Source: Candolleomyces eurysporus
Lineage: Eukaryota > Basidiomycota > Agaricomycetes > Agaricales > Psathyrellaceae
Reading direction: 5' to 3'
NCBI GenBank assembly: GCA_027579435.1
Contig: JANBPK010000813.1
Coordinates: 62,001 to 126,000, forward strand
DNA length: 64,000 nucleotides
Positions 1 through 64,000 of this stretch are shown piece after piece (positions within the stretch are counted from its first letter, which is position 1; each line of letters begins with the position of its first letter). The notes beneath the pieces were generated by a model. It was not told the origin of the DNA and ran no database searches. It saw only the letters and a program-made list of their open reading frames with translations. The translations under genes were made by a program, and so were the position numbers.

Positions 1-671
1 CCACTTGAAGCGCCCAATCCGAGCCTCCGGTCATATCAATGCCCCGCTCAAGTTCCGTCGTTTTGGGGAGATAGGTGGATATACAGATACTTGGGGGAGA
101 ACAATGGGGGGNTGAGTGAGTCTTAGGCTGCTCTTTCTCCCTCTTGACTCCATACCATATACTTTTTCCCATTCGCTTGGTGTTTAGCAATACAGGGGGA
201 ATATGAGCAGATTGATTCTCTGGTTCCGGAGCATCAAGCGACATTTCCTGTGGAACGAAGTACTGGATTCCATATGTGCGATAACGGGAGACTGATAGAA
301 CGACCGTCATGGGTGCTTTGATTTGTCGCAACAAGAATAGTTGGTCGTTATGTGTGCCTTCGACAAGGAAGTTCTCCGGGAATCGGTAGGGATCTTTGAT
401 AATTCGTGCGCGTGCTTAATAGGCTTTGCCAGCAGAGAGTCAGAGTTCGATGCCAAAGTGAGTTATGACGGCGGGGGCCCAAGATCGTACGAGACACGTA
501 GAATTTTTCTTTCGAATGCTTTCGCAGTCTGGGGCCCNTTCCCAAAACAATCGGAAGCTTTATGGAGCTGTTTCATAGAAAACGGAAATTCCCCTAAATT
601 TGCGATAGCATCGAACTGTAAAGTGGGCATACTACAACGTGGGGTGCTTGGCTCGAAATTGCTTCTAATCA
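1..671. other. intergenic, no gene recognised
   Basis: Open frames here use non-ATG starts and contain N bases (positions 112 and 538, both next to G/C runs). I see no conserved motif, promoter or repeat. Confidence 0.4.
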
Positions 672-1061
672 TCAAAGATCACTGAAATCAATCGAAGGAT
701 ATTGAGAACACAGCCACTCAAAACCAGAACGGGCTGCAAGATCTTTGGCTCTCTGCTTCTTCGGCGCAGATGATCTTCCGACTTTCAGTACAACGTTAGT
801 ACCGCCTTGGCCATCGACTGGCCGTGGATAAACGATTAGCCCAAAAACGCATGGACTAAACTCGACGACACTCACGTCTGGCTTCGGCAGACCATGGCTC
901 AGCTCTGTTGCTTGTCATCCAAACCTCTACGATGGGCCGAACGGTGCCCCCGAAGACCCTTTGAGCGGCGTTGTTGAACCTCATGCATGATCCTGTTACC
1001 GGTGAAGTAAGAAATAGATGAGCTTTAGTCAAGCAGCAATGGTGACCTCACCATCAGACAT
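672..1061 (-). CDS. dsRBD-fold miniprotein, copy 1 (90 aa)
   Basis: Spliced from exons 1061-1052, 992-876 and 817-672; the introns start GTGAGG and GTGAGT and end CAG. The product begins MSDGSCMRFNNAAQRVFG, continues with PIVEVW and PWSAEARR, and ends with SAPKKQRAKDLAARSGFEWL followed by SQYPSIDFSDL. This order matches a double-stranded RNA-binding domain: helix 1 with N and Q, three strands, then helix 2 introduced by the KK..AK basic patch that contacts the dsRNA backbone in known dsRBDs. The protein is almost nothing but this domain: no signal peptide, membrane segment or second domain. The start is the ATG of the 10-nt first exon shared with the seven other copies in the window. A TATA-like box lies 94 bp upstream. 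The fold assignment is by motif only; binding to RNA is inferred. Confidence 0.8.
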
Positions 1062-2761
1062 GATGCCTCTATGCAAGTAGATAGTTGGGATTAGGATCTT
1101 GGTGTGTGAAATGGAGAGGTGTGGGCATGAAAACTCGAGTACAATCTCCCGGCTTTATATAACGGGGTCACGGTTAAAGATTTGACGCTGTCTCCATCTT
1201 GCGTCCCTAACTGACATGAGTGCGCTTGTTCTCTGGGCTCGGTGGGTCGAGATCTTTGCCGAAAGGGGGAGAAACGAGACAAGTCAGTCCCAGGCGAATG
1301 TCGGAGGACTTAATACGTAGACTCCGATGCGTAGGCGCGCTCGCACTGTCAACAAGGAAGAGTTTATTCACAAGCGAAAACATCGCGTGTGCATTTGATT
1401 ACTTCAACTTGTCATACACTGATACTCCTCGTGTTTCCAAACGACTCTCTCTGTTCCAATGAATCGATGCAGCTTTCCTTATACCTAGCTAGTGCAAGAT
1501 CCTCATTTTCCTCGGTGATTCCTACCAAGTTACGGTATTAAGGTACGGAGTAGGTGATTCATTGGCGGCCTGAGGTTTCCGCGACTATTCAAATTTATAT
1601 CCGCTATCTGATTAACCACTAGTATTTCCTATAGTAGTAGAGCGCCACGAGGAAGATCTGGCGACCCGAGTACATCTGAGGATCAACAGTTGCTACAGTT
1701 CAAACCCTGCGAACGCTGCATGCGCCATGAATGGCTTCTTACAGTTAACATGCCTGAAGAGAAGCGATATTGTGGCATCGAGCCACATGAAGTATATGTG
1801 GTTCTACGATGGAGGATCGTAACAAGGTAAGTGACTTGGGTATGACATGTGTTGCTGGTTCACGTTAACGGCATTCTCCGCAAATCCTTGTCAAATATCC
1901 CCGCAGTATGATGGCTTCTTGGAATGGAGGACTTCGGAACCTCGTGTCAACGGGTTCTAGCAGTAGTTGACTCCGCGCGAATCGTCCCAGTAAAACTCAT
2001 ATATGCGAGTCTGGGGGAGCTTTTGTGACTGCTTCGCTCACATGCAAAGCGATTAGAAGCTGTGACCACAGCTGCCTCAATGATAGAGCGTTATTGAAAG
2101 GAAGATGCGAATTAGGTCCAGAGAATGTACGCGGTTGTCGAAGACGCGAAACAGAAGGCTTGCCTTATGCTTCCCTAGTAGCCCCCGTTCATGAATCAAA
2201 ATCAACCTTGCGTGCTTAAAAAAGTCCATATGCTCCAGATAGCAATAATAGACTCTGAAGTAGCCATGAAGTGGGAATCCCATATTGAGCACGCATCATG
2301 GCAATTCGCAGTGCCAGGAGAAGCAAAGGTCGGCGCTCAATGAGAGTTCTAGATGCCAGCCTGAGCGGAGCTGAGAACTGGCCGACAGAGCATTACGGAG
2401 GGGGCCTTGATTAAGATATTTCTGCTTGCGATATCATCGCACTGTGATCAGATCGAGGCGGCGGGCGCTCCGCGTCTAGCGCTCAGGGTGTGGCTGTGTG
2501 ATGCCTGGAAGCTTCCCAAACAAACAGTGGCAAAGCTTCACACGCTCCCTTTGTGTTGGCGCTCTCACCTTCACCTGGCTCCCACCTCGACGCCCACGTT
2601 CAAGACGGGCAGCGACCACACCAACTCACAAAACCGTCCTCGACTCGGATAATATCCAAGTCTTGCTACAGTCTTGATACCCCAATCCTAATCCTACACC
2701 GCACCATTAGCAATACACTCCGTATTCTACTTCCTCTTATCCCCCGTATAATCAATAAAGC
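1062..2761. other. intergenic with one possible coding exon
   Basis: Mostly non-coding. A frame at about 1646-1825 (+) reads through with a CERC motif and ends at a good GTAAGT donor; a downstream acceptor at about 1906 leads to a short tail ending near 1968. I do not recognise the product and see no clear start, so this may be a gene fragment. The last 200 bp before 2762 are the C/T-rich promoter and leader of the Prp4 gene. Confidence 0.3.
1154..1162 (-). promoter_or_regulatory. TATA box of dsRBD miniprotein copy 1
   Basis: TTATATAAA on the minus strand, about 94 bp before the ATG at 1061. Good match to a fungal TATA element at a distance shared with copy 3. Confidence 0.55.
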
Positions 2762-6248
<3,487 letters not shown>

Positions 6249-6610
6249 GAGATCGTGACTTGGAGGAGCCGCCTGGAGCCTTGGCCTGCGTAGATACGAT
6301 TTCATCCCAATTTCTTATATATCTGAGACTCCTTGCCCCGTTAAAATGAGTAGTGAGCTTCCACTATCCCACCGTATTTTATTTTGTGACGAGGTCCGAG
6401 GACTTGAACCGAACCGAGGACATTAACGTTACATGAATAATATAACAGGATATTATACAATATGATATGGTAGGTTCAACTTGAAACTGCCCTTCGGTGG
6501 CTCGGGAGTGGCGAATAAACGTATTGCTCACGAAGAAGGGGCAAAAAACAATACAAATGTGTTTTCTGGAAAATGGCACATACTAGGCAAACACGTGTTC
6601 CGATCTCTCG
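6249..6610. other. 3' flank of the Prp4 gene
   Basis: A/T-rich sequence downstream of the kinase stop codon; no gene or repeat recognised. Confidence 0.4.
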
Positions 6611-6619
6611 GGGACTGAT

Positions 6620-7290
6620 ATCATGGTAAGCGTTCAAATTTCGAAGTTCTCGGGCAAGCGCCTGACTTTTGAGCAGCTGCTTCTTGATCTCGGAGTAAGC
6701 GCCAAATGCAGCAGTCAGTACCCGGTCAAGTTCTCAACGCGCGAGCCCTACAGCTTTGAGGATGCTCCTAACATCAAAACGGGCGCTTAAGCTGAGTTTA
6801 ACAAACACTTCCTCCGTGTATAGCACCCAGATAGGTGTTACTAGCGCCAATGTTTTGAGCAACCGCTTCATTGCTTCGTGAGCAATGCTAAAGTTCTGAG
6901 CCGCCACCCGGTCTCAGGGTAAGCGCCAATGATGGTGCTGTTGGACTGAGCGTCGACGCTTCCGGGATTATCGATGTCCCGGTAAGCGCTCAAATCTTCG
7001 GTAAGCATCGAGTCAAAAACCATAGAGCGGCTGTTTAAATCCACGAGAAACCTTTGAACGTCAGGGTAGGCGCCAAACTTGTCAACAGCACCACTTCGTC
7101 TAGGTATAGCGCTCGAGCTGATGCCGGAGTCAGCGCCAAAGCTTCTAACAGCCCCTTCACCCAGGTATGTTGCCTAAGTTGACCTGAGCTGATGTCATAT
7201 TCAGCGCTAAGGCTTTGAACATCCGCTCCGTCGGCCAAAGACCTGAGTCTCCATCCGGTCTCTGGGTAGGCGCTAGCGATCCCGCTGGAT
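6620..7290. repeat. degenerate ~65-bp tandem repeat tract
   Basis: The motif GTAAGCGCCAA and variants (GTAGGCGCCAA, TCAGCGCTAA, GTAAGCGCTCAAA) recur near 6629, 6692, 6783, 6843, 6920, 6982, 7066, 7131, 7200 and 7266, about 60-90 bp apart. Between them similar phrases recur, such as CTTTGAACGTC, AACAGCCCCTTCACCCAGG and GAGCTGATG. This looks like an old, strongly diverged minisatellite between the Prp4 gene and the second dsRBD miniprotein gene. No open frame runs through it. Confidence 0.55.
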
Positions 7291-7353
7291 TAGGGGTCGG
7301 ACCTTCGAGCAACCGTTGGGCTTCTCGCATTCCGGCGCGTACCCCGCAACTAC

Positions 7354-7360
7354 TTTAAAA
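7354..7360 (+). promoter_or_regulatory. TATA-like box of dsRBD miniprotein copy 2
   Basis: TTTAAAA about 60 bp upstream of the ATG at 7418, followed by a C/T-rich leader. Confidence 0.4.
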
Positions 7361-7417
7361 AGCGGTCGTGCATGCCCAGCTCCTCGTTTTCTCCTTCTCT
7401 TACCTTTCTATCAGATA

Positions 7418-7811
7418 ATGGCTGACGGTACTTACCCACTTCCATATTGAAGGGTCCCCCATGCTCACTCTTCCTCTATGATAGGCTCCCGCATGAGGTT
7501 CAACAATGCTACTCAGCGACTGTTTGGTGACCTCGTCAGAGCCGTCATCATAGTTTGGGAGACGAAGGACTGGGAAACACCCTGGTCTGCCGAAGCTAGA
7601 AGTGAGAGCTACGCGACTACTAGTGTGCGCTAGTCCGTCTGCTAACAATACCTCCTTGTCACCAGTCGTTAGCAACGACGACAACAAGCTCGTCTGGATA
7701 GTAGGCCAAGGATCAGCATCACAGAAGAAGCAAGCAAAAGATATGGCCGCCAACTCTGCCTACCAATGGCTGGTTATCCAGTATCCGTCCATTGACCTCA
7801 TTAATGTGTGA
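7418..7811 (+). CDS. dsRBD-fold miniprotein, copy 2 (90 aa)
   Basis: Exons 7418-7427 (10 nt), 7485-7601 (117 nt) and 7666-7811 (146 nt). Starts MADGSRMRFNNATQRLFG; the middle strand reads PWSAEARS and the third strand VWIVGQGS. The C-terminal helix SQKKQAKDMAANSAYQWL keeps the KK.AK patch, and the end is QYPSIDLINV. It lies directly downstream of the degenerate tandem-repeat tract and reads away from it. Sequence is close to copy 4 in the third exon. All splice sites are GT-AG and no stop interrupts the frame. Confidence 0.8.
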
Positions 7812-9131
7812 ATCGGGAATAGATGTGGAGCTGTAAAGTGGTAATGATCACTACCCATGACTAACATATCGGCTCTAAGCGCCCCTAATGCACTCGATTT
7901 GTCCAAGTATCACTTAATACACTGCTGGTAACGAGAGTCAACGTCCCTAAGTTCCAGGCCCATCCTCGTGTGAGCTTTGGCGCTCGTGCAGGCAGCACAC
8001 TCATTTCATCTAAGATTGTTCCTCGTGACCCTCCCCGAAACGGAATGGATAAAGACTCTGCCATTTCTGTACAACTGGCGACGTTGCCTGTTTGAGGGAT
8101 TTATACACACAGCCATGACATACTCGTCGGCGGCTGAAGCTGCAAGAGGCTAAAATCTCCCCGGTGCAGGGGAACGCTTCCGAGGTAAATTTGGGGGATT
8201 TTTGCGAGTGAATACGGTTGAGAGGCTCTCATCGATAGTTCCTAGCTAAGAATGAATCAATATTCGCTTGCCGGAAGAGTTTTCAACAGCTTTCCCGTTC
8301 CAGTGCGAACCAATTCATTTTTCCTTGTCTAATCTACATATCTCTCTTGGAGAACGACTTGTTTCTTCATGGGGAAAGCTCAAGATCATGAAACCATTTC
8401 GGAGTTCGTTGAACTTTGGGACTTTGTCTCAAAGTTCAGAGTGTTCGAAGTGATTGTTCGCCCTGGCCAAATTTGCTAACGGAAATGCAGAATCCGTCAC
8501 CTTGCTTGCGCTGACAGGCTCTTACATGTGGTTGAGGCAATTGAGAGTATCTAATCAGTCTCGCTAAGTCCCGATATCACGGCGCTATTCTAGTCTCGAC
8601 CGTGATTTCCCTCATTTCGGCGAAAACTCTGGTGAGAATCAGGGGCGCAATCCGATTGTCGGGCAGGGTCATCTGACAATCTTCAAGGGACTTGCCGCGG
8701 CACCACCGCCACGCCGACCGCTAAAGTCACCCAGCGAACAGATTATCAGCAGTAATGCCTCCGTCCCGAGGTCGCTCAGAATACGCAGGGGTGTTCTCAT
8801 CGAAGCTGGTGTGTCTCGAAGCTCTAAGTTTCTATTGGTGCTTACCAGCGGACGTCCAGTGCGTAGTTCCACAGACTGGATTCTTCTCCATGTCGCATCA
8901 TACGTCTTTATCGATTGATCGGGGAGTCGTGTGGATGAATTCAACATCGAAGAAGCATCATCTGGACTACCGGCGGCAAGACCCGAGTTTCTCAAAGAAG
9001 CGTCTTCAAAATCTCGGGCTCAGTAGATGCTCAAAAAAGAGTCCTTTTCATTGGTTCGTGACTACGGGAATGAGTTATCATTCTTTTTGAATTCTACTGC
9101 GGCGCTTTCTATATGGTAGGTTGGCGGGTAT
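7812..9131. other. intergenic, nothing recognised
   Basis: No conserved open frame, splice pattern, promoter pair or repeat could be supported on either strand. Confidence 0.4.
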
Positions 9132-9508
9132 TCAAACACTAGTGAGGTCAACCGCAGGGTACTGAGTGCGGAGCCAATGATATCCTTCGCGCGCGGCTGC
9201 GTTCTTCGCATCTCTCTTTCCAGGGCCAGACCCTCGACCCACACTCAATATAACGCCGTCGTTGCGTACAACTAGCTCAAGTTGGTCAATGTATCTACGA
9301 CACTGTCGTAATATGCATGCTCACCTCTGGCTTCAGCAGACCAAGGGCTTGTACGGTCGTTCGTCTGCCAGGCAAGGACGACAGGCGTCGCAAGTTCATT
9401 GAAAACCTTCTGAGCCGCGTTGTTGAATATCATACATGCATCTGTTGGCAAAACATCATTCAGAAATCCAGGAGAAATGGCGCAGCTTGTGGACATACGT
9501 TTTGACAT
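9132..9508 (-). CDS. dsRBD-fold miniprotein, copy 3 (88 aa)
   Basis: Exons 9508-9499 (10 nt), 9441-9325 (117 nt) and 9271-9132 (140 nt). The protein opens MSKHACMIFNNAAQKVF, then PVVLAWQTND and PWSAEAR; the third exon encodes GVILSVGRGSGPGKRDAKNAAA and ends TQYPAVDLTSV. The helix-2 basic patch is changed from KK.AK to GKR.AK, so one of the usual backbone-contact lysines is replaced. In a straight reading the C-terminal half appears lost; only correct splicing at the TAG acceptor next to 9272 restores it. Otherwise intact. Confidence 0.75.
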
Positions 9509-10489
9509 GGCTAAGCACAAGTGGAAGGGAGCAAGGTTATCGAAGGAATAGTTGAGCAGTCGATGTGAATTGGCGAGTGGATGTAGTCCAGAGCTGTATT
9601 CGCTTTTATAGCGTCTTTACACTAGTTCATTTTCGCACAACAGCCCCACCAAAAGCTCAACACCGGTCAGTGATGTGTTTTATATTGCTAGAGCATCACA
9701 CCACTTGCTAGGCGCTGACATGTGAAGGCAACGTGGCCTCTACACACAAGCTATATGGCAAGTGTGGCCCAATTGAGGGGAACATGTCGTACAGGTCGTT
9801 CTATTCCCTTTAAGAGTTCAAGTTCCGATCGTGAATGTTGACAGTTTCCGGCGGCAGATCGCGAGGCCACGCAGTGCACACACGGAGTATCAGCTGGGGT
9901 ACCTTGCTCTGTACTGAAGGACACCAGTTCAGTTCTGACGGGGTCCACGGTTATGTTGTAGCGCTAGACCTCCGATCCGGCGGTATGTGTGTTGAATGTG
10001 GAATCCGACCTTACGCGATTGCCACTTGCTTCCAGCGTTCCCAACAAAGACCGCTGGCGCTGGATCTCGACGGGAAAGAGTGCAGCGTCAGGGGGGCTAC
10101 AGCCAGAGGAGAGCCCTAATGGAGTTCGCGGCGCTTCTGGCTCTGTGGTGCTGTGCGGAATTTACTGCGCACAGGGCCTAGCTGAGTCAGCGTTTGAAGA
10201 CGATATGTGCGAAAGCTTGGCCATCCTTGCTTGGGAAGCCTATAAGCAACAAGCATCGGCGCCACCCTGTCCGATATCTGTCCAATACCTCGGACTCAAC
10301 TCGTGGCTTGTGAGGTTGCTACCTCCAGGCTTCTCTCAATCATTCAAACACTCACGGCCGTAAGCTCGGTGCCCGAAAACCGGAGAGCAAAGCCAATCTC
10401 AGCCGTCCTTAAATCAGAACGAAATCCTGAAGGTCTCTCATAGAACAATTATCGCCTTTTCATCGTCAAGTAATTAAGAATCATTTTAT
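9509..10489. other. intergenic
   Basis: Apart from the copy 3 promoter just above, no gene or repeat is supported. Frames of 90-120 codons occur but have no recognisable motif or splice context. Confidence 0.35.
9603..9610 (-). promoter_or_regulatory. TATA box of dsRBD miniprotein copy 3
   Basis: TATAAAAG on the minus strand, 95 bp upstream of the ATG at 9508; consensus match. Confidence 0.6.
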
Positions 10490-11830
10490 TCTATCAGTAA
10501 AAGGGAATATGATTGTGAGAGGTAAAGAGGAGGCGTCCTGGAAGCTCGAGATCAAGGTCAAGGTCGAGAGGTCCCCGTCCGCCACCTGTTCCAGTAGACC
10601 GGAATGAGGACGTGGAGGAGGAAGGCAATTAAGTATTGGATAGCTTCTGGCTCCAAACTGCCAACAGGAAAAAAGGGACAGGTCACCGCCGCGTCTGAGC
10701 GTCTCACTGCCTTCCTCCACAGCCAGACCTCTAGCGGTCGAGACTCGCCATTAGGGTATGGTCATTCATTCTCCGGACATGGCCGACGTTGATGGACGTC
10801 GTCGACAACACGGATATTATGAAGTTTGAGAGGATATTTGAGCGTCGGATGGTTGTGTTTAGTCCTTGAGAGTTGGAGGTGGGTGTTCGTTTACTCAGAT
10901 ATGGCCTGGTTCTTTCTGACTTCGCGTTCTTGGTCGACCCTCATTCATTCTGTTTTGTATGTAGTGTCATTCCACTCTCTTGTGGTTCATGCAATCTCGT
11001 GTAGCATGATCCTTCGAGAAGTTGCCAAGCGGCTTGGGCGAAAAATCACACTGAATATCAAGGGTGTAGGAGCTTATGCCCTAGTTGTTCTTGGCAGTGA
11101 GCTGAAGGAGGAATATGATGCCTGTGGATATTTGTCCTGTCAATAATTTGGTGACTCGTAGATTGCCTTCATACAGTTGCGCTGGTGTTTTGCGCATGTT
11201 ATACGCTTAAATACCCCTGGCTTTCTCCTCTTTTGTCTTCCCCTCGAGCTGGCCCTGTTGTCTGTCGTCTCCCATTTCAAGCTGTGTACAATATGCCGTT
11301 ACAAAAAGGTGAATTTGCTCCAGTTGTGTTCTTTGAGTTTGCGTCGGATGTCAGCGAGAAGGAAGCTACGCCGTGCCTTGCTGGTCGGTTTTGCAAGGCT
11401 CCGGAGATTAGTGAGCGTCCGTACATCCTCCACTTTTGTCCTCGACTTTCTCCGTCTCCCTTCCTTGCTTCCATTGCTCCGTTCTGATTAAACCCTCTCT
11501 ACAATTGCTCCCAATCTCCACTTCCCAGGTCTGTCCAAAGATCGAGCGCGTCAAATTCGACGAAAAGTATATTGGCTCGCTGGGAACCTCTTCCTCTCTG
11601 CTTTGGACGACGGCGTCTCGGCCACACACGAGTTGGCCGCCCGTCGGAGTGCAGGGCTCAGTAAAGGTAAACGATTATGGATGGTTCTGGGAGGTTGTAG
11701 TGCGGAGATGAAGGAGGAGGTTAAAGTACTTACAAGTTTGGTGGACTACTGGAAAAGCGTTTGACGCTGGATCCTACTAAAAAAATGCGCCTAGGGAGGG
11801 GTCGGTGTATCCTGTTATTTGGGGATGACT
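10490..11830 (+). pseudogene. decayed partial duplicate of the Prp4 kinase gene
   Basis: Collinear with the intact gene at 2762-6248. About 10505-10790 matches the RS-rich end of exon 1, intron 1 and the start of exon 2; 10795-10875 jumps to exon 5 (matching 5030-5105); 11006-11150 matches exon 6, with the reading MILREVAKRLGRK against [13 protein letters not shown]; 11310-11415 matches exon 7 (FASDVSEKEATPCLAGRF); 11525-11830 matches the C-terminal half of exon 8. The glycine loop, VAIK and the HAD loop are deleted or frame-broken, and two large internal deletions are present. Intron sequence is retained, so the copy came from DNA, not from a retrotransposed mRNA. Confidence 0.9.
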
Positions 11831-13993
11831 CCTTCGTGCCCTGTGTTCATGAGGAGTGAGTTATCGGGATTTCGTCCCCCTACGTTGAGACCGCCTTATA
11901 CTACCCACCAAATCTTAGTTTCGTCAACTTCTCAATCTTTTACTTTCACCCGGTAAACATCAGGATGAGATTTGCATTCATCTTCTCAGAAGGAGATACG
12001 CGAACTAATTTGTGTTGATCTGCAGCTGTCGGAACGAATCGGCATCTGTACCAATACCGTACCTCCGTACGAATCACTCATTACTCGTGCGGGACGATTT
12101 TCTGAGAAGGGTACATTTTCAGCTCGTTTATATCAGGCCTCACTGGAGGAATCGTCTCTCTAGGGAAAGGGACGCTGAAAAAGAACGACACATACCACCA
12201 CTGTCAGGCATCGACATCTTCGCCAAGGCCTCACCAGCCATCACCCCAGGAGTAGCCCTGGCGGCCGTTCTAGCTCCATTAGCTGCAGCTCAGTAATCCA
12301 CCGTCAGTGCTCGACTGCTCAAGTGTAGCGCGCGGTTTCTGGCCGAGTCCCATCCCGGCGGAATCGGATAGGAGAGGTAGCATCCACATCTGACTTAGCT
12401 GGATTTTTTCTCACTCATACACACTCTATTCAACCTTCCTTGGCTTGAACCCTGCAAGGTTCTTGATCTCGTTCGGATGGGGCGAGGCTTACGTTGTTGC
12501 TGGTAGGCGATATGTTTTTGCTTGGACTCTGCGGACTCTTGCGTTCTGGGGTCTGGATCCAAGGTTCTCGGCCCCGGATAATGCGGAGTGGTAACCTGCG
12601 ATGATTGGATGCTTCCAGTTGCGCCCTGATAGCGAAATTTCATGGACAGTTTTGAGGTCATCGGCGCATCCGCATCCCTTGAGGTTTGTCGCGCTTGTTT
12701 GCACACCTCCAGTACAGACGCCGGGTCCGTGGCAGACCACCATTGGAATATACATTGGTTTATCTCTTCTACCTGGTAGTTGAATCTCACCTCTTCTATC
12801 TTTGCCTAGCCTGTCCAGCGCCGGAGAAAGGGCGTCCCCGGAACTCGGATCTACGGAGATAGGGCTTTATCTAGCTTTATGGCACCCTCCTAGCTTGGGA
12901 CTGACTCAATGGTCGTTACCCGTGGGGGCCTATATATCTTCCAGAACTGGTACTGGGTTCTTTGAATCAGGTCGCAATTTCGACACTACCTGACTTCTCA
13001 CCCTTCGCCGCTGTCGATCGACTTTTGCTTTTTTTATGGGTCGGGAAGTGCCTTTTGTCCACGGAGCCATTAGGCTCCAACGTCCAGAGCCTGATCCAAT
13101 CTTCAAATCACCCGTCCTTAAGATCCAGTACAATCAGACAACGTTCCTGTCGTAGCAAGTGGCCTCGGTAGCTCTCGAAATCAGTGGGGAGGTGCAATTG
13201 GATTTCCCCTCAAATGATCGCACCGCGGGGCCCACACCCCACTTTACTTTCGATGATCAAGGACGGCACACCTCTTGGTCTGGTGGAAATTCTACAATAC
13301 TCCGCGTTTCCCAAGGAATTAATGACAAGTATCATTCGAGATTCAATATGGCTCCAGTGCACTTGGGTTGTTCAGCGACAATAGCAGATCGAGTCTCACT
13401 TTGCTCTCGTTCTGCATGATAAACACTCATTTGATCTTTCTGCTGTCTAATGCATGCCGTTTAGAGGATAGCCAGTTTATGCATAGGAAATGGACGAAAT
13501 CATAGTGGAGGCGTTTGGATGTCGTTGACCTTTGGACTTTGGACTTTAGCACCCCAAACTCTATTTCTTTGTTGCTATAGGCACGACCTGGGGCAATCTT
13601 TTTTTGATTTGGACTCGAGATCGACGCGAACCGCTCGATATAATTTAAATAATGAGGCGTACTGAAGTACATGCAATGTTCGCAGCCGGCCGGGTAATAT
13701 TCACATATCAGACCAGTGATTACAAAGAATTGATTCAGTAGACAGAGGTCGATGAACCTACATATACCCCATCCTCGGGCGGGTAGGCCATTCGCCAGGA
13801 ATCCGGATAGAGATTCCTGTGAGATCGAGATGATTCTTCGTATACTTCAGCCTGCCAGATACCCTTCTGGCACGTCCTGCGAAGCGCGAGAAGAATTAGC
13901 TTGTTCGTGCTCCGACCCTCCATGCGTAGATCCCATTTGAGATTGGTACATGGCAAGTTATGGTGGTCCTGAGAATTCAAAGAGAGAGAAATA
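11831..13993. other. intergenic
   Basis: A 131-codon minus frame at 12395-12790 is the longest; it has no recognisable domain. No repeat or promoter could be supported. Confidence 0.35.
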
Positions 13994-14762
13994 TCAGTAT
14001 TGTAGAAGTATCATGGGAGAGGAGAATGTCGAACGTGCTTTGTAGAACCTGTCGAATTCAGCCTTGATAGCTGTTCCAAGCTGCAACCGAGTCATTCCTC
14101 GAACGTTGAGCGTGCTATACTGGACGTGTGAGTATCCGGGCCACTGCATAGAAAAGACGCCAAGTCAGTTTCTTGTGATAAGAAATCAGCAGAATAGACC
14201 AAAAAGAGCTTACGGCAATCCGCAACGTGATCCGCTTTCGTCCAAGCGGGAACGCTAGTTCATGAGGGCGCGCAAGTTCCATTGGTGGCCAAGTGACTCT
14301 CGGGTCAAATTGACTCAAATAGACGCCAATCTCCCGGTCAGTGCTGTTTTCAATGTTATCAAACAAGATATGTCTATGAATATGGCCTTTCCCGTGCGGC
14401 CCAGGAGAGTGGGGCCGTTGGGAAACATCGTCCCCGGAACTCTCTTGCGGGATTCGAGTGGCTTCGAACGCGTAGCCAAACCGAGGACGGGCAATACCAT
14501 ACGTTCGAGGAAACAGCCAGCCGTAGGGTCTTTCCACTGCCGACTGGCCTGGAAACTCAAACAGAGACGGCAGCATTGGATTCTTCTTCACCTCTTCCCT
14601 CTTCTTTGCTATAAGACGCTCCCTCTCTTGAATCTCCTCCTTTGTCAGAATTCTAACAGGGCCGAACAGTGACATTATACGTGGATTGCGCTTGATTTTT
14701 TGCAGTGCAGGAGACCCTGTCAGTGAGTGTGAAGGGGGGCTGGAATTGCTGCTCTTGGACAT
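13994..14762 (-). CDS. unknown small protein, possibly DUF6699-like (3' end uncertain)
   Basis: First exon 14762 to about 14214 opens MSKSSNSSPPSHSLTGSP and carries a charged stretch (TKEEIQERERLIAKKREEV). A ~60-nt intron (GTAAGC..TGCAG) leads into WPGYSHVQYSTLNVRGMTRL and a helix-like tail. The pattern of a wP..l.h-type tryptophan-proline strand followed by 'GMTRLQLGTAI' recalls small Agaricomycete proteins of the DUF6699 type, but this is a weak resemblance. The stop at 13994 assumes no further intron; a TCAG acceptor at about 13979 could extend the gene to about 13850. A TATAAG box lies 75 bp upstream. Confidence 0.6.
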
Positions 14763-14833
14763 TGGCGAAATTATGTTGAATCAGGGGTGGAAGGGTTTGT
14801 GTGACTTCGACTGGCCCTCCTGCCGCCTCGTAC

Positions 14834-14839
14834 TTATAG
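14834..14839 (-). promoter_or_regulatory. TATA-like box upstream of the 14.7 kb gene
   Basis: TATAAG on the minus strand about 75 bp from the ATG at 14762. Confidence 0.4.
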
Positions 14840-17400
14840 CCGCGCTCTCCATGTGACACGCTTTGGCTTCGAACAATGGGTCTGGCCTGGAGGTCCATCC
14901 ATTCATGGTTGTTCAGCTACGGTCAGCCCGAACACAAAGGGACACGAGGGTCCAAGCCACCAGCCATACATCACAATGGTGGAGGCAGCACATGACGCAA
15001 AATCAATCTCGTTTGAGCTGACTGCCAAAGCACGGCAGTCGACATCCTTATTTGTGTGACAGTACTTATGAACATGCCATTGCATTGTGACCACGTACCC
15101 GCCGCCCGTTTCGCCGCTTAGGTAGCGGCTCAGTAGATCCACGACAGTCTCCAGGCTCGGGAATGGAGTGCTCTATTGACAGCACATTGTCCTCTTCGAG
15201 TTTTTAGTACTGGATGACCTGTCTGAGGAATCGACCTCAGCTCAAATGTTTGGATAGCCTTTCAGATGGTATTAATCATTTACTAAAATATGAGACCCTG
15301 GCCCCCACAACTAGGTGTCGGCCGATGTGTGGAAAACCGGCCGGTCCTTATTGGGATGCCGCTTACCTCCCTACCCATTTACCTACCTTCGTGTCCATCG
15401 AGTGGCAATTCGCGTGGTTAAATGAAGCCGACAAATGAATGCCAGCAGGAAGAACGATTGCGGCATCGATGACGACATCAAAAGCCAGGACCATATGACC
15501 TACTTTCGTTGTACCTTCGCTCTGGTCAGAGAGCGCCTACATCTGGAAGGTCACAGCTAGCAAAATCTGGCGAGGCTAGATTCGTAGTGCCTGGCGGATA
15601 GGCTGTAACATCAGCACGTGGCAGGAGTAATTGGTGCACATAAGGTCAGACTAGTAGTTCTGGGAGGGGATGAGGCCACGAGTAGGGAGAATATAAGAAT
15701 ATCCACGTACCTAAGCACTATACATCTGCGATAGACCGTCAATCTGCATACGACGATTGGCAGAGGTGGGGATGACAGCGCGGTCTGAACCGAGTAGTCG
15801 GGTCAAACCCGCGCAGTATGGAAGCGCAGGGTCGTCCTTTCGATTGCTGGAAGAGCTAACATTTTTCGGTAACGAATCTCCGAGGGAACTCATTGTCGTA
15901 GTCATCTTCGTCACTGTGAGGCTGAGTCAGAGTCTTTATCTGGGCCCCTCAGTTTTGCACCCAGGAAGCCAAGGTTTGACTTGGATCCAACGTTCAAAAG
16001 TAAATCCAGTTTAGACTTGAGTTGGTGTACTATTTACGGCACCATGGTCAGTGGTAAAAATGTCCGTTCTCCGCTGCGTGTGGGGAACTCAGGGGACTAG
16101 CCTGCATCGCCAACGTTGACCCTGTTAGGCAAAAGTTGTCCTGCGACGGGAGTGAGTGAGTGAAGTGTGTGGTAACAAAATAAAACTAGGCCTGTGATTT
16201 ATCTTGATTTCATTAAACTCCATCCATACATAAATCCTTAAACGGAAACAAACATGCTATTGGAACACAGCAGGGCTGTCAATGGGTGACTTGGGCCCAT
16301 GGATGGACATATCATCCGATAAAAACGACGGGACCACAAGGTTCCAGGCCTACCGGCCGCTCATTCAGTCACTACTGTGAACGCCTCTAGGCCCATTGCT
16401 GCACCATCAGGTAGACTAGTGAATTGGATGCCGGGATTTTGCCCCAATTGTGGGTGCGCGAAACATAGCCACGCTAAGCGCTAAAAACCCTGTAATCAAA
16501 GGAGTTTGGGACCATCATGTCTTTATGAGGGTATTCGTTCAGAGGGTCCAGCACTTCCCACTGTGACTACACTGTCACTCAGGTGAATGTCTATCTCTTG
16601 GCACAAGGCAATCTGTATTGGTACGGCGCCAGGTTGCGTCAACGGGAAGTACTATGTGACAAGCGAGGGAAATTTAGGCAAACATAATTCATGTAGTGAT
16701 TGGTGTCACTTCTTATCGAAATGTTACCTTCCTTGCACAGAGTGCCTTCCGGGCTAAAAATAAGGTTCTATGAGACCCGCCGCTTCCAGTTCAATTCCTT
16801 GGGGATACTTCAGCAGGCGCCTATTAGAAGCTTCAACCAATTTTCGCTTCTGCTGTAACTATATTTGAGTGGTCCTTCTCGACACGACTTCAACGCCCAA
16901 AGGTGAAGCACCAATCAAACACCAATGGGCATGTAAACGGAGACTGATGTATCCTCAAGGCTTCGCCACCCATGGTATGTGGCGTTAGCATTTATTCATT
17001 ATGAATGACGCTTATAGTCGGAATCTATCAGCGGTCCTGAGTCATTACACCCAGATACCAACCTTTTCAGGCAGGCGAGCTCCATACATGAGGTCGTACG
17101 ATGTAACGCCAAGGCATCATAGGATATATTGGATATTGGACATGGTCCTAGGGTGTTATCGTGGAAGGTATTATGTTGGAGTCCTTAACAAGCAACTCGA
17201 ATGACGGTCGCCCTTGATTTCAGTTCTTCCGAGACGCATTTGCGCCCACCTCCATCTTCTGATGAAGAGTCAGCTATAAATAAGATGGGCAAAATGAGGG
17301 AAGCGACACAGCCCAGAGCCTCCGTTGTATGCATCCAGAGGGAGGGAGTGGGGGATAACGGTCGGAAATTTACTCGGAGTGTCCTTAATCACAGAAAGTC
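14840..17400. other. intergenic
   Basis: No gene supported. Frames are short and without motifs, and stop codons are frequent in all six frames from 16.0 to 17.0 kb. Confidence 0.35.
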
Positions 17401-17409
17401 GGACCGATA

Positions 17410-17950
17410 GGGGCGCCCGTTCGCGGTTCGTAGTCCATGGTTCGCCGTTCACCAATCCGTAGTATGCCCTTGTTGTAGCCTTTTTGTGAACGTGGTAGCT
17501 GTGATCATAGCGTGTATGGCATTTCAGGCAGTAGAGCAAAGTTGATATGCCAGGAGTTGGTTCATGAGACTGAGAGAAGACCGAAATTCAAGAACTTGTG
17601 GAGGTGTCGAGGAAGGGCCTTCTGGGTCCCCTCATAGGAGTTCGGTTGCAAAAGGCTTAATTGGAGCTTCAGGAGATGGACATGATAGAGAAGGGAAATT
17701 TGTATTCAGGAACGCAATAGGTACACTAGCAAAGAGGCAGCAACGATCGCTCAGTTTGACGGCAAGAACAAAGAGTGACCTGTGCTTCCCACTTATCAAC
17801 CTTCTCACATCAGCTGATACTCTCCATCGATCATCGAGCACATAGTACATGGAGCTATTGGTTACCAGGCGGTCGATTCAACAGGGTATTACAGCGTAAT
17901 TTCAACGCGAACAACGAACCACAAACCATGAACCGCGTTCGGGGAGCTTG
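17410..17950. mobile_element. candidate MITE-like element with inverted ends
   Basis: The left end (17410-17455) carries GTTCGCGGTTCG and CCATGGTTCGCCGTTC. The right end (17905-17945) carries the inverted relatives GAACAACGAACC and CATGAACCGCGTTC. The two ~35-bp arms are imperfect inverted repeats about 540 bp apart. ATAG occurs just outside both ends and could be a target-site duplication. The interior has no transposase. Confidence 0.35.
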
Positions 17951-18473
17951 ACCCCCCATAGACCAACCATCCTTCCCGATCACGACGTTCAAGAGTCTAA
18001 ATGACGACATCGGAAAGCGAACCTTATATTTTTCCTTTGCGCGCTGGAATCAGGACCATATCTTGATTACGGCAGGCAAGGAGGCCACCCATAATCCTGA
18101 GGAACAAATCACTCGAACGAAACCAGTATAATCCATGCCACAATCATTCCGCCGACTCGGTCTCTGTCCGGGGCCGAAGGGATATTAGCTGCCTCCCTGG
18201 CATCAATGAGCGAACTTGGACTCCAAGTTGGTGTCGGAGACCTGCGCGAGCAATCGGACGGTCCCTTCTCCGAGTCCGGAATCATGCCTAAAGTGTCATC
18301 GTCACACACAGCACGGTAAGATCCAGTAGAAGTTTTAGTCATCAAACATGCCCCTAACGCACACCATTTCTCGCCTTTCCTGGCTAATAGAAAGCCTTTA
18401 AAGTTGGAATATCTCGAGAAAAGCCATCTCTTCTCAGCCCCCCCCAAGTTGTGCTCCCCCACTCACACTAATC

Positions 18474-18876
18474 ATGTCGCAAGGTGCAGTCATGCCTTAT
18501 TCCACTTATTCTCCAACTCTATCTTATTATTCCATGGTAGTAACAGTATATTGTATGAAGTTCAACAACGCCGGACAGCGAGTATTCGGTAACAACGTGC
18601 GGCCCGTCGTCCTCGCCTGGGAGACAGACGACAGAGAGGCAACTTGGTGCGCCGAAGCTAGACGTAAGGGTTATCAGCTTCCGGTCCACACATCTCTTCC
18701 CGCTCACCATCTCTCCGCACAAAGTCGTTGGCCAAGACAAGAATGGCCGAGTCGTGGTTGTGACAGTGGGTCAAGCATCTGCGTCAAAGAAGAAGAAGGC
18801 GAAGGGTATGGCAGCGACCCTTGGTTATCAATGGCTGCGTTCAAACTATCCGTCCATCGACCTTAACAACGTTTGA
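18474..18876 (+). CDS. dsRBD-fold miniprotein, copy 4 (92 aa)
   Basis: Exons 18474-18483 (10 nt), 18547-18663 (117 nt) and 18725-18876 (152 nt, longest of the family). Reads MSQVYCMKFNNAGQRVFG, then RPVVLAWETDD and TWCAEARL, then an extended third-strand hairpin with GRVVVVTVGQ. Helix 2 is SASKKKKAKGMAATLGYQWL with four consecutive lysines, the most basic version in the window. The tail is SNYPSIDLNNV. The tryptophan-alanine pair of the middle strand is preceded by T instead of the usual P. Confidence 0.8.
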
Positions 18877-19683
18877 AGGTACTCATCTGTTTTCCCTAGA
18901 AAGCTACTTCACGCCAACGGCTAATGGTGATTGAAACAGGGGATTCCACGGAGAGTGTATGAGGTGTTTGACATCAGCCCCGCCGAGGAATCGTTATCGC
19001 CGAGTGTATTACATCAGTCCCTGCATGTTACTTCCAGTAATGAGTAGTATTTAGGTATTTTTCTTCATCAAAATTCTTCTGGCTGTCTCCCGAGAGTAAT
19101 GCAAGGTCACCGTCCGCCGTTTCGTATCAATACCAAGGCGGAGCTCCAAAATGAGCTTATTCTCCCCGAAGTCCGAGTTCTGCACACCAGACATTGAAAT
19201 CATCTGTTGTAAGTCGCACATCATGCCGTTCTTGAAAGCTTGAACGATTAGACCTCGCTTTGGGATGGTCACATCGTCACTCCGTCACTCCGCGACAGGA
19301 AACAGAAGGCTACGGATTTGATAAGCCCCGCTGCCCATGGAAGCGTCCAGATTCGCCTAGTGCATAACTTCAGACAGAATAATTAGCGCCAAAAAGGTTG
19401 GGCGCCGGTTGGCTTGGGTAAATCTGGTGGATGACAGAGTCAAGGTATTTGGGACGTCGGCGACATTTCAACATGGTTTGAAGAATGGCCCAGCGGTCCT
19501 GGAGACGTGATCAGGCTCGTTCGTCGGGTGACCATAGCACAATGTTGATCATTTACGAGCATATTTAGTGAGGCACAGATACGCTAGAAGTCTCTTGAGC
19601 ACTGTATACTGTAGCGAAATATCCCTTTGCAAGACCTTCTTTCCCTGTATGGAGATCGAATAGAGTTATAGCATTTATCAGTT
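18877..19683. other. intergenic
   Basis: A 73-codon minus frame at 19051-19272 has no motif I recognise. No repeat seen. Confidence 0.35.
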
Positions 19684-20381
19684 TCACTGGAAATTCGGGA
19701 AATCCATCGTCTCAGCGATTGGAGTATCGGGGGATAGCTGGGACTCGTCGTCTAAACGGGGTTGAAGGGGAGCGGGTTGCTGTTGGTCACGCTGAGCAAC
19801 GTTTGAAGGACCACCCTAAAGTCACATATCAGTTTCGAGGCCAATTGAGGAACTAAATAGAGGGATGATACACATGAAGGAGTGAAGGGATTGGATCCGA
19901 GTGTAACACACCTGGCGTAACTTTGCCAAATGAATCTTCAACGTCTCAGCGTAGTTATCAAACCCCAACGCGATCATAGCGTGTAAGATGTCTTCCCCGC
20001 CAATCGTCTTGCGTTTCTCTAATTGGCACCTCTCCGCCGCCTCTGAAGTGATGAAAGAGATGAACTCCGAAACACATTCCTGGACGGTTTCTTTGGCGTC
20101 TTTTGCGATCTTGGCGGAGGGGGGGNACGGAGGCTTTCATGATTCTCGCAACGTTGGCAATCTAGATATGAATACGAGTACGTTTGAGGGTAACGAGATG
20201 AGTTTTGCGGTACAAGGAAGACTGGACAGACACCACGCACGGGTAGGTGTCGATCCTGCTCCCGATACTCTCCAACCTCCTGGTCCGTGATAGGCACGGG
20301 TTCTGGAGCGTCCTGGGGCTGAACTGTCACAGAGCCCGCAGCGCCGTCAGTCGATGGCATGAGTGGGTGTAGTTCAGCCAT
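19684..20381 (-). CDS. CCAAT-binding factor subunit NF-YB / Hap3 (173 aa)
   Basis: Exons 20381-20241, 20161-19912 and 19815-19684. Exon 1 ends [10 protein letters not shown] and exon 2 opens [11 protein letters not shown], the typical start of the NF-YB histone fold. The fold continues with [40 protein letters not shown] and [19 protein letters not shown], all diagnostic for the subunit that pairs with NF-YC and binds CCAAT with NF-YA. The tail is Q/P-rich and ends MDFPNFQ. An N at 20126, after seven G on the plus strand, puts the two halves of exon 2 out of frame; removing that one ambiguous base restores the conserved reading, so it is best taken as a sequencing artefact. An upstream in-frame TTG at 20435 is not needed. 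Confidence 0.93.
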
Positions 20382-22099
20382 GTTGAGCTGGGCGCCTGTT
20401 GCGATAATATTCGTTGGCACCAACGCAAGGCTCAAAGCAGCTATCTCGGATAAATGCGCGCAGATTTACAAGCGATTTGGTAAATCTGGTCAACCGAGCT
20501 CAGCATATAGAGAAACCTGACTTACAGGAATTGCTTGGGCGCGTCTCAACCTAACCCACTGTTGACAATTTTTATCGACCGACCAAGGAGCTTGGTGCAG
20601 AGTAAGGCCTTGAATACAGAGTATATACGGATTTACCGTACCTCGAAGGTAAAGGTCTGCAGTGGACCAGAATACGACCAGTCGCCACAGGGTGAGGATG
20701 GGATGAGAGCGTTCATTGTCGTCGCGGTCGAGAGTGGTCGAGAATCAAGGACCATCGAACGAAATTCCCACCGCGTCGGAAGCGGTCCTCAGCGGGCCTA
20801 CCCTCCCGGAGTCGCTCATTCGATTCCCGCAGGAGGGAACATTTTCTCAGACGTTGTTACTCTACAGGCATGAAGAATCACAGGTCAGGGGAAATCACTC
20901 CTATCATTCCACACATTTTCTTTGGAACGTTGAGCGGGCTGGAAGTTCATCATCGTGCTGCCCCTGCAATGATGGCCAGGCTCGTTTGCGGTGCATTCCC
21001 GATTTAGCACCTGTACAGCTCATATTATATGGATTGTAACAGCTTTGAGTGGCTTTCAGGGATAGCTAGCACTGTATCAATCAGGTAAACGAGCTTTCAA
21101 AAGCAGAGCATCCAGAACACCCCTAGTTGATCTCCTTACAGCACGTTGCTACATTTCCCCCAATGGCGATGTGGGGAGTGACCCGACTCTGAGCGGAGAA
21201 ACGGTTCACTCGCCCTATTGTCTCTCGCTTCGCTTAGCTGACTCCATCGCCCGTTCAGGACCCTTTATTTCCTTACGTGGATGGATTTTTTTTCTTGTGG
21301 ACCGTTCTCGAATATTCGTAGGATATTGCGATTGCCTGGCGAGGTCCGATTGGACTCGCACTTTGTTTGTACACCGAGTGTGTACACACGAACCGGAACA
21401 TCTTATATACCCTTGAGACGGATTTTAGGGACATCTTACCTTTCCCCCTCCATCGATTCGGACTCAAGCAGTCATTTCGTATTCGCATTCCTTTCGATAA
21501 AATTCTTCTTACCCCTCGTCGTCATCAATTTGTCTACATTCAGAACTATCCGAATACACTCGTTTTGCCCTCACACCTCGAGCAATCAGGTTTCGGACCA
21601 TCGTTGTCTCGAGCCCTCCTCTTACCTCTTTATCTTTCCCTTTCAAATCGAACTCTCTCTCACAGCGAGTGCCATTGTTCCGGATGACATAGACTCCTGT
21701 ACGTAGGAAAGTGCAGTGGAGCCGCGGATCCAAGCACGATATTACCAACAAGGCTTGCCTCACTTCGCTAGAGGATGCAAGGATATCCTATCATCTAGTC
21801 TGACCTCTCATATGTCAGATATGCATATTTCTTTTATTTATTGCTTATACTGCTCCACTTTACGGTACCACACTTCATTCGATGCTCTCATCGATCGTCT
21901 CTATTTTCCATTTAGGGTTCTCTCTGTCAGCCGATCACCTACTATATATTCTCGCCCGCCTTAGTTAGCCAGCCCTCAGATTCTTTCCATTTATCTGAGG
22001 GTGCGTACGTTTCTTTCCATCTCGCCAATACGGTTTTGCTTCCATGTAGATACAGTCTTATTTATCATCTACCAGGCCTCTCCATAACCGTCACGCCTT
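20382..22099. other. intergenic
   Basis: No gene supported. From about 21.2 to 22.0 kb the plus strand is rich in T and C with several phased open frames, but no protein motif or splice structure is convincing. Confidence 0.35.
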
Positions 22100-22720
22100 C
22101 TCCTTTCGACATCATAATCTCCAACTGGGCCGCTTCCTTCTCTGTCCTTTCTCAACTGAAAGAGAGGAACACGAACACGGTCGAGCTTAATGCCAGCAGC
22201 CGTCCCAAAGTCTCGGAACAGATTTCTAGCCTTTCTGGACCCGGTCGTTCGTCTCCGTTCCATTGTAGTCCGTGATATAGAAAGGATCCAGAGCTACCTC
22301 TCCCGGCGTTTCGCTCGTGATGATGACCTGGTGTCGGGAGTGTGAAAGGGCTAGTGACTCATAGTTTGACTCGACGCAGAGTCTCCTCGTGATCCTGGCT
22401 CCAGCGAGAGTGGGTCATATTGAGGAAGGATTCATCGAGCGCGAATACAAAATCAAGTGTTGCATTCGGGTGTTTAATTTCAAGATAAAGCTGTCTTATA
22501 ATCAAGCCATGTTCTCGAATTGAAGTTCCCGAATTACCAGTGAGAAGAACTCCACTATAAATGAGGGTCAAATAGTGGCCGTAGCTCCATTGTCGTATGA
22601 GAGTGTAAAAGTCCCATCCTTTATCCCTAAGTATCTTGAGAGATAGGTCCTCAATCAGTTTACGATAGGCTTTGCTAGAAGGTCACATTTTAGGAACCGA
22701 TTGTGAGAGTCCCCAGCTGA
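22100..22720 (-). pseudogene. dead copy of the one-TM membrane protein family
   Basis: Reads collinearly with the genes at 23715 and 24983 across several frames: GTFTLSYDNGATATI, then a GTSI segment and HPNATLDFVFALDESF, then a shift by one base to LYESLALSHSRHQVIITSE and TDYNG, then a TM-like stretch LGRLLALSSTVFVFLSF. At least one frameshift (around 22362) and in-frame stops break it. The intact relatives are downstream on the opposite strand. Confidence 0.8.
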
Positions 22721-23070
22721 GAGGAATGAGCATTTCAGTGATTCAATGATCTCATTCGTACTAGTACTGAGGGTGTCAGAGGCAGGTAGCTCTGGTCCGA
22801 CCGGAGTTGCTCGCACAGTTGCACGTGGTATTTTGCCGTGGCCCTCGATACGAGCGAACTCATGGGGGACTCAGGCTGAAGAATCTGCGCACCCGCAAGC
22901 GTGGACAATGCACTTTGAATGCTGAACTCCAAAATCTGCACCGTGACCGTGTATCTCAAACTCATTAGAGGTTGTCATATTTGATGAGATGTGATAACAT
23001 CGTTCTGGAGACAAGAAACACAACGACTCTAAGCGAAGTCGTATTTCCTCGCATCCTGTTGACAAAAATG
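22639..23070 (-). repeat. block related to 44985-45655 (cysteine-rich ORF remnant)
   Basis: Shares the phrases GATAGGTCCTC, CGATAGGCTTTGCTAGAA and the minus-strand coding remnant ending CIVHACGCADSSA with the 45-kb block, where the match reads CIFHACGCTDSSA. The 45-kb copy carries about 200 bp between the first two phrases that are absent here. No intact frame remains. Confidence 0.65.
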
Positions 23071-23714
23071 GAAAGCTGAGACTGATGGACGTGTCGGCGA
23101 CGACAACGAGAGCGACGGGAGAGGACTATTCAAGGACCATGGTTGACTGAAGCCTTGTTGTAAGTAGATACAGTAGAGAATATATATACTAAAAGTCTGT
23201 GGAGTAAAGAATAGGAGTTAATGAAACATATGATGAAATTCTGGAGTGATGAGAGCATCGACATAATGATACTCGACACCTGTGTGGCTGAATTCTGCTA
23301 TGGACTTCATTGACAGAGACGGCGGCAACGGAATCCTGAGCTAGGTCGTCGACTGGATTGACGGGGAGCTAGACGGGATGACTCTTGATTCTTTAACAAA
23401 TAGTCAATTGGAATCGATAACGATAACGGAGTGAATTAGAGCTGGTTTGATGCTCTCAGTTCTTCACATTCTCTCGCAGACGATTGGCATGCGGTCGGGT
23501 GGCGCGGGCTGGGTTGCTTGCAACGATGACGGCATAAGTTACTCCTCACAGATATCTGTACGCTGACGTCCTATCAAGCTGGGAGCAAATGTTAAATGCG
23601 GGATCACTTCCACCGTTGAAATCATGTTACCGTTACTATGCGGAGTAAACCTTGCGATTTGGAAGCATAAAGAAGACCCTGTCCTAACCCATCCTTCAGC
23701 TCAATTAAACCATC
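23071..23714. other. intergenic / promoter region of the 23.7 kb gene
   Basis: No gene recognised. The 100 bp before 23715 should hold the promoter; ATAAAG at about 23667 is a weak TATA candidate. Confidence 0.35.
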
Positions 23715-24413
23715 ATGGCCGCTGTTACCCTCGATGACAGACATACCCAAATCACCTACGATAATGGATTGTGGAGCCAATCCCCTCTTGTGACCTCCCG
23801 GAGCTTCATATACAACAACACCTTGACTTGGACCAATTCTTCTGGAGCGACGGCAACGGTAAATTTCTATGGTTCGTCATAAGCTTGCTTTTGAAGCATC
23901 TTCAGTTTTGCTCGCCCTCACCTCCTAACCTCTGCAGGAAGTTCGATAACGATATACGGTATTCTCACACAGTTTCCCGATCCCACATTCATCCCCACCC
24001 GCGATCCTCGACCCAACACTACAATTGACCTGTCCTTCAGCCTCGACGACTCCACCTCACTCACCACTGCGCAGTTTAATCAGCAACCCGAGGCTCAGTT
24101 CAACGTTGTGCTCTACAACTCCTCTGTACTCCCTTACGCACAGCACCAGTTAGTCATTCGCAACGACTCTCCAGGTGATGTTGGAATGCTGTGTTTGGAT
24201 GCAGTGCACGTGGGAGATCGGGATTTCAGGGCGGAAGAACGACTCATCAAGAGAAAGTTGGGCTTGAGAGTCGCCACTGGAGTTCTTGGTGGCCTACTCG
24301 CTCTGACCATGATCTTGTGCATGTTTGTTTCATATCAGTTGTGGCGTCTTCGGTCCAAAGCATCGTCCCCCTCAGCCCAGTATTTGAAGCATACTCAAAA
24401 GAAATCTACGTAA
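23715..24413 (+). CDS. single-TM membrane protein with N-terminal galactose-binding-like domain
   Basis: Exons 23715-23871 and 23938-24413, phase-1 intron. The N-terminal part MAAVTLDDRHTQITYDNG, with NSSGATATVNFYG and SSITIYG, is the pattern of a beta-sandwich (galactose-binding-like) domain common in Agaricomycetes. NTTIDLSFSLDD and HQLVIRNDSPG follow. Near the C-terminus one TM segment (GVLGGLLALTMILCMFVSYQ) is followed by a basic cytoplasmic tail. Several NxS/T sites precede the TM, consistent with an outward-facing ectodomain, but no cleavable signal peptide is visible at the N-terminus. Ligand and role unknown. Its tandem paralogue is at 24983. Confidence 0.8.
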
Positions 24414-24982
24414 CGCTTCTCATGGCATGTAACAACGATGTGTAGTATATCCTGTACGCTCACTGTGCGTAATTTAACGCTATCCGGTCAACACGTGATA
24501 TACCGTGGACGGTAACGATGGCGACGATCTCACAAATATCATGGTTGTACGAAAGTTTGCTCATTGACAATGTTCACTTCCTGAGATGATATCAACGACG
24601 ACTCTCCTTGAGTTGGGGGGAAGTACTGTGAGAGTTGGCGGCAACGAGAATATTGTTATTGAAGAGTTCTCGAGGCCGCCCGTCGTTGATAAGTACTAGG
24701 TATGCCTGTGTAAGCAGGGCACGTTGCGGCACTTGAGCGAACAAGGGGACGATCTCACCCCAGTAGCCGAGTGGAGGGATGGCGTTCGATATCAAGAATC
24801 AACTTGATGAGTAAATATCGATCACGATCGTTGCTCTATCTCTCCCCCTCAAAAGGTTTCCCACCCATTCTGTAAGGTGAATGGTGGTTACCAAGCGGAA
24901 CAATCGTGACGTTTCAAGAGCGTTCAAAAGCGGGGACCGACCCACACTTATCCGTTTCTCTCTCAGCGCCCATCTCTCTTCA

Positions 24983-25713
24983 ATGGCGAGTGTCATAGTC
25001 CTAGACGACGGGCACCCCGCGATATCATATTCCGAAAACGGGCGTTGGAGCCAATTGAGTCTCGGATACGAAGAACACGATATTCACAATGGAACGTTCA
25101 CATCATCGAGCGAAAACGGGGCTACTGCGACAATCCACTTTTACGGTCTGTCGAATGTCTTCTCTGCTTCTCACCGGCACTGGCAAATGTAGAGCTCACA
25201 TGCACGATCATTCTTTTTTTCACTCTATTAGGAACTTCAATTCAAGTCTTTGGCTTACTCATAGAACAAATCTTTGGCAAAGTCACATATCCGAACGCAA
25301 CGCTCGACTTATCATTCACACTCGACGGTGTTCCTTCATCCGAGTTCCCAATTCGATTCAGCCAGATGAATGACAGGAGCGTCACCCGTCAGGTCAAGTT
25401 GTATGAATCATCACCTTCCCTTCCATACTCCAAGCACCAACTCGTAATTAAAAACGAGACGCCTGGACAAGCAGGAGTCCTCGCACTGGACGCTCTTCAT
25501 ATCACAAATTACAATGGAACGGAGACAATTGACTTAACGCTAGATCGTACCTGGATTAAAGGGTTGACCATTAGTACGGGAACTTTGGGAGGACTGTTGG
25601 GACTTACCTTGGTGGCGCTCGTTTTCCTCCTTCTTCAAATGAGAAGGGCTCGGAGACAGGCGGCCAAGCTAGCCCTCATCCCAACTTTAACTTTGAAGGC
25701 CCCGGGTGCGTAA
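24983..25713 (+). CDS. paralogous single-TM membrane protein
   Basis: Exons 24983-25145 and 25232-25713. Same architecture as the gene 0.6 kb upstream: start MASVIVLDDGHPAISYSENG, SENGATATIHFYG at the same intron position, GTSIQVFGLLIEQ, YPNATLDLSFTLDG, HQLVIKNETPG and one TM (TLGGLLGLTLVALVFLLLQM) with a short arginine-rich tail. The TM and the intron phase are conserved, so the pair arose by tandem duplication. The ATG chosen matches the paralogue's start; no signal peptide is seen here either. Confidence 0.8.
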
Positions 25714-26464
25714 GACGGTGAAGTGAAAGGTTCGATCTGGTGTTTGTACTCATATTTGGCCACAAAGCTGAGTCGTGCCCTGTGTCTCTAGGAGCGGGAA
25801 CGACCCAAACCTGACTTTGATTGTCAGGATGATGGTTGAAGGACGATAGTTAAACCTCAATAAACGAGCCCCATAAGATGGGACCTAGTGGCGATGGTCG
25901 GTTCTCGAAGAATTGGAGATTATTCATACTGCAGACTTTCTGTCAAAGAACCTATTAGTTTCCCGAATCCGGTGTTGATGAGGCGTACTACATACTATCG
26001 CCGAATGACAAGCCAATGACCGAATGGCATCAATCGTGTGAGCTCGATAGAGAGCTGGAGGAACGGGTCAGCCGCATGGCGTACAGTGTGCGTCGCTTGG
26101 ATGTTTGGGGCGAATGGGCAGCTAACCCAAGACTGACTTAGATTATCGGTTCGCCACAAGATCCATTGGAGGAAAAGGTGACATCGCTACCGTGGTCTGT
26201 CGGTCATTGAAGGTGTACAGCGGTCCGATAGTCAATTTCTCGATTCTGGATGACGCTCGGTAATTATAAATTCACCTCATCGTCCTTCGTACGCATCTTT
26301 GATCGGGTGCATAGGTTCTAGTTTCATTGAGATAAGGACATGTGAGCAACTCAACCCGACACTTCATTGAGTTCTGGAACCATTCTCAGTACTAGAAGAA
26401 GCATTCAAGCGAGTACACGGAGGAATGCAGTGGCACAAGTGCGCAAAAATCGGGGATGGTAAGG
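25714..26464. other. intergenic
   Basis: No gene or repeat supported between the membrane protein and the inhibitor promoter. Confidence 0.35.
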
Positions 26465-26472
26465 TATATAAA
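26465..26472 (+). promoter_or_regulatory. TATA box of the I66-type inhibitor gene
   Basis: TATATAAA about 102 bp upstream of the ATG at 26574. Confidence 0.6.
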
Positions 26473-26573
26473 CAGGCGACGTCGTTGGAGTGAATCCCCA
26501 GTGCTCCAGCTACTCGACTCTTCTACTCTGCGAGATAAACAGCTCTTAACTCTCGAATCACCTTCCTCTGAAA

Positions 26574-27177
26574 ATGTCTCTCGAAAATGGAACGTACATC
26601 ATCACCAATCAGCTCACCAGGTCTCCTGTCAGCAGTCTTGACGGGACTAGGTCCAATCCTGTCTCCAGGGTCGTCACTCTGCCAAGGGGAGTGGAGGCAC
26701 CTTTCGTTAGTGTTCTCTCTTCTTTTTCTTGCTCAGCTACAGCCGCTGACCCACCAGATTGTGAACAACCTATCAGTGGAATCTCATCAAAGAACGGGAT
26801 GGCTTTTACAGGCTTACTCAGGAGCGCAGTGCTGCCATCGAGATCGACGGGCTTTTGTTCCTCTCTGATAGAAATGAGGACAAATTCCTGACCACCTGGA
26901 GCGTCGAGCACGCCCCTGAGCACGGAGAAAATGCGTACATGTAAGCCAACTCGTTATCTATATCACCTTTCTATCCTGACCGTTTACTGTACTCATTAGC
27001 ATTACTAAGCTGAAGCTGGGAGGCCCCTCTTCCGGATGGGTGGTCACCGAGCCTACTCCGTACGCTCAGGTGGCTGTTAGGCCTTCGATCTATACCCAGA
27101 GCCTCCCTGCTCAGCTCACTCCTAACCAAGTGTTCAATATTGTTCGCGTTGATCGCGACGGCGACGACGCCAACTGA
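26574..27177 (+). CDS. cospin-like serine protease inhibitor (MEROPS I66 type, beta-trefoil)
   Basis: Exons 26574-26705, 26777-26940 and 27000-27177. Opens MSLENGTYIITNQLTRSPV, with VVTLPRGVEAPF joined by splicing to WNLIKERDGFYRL. The second half has TTWSVEHAPEHGENAYI, SSGWVVTEPTPYAQVAVRP and a final PNQVFNIVRVDRD. The set HGENxYxI, GWVV and PNQ.F is typical of the cospin (I66) inhibitors of mushrooms, which have a beta-trefoil fold and inhibit trypsin-like enzymes; they are cytosolic and act in defence against fungivores. No signal peptide, as in the family. The inhibitory loop residue cannot be assigned from sequence alone. Confidence 0.8.
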
Positions 27178-27977
27178 GCGGGATACCGAACTTGCGAAGC
27201 GAAATCAATTCACCACATCCGTGGATTCAGGCTGCCCTATTTCACGGGCTGGAAGGTAACGGACTTTCGTGAACGTCCATGGACTTTGAGCAATTACGCT
27301 TTTGTGTGTTGTATAGCATTGTGGGGAATGAAGATGTGCTCGTTGTGTTGTCCAAGCTGAAGCCGCTGATTGCGCCACCCTAGACCTTCGAACTTCCAGC
27401 GGGTATCGTGATTACTAAAGGATTTATCGTCGCTTGGCACCTTTAAATTTGGACCGTGACAACACTCGTCACAATGAGAGAGACATATCGATTCGAAACT
27501 TAGTCTTACTGTCCCTTTAGGCTGAGGCCTAAATAGCAAAGCGAGGCGGCAGGCCTTGTATTGTCTATGAACCCAAGGTCACTGCTAACGAAAAAGTAGG
27601 TCAATGGGGACTTCACGGCCCTCTCTTGGAGTACTCAAATACGGGGATGGTCAATTTTTCCACTTCACGACGCATTTGGCATTTGTTCAGTGGCATCCGG
27701 TTAACACGGGCTCACAGTTTTCCCAGGCCCGTTGTTCATTGTGTTCCATGGATGATGGCGCATTGCTACCTCAATCGCGGAACACTATCAAAGTAGCCTC
27801 TTTATGTTCCAAATCAGGCCTTCAAATTTGGCTCATCAGATCCTTTGTCAGGCTTGGGTGTGGTATTTAAGCCAAACACCAGTACATCCGACTTCAACCT
27901 GGACCGGCTCTTCCCCCGCTTTTTCCCTCCACTCCCTTATCGACGCGTCTCCGCGAACTAGAATCTCTCTGCACGCG
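27178..27977. other. intergenic with promoter of the MIF4G-like gene
   Basis: No gene. TATTTAA at 27864-27870 lies about 108 bp before the chosen start at 27978. Confidence 0.4.
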
Positions 27978-29048
27978 ATGTCAATTACCGATATCGAGAA
28001 ACGGTTGTGTCCTGAGACATACCAAGTTGCTCCTGGGAGAGAAATCGACGAGAACGCGACCGACTTTGCCGAGTACATAGTCCAAAGTGTCGATGTCCAG
28101 AAGACTCTTGAGCTCGTTGCAGAGATACTGTACAACGCTGCGACACACAACGTGAAACATTCTCGAACCATTGCACTTGTGTGTGCGAAAATCGTGGATA
28201 GGGTCACCCAAGATCAAGAGAACGGAGGACACTCCATGGCTCAGACCGTAGAGCAACACATTGCGAAAGACGCTTCTCATGACTTCCAATCCGCTTGGAG
28301 CCAGGGCCAGCTTCTGTCTTTCCTGTCAAGAATCAAGGCAAACAAAAAAGTCGGACAGCGACCCTTGCCACCATTCGACTCACACTCGTCTTCTGGCGAC
28401 TGGGACTCGGAAGAGCGGAAAAAATCTCTTTGGAACGCATCCATATACTTGGCGGACCTATATGCTGTGGGCATCGTGCCATTCTTCACCCTTTGGGAAT
28501 GCATCCAAGTCCTTGTGAGGCGTTTAGCTAGATACGAGCATCTCATCATTCTGTTGGCGATGCTCAGTAGAGCATTTTCATACAAGGGCGAGAAACCTCC
28601 TACCTGGTTTGCTAAAGACGTGATCGACAGCGTGAGGAAACAGTGCCAAGAAGTCTTCCTCGAATTCGACAGGTTGGAGGAGGAGATGGTTCTTCAGCAT
28701 TTCTTTGACCGGCACAGCGTCGTAGCAGGTGATCTGGCAAGCTGGGCTAGCCCTTACTGGACAAAAGAGGAAACCAAGACCCGACATATCGAGAACAGCT
28801 CGGAGGAGTATGATATCGGTACGATGTTGGTCAATGGCCGCAACTATTTGGAGAATTATCAACAGATGAGGTTTTATGATCTACGAGAGCGAACGACGCC
28901 TGTGTCGAAGATCACTAACGCAGAAGATACGGTGAAGGTTCACCAAATCGTAAAGGTCATCGAGGTCAAGCCGAACCTTGACGACCTCTTTGAGGAGGAG
29001 GAAAATCTACTCGGACTTGAGGGCTTGCAGCTTCGAAAGTTCGAGTGA
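27978..29048 (+). CDS. MIF4G-like HEAT-repeat protein (356 aa)
   Basis: One uninterrupted exon, unusual in this window. The frame is open from an ATG at 27804, but a TATTTAA box at 27864 argues for the internal ATG giving MSITDIEKRLCPETYQVAPG. The pattern ILYNAATHN, SRTIALVCAKIVDRV, SIYLADLYAVGIVPF and ECIQVLVRRL with RYEHLIILLAMLSRAF follows the paired helices of the MIF4G domain (eIF4G, CBP80, UPF2), where such surfaces bind eIF4A or other RNA factors. The C-terminal ~100 residues are charged and unlike known eIF4G. Exact partner unknown; the domain call is by helix pattern, so moderate. Confidence 0.65.
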   Translation: MSITDIEKRLCPETYQVAPGREIDENATDFAEYIVQSVDVQKTLELVAEILYNAATHNVKHSRTIALVCAKIVDRVTQDQENGGHSMAQTVEQHIAKDASHDFQSAWSQGQLLSFLSRIKANKKVGQRPLPPFDSHSSSGDWDSEERKKSLWNASIYLADLYAVGIVPFFTLWECIQVLVRRLARYEHLIILLAMLSRAFSYKGEKPPTWFAKDVIDSVRKQCQEVFLEFDRLEEEMVLQHFFDRHSVVAGDLASWASPYWTKEETKTRHIENSSEEYDIGTMLVNGRNYLENYQQMRFYDLRERTTPVSKITNAEDTVKVHQIVKVIEVKPNLDDLFEEEENLLGLEGLQLRKFE

Positions 29049-29832
29049 CTATATGATGGCTACCTGTGGCCATGGGAGCTAGAACTGTTTTATGTGTTCT
29101 TCTGTGCTTACGTGCCCATTTTTTTTCTGCTAGTTGCGCTATTTGTCTTTTGAGACGTTATCATCCATCCTCTCTCAGCTTAATTTGTATATCTAAGCTC
29201 GTAATTTCACATCTGTGACTTGTCGTATCATCAAACAACAACTCTTTTTTTNCGTCGGACCTGTTACATTTTTAGAATGATCGGAGTGTTGCCGCGGGGT
29301 CTCTGACAGATGATCAGTCCTGGGTATGAAGGAGGTTTGGGATTGCCTCGGCGACGTTTTGATTAATTGCTAAGTCATGATGGATCATCCCCTCTAACAC
29401 AACAGGGTGGGAACGATTGAAAGATTCAGTGAAAACACACCGATCCGAGGGTATTCGTTGGACCCATCAAAGGATTGCTCGCCGAGGCCGACCAACCAAA
29501 GCGTACTATTCAACCCCATGGAAGTCCTCCTGCTTTTCCTTGCGAGGAGCCAACATTCAGGTAGGCTAGCCTCTATGGAGTGCAATTATACACATGTATG
29601 ACCCGAGACTGGGATAGCCTACCGAGCCTTCCGATGGAATGAAAGGCAAGTTGCGAACAAGACATACCCGGTTAATACGTTAGATTAGATTAAATTGAAT
29701 TTCATCAGAAACCTTGTAAAGGGATGTGATTATCATGGGGATGTAACGTTTAGAGCGGCATCAACAGCGCTCATGACCCCTCACTTATACCTCGACGGTG
29801 TGAGTTCACCGACCCCTTTACATCGCACTCAA
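29049..29832. other. intergenic
   Basis: 3' flank of the MIF4G-like gene; an N at 29252 follows a seven-T run. No gene or repeat. Confidence 0.4.
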
Positions 29833-31576
29833 ATGGCTAGTTCAGCTTCCGCAACGCTCCACGGGGTGAGTCTACTTCAACAAGACTGGAGAGCGAAGCT
29901 GACCTCCCCTTCTCAAGTATGGTAGCGGTGAGGAGAGCCTCACATTTAGTGGATTCGGACCGCTTTCTCATTACGTCTGTCCTTAGCCGTTGGCCTCACC
30001 TTGATCGTGTGTACACCCCGGAAGCGACCTCGAGAGGGATCTCTGACATTGTGGCTGCAGATTCTCGACTACTTTCAAACCGTGGATGCTGAGGTGATTT
30101 GACAAGAGTATCCAGCTTTTTCTCGACTGACGAGGATATACAGGCCAGAGTGATATGGCCGGGGAGATGGGGAGCTGTCGAAGTACTGTTCCTAGTGGCT
30201 CGCTACCCTCCCTTTATCTTCACTCCATTGGGTATACTCTGTAAGCACTCAACCTCTGTGGCTTGAGGAGGAGGCTTATCTAAATGAGCGCCTAAAAAGA
30301 TGGGAGCTCTCGATTCTTACCTCTTCGGGTTTGCAGATTCGCGCATCGGGCGGAGGCATGTGCGTATTATCCATGCTATGATTAGCGGTGAAGTCTTTTA
30401 GCTGACACAAGACGCTGTCCTGTGAATCGTGTGCTGACGCTCAGTCGGCCTTCCATTATGTATTGCTGCTGCTGAAGGTACGGATACCATTTCCTATAGC
30501 TAAATCGGTGAAGTTCTGACCGAAAAACAGCCATCCAATACATGAGGGCGTACGCACTCTCTCTCAAAGGCAAGAGATTCACGATATTTTTAGTTATCAA
30601 TGCTCTTGTACGTGTTGACCAGCCTCAAGTTGCTCTGCTCGTTTGACTTGACACACAGACCATCCCGACCGCGGTCGTCCTCTACCAAGTGTACATGGCC
30701 TGGGGCTTATGTGCGTGTATACCCCTTCCAATTCGCCAGATTCGTGACTTCGTGCTCATCAAAATTGGTATTTATGTTGTAACCAGACCTGCCAACCCCA
30801 TCATCGTCACCCAGCTCTTGCACATTTACCTCTGACAGAAAAGGGGACGTGCTCCTGATCATCTGTGCAATCTGTGTGGTGTATAATGGTGTCTGTTAGC
30901 GCATTTCTCCTTGTTTTGTGTCGTCCCTCCACGCTGACATGCTTATTTGCACTTGGCATGCTGTAGTGACCACTGGTATTTGCTTGTGGTTTGGCTTCCG
31001 GCACCACTGGGTTACTAGGTCAAGCCCCGTGGGCTGGATATTTTATCGAGATGGGATGTTTTACTTGATCGTCATTGCTCGTGCGTGTTTTCTGTCCTTT
31101 TAAGTTGGAGCTTCTCATTGACTGTCCTTCGCGCTTTTACCTAGTGATGTCGATTTTGAACGGAATTGTACTCCCAATTGCAGCTGTAGGTTTCATTGTC
31201 ACTCATGAAAAGCTTAGCAACTCAAGCTTATCCATTCCACCAATTGACACCAATCGTCAGCCTGACGCTGCGTATCTGACAGCAACGTACGTTTTTTACT
31301 CTCGCTCTCCCCTGCCTGAGCTTCACCGTACTCACACATGCCCACGAACTACACATGCAAAGCCCTCAAGCCATTCTACACACAACTCTCACCACCCGAA
31401 TGATTTTACATCTCCGTGATCGACCGAAGAATATTGTACGTGTTGGAGACACCGAACTCACTAATATCTCGAGCCAACCGACTTCTGCCCGTTTTCGCCA
31501 TCTTGATCATGAGTCTACAATATCTTCAACTGGCATGGACTCGGGTTCAGCGGTTTCTAGAAGTACATGTGCCTAA
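29833..31576 (+). CDS. DUF6533-type seven-TM membrane protein, about 11-12 short exons
   Basis: Reconstructed exons include 29833-29865, 29950-30006, 30061-30093, 30144-30240, 30337-30387, 30445-30477, 30531-30607 and 30659-30767, then about 30844-30900, 30966-31079, 31145-31190, about 31260-31287 and 31359-31576. They join to WIRTAFSLRLSLAVGLTLI, ILDYFQTVDAEARVIWPGRW, EVLFLVARYPPFIFTPLGIL, CIAAAEAIQYMRAYALSLKG, IPTAVVLYQVYMAW, GDVLLIICAICVVYN, FYRDGMFYLIVI and LHTTLTTRMILHLRDR. This is the layout of fungal DUF6533 proteins: the DYxxTxxxE..W start, an (R)AYAL after TM3, RDGxFY before TM6, and a C-terminal TRxxLHLR. Splice positions between 30767 and 31360 are approximate. Role unknown; the family is expanded in Agaricomycetes. 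Confidence 0.75.
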
Positions 31577-33498
31577 CACTCGAATAAAGATCTTCTTTCG
31601 TTCTTGACATTGTCAGCTAAGCCACCTAGTCAGACTCACGCTGCGACTATGAATCTGGCGTCTAGTATGTTTGACCTTTGTAACAACCATATATGAGAAC
31701 GACTTTTTTACGAGAAAGTGTTTCAAAGTACGATGGAAGAAAAAACATCAGATTTGTGACAATTCTATGGAGCCTTGGGCTACTTTAGGCGTTCTAGGTA
31801 ACGTTCACGAGGAGGAAAGTATGTATAGGGGCATCGAAGTTCACCTCTGATCTGGGAAACTCAGTTGCGTGGAAGGGCAATCTCGTTGCGTTGTTTCATG
31901 ATCAAGGTGTTAGGGATATCTAGGGCAGACTTGCTTCTCACATGGCCATCATATTCTGTTCTCAGTTACTAACCACTGAACATCTGGGAGACTAATTCGA
32001 GTACAAAGGTGACTTAAAAGCCTCAGGGGAAGTTTGAAGTTGCTACACTTCGTAACTTGTCAAGCCCAGCCTCATCGCACTAGCAATACGAGAATTCAAA
32101 GTCCGTGCAACAGCTGTTGCAAAACAAAGGAACCTTTGCAACTGTTACATCACTCTGCCAGTACATTCCTAGCAAGATCGTTGCACCGTAATCGAACGCA
32201 TTTTCATCCATGTTTCGAGCTCTTTTGAGGAGTGACGAGGGCCTGTGTGGCCAATGTGCTAGCTAGCAGGATTCTCCATCCAGGGCTTCTTCATTCCGAC
32301 TCTCGGCCACTCGGACCTGCGGCTTGCCCTGGAGGCAATGAGAGATCAGACTGTCAGGCTATTGGTCAACTAAAAATATACCTCAGAAGCGCGCGGTATC
32401 GAAAGAAGATTGAGACTCGTTACCTTTGTACTTCCAGCTCTCCCCCTATATCATCACCATCTCACCCGTTGTCATGTTTAAGCATGTTTCCGTCGACCTT
32501 GGTGGTAGGAGTATAAAGGCGGTGGGATCGCTTTTGCTGCTCACATCCAACTCTACATCCAGCTCGTTCGTATCGCTCTGAAGCAGCCAATTCGTGTAGA
32601 CACGTTGGTGACCAGCTCCCAAGGGGGTGCAGGCCGGAAAAAAATGGACCGGATGTCAAACTTTTCTGTTAAGCAGACCTGGGGGGGGCTCCCTCCCTAC
32701 GTAATCAGGGGTATTACCAAATATAGTACTGTTATGATGTCACTGTCTACGGATTCTCTTGGCTCTCCCTTCCCCAGCCCTACAAGGATCGCAAATCCAG
32801 TTTCTCGTCAAAGGGTCTGCATCCACGCAGCTAGAGTGATATTAAAGCAAGTTTTTAGTCACCGCATACTCACATAGTAAGCAACCATTACTTACCCATT
32901 CTGTTTCGCAGCCTTTTCGTGTGCAACGGATAGCATCGAGAGTGCGCGATGCGACTATCTCGCCACAATAACAAGCATTGAGAACGCCGTCCGTCGCATT
33001 ATCGCTATCATCACGCAGGGTACACCACGGCTTGTTCATCAGCATTGAATTGTAGGTCCTGTAGGTCGAGATTAGTTCTCCTCAGACAGCTGCCTCAAGA
33101 TTCTGGAGATTATTACCTCTTCTTCGTCATGATTAGAACGGTCAAATTGTAGTTAGCTTTGGGCTACAGCACTCATGCCCGATCTTGGCCAAATCATGCT
33201 CATGTTACGACTTTGCTCATTTTCGTGTGATTTTTGCCAAATACAAGCTTGATATACCATGAAAAAATAAAATCTGCCCGAAACCTCTCCCTAGACCTGC
33301 CAAAAAAGGCAGGTAAAAAAAATTCTGAACTCAAAGAGGGGACCCCCTCCCTCCCCTATGATCCGGTCCGGGATTTCCGGTCCGGAGCCCCCTTGCCAGC
33401 TCCATTGGTAGGTGCAAAAATTAGAACACCGGCCGGCTTGTGCAGGCCATTGTGGGAAGGGACTGCCTTTATGTGCGGTGGATTGATGGAATGATGAA
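31577..33498. other. intergenic, one domain remnant
   Basis: No intact gene. A TATAAAG at about 32511 has no convincing gene behind it. The remnant at 32905-33045 is listed separately. Confidence 0.35.
32905..33045 (-). pseudogene. isolated exon of a PHD-like zinc-finger protein
   Basis: Minus strand reads LNACYCGEIVASRTLDAIRC followed by TRKGCETEW, then a GTAAGT donor. CxC..(I)xC...CET.W is the first half of the PHD-like finger seen at the end of many Agaricomycete transposon-associated proteins, where an intron often follows the tryptophan. The second half and the rest of the gene are not found. Confidence 0.35.
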
Positions 33499-33599
33499 TA
33501 TAAACGAGCTGCGGCCATAGTGCCCTCGTTTCTTGTCTTTCTTCCTCTCGCTTGTTTTCTTCCTCTCTCTTTTTCTTGCTTTCTTTTCCCTTCTTTCTA
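33499..33599 (+). promoter_or_regulatory. promoter of the fungalysin gene
   Basis: TATAAA at 33499-33504 followed by a ~75-bp tract of almost pure C and T (33524-33599), a common fungal core-promoter arrangement. The ATG is at 33780, so the leader would be long. Confidence 0.5.
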
Positions 33600-33779
33600 G
33601 TGTTCTCGCTGAGCGTGAACAGACAGGCTCACCTTCGGCTCGCTTTCCAGAACCAAGCGACAAGATCCAGCTTTAGCGCCGTCGACCATCGCCGAACTGC
33701 TTGCCACATTTCAAGTCTAGACGACTAGGACGAAGACTCTTTACGACCATATTCATTCATTTTTCATACCATTTTGAAA

Positions 33780-36393
33780 ATGGCACCAACGACCTCTCTC
33801 AGCAAAACTTTCTCCACACTCCTTGCCGCCATCCTGTTTTCAACCATTCTTTCGGTCGTCAAGGCAGCTCCATGGCCACATTACGCTAGGCACTCGACAC
33901 ACAGGGTGCGTCACATTGGAAGGGGCCTTCAGGTCGCGGCGTACCACCCCAAGACTACCTTCAAGGTGCAGTGCTCAATGTTCGCTCGTCGCCGGGTTGA
34001 TCTTTAATTGTTGTTCTATTTACAGACCTTCGGCACTGAGGGCGCTCTCGTCGGCTCCGGCAATTCGCTCACAAAGTCGAACTCTAGTCTCCGAGATTCC
34101 GCTATGTCCTATGTTACTTCTCTCGGTTTCAAGGAGGAGAACCTTGCGTGGAAGTCGGGCTTCACAGACGGAGAGACTGGGTTTGCGTATCTCAAGCAGG
34201 CGCATGTGAGTCTCTCTTGCCTTTCCCTTCTATTTTGGGTACCCAAACCCTCTCCCATGCAGAACGGTGTTCCCTTTGCCAATGCTGTCTGCAACATGGC
34301 TCTCACTGGCGGTCGCGTCGCCTCGTGGGGTTCATCGTTCGTGGACCTCTCGTCCGGTGAGTGGTCGCACTAGTCGATCTCCCCCATACAGGACTAATCA
34401 AGGCATATATATTCCAGCCAAAATTGCCGACTCTACTCCCACAGTTAGCTGGAGCTCCGTCCTTCCTCAGATTGAAGACCAACTGGATGCCAAGTACAAC
34501 AAACAGAACGCCACTCTCGAGTACTTCGTCAAGTCGGACGGCTCTGTTGCCTTGACTCATGTCATTCAGACCGAGAACAAGGAGACTGGTGCTTTCTTCG
34601 AAGCCTACATCGACGCCCACTCTGGCGAGCTCGTCAGTGTTACCGATTTCGTGTCTCATGCTACCGTATGTACACCTCTCTTGCTTCTTTAACTGCACAT
34701 CACCCTCATGGTTCCATTCATATATCATCATAACAGTACACCGTCCTCCCTGCGACCAAACAAACCTTCGTCGACGGCCTCGAGACCCTGACAGACCCAG
34801 AAGACCTCGAAGCCTCACCCAACGGCTGGCACAGCATCGGTGCCGGCGCCGAAACAACCACCACCTCAGGCAACAACGTCGTCGCCTTCCGCGGCCAGAC
34901 CGTCGTCGAAGAAACCTCCGCCACCCTCAACTTCAACGCTGAATACGACGATACCAAGAATCCTACTGATCCTCAGAACATCGAGGGCGCGGTGACGAAT
35001 GCTTTCTATATCATCAACACGATGCATGATGTCACCTACCGGTATGGCTTTACGGAGAGTGCGTTCAACTTCCAGCAGAACAATAATGGGAAGGGTGGAC
35101 TTGGGAGGGATAGGGTTGAGATCTCGGTTCAAGATGCCAGTGGGACGAACAACGCGAATTTCGCGACGCCTCCTGAGTACGTGTTCCTTCGTCGAACTTT
35201 ATCTTCTTTGATTCTGAGATACTGATGAAACGCTTCACAGAGGTCAACCAGGTCAATGCCGTATGTTCATCTGGACCTTGACTGATGTGCCCCGCGATGG
35301 TACGATGGAGAACGATATCATCATCCACGAGTTCACTCATGGTGTTACCAACCGGATGACCGGCGGTGGAACTGGGAGGTGCTTGCAAACTCTCGAGTCT
35401 GGGGGACTTGGTGAAGGGTGGGGTGATGCTATGGCCGAGTACGTTTCTCATTCTTTCGCTTTACTCCACTCTATTACCCTCGTTTCCCGTCTTTTCTTCA
35501 TATATCCACCTTCCTTACCCTCTGATTCTTTTGCTCTGCTGGCACCTTCCTCCTTTGCCTTGATTCATTTCTACCCCAGAATTTGACGGCTGACATCTAT
35601 CTCTCTTTGATGACAGCTGGATGGCACAAACCTCCGCAGACGTTACTGACTTCGTCCTGGGCTCATATGTTACAAATAACCCAGAAGGTCTCCGAAGGTT
35701 CCCTTACTCCACCAGCGCGTATGTGTATCTCGTTTCGACACAACTGTCACCGATGTGCTCACAATCGGGCGATTTGATCCTAGCCAAACGAACCCACTCC
35801 GGTACTCTGACCTGCAACAATTCAGTGAAGTCCATGGTACGTTTTTCCTCTCGTCTTGGCATCAATCACCGTCCACCACCGGTTTCGTTCCGTTTCATCT
35901 TACCTCTCATCATTACACGGACTGAACAAGGACTTGATTAAATGATTGATTCCTTCATACAGATATCGGCCAAGTCTGGGCAAACGCCCTCCACAACGTC
36001 TACGCCGCACTCGTCGAGGCTCGCGGATTCAGTGCCGACAAGTTGACGAATCCCGATGGGACTGAAGGCAACGTGGTTTACATGAAGTTGTTCATTGCTT
36101 CACTGGCTGTTCAGCCTTGCAACCCTACTTGTACGTGTTCAGTCTACATCCCCACCTTCCCGTTGCCTGTCCTTTAGATCACCGTCTCCCTCACGACGTT
36201 TATCATACTGATCCACTTGATTGGTTCCTTCTCCACAGTCGTCCAAGCCCGCGACGCGTGGATACAAGCCGACCAGAACCTCTTCAACGGTGCGAATAGG
36301 TGCACGCTCTTCAAGGCCTTTGCGAGCAGGGGTCTTGGTTTGAATGCGGATGATACCTTCACGGATGATGAAACTGTTCCTGCGGAATGCTGA
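33780..36393 (+). CDS. fungalysin, secreted M36 metallopeptidase (607 aa precursor)
   Basis: Ten exons: 33780-33965, 34026-34205, 34263-34356, 34418-34665, 34737-35176, 35241-35438, 35617-35718, 35784-35836, 35963-36130, 36239-36393; exactly 608 codons. An N-terminal hydrophobic stretch ([20 protein letters not shown]) is the signal peptide. A propeptide (FTP type, with [13 protein letters not shown] and [16 protein letters not shown]) precedes the mature enzyme from about residue 240. The zinc site [11 protein letters not shown] supplies two histidines and the catalytic glutamate, and the E in [12 protein letters not shown] is the third ligand. [17 protein letters not shown] and the end DDETVPAEC are also family hallmarks. 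It digests extracellular protein such as elastin and collagen. All active-site residues are present. Confidence 0.96.
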
Positions 36394-38179
36394 GCGGTGT
36401 TACCAATGCGCAGTTCATTCATTTCCGCTTTGTACGATCGATCGGCTTGGTTTTGTACCCAAGGTCGATTCGGGTTGGAGACAGGGTGGAGAATATCGTT
36501 AATGTTGTCTTTGCTGTTTAAAGAAGTGTCATTGACANGTCTGTCCTTTTGGGATTTTTTTTNGGTTTTGTTTTCGTAATAGCATTTCAATTCTCATCTT
36601 TCGAAGGGAGACTTTTCGCTGGACTAGGATCAGGAGACATCGCAGCGGCATTTGCCTTGAGGTGCGGCACAGGCACTTGATGCCGCACGATCTAACCTAA
36701 TATCTCTTCCCTCCGATACGCTTTCCAGATAGCGAGCTCATCGAGCAGGCTATCACCGGCAGTGAAAGTCGCAGCAATATGACGGCATCGTTTTTGGAGT
36801 AACCCACCGGCAATCGATGGTCCAGCTAGAGGCGACGGCACGATTACAACGCTGATGTGGAGAGATGTGGAGATGGCTAATCGACTGCCTTTGAGACGCA
36901 TCCTAGGTCCAGATGGTTTGCCGTTGTCGGTTGGCCATCGGTCGCTTTAAACTTGATACATGGTCTCTCAGAACTCTCGCTGGTTGGTATTGAGAGCCTT
37001 CCGCGCCTGGATGCGGCCCCACGTCACTGCTTCCCCTACCCAGTGCAGCCTGGTCTCGGGTTACGCTCACGTGTGTCACAGTCACATCACGAACTTAGAC
37101 GCCCGAATTACTAGAAAAGCTTGGAACTGATCGATTCGTCATAACCCTCACCGTTATCCTCTCCTCCCAGTACTTTCAGGAATGCCGCCGCCTCCGTAAT
37201 CAAGTGTTTCTCGAGTAGGAGGCTCTGGAGTTGGCTCGAGTCGCCTTTTAGATGGGGTTGTTTCATCTGCTGCTCTTTCAGTGCCGATCGCCGGGTTTTC
37301 AAGAGCGGGGACAACTTGGGAAGCAGGGTCCTACTGATATAGCCTAGGCCGTTGCAAGTTATGGATTGGGCATTTAGCCTGCCTTTTGATCGTGAGACCG
37401 TCTCTGAGGGATAGTGCTTGCTCCTCGAGGTCGACTGCTCGCATTTAGCCCAAGCCACCACGTTCTATTCTGCCGACGATGTGCCCAGTACCGTAACTGC
37501 TTTCAGAGTTCCTTTTTTNGGCCCTTGCCGTTGAAACATGGACAGTCTAGCGATTGCCTGCGGTCTTTTCTTCGCTGTAATCTGATTGGACGGCTCCATG
37601 CATCCGCGATCGATACGCCCCGGATCGAAACCTTCAGCCACTCCATGCTCACATTCGGGGTAACGACTACGGATATATAGCCGTTTCTGGACTGGACCCT
37701 GTCTGGACTTTGCTGGAACGATGCGTGTAGGCCGTGAATTCGGGAGTCTGGGCACGTAGGAACCACACTTCCTTCTATCATACTCCGGCTCTCTGCGTCA
37801 CCGGAGTATGATGGAAGGAAGACCAATTCAAATAACGGGAGAATCCATGGCAGATAAAGTTATTGATCTCTGCAACAATCCGCGACTGATCTCCGCCATT
37901 ACCGTCCAAGGCACTGTGAGTCAGTAGGTAGGATCTTTTTACCTGGACGCGTGAACAGCTCAATAGCGCCATGGTGATGGTTGAGAGCGACATTCGCACA
38001 ACCACGATTCATCAGCAGTTGTTGTCCGACATGGCATCATCATTAGCGCCCATATCGAGAAAGAACCACGGAGTTCCTCAGCCCTCTCCCAGAAAATTCA
38101 ATTGATCACTCCACCCAGAGGACAACGAAATGCCACGTTGCGTGTCTACGAGAATGACGTACATCTCTTTAAATGTTTA
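36394..38179. other. intergenic with hairpin
   Basis: No gene supported. N bases at 36538, 36563 and 37519. The hairpin at 37768-37821 is listed separately. Confidence 0.4.
37768..37821. repeat. 21-bp-stem hairpin
   Basis: Left arm 37768-37788 and right arm 37801-37821 are inverted copies around CCGGAGTATGAT, separated by 12 nt. They differ at one base, which would be a G-U pair in RNA transcribed from the plus strand, so the stem is fully paired as RNA. Confidence 0.75.
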
Positions 38180-38559
38180 CTAAGTCGAAACCTGGGAACT
38201 TTGTGTGCGGAGCCACTGGTACCCGAGGCTTGCAGCGAGGTCCTTGGCTCCTTGCTTGCTATACGCCGATTTCTGGGTAAACCTCCGTACCACATCTCCA
38301 TTTTTACGCACAACTGGAATATCGTTAGCTAACAGGGAAGGATTTCATCCACAACTGAATGCTCACGTCGAGCTTCGGCGATCCAAGGGTTGGCTGGGTC
38401 GTTCGTCTGCCATGCTAAAACCTTGGGCTTGGGGCTTTCTCCGTAAACTCTCTGTGCTTCGTTGTTAAACTTCTGGCACCACTCTGCGGCTCGAGAATGG
38501 GAAGTCAGTGTTGAGGCGAGACTGATAGCTAGTGAGGTCGAATACTCACCATCATTCAT
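38180..38559 (-). CDS. dsRBD-fold miniprotein, copy 5 (86 aa)
   Basis: Exons 38559-38550, 38483-38367 and 38313-38180. Starts MNDEWCQKFNNEAQRVYG; the first strand KPKVLAWQTNDP and PWIAEARL follow, then VRKNGDVVRRFTQ. Helix 2 is SAYSKQGAKDLAASLGYQWL: one of the paired lysines is replaced (SKQ.AK). The usual YPSIDL tail is changed to SSQVST, so this copy has drifted at the C-terminus. TATAAAAG lies about 50 bp upstream of the ATG. Confidence 0.78.
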
Positions 38560-38607
38560 GACGATTTTCGAATGCGTTCGGCTGAAAGATCTGGCCCTTT
38601 CTCCTGT

Positions 38608-38615
38608 CTTTTATA
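38608..38615 (-). promoter_or_regulatory. TATA box of dsRBD miniprotein copy 5
   Basis: TATAAAAG on the minus strand, about 50 bp from the ATG at 38559. Confidence 0.6.
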
Positions 38616-40956
38616 CCTCAGATCGCATGCCGGCGGCCTCTGTACCGTGATTCAACCCTGAGGATCGATCGAAAGATGTTGCATTGTCACCAGTGCGACG
38701 GGTCTACCCCGATGCAGCTTCGAGATGTCAGTTGTTGTTTGGACTTGACAGATTCTCATTGTCCGACTTTGCGCTCGAAGTTGCCACCGATAGATTCAAA
38801 TCAGAAAAAGGGGTAATCAGAGACCATGGACCACAATCTGTGCATAGGGGAAAAATGAACGTGATGTAAGTAATTTCAAGCGACTCATCTTCGCTCTCAA
38901 TGATGACTCCATGAAACACGTTCCTTTGGCCTACTGCGCCCTGCCTCAATTCCGTAGGCTTGAGATTACTTCCTGCGTTTCTTGGTCTTTCGCTGCGGCT
39001 CTCTCCCCTTCAATTGAGCCATTTGGCTTTGGACACGCTTCAACTTATTTCTGAAGCCATCGGGATATCAAACGCCGCGATAACCATGAGGCTCACAGAT
39101 AAAGCATGGTGATTGGAGAAGATGTGGTTCGGTGGAAATATGGACACAGGGCAGTGGGACGGAGCTCGATATATGCGATAGCCATTCCGATATGACACGA
39201 TGATGAACACATGTCCGGTACGCCCGTCGTCCCCTGGCGCAGTGAGGCGAGCTCGTTTGGTTCGCGGGATTTTTCCCCGAGATTAATGACTTATTGTGCC
39301 CGAGATGAATTATTCTACATCTAGCTGTCTCCGTGTTTCCTGTATGAGTCGCGGAGTATTGAGATCTCGCTCAGCAAGTCAGATCGTTCTCAAACATAGA
39401 TTCTGGCAAGTATACAGATTTTTGGGTATTCTTTGGTAGAAAATCAACAAAAGGTCGGCTACTTGGACTTACCTCTTCACAGAGACCCGTGACGGGCCCA
39501 TCTATAAGTCTCGAAGCGAAACCTCGAGGCTTCTCTGCGCAATTCACCGAGAGTCCCTTACGAGTCTGTCCGCAGTCGGCGGGCCTCGTTTACATTACAA
39601 TCATGGGGATCTAAGGTTCGTACCTCTCTGTCTTTCTCACTTCGTTGAATACTCATGGGCGTCTCATGTCTTCACCCCACCCCATTCATTTCAAATGAAA
39701 CGCTACCCGGCGAACCTATTGATTCCCGTTCCTCCAACAAACCTACTCAAACCAGGACTCTGTCGGGGGATGCTGGCCCTCACCACTTCTTCTGCCCACC
39801 CGATCCTCGCGCTTGCACAGTATACAACTTTGGGTGATTTCACCTAAATTTCGCACTAATCGTTGTTAACATAATGGCTTCCTTTGCCGGCGGCTCGATG
39901 GGCGCTTCAGACTCGCGCTTGAGACGCTAATCACTCCGATCGCATATCGGACGTGGCAGGCTGGTTTTCGATGGCGTGAATAGCGCAGATACAGCCGTGC
40001 GGACGTAGAGCCCGACCCTCGAATCGCGTCTAAATTGATAGGAGGATCGAACACGATCGGTGCAGCTCCGTTTGGACTTTACCAGACGCCCTGATCAAAC
40101 TATCGCCTCTTGAACAATGACATGGTAAAGGCGGTTAAGGAGACATCGGCAAAAATCCTTTCTATCACACAGTTGAGCCATCTAGACGAGGAGATACATT
40201 GGTGGTAGCCATCTTGTGTGCGCGTTAAAGCTGGAGACGCAGGCAGGACAAGCGCCCGGGCGATAAGGTCTGGGATCAATGCCAAGATAAGATACCGCGC
40301 GCGGATCCGCCTCCTCGGTGCTCCTCCTCGGTGCTCCTCGCTCAAATTTCAGTAAAATGCATTTCGAACCCTTGCTCCTTCAACAGAAGTTTAGCCTGGC
40401 CAGCAACTCGTTGGCCTCAAAACTTCAGATGACAAATCCCTGTCTCCCCACAACCGGGTGATTCCGAAACAATGAATTCACCTAATCTTTATGAAAGGTA
40501 AATAACGCAATTGAATTCAAGGGTGTCAAGGGCCAGATCGACTTCGAGCCCGCAGAGCACAGTTAGGTGATTTCGCATTTGAGCAGCAGTGCTTGAGGCC
40601 ATCGGTTCGGTCGAAACGTGCAAGACGCGTAAGCGTATCCGTGTTTCAATGAGGAAGCGCAGTCTGAGGACTGATTGTTCACGTGAAAATTCCGCCCGGG
40701 TTGATAGTGGAGGCACTCACCAGAAATCCTCATAACGAACTGACCCACCCCCGTAATCACTACCCCGGCACCAAGTTCAACCTAGAAGCATATATTGGCA
40801 CCATCACGCCGGTACGAGCCACGACTGTCATGGGGACCTCGCTTTGCAGTTCGGTGACAATGGTTTTCACCTCTTGGAATTGTTTAATTTTATCTGATTT
40901 CTGAGAAGAGCCACTCGTCAGCCAAAGAATAGCACGAGGTGAGCCCAGGAGAGGAC
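38616..40956. other. intergenic
   Basis: No gene, repeat or RNA recognised; frames are short and unconserved. Confidence 0.35.
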
Positions 40957-42235
40957 TCAGATTGACTGCTTCCTCACCTGATACCGAACTACCTTCCCTG
41001 ACGTGCTCGACACGGCGTAAAACAGGGTTTCTTGAATGGTTTCGCTTGGCGGTACCAATGCATATTCAACAGGATGTTTGCTCGTGCTGGCTGCTGAAGA
41101 AAGGAATGAAGGATCGAGGTCGTGTACGAGTTTGAAAGGTAGTAACCCTGGTCCCCCCGCCTTCGCCTTCCCCACCTTCGAGGGGTCTTTCTTCGTCATC
41201 GTTTTTCTCCTCGTGCTTAATGGTCGACTCAAACCGCTTGTGATAGCTGAGAAATACGAATGAATGGCTTCTGAGATCCCAACTCCCACCACGCAGACGA
41301 TTTTCGGTTTGTATTTCGTAATCTTGGCCAGCAGAATAGGAACGTTGGATTGTATTTCAGATTTCGACAATTCGGCTGCCTGAAGAGAGTCGTATAATTG
41401 GAAGAGGATGGTGAGGACGATATAGCGATACCTACCTCCGCTGTGGGTCGACTCACGAGGTTCGTCTAGTTCCATGGCAAATCATCAATTAACAGATGGA
41501 GGGCAAAGCACGACGTAAGTGCGCACCATTCCCAAATTGAATCTCTCAGGCAAAGTAAAATCTTCACTCGGTTTCAGTAGTGTCGAAGTAAAACCTACCC
41601 CGGGCCAGCAACGTAAGTGTCCGGAACAGGCGATATGTGATACAAGAGAATCACCTGCTTCATACAAACAACTCCAGAAGTGGTTAGTAGGATTAGCAAA
41701 GTGGTGGCCGACAGTGGCGGAGCGTTCTCCTGGGCTTCATCAAGTCAGTCAGGCGAAGGGGTACCAAGCGGTCGATGAAACTCTTAGCTGACTTTATCCC
41801 GCAAAAAACAACTAAGCCGATAGAGGATCAGTAGATATGTTATGTCTGAGTTGTTATGGAAGGCGCTAACGACTTACCGTCCAGCCCAGGCTTCAGATAA
41901 TCCCCCAGCCCTCGGAGATGCGAGTACACCGATGGGTCGGCGTACGACCGCTTGGGTTTCTTCGCCGAAGACCGTTGAGGAGAAAGCATTGATGCGCCAC
42001 CATCAGCCTCTTTCTCACTCCTTTCTTTTCGAATGAGCTTTCGTTTTGGAGTGTTCAACCCCGGCAGTCGTATGTCAGCCATGTCTGACGATCTTGCCTC
42101 GGTTTTGGGTGACGTTGACTCGGATTCTAGCCGTGAAGATGAGGCGCTGGATGCAGTCTTTCCATTGGTGTGTGGGTAGGCGAAAACAGCTAGAGTCCTC
42201 CGAAGGCGTTCTGCAGGTGAATCTGGGGCATCCAT
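40957..42235 (-). CDS. G/T mismatch-specific thymine-DNA glycosylase (325 aa)
   Basis: Six exons: 42235-41878, 41811-41793 (19 nt), 41734-41655, 41594-41527, 41465-41436 (30 nt), 41379-40957; 326 codons exactly. After a Ser/Lys-rich N-terminus (residues 1-105) comes LGDYLKPGLDVVFCGINPGE, SATVGHHFANPTNHFWSCLY, TLPERFNLGM, TNLVSRPTAE and ELSKSEIQSNVPILLAKI with YKPKIVCVVG. GINPG, GHHFA.P.N.FW and NLV.RPT are the signatures of the Mug/TDG branch of uracil-DNA glycosylases. The asparagine of GINPG is the catalytic residue and is created across the exon 2-3 splice. The enzyme removes thymine or uracil opposite G in base-excision repair. Two very small exons make it hard to predict automatically. 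Confidence 0.93.
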
Positions 42236-43612
42236 CGAAGAAAAAANGAGCTAAGCGCCAACCGCCACGAGATGGGTCGTCATCAAGGGCGTGACAGGAT
42301 TGTGACAATGTGACACCTGTCACATCCCGCTAATAGTGGGAACAAACTTGAATCGCTTTGAGTAGACAAACCACAACGTGAATCCCCTCCGGATCTCGAC
42401 AATTATTCGCTTTTTTGCTCAGGGGTCTGGAGATACCAGAGTACTGAACCCCATTGCTGGTCAGCGTCGGTGAGACTGACGACATCGTGACCCTTGGAGC
42501 CAATGGCGGAGCGCGCTATGGCGACTCATGAAGTTTTCATATTGCAATCCAGACGAGAGCCTTGGCTTGTAAGAAATCGAGCTAACACGATCATACCTAC
42601 CGGGACGATATGCAGACACTGGCGGCATAAATTGTCCGCCGACTTCGCTATCTCCGATGTTTCGGTCGGTACTTCGTTGATGGCCATGTTATTATCAGGG
42701 CGCTAATCTGTCAGTTGGAAGAGTCAACCTGTGCACAAGTCATCGCTATCAATTCAAAGTGGTCTATACACTACACTAACGAGCTGAAACGTGACTTCCT
42801 TCCCCAGCGGTGTGAACAATGAGCCTTACTGGTACCAAAGGAATGTGTGAACAGTATGATGGAGTCCAGTATTTTTACTTAGACACTGATACCAACGGAA
42901 TACAACTCATCCTGAGTCATTTGGGCGCGCAGGTGAGTTCATCTTTGAGTGCTCTACCTCCGGTGTTTCCGCGCAGTTCTGACTTGATGCACGGTCTTTG
43001 TGTAGGTTACCCCCGGCTCAGCCATTAAAGCCCATCCGTTGATCTAGCCAGCGCTAAGATTGCTCACCACATCACGAGTCGCCTAGGGATTCCACCAACT
43101 GACTGGCCTAAGCATGAGTAACTGCGCGTAAAAAGTCAACCAGAGCAAGAAAGATTGCATCTCAATCCTCAAACGAACAAGGAGGTACGAGGTTAGAGAT
43201 GCGAGACAAGGGTTTTGATGACACATCAGAACGATAGAACTCTTCCTGAGAGTCGTATAGGCAATGGAAAAGTGCACACATCAGAAAGAGACTGTTAGTC
43301 AGTGATTGAGAAGCGAGAGATTCACTAGTGCATCAATGTCAGAGGTGAGAGATTTGAGCTTTCATCAGACATCGGACGGATACCTAGTGCTAATGGTGCA
43401 TTAGAAGGCTGGAGGACTGGGGTATGAGACGTGCTGTGCCTAAATGAATTTGGATAACTGAGTCCGAAAGAGACTTCTGAGAGAATGAGAAAATTGCGAA
43501 CTAAAGAAAGAACTACATGTCCCCGGATGGTAGTTCAAGGGGCTTTATCATAACCTGAATTGAGCGAACAAAATAGAGAAAGTGTTTCGTCCATTATTTG
43601 ACGAGCTCCCCT
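42236..43612. other. intergenic
   Basis: No gene supported. N at 42247 follows six A. The stretch 43.1-43.5 kb is rich in AGAG and GAGA on the plus strand but has no unit repeat. Confidence 0.35.
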
Positions 43613-43620
43613 TATATAAA
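43613..43620 (+). promoter_or_regulatory. TATA box of dsRBD miniprotein copy 6
   Basis: TATATAAA, 65 bp upstream of the ATG at 43685. Confidence 0.6.
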
Positions 43621-43684
43621 ACCATAGACGGAGCCCCAGATTCAGCATTCGAGCTCCGTGGTGCATACCGAAACTGAAAGGATC

Positions 43685-44072
43685 ATGGTTGACAGTAAGG
43701 ACCCGTTGTGCGGAATTTCCCATTCTCCCAGTACTTACTGCGTCTCTATCATCCACAGGATTTTGTGCAAAATTTAACAATGCCACACAGCGAGTGTTCA
43801 GCGGAACCATCTCGCCCGTCGTCTACGTCTGGGAAACGAATGACCCAGTCAACCCTTGGTCCGCTGAGGCAAGGCGTAGGTATCTCCTTGAGTATTGCAT
43901 CCTTCCCTGTTTGCTAAGATCTCATATCATAGTTCTCAAAGGCAATGATGTAATTGCCAAGTTTCCGCAGGCATCGGCGCCGAAGCGACAGATGGCGAAG
44001 GAGCTTGCTGCGAACGCAGGGTACGAGTGGCTTCTCGCCCACTACTCAGATATTGATCTAATCAACGTTTGA
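43685..44072 (+). CDS. dsRBD-fold miniprotein, copy 6 (88 aa)
   Basis: Exons 43685-43694, 43759-43875 and 43933-44072. MVDRFCAKFNNATQRVFSG, SPVVYVWETNDP and PWSAEARL lead to NDVIAKFPQ and SAPKRQMAKELAANAGYEWL; tail HYSDIDLINV. Basic patch is KR.AK. Exon 2 is close to copies 7 and 8 (PVVYVWETNDP in all three), which suggests a recent sub-branch. Confidence 0.82.
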
Positions 44073-44595
44073 TTGGGGAAATTGGTATGCCTGAATTCTT
44101 GATCCCCGTTTGTTTGAAGGATCCGCATCTATACTTAGACACATAATAGATGCTATATCCCCACTCGTGCATAGAATTACACTCGCTCTGATATCTATCA
44201 CACCCCAATTACAATCCATCGAAAGTTAAATAGTCATATGTGTACCTGTACAAGAGAAAGTTGCACGCCGACGGCCACCTGAGTGGCCAATTTTCCTAAA
44301 TCTTGATCGTCACCGAAAATCACTCTTCAAGGGATCGAATCATCGCAAGGACGACCTGGCCCGCCAATCACCCACCTCTGAGTTCTGCTGAGATATGCTT
44401 TTGGCGTTCAACGCTAACGAATTCTTATTTGGGATGCGCTGGGCTGCTCTCTCTCTCTGTGGGTAAATTGTTAAGGATTCCACTGAGACACGTCTCCGAG
44501 GCAATTAGCGTTCCGAGTACGTATTTCCAAGTATCTGGGTCATCCTTGAGGTGCTGGCGGTCCATGCCGAGAGCTTGGTACCAGTCTTGAGACGA
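44073..44595. other. intergenic
   Basis: 3' flank of copy 6; nothing recognised. Confidence 0.35.
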
Positions 44596-44876
44596 TGCGA
44601 GTGCATTCGAAACGGAAAGATACGTGACATTTGATCATCATAACAATGGCAGAAGACTTCGCACCAAGAGAAAATTTGAGCTCGCGCTCAACTCGCGCTC
44701 GAGTTAGAGTTTCTCGGGGCAGTCATTACCTGATAATTCCGAAAATGACGCTGTCTCCCCGATCCACTCCTTAAATCTGTGGAAGGATCTCACTGCACAA
44801 ATACGATTCGTTGTATGCATGTGTTTGTATTGCGTGGGAATGATGCGACACTGAATTGAAGTATTCACTGCTATGA
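44596..44876 (+). repeat. direct repeat, left copy (~285 bp)
   Basis: Matches 46199-46485 in the same orientation, from GAGTGCATTC through ACAATGGCAGA, CGCTCGAGTTAG, TTTCTCGGGGCAG, GTCTCCCCGATCC, GTGGAAGGATC and CACTGCT, with scattered substitutions. Confidence 0.75.
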
Positions 44877-44984
44877 GCGTTCTTGGGTTTCAACTTCTAT
44901 TCGTTTAACTTGGGTATCCTAAATACCAGAAATCATGTTCGTCACATGCAGAACCTTCCAAGGAAAACCCGATCCTGTGGTATC

Positions 44985-45655
44985 TTGAAAGATAGGTCCT
45001 CGATCTTATCATGTCATATCATACTAGATCAGTTCTTTCCAAATTTGCCCTTTCTATTTTTTTTTGTTCCTGCTTTGACCTCTGTGCGAATCAGAGCAAT
45101 AACAGCAGGCTCGCCACAATTTTCCTGGTATCTGATTGTCTGTCTCAAAAGTAGGGGCTTTAAACGGATAAGCTCGAAGGCCGATTGATCGTTTTTTTNC
45201 TTGCACGCGATAGGCTTTGCTAGAAAATCACATTTTTGGGATACGATCGTGAGATGAGTCCCAATCAAGAGGGATGAGCAAATCAATAAGCCAGTGACCC
45301 GTAGTAAGGTTGTCGGAGGTCAGTAGCCTTGGCCCAATCGGGGTTGCTAGCACAGTCGCACGTCGCATCTTGCCGTGGCCCTCGAGCGAACTCATGGGCG
45401 AGCTCACGCTGAAGAGTCTGTGCACCCACAAGCATGGAAAATGCACTTTTGATTCTGAGCTGCACAATCTGTTGAGGCATGATAACATTGTTCCAGAGCC
45501 TCGTATTCACGAAGATGATGGCAGTTCGCGTACCAATCACCCCAAGCACATTCCTCAACCCAATTACCCTGCCCGACTCCGACCTCAGCAAACACTCCAA
45601 CCGCTGAGATACAAAGACTTGTAATCACCAGAGCGAGTGACAGCGTCAAGTGAGA
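44985..45655 (-). pseudogene. cysteine-rich secreted-type protein remnant
   Basis: Minus-strand frame 45649-45404 opens with a signal-peptide-like stretch (TLSLALVITSLCISAVGVFA) and then has nine-plus cysteines, including ECAWGDWYANCHHL, EQCYHASTDC and CIFHACGCTDSSA. The codon where a start is expected is TTG, not ATG, and the frame stops at the end of the CGC motif; a second frame with CDCASNPDW continues 5'-3' behind it. It is most simply a gene that has lost its start, unless a small upstream exon supplies one. A worse copy is at 22639-23070. Confidence 0.5.
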
Positions 45656-45676
45656 GCAAACAGAGCCTAGCTGTCT

Positions 45677-46100
45677 AACTCGAAAACGAAATACCAGAGC
45701 TTAGGAAGTGACGAATCACAGCAGTCCGTTCGCTTTACAAGAGTCGAGGATTAAAGGAGCCGGACTACACGTTTGTATCGAGGTGGCTCGTACATATTAT
45801 TTCTCTTCGTCCCGTACGAACACCGTCCTCTCTAGCCCAAAAAAAAAAAAGATGGGCCTTAGCCTTTGATTCGTGTGAGTATCCTCTCAGGTAGCACTCG
45901 CCACCCAAGCCCTTCATATTAGTACTATAACGGCAGGATGATACAAATTAGCCTGAGACCGATTTGAGAGGCGTCCTTGAACGTTAGCAGTCCAAAAGCA
46001 TCCATTCTTAACAACAATCACTCTTCGAGGTGCGCCAAGGTCAAAGATGAAGACAGGGGCTATGAGGAACCGCTCGAGGTGACAAGCAGATAAAAATGCT
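45677..46100. repeat. repeat block shared with 51405-52010
   Basis: Shared phrases in order: AAGTGACGAATCACAGCAGTC, a segment before GCCTTAG(C/G)CTTTGA, AGTA(C/T)..ATCTTAG-like, CCTTCATATT..GTACTATA and CACTTCGAG-like sequence. An A13 run with the 45.84-kb position lies inside the first copy only. No coding capacity. Confidence 0.5.
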
Positions 46101-46198
46101 GATTTCCATAGAAGACCAGAGCCATTGGAAGACGTCAAGGGACGTTTGAGCAGATCAGTTCGGCGTTCCAACAAGGGTGAGGAAGGTGTATATAATCA

Positions 46199-46485
46199 AC
46201 CTAGTGCATTCAGAACTGAGAGACACTTTAGACTTGATTACCATGACAATGGCAGACGACCTCGCACCACGAGGAACTATGAGCTCGCACTCAACTCACG
46301 CTCGAGTTAGGGTTTCTCGGGGCAGACTTTACCTGACAACTCCGAAAACGACGCCGTCTCCCCGATCCGCTCCTTAATTCTGTGGAAGGATCCCACTGTA
46401 CAAATACGAGACGTTGAATATGCGTACGTTTGTATTGTGCGTAGGAATGAAGCGACACTTAGTTAAAATAGTCACTGCTGAGATT
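46199..46485 (+). repeat. direct repeat, right copy (~285 bp)
   Basis: Partner of 44596-44876. A shorter third copy of its last part (AATACAAGACGTTGAAT to TTCACTGCTGAG) follows at about 46514-46614, abutting the stop codon of the membrane protein gene. Confidence 0.7.
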
Positions 46486-46596
46486 GAATTGAGTTCATTT
46501 AGTACTATCTACGAATACAAGACGTTGAATGCCTGTTCGGAGGGGTGTTAGTAATATAAACGTGTGAACAAAAAGTGCGACACTGCGTTGAAACAT

Positions 46597-49088
46597 TCAC
46601 TGCTGAGCCTCCTGATAAACCCTCGAAGATGTCCCGACCAAATTCAGACGTCGTCGTTGTTCCTCCAACAACGGCTCATTCGTCTCTCCCTCTATTGACA
46701 CATCCAGCTCCTCTCCTTCGTCACTACTGTCGCTGTCACGGCTGGCCCTCTTCGCATCGCTACCGTTCGAATTGCTTCGTATTAAGCGTTGAGGTGCGGC
46801 GGCGCTATCCTCCTGATTGGGATCTAAGGCCGAATCCTGCTTCTCGGCACTAAGCTCCTGCTCAACATCGCGCAGTTTGGCGTTCAGTCTGCGTTTGGAC
46901 TTCATCCCGTGCGGATGCTCTTCAGCTACGACATCCAAATCTATGAGAGTATCCAATATGAGCGCCAAGAGACCCGGATTATCTTTGAGAGATTGGAGGT
47001 CCGATCTGAGACCCCTGTACTTCTCGACCGTTGAAACTGATACTTGAGCCCTTTGGCTTCCGAGTTGGTGAAAGATACCGAATGGGGTGAGGGGCTTCGT
47101 GCCTTCATGCAATGAGAAGTAGTCATTAGCTATATCCTTCTTGTACTGAAGCGCGTACGTGATGACTTACGAAAGACGATCCCAAGTAACGAGTTCCCGA
47201 AGCAAATGGCGAAGAAGATGCTCAAGAACGAGCCCAGACCGCCAACTGTTGCTATTCCTCCGAGGGTGGACTTGTTCCGATAGTCTTGTATTACGGTCCA
47301 CTCGCGATGGTCACTTTGCCATGCGATTCGTAATGTTGAGATGTTAGGTCCCATTGGAATATTTCGTGGATTGGCAAATCTCGTTTCGGGAGCGATGTAT
47401 GGTATGTCGGTAATCATGAAGGTATCATACAGCTGCTTGAGTCGTTAGAACTAGTGACTCGGACAACAATAGACGGGGAAGCAGCTCACGTCAAATAGCC
47501 CGAGCGTAGATAACTCTCTCACTTTGAGCCGTCGCCTTACTATCAAGTCTGCTACTCCGATCGCGTTTGATCCGGGGAAAAGATACGCGGGTCGTGTCGT
47601 CAAGAGTACGTCTTCCGTATTGTTCGTCATTGCGAGGTAGACCCTCATTGCATCGGATGTCACGTCAGAGTGAGTGTTAGGTAACTGCCCTGGGGACATA
47701 AGGCCCGTAAAGTTCGCCTCAAGGAAGAGGTTCGGACGTGTGTCGAAAGGATGCGTAAAATACGGAAGCAGGTCATGTGCTTTGTCTGTGATGATCCATA
47801 TTTAGTCGCAAAAAGGCACCAATATTAATAAGACTCGTCGACGTACCCGGAGGAATGAGAATGCGAGGTCGACAGTAAAAGATGACGACGTCGAATCTGC
47901 TCGCATTCACGGCTGGAGGGAGGATATCTTGCGTAACCGTGATAGCGCTGCATTCGGGGCCAAATGGGCCTTGGGATGAGTTCTTCCTCTTTCGAATCGT
48001 CCAAAGAGGCGTGAGCGATATCGATTCACGGAGCGTTTGCGGGGCGCCCGGGTGTTTCTCCCATATCTATGGAAAGAAAAATATGTGTAATGCGATCTTG
48101 GGACCCTAGTTTCGAACATGCATGCGCACCACGATGAGATTCCAAACGATGGGCGTCGTGGTCCTGTAATTCTGGTCAAGGCGTTCGGTGCGAAACACTC
48201 TGTTTGGAGTGAGACCCATCTCGCTGACGGGGTCGAGAACTATTTGGAAGAGACCAAAAATCGAGAGACTTGATATGAAAAGAAGCGCTAGAAGGCCACG
48301 AATGAGGGTCATCCAGGAGGCCTCTCCTCTGCAGAAGGACGTGTTTCAGCTCATGATGCGAGGGATGACCTGAAGTACGCACGGAAGCTGTTGCTCCCAA
48401 ATTTTCCTTCCAAAGAGAACATGAATTGGATACCTCCACCACGAAATCGACTTTCCATCGCCGATGCTCCTAAGTCTGCTGTATCCCGGGCTGTCGCTGA
48501 CTCGATCTCTCAAGATATCCAACCGCTGGGAAAGCAACTTGCCTCGAGCATCAATCAATTGAACCACCTTGACGCACAGCAACGCCGCAAGCATAATCGT
48601 CAACAGCCAAAAGATGAAGTCCCCTGCTACGAGGTGCTGTGACAACCACTGGTATTTTTTCATCCTTGGCGAGAAGGACACAACAGCAACGAAGATACCA
48701 ACTGGGATATGAGTAGGATGAATTCGTTGGCCTTGCACAATAAGATCGCAAAGGTCAACTTACAGCCCAGTTCAGCAAGCATCAGGAGGAGGTCCAACCA
48801 AGTGTATAAAGGGATGAAGCGGGGTCCAAAAGCGCTGAAACACGATTAGATAGGTACTATCACTCGAAGCAAGTGGCGTGCATACCTGAGCAGGTGATGC
48901 AAAACGGTCGCACCAAGTATTACGGCCTCTGGCACCGCTCGCCTGTATATCTGGAAAGTCATTGCAACCGTTCCTGCCACAAGAATGCATCGTAGACAAA
49001 ACAATCGAAGAGTTGAGCTGAATAGGATAGGCGGAATACCGCTTGGAGGAATGTCATCGACACTTCTCGTCTTGCCAGTCCACAGCAT
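46597..49088 (-). CDS. polytopic membrane protein of unknown function, Agaricomycete type
   Basis: At least eight exons on the minus strand. The start at 49088 (MLWTGKTRSVDDIPPSG) leads into TM segments LFCLRCILVAGTVAMTF, YTWLDLLLMLAELGFGIF, FIFWLLTIMLAALLCVKVV and GLLALLFISSLSIFGLFQ. A long loop follows (IWEKHPGAPQTLRES; several NxS/T sites), then a last TM (GGLGSFLSIFFAICFGNSLL). The cytoplasmic tail carries PLTPFGIFHQLG, LLALILDTLIDLD and an acidic Ser-rich end, stop at 46597. The final TM plus 'PFG..H' and 'LLDTLxDLD' tail is a pattern I associate with uncharacterised mushroom proteins. No enzymatic motif; role unknown. Exon joins 49088-48886, then CGCTTTTGG onwards, are clear; the donor near 48405 is my least certain choice. 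Confidence 0.75.
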
Positions 49089-49426
49089 GGTCGGCGGGAA
49101 AGAATGTAAGTAGAGGCCTCTCTGTCAACCTTTGGTATATTTGGCTCCGGAAACATGCGTGATCGGCAGCGCATGCTGAACGCCATTTAAGAGAACCTTT
49201 TCCCGAGAGACATTAGTAATGTGGCAAATTAAATGGAATCAAGCGCAGTCAAAGTTACGCCAGAGATCGAAGCAGGCGCCCGGTACCCGAGTCTGTGGCT
49301 CCGACGCTCTAGTCCTCGTCTTCTCTTGAAGGTATCAGACGTTGCTTGAGAGAAACGGTTAATGCAGTCTTTATGGGTATACAAGACATCCGCCTGTGTG
49401 GTAAGGTGATTTGTAGTCTTGTTAAT
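49089..49426. other. intergenic
   Basis: Upstream flank of the membrane protein gene; nothing recognised. Confidence 0.4.
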
Positions 49427-50100
49427 CATTCATTAGCGCCCCAAATTCCGCTGTGCCCTGGACAGGTCATCTCCTCATGGATAATCTCCATCATTGCTTG
49501 ACACCTGTTGAGAAGAATATCCAGAAAGCTCCGACCGCAATGCAGAGCCATGGGCGCAGTGGCACCGATGATCGATAATCGATGTGATTCAAGACAAGCC
49601 GGCATGCAAATCGTTCATTAGTCGGGTCGAGGATGCAATGGTGCCTTCCCCCTTGGATGATTCTTGGCACCGTGCCGACAGAAAGCCTACGAAAAAGATC
49701 TCCGACTCGCGTGAGTCAGGAAAGAGTCGGATCGGTAAGTATTCACAAATGCCTGCGTACGGTGCGGCGTGGCCCGCCAAAAGCCTGATCGCTTAGGGGT
49801 ATATGTGATACGTGATTTCGCGGGTCCAGCGTGCGCTTGATACATTCATTGAGCGTGTTGCACTCCGTGTACCTTGAACAGGTGGTCTACTCGTGGGTGA
49901 TCTGATTGACTAGATCAATCATCCCTTGACACCTATTGAAAACATTACCTAAAAAGCTTCAACCACGATGCAGGGCAATAGCACAACTACCCATGACTGA
50001 GAAGCGATAATCAGTGATGCAAGCTACGCCGGTATCCAAGTCGTTCATTACTCAGGTCAAGCTCGCAAGGTTGCCTTCTCACCTTTGGATGATTGGCACC
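49427..50100. repeat. two diverged direct copies of a ~250-bp segment
   Basis: 49427-49669 and 49842-50100 share in order ATTCATT(A)GAGCG-like, GGACAGGT/GAACAGGT, TTGACACCT(G/A)TTGA, CGATGCAG/CAATGCAG, GCGATAATC/TCGATAATC, TCGTTCATTA and TTGGATGATT..TTGGCACC. Spacing between copies about 420 bp. No coding frame is conserved between them. Confidence 0.6.
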
Positions 50101-50656
50101 CGAGAGATATTGCACGTCGATTAACGACGTGCAACACTGAAGCGATGAAGGTCATATCAGGGCCGGTCCGCCGATCGTTGACGCGTCCAGTAATATGCCC
50201 GCAGCTGGGAAGTTTGCCATCACTCGGCAGGACACGGCAACGCACGCCGAGTATCACTGCCCGGCACACCAAGGCACACCGATATTCACTGGTACTCGCC
50301 GTCCAACACCGAAAAGCGACAAAGACCGGTGTGGTCATTACAACCTAACGGTCAACGCCAATAATCAGCGAGCATCAACGAGGTTCACCCTAACTCCTAC
50401 CACATGTCTCTCCAAAGCCAGAATTCCAGGTGTTTTGTACCGTCCCACTTTACTACCTCCACTCCAGTCTTTGGGGGTGTGGAGACGTACATTCAATCAA
50501 GTCATACCTGCTGTATCGAGGTAAGTTTATTATTAAAACCCCTACCAAATTAGGCAGGTTCACTGCTTGCACAATTGCCCTGCATTTGTCGTCTCCTAGC
50601 TTGAAATTCATAGCGAGGTTTCATTTTTTTCGGTAGAAGTTTAGATTGAGAGTACG
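50101..50656. other. intergenic
   Basis: Frames up to 109 codons with no motif; not supported as a gene. Confidence 0.3.
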
Positions 50657-50713
50657 TTGACCTTAAAACATAGTCTCCAAATTTTAGTGAAGTCCAGGGA
50701 ATTAGAAAATCCT

Positions 50714-50818
50714 TGTGCAAAGCGGAAGCATACAAAGTGGGAGTGTACAAAGCAAGAATGTACAAAGCAGGGGTGTACAAAGTGGAAGTGTACAAAGGAG
50801 AAAGGTATGAAGTCAAAG
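50714..50818 (+). repeat. 15-bp minisatellite, seven units
   Basis: Unit TGTACAAAGTGGAAG with variants, seven consecutive copies. The unit is a multiple of three and lies in an open frame (50657-50866), where it would encode a pentapeptide of the kind CTKWK, CTKQE and CTKQG. Confidence 0.85.
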
Positions 50819-50869
50819 AAAGCTAGAGAAGCCATTCTGCGCCGTAACACACAGAAGGGAACTTGAAGT

Positions 50870-51404
50870 TAAAATCAACTATATATGCAGTCGCTAGTGA
50901 TAAATGTACTCAAGTTCATCCTAGCCCAAAACCTCTTCCCAGAATTCCGTTGAGCGTTCCTGACGACGTTCTCCAGCGACTATCGTTGAGGCGGGGAGGG
51001 AGCAGTGATAGTCAGTGACAACCGACGACCAACAGCAACCCTCGTCAGCACTGCTCACCAATTTCTCACGATACCCGCCGGAGGGTGAAGGCAAACAGCC
51101 ATACAGAGACTTTGCATTCTTGATCCCCCACAGATTTCCTTTGGCGAATCACCATACGCTTCATAGTGACATGCAATCAGGGCATGTCTCCAGATCTTGG
51201 ATTCTGGTTCTGATTTGGGCTTTGGGACCATCAGTCAGGCTTGTTCGACAAAATCATTTGGCAGTTTATTTTGCAAATGACTGTAAACTGCAGCACTGTT
51301 TTTTTTTTTGTGCGAGCAGGTGTGACCAAGTGGCCTAATGTCACAGTGGACACAGGGCAGGATTAATTGTTCCAACTGTTGAATTTGGTTACCCATGGAA
51401 CCTA
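50870..51404. other. intergenic
   Basis: Nothing recognised apart from a ten-T run near 51300. Confidence 0.35.
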
Positions 51405-52010
51405 ACATGTTGAACTTGGAAATGAAATCCCTGAGTTGATCAAGTGACGACTCACAGCAGTCTGTTTGGAAGACTGTCGTAAGACGGCAACACTCAAACT
51501 CACGATCAAATCCAGAAGTACATTAGACCAACGTCTATTTGGCGAGTCTCAAGACAGTGCAAGATAGAGAGAGAGAGATGGGAGAAAGGAAGGAAAGAAG
51601 AACTTAGGATCTAAAGAGCAGACGCGTCGGTATATAAGTAAATAGAGCATGTCAGGTGATCGCGATCAATATGGGTCCATGTATAATATGTGTAAATATG
51701 TGTAACGACGTTACACTGTTCGCTCTACAGGAAAGATTGGAGGAGATAAACCACACCATTGAGTTGAGCTGGCCCATAAATACCACTTCTCTGCCGAGCC
51801 AATGATCAACTCGTGCCTTAGGCTTTGAGTCTTGTAAGTACTATCTTAGGGATTCGCAAGTCAAATCCTTAGGCCTTCATATTCATGTTAGCACCATAGC
51901 GGCGGATTGATACTACAACGATAGAAATCACTTCGAGTGCACACCTCACGCTCGAAATGACAGATGATTAGTAGATAAGATTGGACGACTGCATCGCATC
52001 ATCGGCCGCA
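51405..52010. repeat. repeat block shared with 45677-46100
   Basis: Same ordered phrases as the 45.7-kb block (AAGTGACGA.TCACAGCAGTC, GCCTTAGGCTTTGA, CCTTCATATT). Inside are GA-rich microsatellite sequences (about 51565-51600) absent from the partner, so the two copies have been separately modified. Confidence 0.5.
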
Positions 52011-52139
52011 GAACGAAACTTGCCCGATCAGTAGACCGGTAGCCGATCGGTCACGTTGACTGGTTACCCAATCAACGAGGCCACCTTGCAAAGACCAAAA
52101 CACCCGCTAAACACGCTGCACCCATTGTTAAAGCGTCAT

Positions 52140-52410
52140 AGCAGTATTGTGCTTGCCATCCTCAATAGGGGTCGGTTCGAAGCCGACAGCTTCCCGGGCG
52201 ATAATAACGCAGGGGTTGGGGGGGGCGTAGGCGTAGAAGTAGAATCCAATGTCGGCAATGATGGACATGACGTAAGTGGAGAAGAAGGATTCAGGGACGA
52301 GACAGGAAGATTGGATTTTTGGAGAGGGAAGCGACCTCCTCAGCGTCTGAATTGACGAATGGATCGCCAAAATGACTGACGGTGGCGAACGAGGTTTCAT
52401 TTTTGTTGTG
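52140..52410 (-). pseudogene. fragment duplicated from the 912-aa Ser/Pro-rich gene
   Basis: Plus-strand sequence GGGGTTGGGGGGGGCGTAGG and the following GACCTCCTCAGCGTCTGAAT with CGAATGGATCG line up with 57790-57950 inside the large gene (GGGGTTGGGGGTGTAGGCGT, GACCTCCTCAACTTCGGAAT, CGAAGGGATCG). The GTCGGTTCGAAGCC stretch matches GTCGACTCGAAGG at 57750. Frame is lost. A second case, after Prp4, of a worn copy of a neighbouring gene. Confidence 0.55.
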
Positions 52411-53415
52411 GTCGGCCGAGTGCGAGCATCCTAATCCGATTCATCCCGAAAGCCACTTTCAACCTCCATTTACCTGAACTTTCTTTGCAGTGAGGGTATA
52501 AGGCCAGGCACTGGGTTCAGAAATCTGGACGGGTTCCCCTGGCCCCTCATACGACGTGGAGAGCGCCGGCAAACGGTGTTGGGTAGGGAGGCTCGAGGCT
52601 GTCACTTAAGGGGTTAAGCAGCACCACGACCATCTCTCAACAGCAGATGAGAATACAGTTGGGCCATCAGTCAGAGAGATGATTAGAAGGGGGCTTCGTA
52701 TTATATAGCAGCAAAATGCGGAAAGAGTACGCTGAAGGGTTCCTGGGAGTCTGCTCGGTGGCAGGGACAACGGAGGCGAGCCGGTGGTGTCACTGTGACT
52801 GTTGTAACCTTGATCACATGATGGCTATCACCTCGCAAACGTGATATTCCTACGAAGCCGCTCAAGAGTCAAAATTGGCGCTGAGAGCGGACCACGCTCC
52901 GCCTTTTCAGCGCAAAATAGCTGTGTATTCTGCTTTCGTCAAGGTGGTGACGCTGTGAGAGAAGAAGACAGCACAGGAGCAAAGGAACTGAAAGCAGTAA
53001 GGCCACGATCATTCATTTGGCTACGGGAGCCGCCATATATGACACAGCTGCGCTTATTGACACCTACAGTTTACGTGGATATTCCGCTCAGGATATCTCG
53101 TAGCGCGCAAAGCTGCATGATCGATGACTTGTCCCAGCGCCAGTGGTGCTTACGCACGAAGAGGTCGCTTAAATGGCAACCATGCCCACGCAGTGGCGCT
53201 CGCTAAGGCATGTGCGGGGAAGATATCTCTGAGTCGCAAGAGATACTGACCGTGAATGGAGTCTGAGGAATTACCAGCCACTGTACGCCTTTATCCGATG
53301 TTCATTCCTATGTGTTTTTTACCGAAGTCACTCTCGTATTATATAATTAAGCAAGGATTCTACATCTTGGCCATTTACATAGACCCTAGCCTTGATCAAA
53401 TTAAATCGATTATGA
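52411..53415. other. intergenic
   Basis: No gene or repeat supported. Confidence 0.35.
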
Positions 53416-53794
53416 TTATGGGTATAGAGCGCAGAGCCACTGGTAGGCCGTATGTGCAGCAAGGTCCTTGGCTCGTTGCTTCTTAGTGGCGGATGACTGG
53501 GCAAACTTCGCGACAATGAGGTTGTTAGCATCGAGAACTAGAGTATGGCAGACGGGGTTAATAAACAGAGCGGTATGCGATGGACGGACAGGGTACTAAC
53601 GTCTGGCCTCGGCGCGCCACGGACTGGCTGGGTCGTTTGTCTCCCAAACGTAGACGACGGGAGTAATGTACCCTGTGAACACACGTTGAGTAATATTGTT
53701 GAATCTTGTGCAAGGGTCTAGTAGAAAGGCAAAGCAGAAGTCAGTACGAAGCAAACGAGGCCCCAAATACCACGAGATGCCTACCGTCAGTCAT
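53416..53794 (-). CDS. dsRBD-fold miniprotein, copy 7 (82 aa)
   Basis: Exons 53794-53785, 53717-53601 and 53537-53416. MTDDPCTRFNNITQRVFTG, TPVVYVWETNDP and PWRAEARL, then NNLIVAKFAQ and SATKKQRAKDLAAHTAYQWL. The protein ends at CALYP, lacking the SIDL.NV tail of other copies, which makes it the shortest. KK.AK patch intact. A weak GATAAAA box lies near 53844. Confidence 0.8.
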
Positions 53795-56700
53795 GACTGT
53801 TGTACACTTCTAGTGCAAACGCCAGAGTCGTGAATCTACCTTTTATCTGCAGAGTCTGTGATAATAGGATACCTAAATAAGTTCTGCGATCGGGTGGCTC
53901 GGGAACATAGTATTAGTCCAGTTGTAGTACAAAGAAAGACACGAAATAGACAAATAAATGATAAAACGCGTAGATTGTTCCCGCCCCACAGATCAGTTCA
54001 TGAATAGGGTCGTTTACTCGCAATGATCGAATGGGAGTCTCCTTTTTGGTATTGTGGCAATGTACCATACCACGCGCTAGCCATGCCTACCGGCATACGG
54101 GAGAAGAAGTGAACGGGTATCCATACTTTAATATGCAAAACATCGTTTCCCTTTCTCTTATCACCTATATGCAAGCCTTGAGGGCGCAGAGAGCGTGCAG
54201 GGTCTTACGAGAAGCCATTCCACCTCAGGTCCGAACGTGTTTACGTGGATTTTCGGCGAGGAATGCTCTCAAGGCGGTGCCTGCCCTGGCATTTCGGTAG
54301 GCGCCGGATAGCCACAAACCGAAAAAGAAGAATGATATGAGCCGTAGAAACAACTGCATCCAAAACTGAAACTCTGCAGGAGACGGCGCTAGGCGACGCA
54401 GCACGAACCAGCCTCGGACAGATCACTCCGCAACCCACCTTCTTATGTGAACACCCCAATTCGCGGCATGATCGGTGAAAATGAGCCCCAAACAGGTAGA
54501 TGCTACTTCCTCGGCCGGTGATCACTTTCAATCCGGAATTTCGAAAGTTCGAGTGCGACGTAGCGGTACCCCACTTTTTACGAACTAGGCTTGTCGAAAG
54601 GCACAGGCTATGCGATTTGGGGTCTCCGCAGATAGTGATTAATTAATGTTAGGAGCTGCGTGTTAGATGGAAAACAGCATGGCTGCCGCGCGCAGGCCAC
54701 CAGACATCGACCATGTGTAATACAAATGCGAGGTGGATGGATGGGGTTTCTACGACCCCTAGTGACTGAAAGCGAGACCGTTTCAGCGACTCAGCAATTG
54801 GTTACTACTCCCTTGCTCACCGTCCTCTGCGTTTAGCGAGCTCTAGGTTCAGGATGTTGTGATCGCCGAGGACCGAGTTGGCGCTTATCATAGCCGGCCC
54901 GGATTAAGCGCGCTAAGAGATGTTCAAGAGATATGTCCAGGTCAGCAGGTCCTAGAATGAGGGCTCTGTAAGGAAAGGCTAGGCGTGGCAGTGTCAGCCT
55001 CCGAGGACACAGAAAGAAAAGGTTCGCCAGACCATTGGGCCGGGAGATTAGAGGTTAGAACAGAGCACTCAACGTAAACATTATGCAGAATAGTTCGACC
55101 GATATTAGGACCCCAAATTTGATAGACCGAAATGAGACTTCTAACAAGCTCAAATCACATCATCTTCTTGTTGCGGTGTCGGATCATGACCGACGGGCTC
55201 TATCTTCCAATCAGCATTGCTTGTACATACCCTTGCTTTGCTTTCTGTCACCCACGGGCCCGTGGCGATCAAAAATTACGTGGGGAGACGACTCGGGACC
55301 CACTGCCACTGTTGTTAGCCTCCTAGGCACAGCTCATTAGCAAGGCATAGAGGACGCGCCCACTCAAGGGCCTACCCGTGGGTGTGCGTAGACTTGAGCC
55401 AACTAAACCGCAAGGACAACGATGATGGCAAGAGATAAGTGAGACCTGGTCATGAGTACACTGAACCGGTAGTATCTCTTCGTTTCTAGTCAAAAGTTAA
55501 GATCACGACGGGGCATACGCCTCGAGGCCTAGGTCTTCTCCTTGGTGCACATTGGAAGCAGATGACCAAAGTAGACGCCTCCGAGAGGTAAAAGCGTTAC
55601 CAAGAGAAGATTTCTCCCTCGATCGAATCCGATTTACTGATCTGAGCACCACTCCAGCCTTATCCAGCGCTACTCTGTGTATTCGAGACGCAGGCCACCT
55701 TTCTCACCTACGGCCAGAAAGGTGTCCTGCTCGTCAACGACGTGGCCTGGCATGTGACATGGGAACGGTAACAACCAGTGTAAGAATCGGCGACGGAACC
55801 ACGCTCAGCGAAGCCACGCACCGTTGACGTTGGAGCGCCATATTGAGTTGAAAAGGACCAAGTTACGCGGGGGTTAGGTCATTTGAGTCAGTACGCTGAA
55901 AAGGGTACGAGTACCAGAGGTATGATCATAGATAGCAGTGAACGGGCAATGGAGAAGCGGTGAAGCTCAAGCACCGGGGATGAGAGGGACCGAGCCCTAG
56001 AAAGCAGTAAAAGGGTATATCTGACCCCTTGCCGCGATATTCGAACAAAGAGCACTCGAATGAGACTTCCCTTTGATAAACCGAAATGAGGTTTCCCGAG
56101 CTTAGGGCCAATTACAGCCAGTTTTCGTACCAAACACCAGACTCCGCCCTGTACCTGCTATACCAATGAACTCGGGCTTCACCTGCCCAAAGTGGCGAAT
56201 GTGGAGCTGACGCTAGCTACACGCTCCCCCGGTCCAGCTAAGGCTGTACTCGAGTTCGGAATGCAGGATACAAGCGCTTGCTCGAGGCAGTTGTACATGG
56301 GCAAACAGGCATGCTTCCGGAAGTCATTCGGCAGACATGGTCTAGAACGGGAAAGAACTCACCATGGGATTGACCACCTACGCTAAAATGAGGTCTCTGA
56401 CTCGGGGTCTCGCTGTGCGGGTTAACAAAAGTGGATCCAGAGACGGGCTATACTATCGCTTCCGTTCGGGACCTCGTCCGAACATATCTTCATTGACGCT
56501 ATGCCTTTCCTTCATATTAGGGCGACTCAGGACCCATTGGTTCTATGGAAGCTTCTTCATGCTAGCTGTCCTAGGCTTGTACACTCCGGCGAAGGATGTG
56601 AAGAGGTGTAACGAAATGGTGGTAATGAAATGAACGGGGCATGTCGGTAGCTTGGTGTGGTGGGAGGGCACAGCTGATTGAGGCCGATCTCGGGCACCTT

Positions 56701-57368
56701 GAGAGAAATCGAGAGCCTGTGCTCTTGAGAAAGGGCTGAATCGAGAGGCCTCCAATATGCCAGTAAGTGTAACAAGTATCACGGTAACGCAAGGAGAGGG
56801 TCGGATTTGGTTGTTCAACGGTCGGGGTCCGCAAACGCGATTCCATCTGATCTGATGACGTCGGATGTATACTGCTATGTAACCGATCATCGGCCGAAAC
56901 TCGGCACGTGGATCACATTCTTGATTGAGGTAAAACGAGCGTTGGATGTGTATCTTATGTGTATGCAATAGGCCTCATGACCAAACTAATTTTCGTAAAA
57001 CTGTTAAAAGGAGGCCACAAAGGGGTATGTAGGGAGGGAGAGGAAAGCAGCATGAAACGAGGTCGTAAAAAGTCATAAAACAAAAACCAATCAAATCCAA
57101 GAAATCCAGAATATATATGCGATAAGCAATCCACCCGGGACGAATAGCACATAGGAAGATAGAAAGGTCGTCATATACGGGGCATTATGGATAGATAGAC
57201 GTTCATAAACGTCGATTAATAAAAGATAAGAATCGTGAAGCGGGAAACGCTTATTGGTGAATAGGAAGAGGGCAGGGGGGNAATGCATCAAAAAACACAA
57301 GGGGCACAAGTCTCAATTGAAATCACCAATGGCACCCTCCCCTGCACCCGCCCAATCAACACAGATAG
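53795..57368. other. intergenic
   Basis: 3.5 kb without a supportable gene. CCGAAATGAG with a preceding TTTGATA recurs at about 55119 and 56077, hinting at an old repeat, but I cannot extend it. An N at 57281 follows six G. Confidence 0.3.
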
Positions 57369-60107
57369 TCAAAGCGCCATAGCCGCCTTCCTCCTCAACA
57401 CCGGCCTCTGCCTCGTAGAACCCAAATCCTCTTCAATCTTCATCTTCTCCGCGTCAACCGGGGATCCAGCGCTGACACTTCTCGGCCTGGCCACCCTCTT
57501 GACTCCGTGGGTCGTAGTAGTCAAGCTCGAATTTCCGGCCGCCCCGAAGGTTGAGCTAGCAGTCGCACTCGCACTCCGAGATCTCGAGTGCGAACGCGAA
57601 CAACCACTACCGTTGATGATAGCGTTCAACCCAGGCGGAGACCTCCCACCCTTGGTTAAATCCAACTTCCTGATCTTCTGTCGACTGCCGTCCTTTCCAA
57701 TCGTGCTCGTCTTTTTAGAAGTGGTGTTTGTAACGTCTTTGATCGGGAGTCGACTCGAAGGTGTAAGTTTCACCGGCGGGAGCAACACCGGGGTTGGGGG
57801 TGTAGGCGTGGACGTTGATGAAGATGAAGGTTTACGGGAGGTGGGTGGGGAAGGCGATCTTCTCACCGACGAAGACGACGACGAAGAACTTTTCGATGAG
57901 CTCCGTGGAGAAGGTGACCTCCTCAACTTCGGAATTCCCGAAGGGATCGACGAACTTGAAGCCGATTGCGACGATGAAGACGGGGGAGAAGGTGACCTCC
58001 TCACCACTGACGACGCCAGCTGGGCAGGTACAGGCGACGGCGGCCTCGCAGGGGACTGCATTACTACACTGCTCCCATCCTGGCCTTCGCTCCTTGTAGC
58101 CATTTGGTCTCGCAGCATCCTCCACTCTCTATCTTCCTCACTCTCGCTCTCGCTCTCCTCATCCTGAGCGCTGTTGATAGGCGAAGGCGAAGCATACGTC
58201 GACCTCAACGATGGCTCCCTCAACGAGTCCCCGGAGTAGCAAGCATCGATATCCATGAATTCCATCTCCATCTCTTTCTCCCTCCTCTCGGCTTCGGCTC
58301 GCTCGTTCTCGAGGTCCGTGGTAGTGAAGCTCGACAGAGCTAGGGACGATCTGATGTACCCATCATCGTCGCTCTCCACCTCCTCATCGCCTGCCTTGCC
58401 TTTCTGCTGCAAGAACGTCTGCAGTAGGCGAACCCTCCGCTTCGTCGCCACCGATACACCCTGAAGCTTCGCACTCGAACTCATCTTCTTGAGGCCCTTG
58501 CCTCCTTTACTCGAGCCCTTTGACCGCGAACGTACTCGTACACCGATCTTCGACCGATAGCGGAACGTCAAGACGGCGACCATATGAGCGAGTGAGTCGA
58601 ATGGTGGACCTGCAAAGGGCAGCATGCTTGGGGAAGGAGGGGAAGGAGGAGGGAGAGAGGCAGAGCGGGGTGGGTAGTTTTCGTCTCCACTGTCGTTCGA
58701 ATTCTGGTTCGGGTTCGAGTTTTCGTCGACGTCCATATCCTCACCCTCCTCAACATCCATCTCCACAGACCCAGTCCCACAATTCGATTCAGAATCCAAA
58801 CCCAACGTAGAGCTCAACCTCCCCGGCGCCCTTCTTGGTGTCCCGTACGATGTAGCCAAGGGAGCTCTCTCCGGGGCACGAGGAGGCGGTGATGGAGGTG
58901 GGCGGGGAGGGGTAATAAGAGGCTTAGCCTGGGGAAGAGGCATCACCGGCACCCGACTCAACAAGAGACAAAAATACAATCGGGCCATGAGCCGTGTGTC
59001 TTCTGCGTGCAAGAGATATGGCGTCGGTGCTTGGGTTAGGACCAAGGAAGCAGACGATGAGGAGGAGGAACGGGAATGGGAATGGGACGAGGGGGATTGG
59101 AAAGGGGAGGAAGGCTGCGAAGATGAGGCTCGTCGGATCTCGGAGACCATATCCTGGTGCAACAAGATCGTATGGTAGATGCTCGCTTGTAGCCTCAGAT
59201 GAGGCGGAACATAAATTTCGCTCGCCATCGTCCCAATTGATTGAGTATCGAGCAGGTCGTCTTGGTCCATATCGACTTCTTCCGGCTCGTTCTCGTCTTT
59301 CAGCAAAGGAGCAGCAGGCGGTGGCAGTGTCGGTGATGTCGACCTTGACGGCGAGGAGGGAGGCAATCGCGTTGTACGTGCGCTTGAGGATGGCTTGACT
59401 GATGACGACCGTGTCCTGGATGATGCTGGGAGCGACGTAGCAGACCTCCTGGCCCTCTTCCTTGGTGGAGGCATTTCTCCTTCGTCAGCACCCTCCCTGC
59501 TACCCGTCGACGACCTCTCTTTATCCTTACCCCTATCACTCCTATCTCCCTCCTCCCTCGAATCCGCCCTTCCTTTTCCCTCGGATTCTTTTGCCTGGCG
59601 ATCCACGTTTGATGACGACGACTTGGGGAAAGCCACCCCAGCACCTTGCGGAGCAGCCGAACAGCTCGAAGATGATGCTGACGATGACGACCGCTTCCTG
59701 CGATGGCTGCTCCCACTGGACGATAGCGCGCTGAGAGTTGGCATCATCGAGCACCTCAGGAGAGCGTGTGGTCGTGAACGCGCTCGAGGTGATTTTTCAG
59801 GGGAGGTTGCAGCCATCGGTTTTCCGTCTGTCGAACCCATACCGTTACCCATCTCCACACTCCCGTCCTCCTGTACAACCTGAGGTAGCTCCTCCGCGGA
59901 TACAGCCTCCAGCGACGAAGCTGACGACGATGTCGGCAGAGTAGCAGGTGACGATGGCGGTGCGCTGGAAGATGTTGATGACGATGGAGATGAGGAGGTG
60001 ATAGTGGAGGTTTTGATAGGCACAGCAGACACGCTTGCCAAGGAGACAGCACACGATGCAAGACGCGACTTGCGCGAAAAGATGTTCATGGCGTCAAAAA
60101 ATATCAT
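57369..60107 (-). CDS. large Ser/Pro-rich protein of unknown function (912 aa)
   Basis: A single 2.7-kb open frame from MIFFDAMNIFSRKSRLASC to a stop at 57369; a second ATG 18 nt later gives MNIFSRKS. Composition is dominated by Ser/Pro/Arg low-complexity tracts and acidic patches. Two conserved-looking stretches stand out: PPHLRLQASIYHTILLHQDM near residue 300 and PFDSLAHMVAVLTFRYRSKI near residue 510, each suggesting short helices within disorder. The C-terminal third has repeated RRSPSP.SS phrases resembling SR-type linkers. No enzymatic motif. A nuclear regulatory or RNA-processing role is possible but only from composition. Antisense frames up to 294 codons are shadows of this frame. A decayed fragment is at 52.1-52.4 kb. 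Confidence 0.75.
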   Translation of the reverse strand: MIFFDAMNIFSRKSRLASCAVSLASVSAVPIKTSTITSSSPSSSTSSSAPPSSPATLPTSSSASSLEAVSAEELPQVVQEDGSVEMGNGMGSTDGKPMAATSPEKSPRARSRPHALLRCSMMPTLSALSSSGSSHRRKRSSSSASSSSCSAAPQGAGVAFPKSSSSNVDRQAKESEGKGRADSREEGDRSDRGKDKERSSTGSREGADEGEMPPPRKRARRSATSLPASSRTRSSSVKPSSSARTTRLPPSSPSRSTSPTLPPPAAPLLKDENEPEEVDMDQDDLLDTQSIGTMASEIYVPPHLRLQASIYHTILLHQDMVSEIRRASSSQPSSPFQSPSSHSHSRSSSSSSASLVLTQAPTPYLLHAEDTRLMARLYFCLLLSRVPVMPLPQAKPLITPPRPPPSPPPRAPERAPLATSYGTPRRAPGRLSSTLGLDSESNCGTGSVEMDVEEGEDMDVDENSNPNQNSNDSGDENYPPRSASLPPPSPPSPSMLPFAGPPFDSLAHMVAVLTFRYRSKIGVRVRSRSKGSSKGGKGLKKMSSSAKLQGVSVATKRRVRLLQTFLQQKGKAGDEEVESDDDGYIRSSLALSSFTTTDLENERAEAERREKEMEMEFMDIDACYSGDSLREPSLRSTYASPSPINSAQDEESESESEEDREWRMLRDQMATRSEGQDGSSVVMQSPARPPSPVPAQLASSVVRRSPSPPSSSSQSASSSSIPSGIPKLRRSPSPRSSSKSSSSSSSSVRRSPSPPTSRKPSSSSTSTPTPPTPVLLPPVKLTPSSRLPIKDVTNTTSKKTSTIGKDGSRQKIRKLDLTKGGRSPPGLNAIINGSGCSRSHSRSRSASATASSTFGAAGNSSLTTTTHGVKRVARPRSVSAGSPVDAEKMKIEEDLGSTRQRPVLRRKAAMAL

Positions 60108-61979
60108 CCCTCGGGTCTGTTGCTACGCGTAAAACGAATTCAAGACGTTTGTTTCTTCGCGTTCTGGAAATTCCAGGTCAACCGTCAACGCTACGCTACC
60201 CACCCAAAAGGGGCAGACATGACACTACGTACATTAGCTTTGTCGTTTACAGGAGCGCTCACGACGACAGAGACAACGACCAAGCAACCAGCGCACGGAC
60301 GGACGAAGGGAAGGGACGAGGAGGAGGAGGACGGAAAACAAAAGGGGAGAAAGAGGAAGCCTCCAAACGGTGCCTTGCGTCTTGGCCTTTATAAACCGAC
60401 GTCAATCAACGTCCTCGGTCCACCCCGGTCCGCTCCCAAAACGCGTGTTGATTGAACACTCTATGCTTTTTTGGGGAAGACGCGTCGTGGAGCACTTAGG
60501 GGCTCGAGTCATCACGTGTACGTGTTTGGAAGAAGGGAACGAGGAGAACAAGGCTTGCTATCGTCCGTAACCAACAGCTTCTCGGTGCGTTGTACTTTGT
60601 GAATATCTCAAACTATTAATTGCCCCCAGCTTTGGGGGAGCCGACATCAGTCCCGCCGGCGGTATCACCGCTCCCGTGCCCCCAGGGCGGCCACGCGGAG
60701 TCTCTATATGGTACGAGAATGAGCTCTTAGCGTATAATACGCAGCTTCAGCCTCGTGTTATCAGACAGCCGTCGACACGCAGCAACGGTCATAGGACCGG
60801 CCTAGGCACTGCCTGTGCCACTGCCAGCGAACCTTCAACGCCACTTCGCGACATGAGCAACCATCGCGCAATCCAGAGTCCCTCAATTCGCCACCCCAAA
60901 GATGACTGTGCCGTGAGATGAAGGTACGGTGCATAACCCACCAGCACCGATATGGGTGATGGATCCTTGCCCCATCTTAGTTGGGACGCCTGAAACGCGC
61001 CCTGCGGGCCACAATATCATCAATGATCATGAGCCAATTCTCATACTTAACTATATTTTAAAAAANGCTCCGCGTAGCCGATATCATGATCGCTAAAACG
61101 GTAATGAACAACTCGGGACGGACTCGGGGCTCTCTCGTTCTTTCAGACAATTTGATTAATGCCGAAGTACGTTGTGCCGAAATTAATAGACATTCTAATG
61201 AGGTGGTTTGAAAATTTGCGGCGAAGACTTGATATTGTGCAGAGTTTCACCTTCACGGCTCCCTTCATGTTCTATCGTTTCCCATCATGATCACCGAATA
61301 TTTCCCAGGGGAGATTCGGTTGTACAACACGAGAGATCCGTTGGGACAGGAAAGCGCCGTATGTACACAGATTTCCATTTGATCATGGCTTCAAGGATGA
61401 AGCTTGAAGTCCGTTGCCAAAACAGAGTTACAAAGGTAATGGGAACGATTAGAGATTGAAGCTGATCAGTTGAAAGGTGTTTATCGTTAGAGCTTGTACG
61501 CAATTCTGCCCGCGAACCCAACTTACTGTTTACCTTTTCCCGAGTTTGATACCAGGACCACCGTGTGTTCGTTAGAGGTGAACGACAAACGACAACGAGG
61601 TGCAACGACTAGGTAACAATGAAAGGAAAGAAACGTAAGCGACAAACATGCCCATCTCGTGACAAGAAGACATTGTCCGAATTCGTTCGACTTGTCCCCG
61701 TAACGGAGGTTACCCTCGGTCATAACCAGGACCTCTTGTGACGAATTAGGATAAGTTAGTCCAGTATAGAAAATAAGGTCCAAGGCATCGGCGTGCGTTA
61801 ATACCAGCGTACCACGCCCCGACAACGGCGTGTTCGCTGATATTCGACAAGGCACTCTGCTGTCGGGAAGTTACGACTCTGTGCAAGCAAAGGGCATGGT
61901 CTATTCAAAGCATCCATTAACACGATATATTTCATCCATATATTAACAACTAGCGTTCAGCATTGCAGTCTCTTCTCTT
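60108..61979. other. intergenic with a promoter element
   Basis: Minus-strand TTTATAAAG at about 60385-60395 could serve the 912-aa gene. No other feature supported; N at 61066 after an A run. Confidence 0.35.
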
Positions 61980-62382
61980 TCACAGATTCGGGAACTGTGC
62001 AACGAGCCACAGGTATCCTGCTCTCGCAGCGAGGTCCTTCGCCGTGTGTCGGTTGGTCGCCGACGCCTGGTCAAACTTGACTAGGACATCTTCGCCGTGG
62101 AGGACTATAGCAATTCAAATGTCAGCCAACAACACTGGGAAGAGGGTTGCTCATCGAAGGTACACACGTCTTGCCTGTGCATGCCACGGGTTGGCGGGGT
62201 CATTTGTCTCCCAGACGTAGACGACGGGTTTGACGACGCCGCCATAAGCTCGTTGCGCAGTATTGTTGAAATTCGAGCATGAGCCTATCGATGAGAAACA
62301 GAGAGAGAACGAGTCAGTTTTCGCATTCAAGGAATCGTCGACAATCCCATCGACTAGGTGACGAATGCTCACCGTCGCACAT
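61980..62382 (-). CDS. dsRBD-fold miniprotein, copy 8 (83 aa)
   Basis: Exons 62382-62373, 62284-62168 and 62104-61980. MCDGSCSNFNNTAQRAYGG, KPVVYVWETNDP and PWHAQARL, then GEDVLVKFDQ and SATNRHTAKDLAARAGYLWL; tail AQFPNL. The lysine pair before AK is replaced (NRHTAK), and AEAR has become AQAR, so this copy departs most from the RNA-contact consensus while its frame and splice sites remain intact. No clear TATA box upstream. Confidence 0.78.
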
Positions 62383-63599
62383 GATGCTTGCAATTACAGG
62401 TCCCTGTCGAGCTTGAGCCTGTCGATTTCCTGCTTGGTCACCTCAACAAATGTCGAGGCGATTCGCTGGGATGAGAGGTGGGGGTGAGGTTTCTCTCAAG
62501 CATCTTCGTTCAGGTTTTTTNATACCGGGGAAGGTCCCCCAGTAAGCTCCAAATGAATGTTTCCCCGTGCAATTTTGCAGATACGAGATTTCCTAACACC
62601 CACAGTTTGGAACCTGCAAATTGGGGTCACATCGATCAAGATCGGAGCGTGCGTGTATCAATTCACCAAATTCGATAACTCCTAGAGGCTTGCTCAGGGT
62701 CAATAGTCCCATGGTCGTCTTCTGCGGCCTGTTTCTCTGTTGCATTCCCGTAAGCGTCGGGACTCCGACCAGCCTCGAGGCCCTGTCTCAGACCTTCGCT
62801 CTGAATTTACGTCAACTGTGAAGGGTTTGCGGTGTTACTAGCTAATTCGGGTGTTGATGGGGGCGAGTGGTTTGTTTTTTGAGACGGAATACAATTGGCT
62901 AGATATCCTATCGAGCCCCGGTATGCGTCGAATAGTTGAACGTTGAAGGTAAAGGTCCCTCTCTATTTGCGTCGTGTGGGCAAGCAAAAACACTAAAGAC
63001 CTCGGGGTGACAATTACGTCCCATTCATCGCACGCGACAATACATTATACAATACAATATGTAACGGATTGCCTGAGTTCATCAGTAGTCATACATATTT
63101 GTTGATAAAGTTAGGACACGAGGCAAATAAGATTCTGATCAACAGAGCAACGTGGAGAAGCGTCATCTGGGCCCGGCGTTTNGTTTTTTCTCATTTTCAT
63201 CTCTTAACGCCGTACCCTGGTGTGTATCGAAGGCGGGTCGAGCAGAAGGAGGACGCTAATGCTTCTCATATGAAATACAAAGGCAAATTCGCGCGAGTCG
63301 TACAGTTCGACGCAGATACAAGAAAAAGGAGATGAACAAGCGGCGGGGCATGATGCTGGCATCTCCTTTCGACTTGACCCTGGATTACTGTGATTGCAGT
63401 TACCAAGTGACCTAGGTGAGAAGCAGAATAGCCCGATTTGGTGATATCTTCAAGTTCAGACGTTTTTTACGGATCGAGTTGGCGATCGTCCGGCGATCGT
63501 GTTCGATTCGTATTTTACATGCTTCTCATTGGTCGCTCGGAAGGAAGTGCAGTGGCTCAAGAAGGGTAACCCAGGCCCAGAGCCGAGTTCTATACACCC
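62383..63599. other. intergenic
   Basis: No gene supported. N at 62521 and 63182 next to T runs. Confidence 0.35.
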
Positions 63600-64000
63600 C
63601 AATTCGTAGCCTTGTGTGATGCAACCCTCGGCGCGCACTGTGGATTAGTGACGTGCAAACGGATGGAAAGCGGAGACTAGCGTGTTTCAATTTGAAACCT
63701 TGTGTGATGCGAATTGAACCCTCGGCGCGCACTTTGGATATCAATGTAGAATATCCCAATCTGTAACCTCGTGTTATGCAGGTTCAGCCCTCGGCGTGCA
63801 CTTTGGACATCACACACACACTATAGCATGTCCGAATTCATAACATTGTGTGATGTAGATTCAATGGTCGGCGCGAACTTTAGATATCGGGCTATCGTGA
63901 TGGCTCGATCCGCGACCTTGTGTGATGCACATCCAACCTCAATGCGCACTTTGGCTATAATTGGCTGTAAAGAGATGGGAAACCAAGACCAGCATATCCC
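63600..64000. repeat. ~75-bp degenerate tandem repeat, at least five units, runs off the window
   Basis: Core ACCTTGTGTGATGC recurs at about 63609, 63697, 63765, 63842 and 63914 (spacing 68-88 bp), each followed by CCCTCGGCGCGCACTTTGG or variants and then AGCATATCCCAAT-like sequence. The array continues to the window end. Confidence 0.85.

What the first reader, a model, noticed from the sequence alone, without database searches (positions are those of the whole stretch)
672..62382. Eight dispersed genes for stand-alone dsRBD-like miniproteins in 64 kb
Seen directly: eight separate loci (672-1061, 7418-7811, 9132-9508, 18474-18876, 38180-38559, 43685-44072, 53416-53794, 61980-62382) splice into 82-92-residue proteins sharing FNN..Q, PVVxxWxTND, PWxAEAR and AK.LAA. 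All eight frames are open after splicing despite wide divergence, which suggests purifying selection in a region otherwise full of decay. Known: the order helix-strand-strand-strand-helix with a lysine-rich helix-2 start is the dsRBD. Inferred: a locally expanded set of single-domain dsRNA-binding proteins could modulate RNA silencing, sense viral or transposon dsRNA, or dimerise with larger dsRBD proteins. The family's dispersal (both strands, 2-20 kb apart, non-tandem) is unusual.
Basis: partly seen in the sequence, partly recalled or inferred. Interest (0 to 1): 0.8.

Follow-up and report, generated by a model that had tools for sequence, protein, structure and literature searches.

The report
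Expanded family of mini dsRNA-binding proteins
A mushroom genome carries about fifty tiny genes, each encoding one bare double-stranded-RNA-binding domain and eight of them in this window, which look like working genes and may tune how the fungus handles double-stranded RNA.

Summary
All eight loci, at exactly the stated coordinates, splice (GT-AG) into open 82-92 aa proteins with a 10-nt exon 1, a 117-nt exon 2 and intron 2 right after ..A(E/Q)AR. The dsRBD reading is supported. AlphaFold2 gives helix-strand-strand-strand-helix (pLDDT 92.3 for P0001, which is window copy 2 apart from its first residues; 89.7 for a member of the other clade), with dsRBDs as best structural matches. Pfam dsrm is matched by 16 of 24 relatives, no other family by more than 2. 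The window is Candolleomyces eurysporus. A census found 61 places, 53 of them spliceable, on 23 contigs. They evolve under purifying selection (omega 0.31 for 53). 'Non-tandem dispersal' needs correcting: the eight lie in a 115-kb cluster of 18 spliceable copies whose order follows relatedness. Relatives bearing an organism name came only from Candolleomyces. Most likely these are single-domain dsRNA binders acting in trans on dsRNA processing. RNA binding and any RNAi role are inferred, not shown; the canonical GPxH loop is replaced by a conserved T-N-D.

The parts
672..1061 (-). copy 1, 90 aa; exons 1052-1061, 876-992, 672-817; best match of C. aberdarensis P0003 (83% id)
7418..7811 (+). copy 2, 90 aa; exons 7418-7427, 7485-7601, 7666-7811; same protein as P0001 (H1R20_g6077) apart from the first residues; P0001 was folded by AlphaFold2
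9132..9508 (-). copy 3, 88 aa; exons 9499-9508, 9325-9441, 9132-9271
18474..18876 (+). copy 4, 92 aa; exons 18474-18483, 18547-18663, 18725-18876
38180..38559 (-). copy 5, 86 aa; exons 38550-38559, 38367-38483, 38180-38313; shares the GCATGC-N9-TATAAA upstream element with members of the C1218 array
43685..44072 (+). copy 6, 88 aa; exons 43685-43694, 43759-43875, 43933-44072
53416..53794 (-). copy 7, 82 aa; exons 53785-53794, 53601-53717, 53416-53537; best match of C. aberdarensis P0006 (EST38_g7181, 90% id)
61980..62382 (-). copy 8, 83 aa; exons 62373-62382, 62168-62284, 61980-62104
38610..38630 (-). GCATGCGATCTGAGGTATAAA, TATA-type upstream element of copy 5 (begins 71 nt before the ATG)
   Evidence: position checked

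Best explanation
The eight loci are members of a lineage-expanded family of host genes, each encoding one bare dsRNA-binding domain (82-92 aa here, 77-101 aa over 53 models). The family grew at least partly by local duplication in one cluster, with copies elsewhere. SHOWN or strongly supported by computation: gene structure, dsRBD fold, single-domain architecture, purifying selection, about fifty spliceable copies, and close relatives in C. aberdarensis. INFERRED from conserved residues: the proteins bind dsRNA through the alpha-1 N-N/Q face and the basic start of alpha-2. INFERRED, weaker: having no enzyme or second domain, they act in trans, by shielding dsRNA from, or presenting it to, the fungus's own Dicer/RdRP/Argonaute machinery, much as Loqs2-, R2D2- or DRB7.2-type dsRBD proteins do.
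Against: No binding or expression data. The GPxH loop of classical RNA-binding dsRBDs is replaced by T-N-D (D/E at the third position in 44 of 53), and the middle lysine of KKxAK is mostly Q (35 of 53 N/Q; K/R in 14). Net charge is modest (median +2, range -2 to +10). No window copy passes Pfam's dsrm cut-off. Two of 10 C. aberdarensis proteins match only at 62 and 72%, and the 7 C. efflorescens ones compared at 59-72%, so one-to-one orthology is not general. None of the 23 contigs with spliceable copies carries a Piwi, RNase III or RdRP match; the one shared contig is C130, where a broken copy lies about 5.5 kb from an RNase III match.
Confidence: 0.6

Rival explanations
1. The fold is a dsRBD but is used for protein-protein contact (type-B dsRBD): the miniproteins dimerise with, and compete for, dsRBD proteins or Dicers, with little RNA binding of their own.
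Against: The alpha-2 basic positions that type-B domains lose (recalled) are almost invariant here (50 of 53 and 52 of 52).
Confidence: 0.2
2. Captured silencing suppressor of viral origin, kept and multiplied by the host.
For: Viruses do use dsRBD proteins; Foldseek against viral models lists RNase III and PKR-inhibitor proteins among its 50 rows, three rows at E below 0.001.
Against: Sequence scan of 2.9 million viral contigs with one peptide pattern: 13 stretches matched, none a relative by tblastn; RNA viruses may be thin in that collection. The 50 viral structure rows share 7-23% identity and are of mixed kinds. Two-intron genes with close relatives in C. aberdarensis.
Confidence: 0.06
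3. A dsRBD-like fold with a non-RNA task, for example binding and inhibiting an enzyme, as in the T7 Gp1.2 dGTPase inhibitor.
For: Gp1.2 chains are Foldseek ranks 8 and 10 in the PDB, and a phage dGTPase inhibitor is rank 4 among viral models.
Against: PDB ranks 1-7 are DGCR8 or Drosha-DGCR8 complex chains; Pfam and PDB sequence profiles point to dsRNA-binding proteins; the conserved polar residues sit where dsRBDs touch RNA (contact regions recalled).
Confidence: 0.07
4. Non-functional duplicates or transposon passengers that stay open only because they are short or young.
For: 8 of 61 places are broken or partial, and a few of the 53 models have lesions or odd junctions. In some pairs more than 1 kb of flank on each side is duplicated with the gene, close to the 1.5 kb that was compared. 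Three near-identical pairs have omega 1.02-1.04.
Against: omega far below 1; near-fixed intron positions; relatives at 79-90% in another species. A 1-kb flank matched 21 stretches, itself included, 18 of them on contigs that hold a family place, so it is not a high-copy repeat.
Confidence: 0.05

Closest known systems
dsRNA-binding domain family (Pfam PF00035 dsrm)
   Same: alpha-beta-beta-beta-alpha fold; basic residues at the start of helix 2 followed by A-K-x-x-A-A; PKR dsRBD2 shows the same K-Q-x-A-K pattern in the PDB alignment; 16 of 24 relatives match dsrm
   Different: 0 of 8 window copies over Pfam's cut-off; T-N-D instead of GPxH in the beta1-beta2 loop; the whole protein is one domain
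DGCR8 first dsRBD (1x47, 2yt4, 6v5b)
   Same: best structural match of P0001; its aligned loop, E-C-E-N-P-S-E-P-F, also lacks GPxH
   Different: part of a large Microprocessor protein; sequence identity 25-28%
DRB7.2 (Arabidopsis dsRBD protein)
   Same: interacts with DRB4 in sequestering dsRNA precursors processed by DCL3 (one passage read in PMC8138440); structures 8igd and 8z49 are among the matches; single dsRBD (recalled)
   Different: plant; longer, with the aligned part at residues 78-164 of its entries; no expansion of this size known to me (recalled)
Loqs2 (Aedes)
   Same: lineage-specific gene born by duplication of a dsRBD (abstract read, PMC10809485)
   Different: relaxed purifying selection with positive selection according to that abstract; here about fifty copies with omega near 0.3

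Membership tests
dsRBD (fold) | alpha-beta-beta-beta-alpha fold | tested here: met
   AF2 of P0001 H4-16 E20-28 E36-44 E50-59 H62-80, pLDDT 92.3; P0011, pLDDT 89.7, third strand split in two; dsRBD matches
dsRBD (Pfam dsrm) | score over the Pfam gathering cut-off | tested here: inconclusive
   0 of 8 window copies over cut-off, 4 of 8 matched below it; relatives 16 of 24 matched at E up to 1, best 5e-6; P0031 has PF00035 in its record
canonical RNA-binding (type A) dsRBD | region 3: basic KKxAK at the start of helix 2 | tested here: inconclusive
   positions -4 and 0 basic in 50 of 53 and 52 of 52, -3 basic in only 14 of 53 (N/Q in 35), extra basic at -5 in 40 of 53; register from the PKR alignment
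canonical RNA-binding (type A) dsRBD | region 2: GPxH loop between strands 1 and 2 | tested here: not met
   T in 53 of 53, then N in 48 and D in 44 of 53
canonical RNA-binding (type A) dsRBD | region 1: polar minor-groove face on helix 1 | tested here: inconclusive
   N-N and Q near-invariant (51, 52 and 49 of 53 N/Q), but which residues touch RNA is recalled, not tested
dsRNA-binding proteins | binds dsRNA | not testable with these tools
   needs EMSA or fluorescence polarisation
RNAi cofactor (Loqs/R2D2/DRB-like) | association with Dicer, or effect on small RNAs | not testable with these tools
   the same genome has Piwi, RNase III and RdRP genes; no contact shown

The most novel reading that the evidence does not exclude
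A diversified repertoire of about fifty one-domain dsRNA-binding proteins serves one mushroom genus as trans-acting dsRBDs for RNAi enzymes whose own dsRBD is not recognisable (no dsrm match on three of the four contigs that bear RNase III matches), each copy tuned to a different dsRNA source (viruses, transposons, inverted repeats) or developmental stage: an immune-repertoire-like expansion of RNA binders.
Probability: 0.15. Interest if true: 0.85.

Novelty: new variant of a known kind. Interest (0 to 1): 0.55.

Why it matters
A clade-wide survey of fungal Dicers reports that the largest class, 62.7% of the Dicer proteins found, lacks both a recognisable PAZ and a recognisable dsRBD, while noting that a divergent dsRBD may be present (passages of PMC12663654). 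A large set of stand-alone dsRBDs in a mushroom with Argonaute, RNase III and RdRP genes gives a directly testable candidate for dsRBDs supplied in trans. It also suggests that annotation can hide a large family of tiny multi-intron genes: 7 C. eurysporus protein records were listed against 53 spliceable models, though those searches are not exhaustive.

Tried and rejected
Transposon passenger: a 1-kb upstream flank of the C82 copy matched 21 stretches, itself included; 18 lie on contigs that hold a family place and 3 do not. Co-duplicated partner gene: 8 kb beside two dispersed copies share three DNA matches of 300-422 bp and no long gene that I could see; no protein-level comparison was made. 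Viral origin: sequence scan negative; viral fold matches are mixed, RNase III and PKR inhibitors among them. Wider taxonomic range: three profile searches gave organism names only from C. aberdarensis, C. eurysporus and C. efflorescens, plus unnamed environmental proteins. These searches need shared 5-residue words and annotated proteins, so absence elsewhere is not shown; no collection of fungal DNA beyond this genome was available to me. Positive selection: 0 of 177 pairs with dS 0.1-1.0 have omega above 1 (median 0.38); three closer pairs (dS 0.089-0.096, 23 changes each) sit at 1.02-1.04. IQ-TREE warned that the 53-row codon alignment has more parameters (114) than codons (88), so the omega values are approximate. 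NCBIfam: weak matches to one or two members only, best E 0.068. Promoter scan: a TATA-type word starts in -140..-45 of 29 of 53 copies (letter-shuffled mean 12.5, maximum 20 in 200 shuffles; 4 of 53 in an upstream control window); a looser set of words gave 38 of 53 against 4. A genome-wide search for the GCATGC-N9-TATAAA element was asked five times and never answered.

Splice-model caveat: the genome-wide scorer gave a small bonus to a 10-nt exon 1 and to GT(A/G) and GT(A/G)NG donors, so '46 of 53' is slightly favoured. The first run on the window copies had no bonus and gave 10 nt in 8 of 8. Eight places (C130_8039, C216_18126, C216_18404, C222_36521, C1007_12188, C1099_134627, C1099_138739, C1133_149454) were dropped before all counts on 53 models; the two C216 places are probably one gene. 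Several near-identical sets (C109/C1265, C82/C146, C329/C480, C1040/C1124/C548) may be alleles or split haplotypes; counting each set once gives 48. Several kept models have lesions or odd junctions (for example C520_30146, C1133_148114, C480_2112, C1220_76565, C1099_170212, C1099_139461). One listed C. eurysporus protein (P0004, 94% to its best match here) has no identical locus in the held assembly, so the census misses at least that one.

Literature: the listings (20 of 62 shown; 1; 0; 2; 8 of 14 shown; 1) show no report of such a family.
Full report
WHAT IS THERE. The window is bases 62001-126000 of a 203,174-bp contig (C1099) of a 65.9-Mb assembly in 1296 contigs. Copy 2 gives the same protein as P0001, C. 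eurysporus H1R20_g6077, apart from the first residues. P0001 lies on a contig listed as 203,174 bp, the same length. The organism is therefore Candolleomyces eurysporus, a psathyrellaceous mushroom. Each has a 10-nt exon 1, a 117-nt exon 2 and a third exon of 122-152 nt, with introns of 53-88 nt. Genome-wide, intron 1 is phase 1 in 52 of 53 and intron 2 in 51 of 53 models. No further copy lies inside the window.

HOW MANY. Searching the genome exon by exon with copies 6 and 1 gave 110 and 111 matches at E up to 10. With extra stretches fetched, these reduce to 61 places. 53 of the 61 give a spliced open frame of 77-101 aa and 8 are broken or partial. The 53 lie on 23 contigs and comprise 52 distinct proteins. 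18 are on C1099 between 55.9 and 170.6 kb, and 9 on C1218 between 45 and 93 kb. Two later searches with other members added only two distant matches (C673, C63; see last paragraph). The tool calls its counts lower bounds, and one listed C. eurysporus protein (P0004) has no identical locus here. Near-identical sets may be alleles; counting each once leaves 48.

RNA-BINDING SURFACE. The dsRBD contact regions named here (helix-1 face, beta1-beta2 loop, start of helix 2) are recalled, not tested. In the family, strongly conserved polar residues fall in these three places. Helix 1 has N-N (51 and 52 of 53 N/Q) and Q (49 of 53). The loop has T-N-D (53, 48 and 44 of 53). The start of helix 2 is basic at -4 (50 of 53) and at 0 (52 of 52), numbering the K of A-K as 0. 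The canonical GPxH loop is absent, and the -3 lysine is mostly Q (35 of 53). PKR dsRBD2 has K-Q-E-A-K in the printed alignment, and the DGCR8 loop aligned with the family also lacks GPxH. I read this as an RNA-binding dsRBD with a family-specific loop, at about 70%.

SELECTION. A one-ratio codon model gives omega 0.31 for 53 models (lnL -7765.1 against -8001.2 at omega 1), 0.24 for the 18 on C1099, 0.30 for the C1218 array and 0.18 for the window's eight (first run, where IQ-TREE warned of more parameters than codons). The deep trees are long, so the C1218 value and the pairwise values are the safer ones (177 pairs with dS 0.1-1.0, median 0.38, none above 1; three closer pairs at 1.02-1.04). 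Best matches of 8 of 10 C. aberdarensis proteins are at 79-90% identity, among them P0006 with copy 7 (90%) and P0003 with copy 1 (83%); the other two are at 62 and 72%, and 7 C. efflorescens proteins at 59-72%. The adjacent C. aberdarensis genes g7180 and g7181 (P0019, P0006; both on a 63,434-bp contig) match copies 5 (62%, tied with other members) and 7, which are near neighbours here.

HOW IT SPREAD. The protein tree has one well-supported split (100/99) into 26 and 27 rows, each holding C1099 copies. On C1099 one half holds the copies at 56-80 kb and 170 kb, the other those at 100-150 kb (90 columns, 19 of 49 inner forks open). Protein distance rises with genomic distance on C1099 (Mantel r 0.45, 0 of 5000 permutations), and weakly on C1218 (r 0.35, 230 of 5000). 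Some off-cluster clades have a C1099 copy as nearest neighbour (C1220 with C1099_59918, the C492 group with C1099_170212), which suggests the C1099 cluster as a source; the root is a midpoint, so this is inference. Copy 5 falls among the C1218 array on a long branch and shares with 6 of its 9 members a GCATGC-N9-TATAAA element at -63 to -71. The pattern occurs 7 times in 402,760 strand-bases of held sequence, as many as were found upstream of family genes (7 of 53). That sequence is enriched for family loci, so this is specificity within the held set only.

MECHANISM. The genome has Piwi (23), RNase III (7, on 4 contigs) and RdRP (30) exon matches. The dsrm search found only three places, on C375, C999 and C275, none on the C478, C130 or C1091 contigs of the RNase III matches. 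That search also missed every family member, so it cannot show that Dicers lack a dsRBD. No contig with a spliceable copy carries an RNAi-gene match; a broken copy on C130 lies about 5.5 kb from an RNase III match, which may be coincidence. A one-domain dsRBD can shield dsRNA, present it to an enzyme, or dimerise with other dsRBD proteins. DRB7.2 acts with DRB4 in sequestering dsRNA precursors of DCL3 (PMC8138440, one passage). Loqs2 arose by duplication of a dsRBD in Aedes (PMC10809485, abstract). I judge dsRNA binding likely (about 0.7) and a modulating role in RNAi or genome defence plausible (about 0.35). Expression, binding and partners are all unmeasured.

KNOWN OR NEW. The domain is known. 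A family of about fifty bare-dsRBD genes in one fungal genome was not seen in the listings, and a C. candolleanus genome paper has no occurrence of 'dsRNA', 'RNA-binding' or 'RNA interference' in its main text (find, PMC12786890). It is filed as a new variant of a known kind: a lineage-restricted (as far as searched), multi-copy, single-domain dsRBD family with a T-N-D loop.

RELATED. Two further loci (L079, L080; contigs C673, C63) encode a stretch with G-H-G-C-G-D-T-P-E-A-A-K-(R/Q)-A-A-A, weakly dsrm-like (E 0.042 for the L079 piece, no match for the L080 piece). L080 has further open frames upstream. It may be a second kind of dsRBD-like protein and a lead to the family's ancestor.

Noticed in passing
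window 10543-11828 (copy of parts of 3059-6248): Degenerate duplicate of the neighbouring protein kinase gene (Prp4-like by recall; Pkinase domain in Pfam), four DNA matches of 65-78% identity.
   Followed up: partly
window 34734-35583 (+): Fungalysin metallopeptidase (Peptidase_M36) gene, E 6e-46 and 4e-29 on two frames.
   Followed up: no
window 21168-21664: About 500 bp 84% identical to L078 5612-6110 (contig C548, some kilobases from a dispersed family copy): a repeat present near both.
   Followed up: no
window 44600-44872 / 46203-46479 and 22663-22938 / 45208-45471: Two pairs of 260-280-bp repeats, 83% and 75% identical, of unknown kind.
   Followed up: no
L079 and L080 (G000 contigs C673 and C63): A second dsRBD-like stretch, with extra open frames upstream in L080.
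   Followed up: partly
G000 contig C130, about 8.0-8.3 kb and 13.9-15.3 kb: A broken family copy about 5.5 kb from an RNase III (Dicer-like) match.
   Followed up: no
L077 5383-6917 (-) (contig C82): Frames resembling an unspecific peroxygenase (R-G-P-C-P-G motif, recalled) near a dispersed family copy.
   Followed up: no
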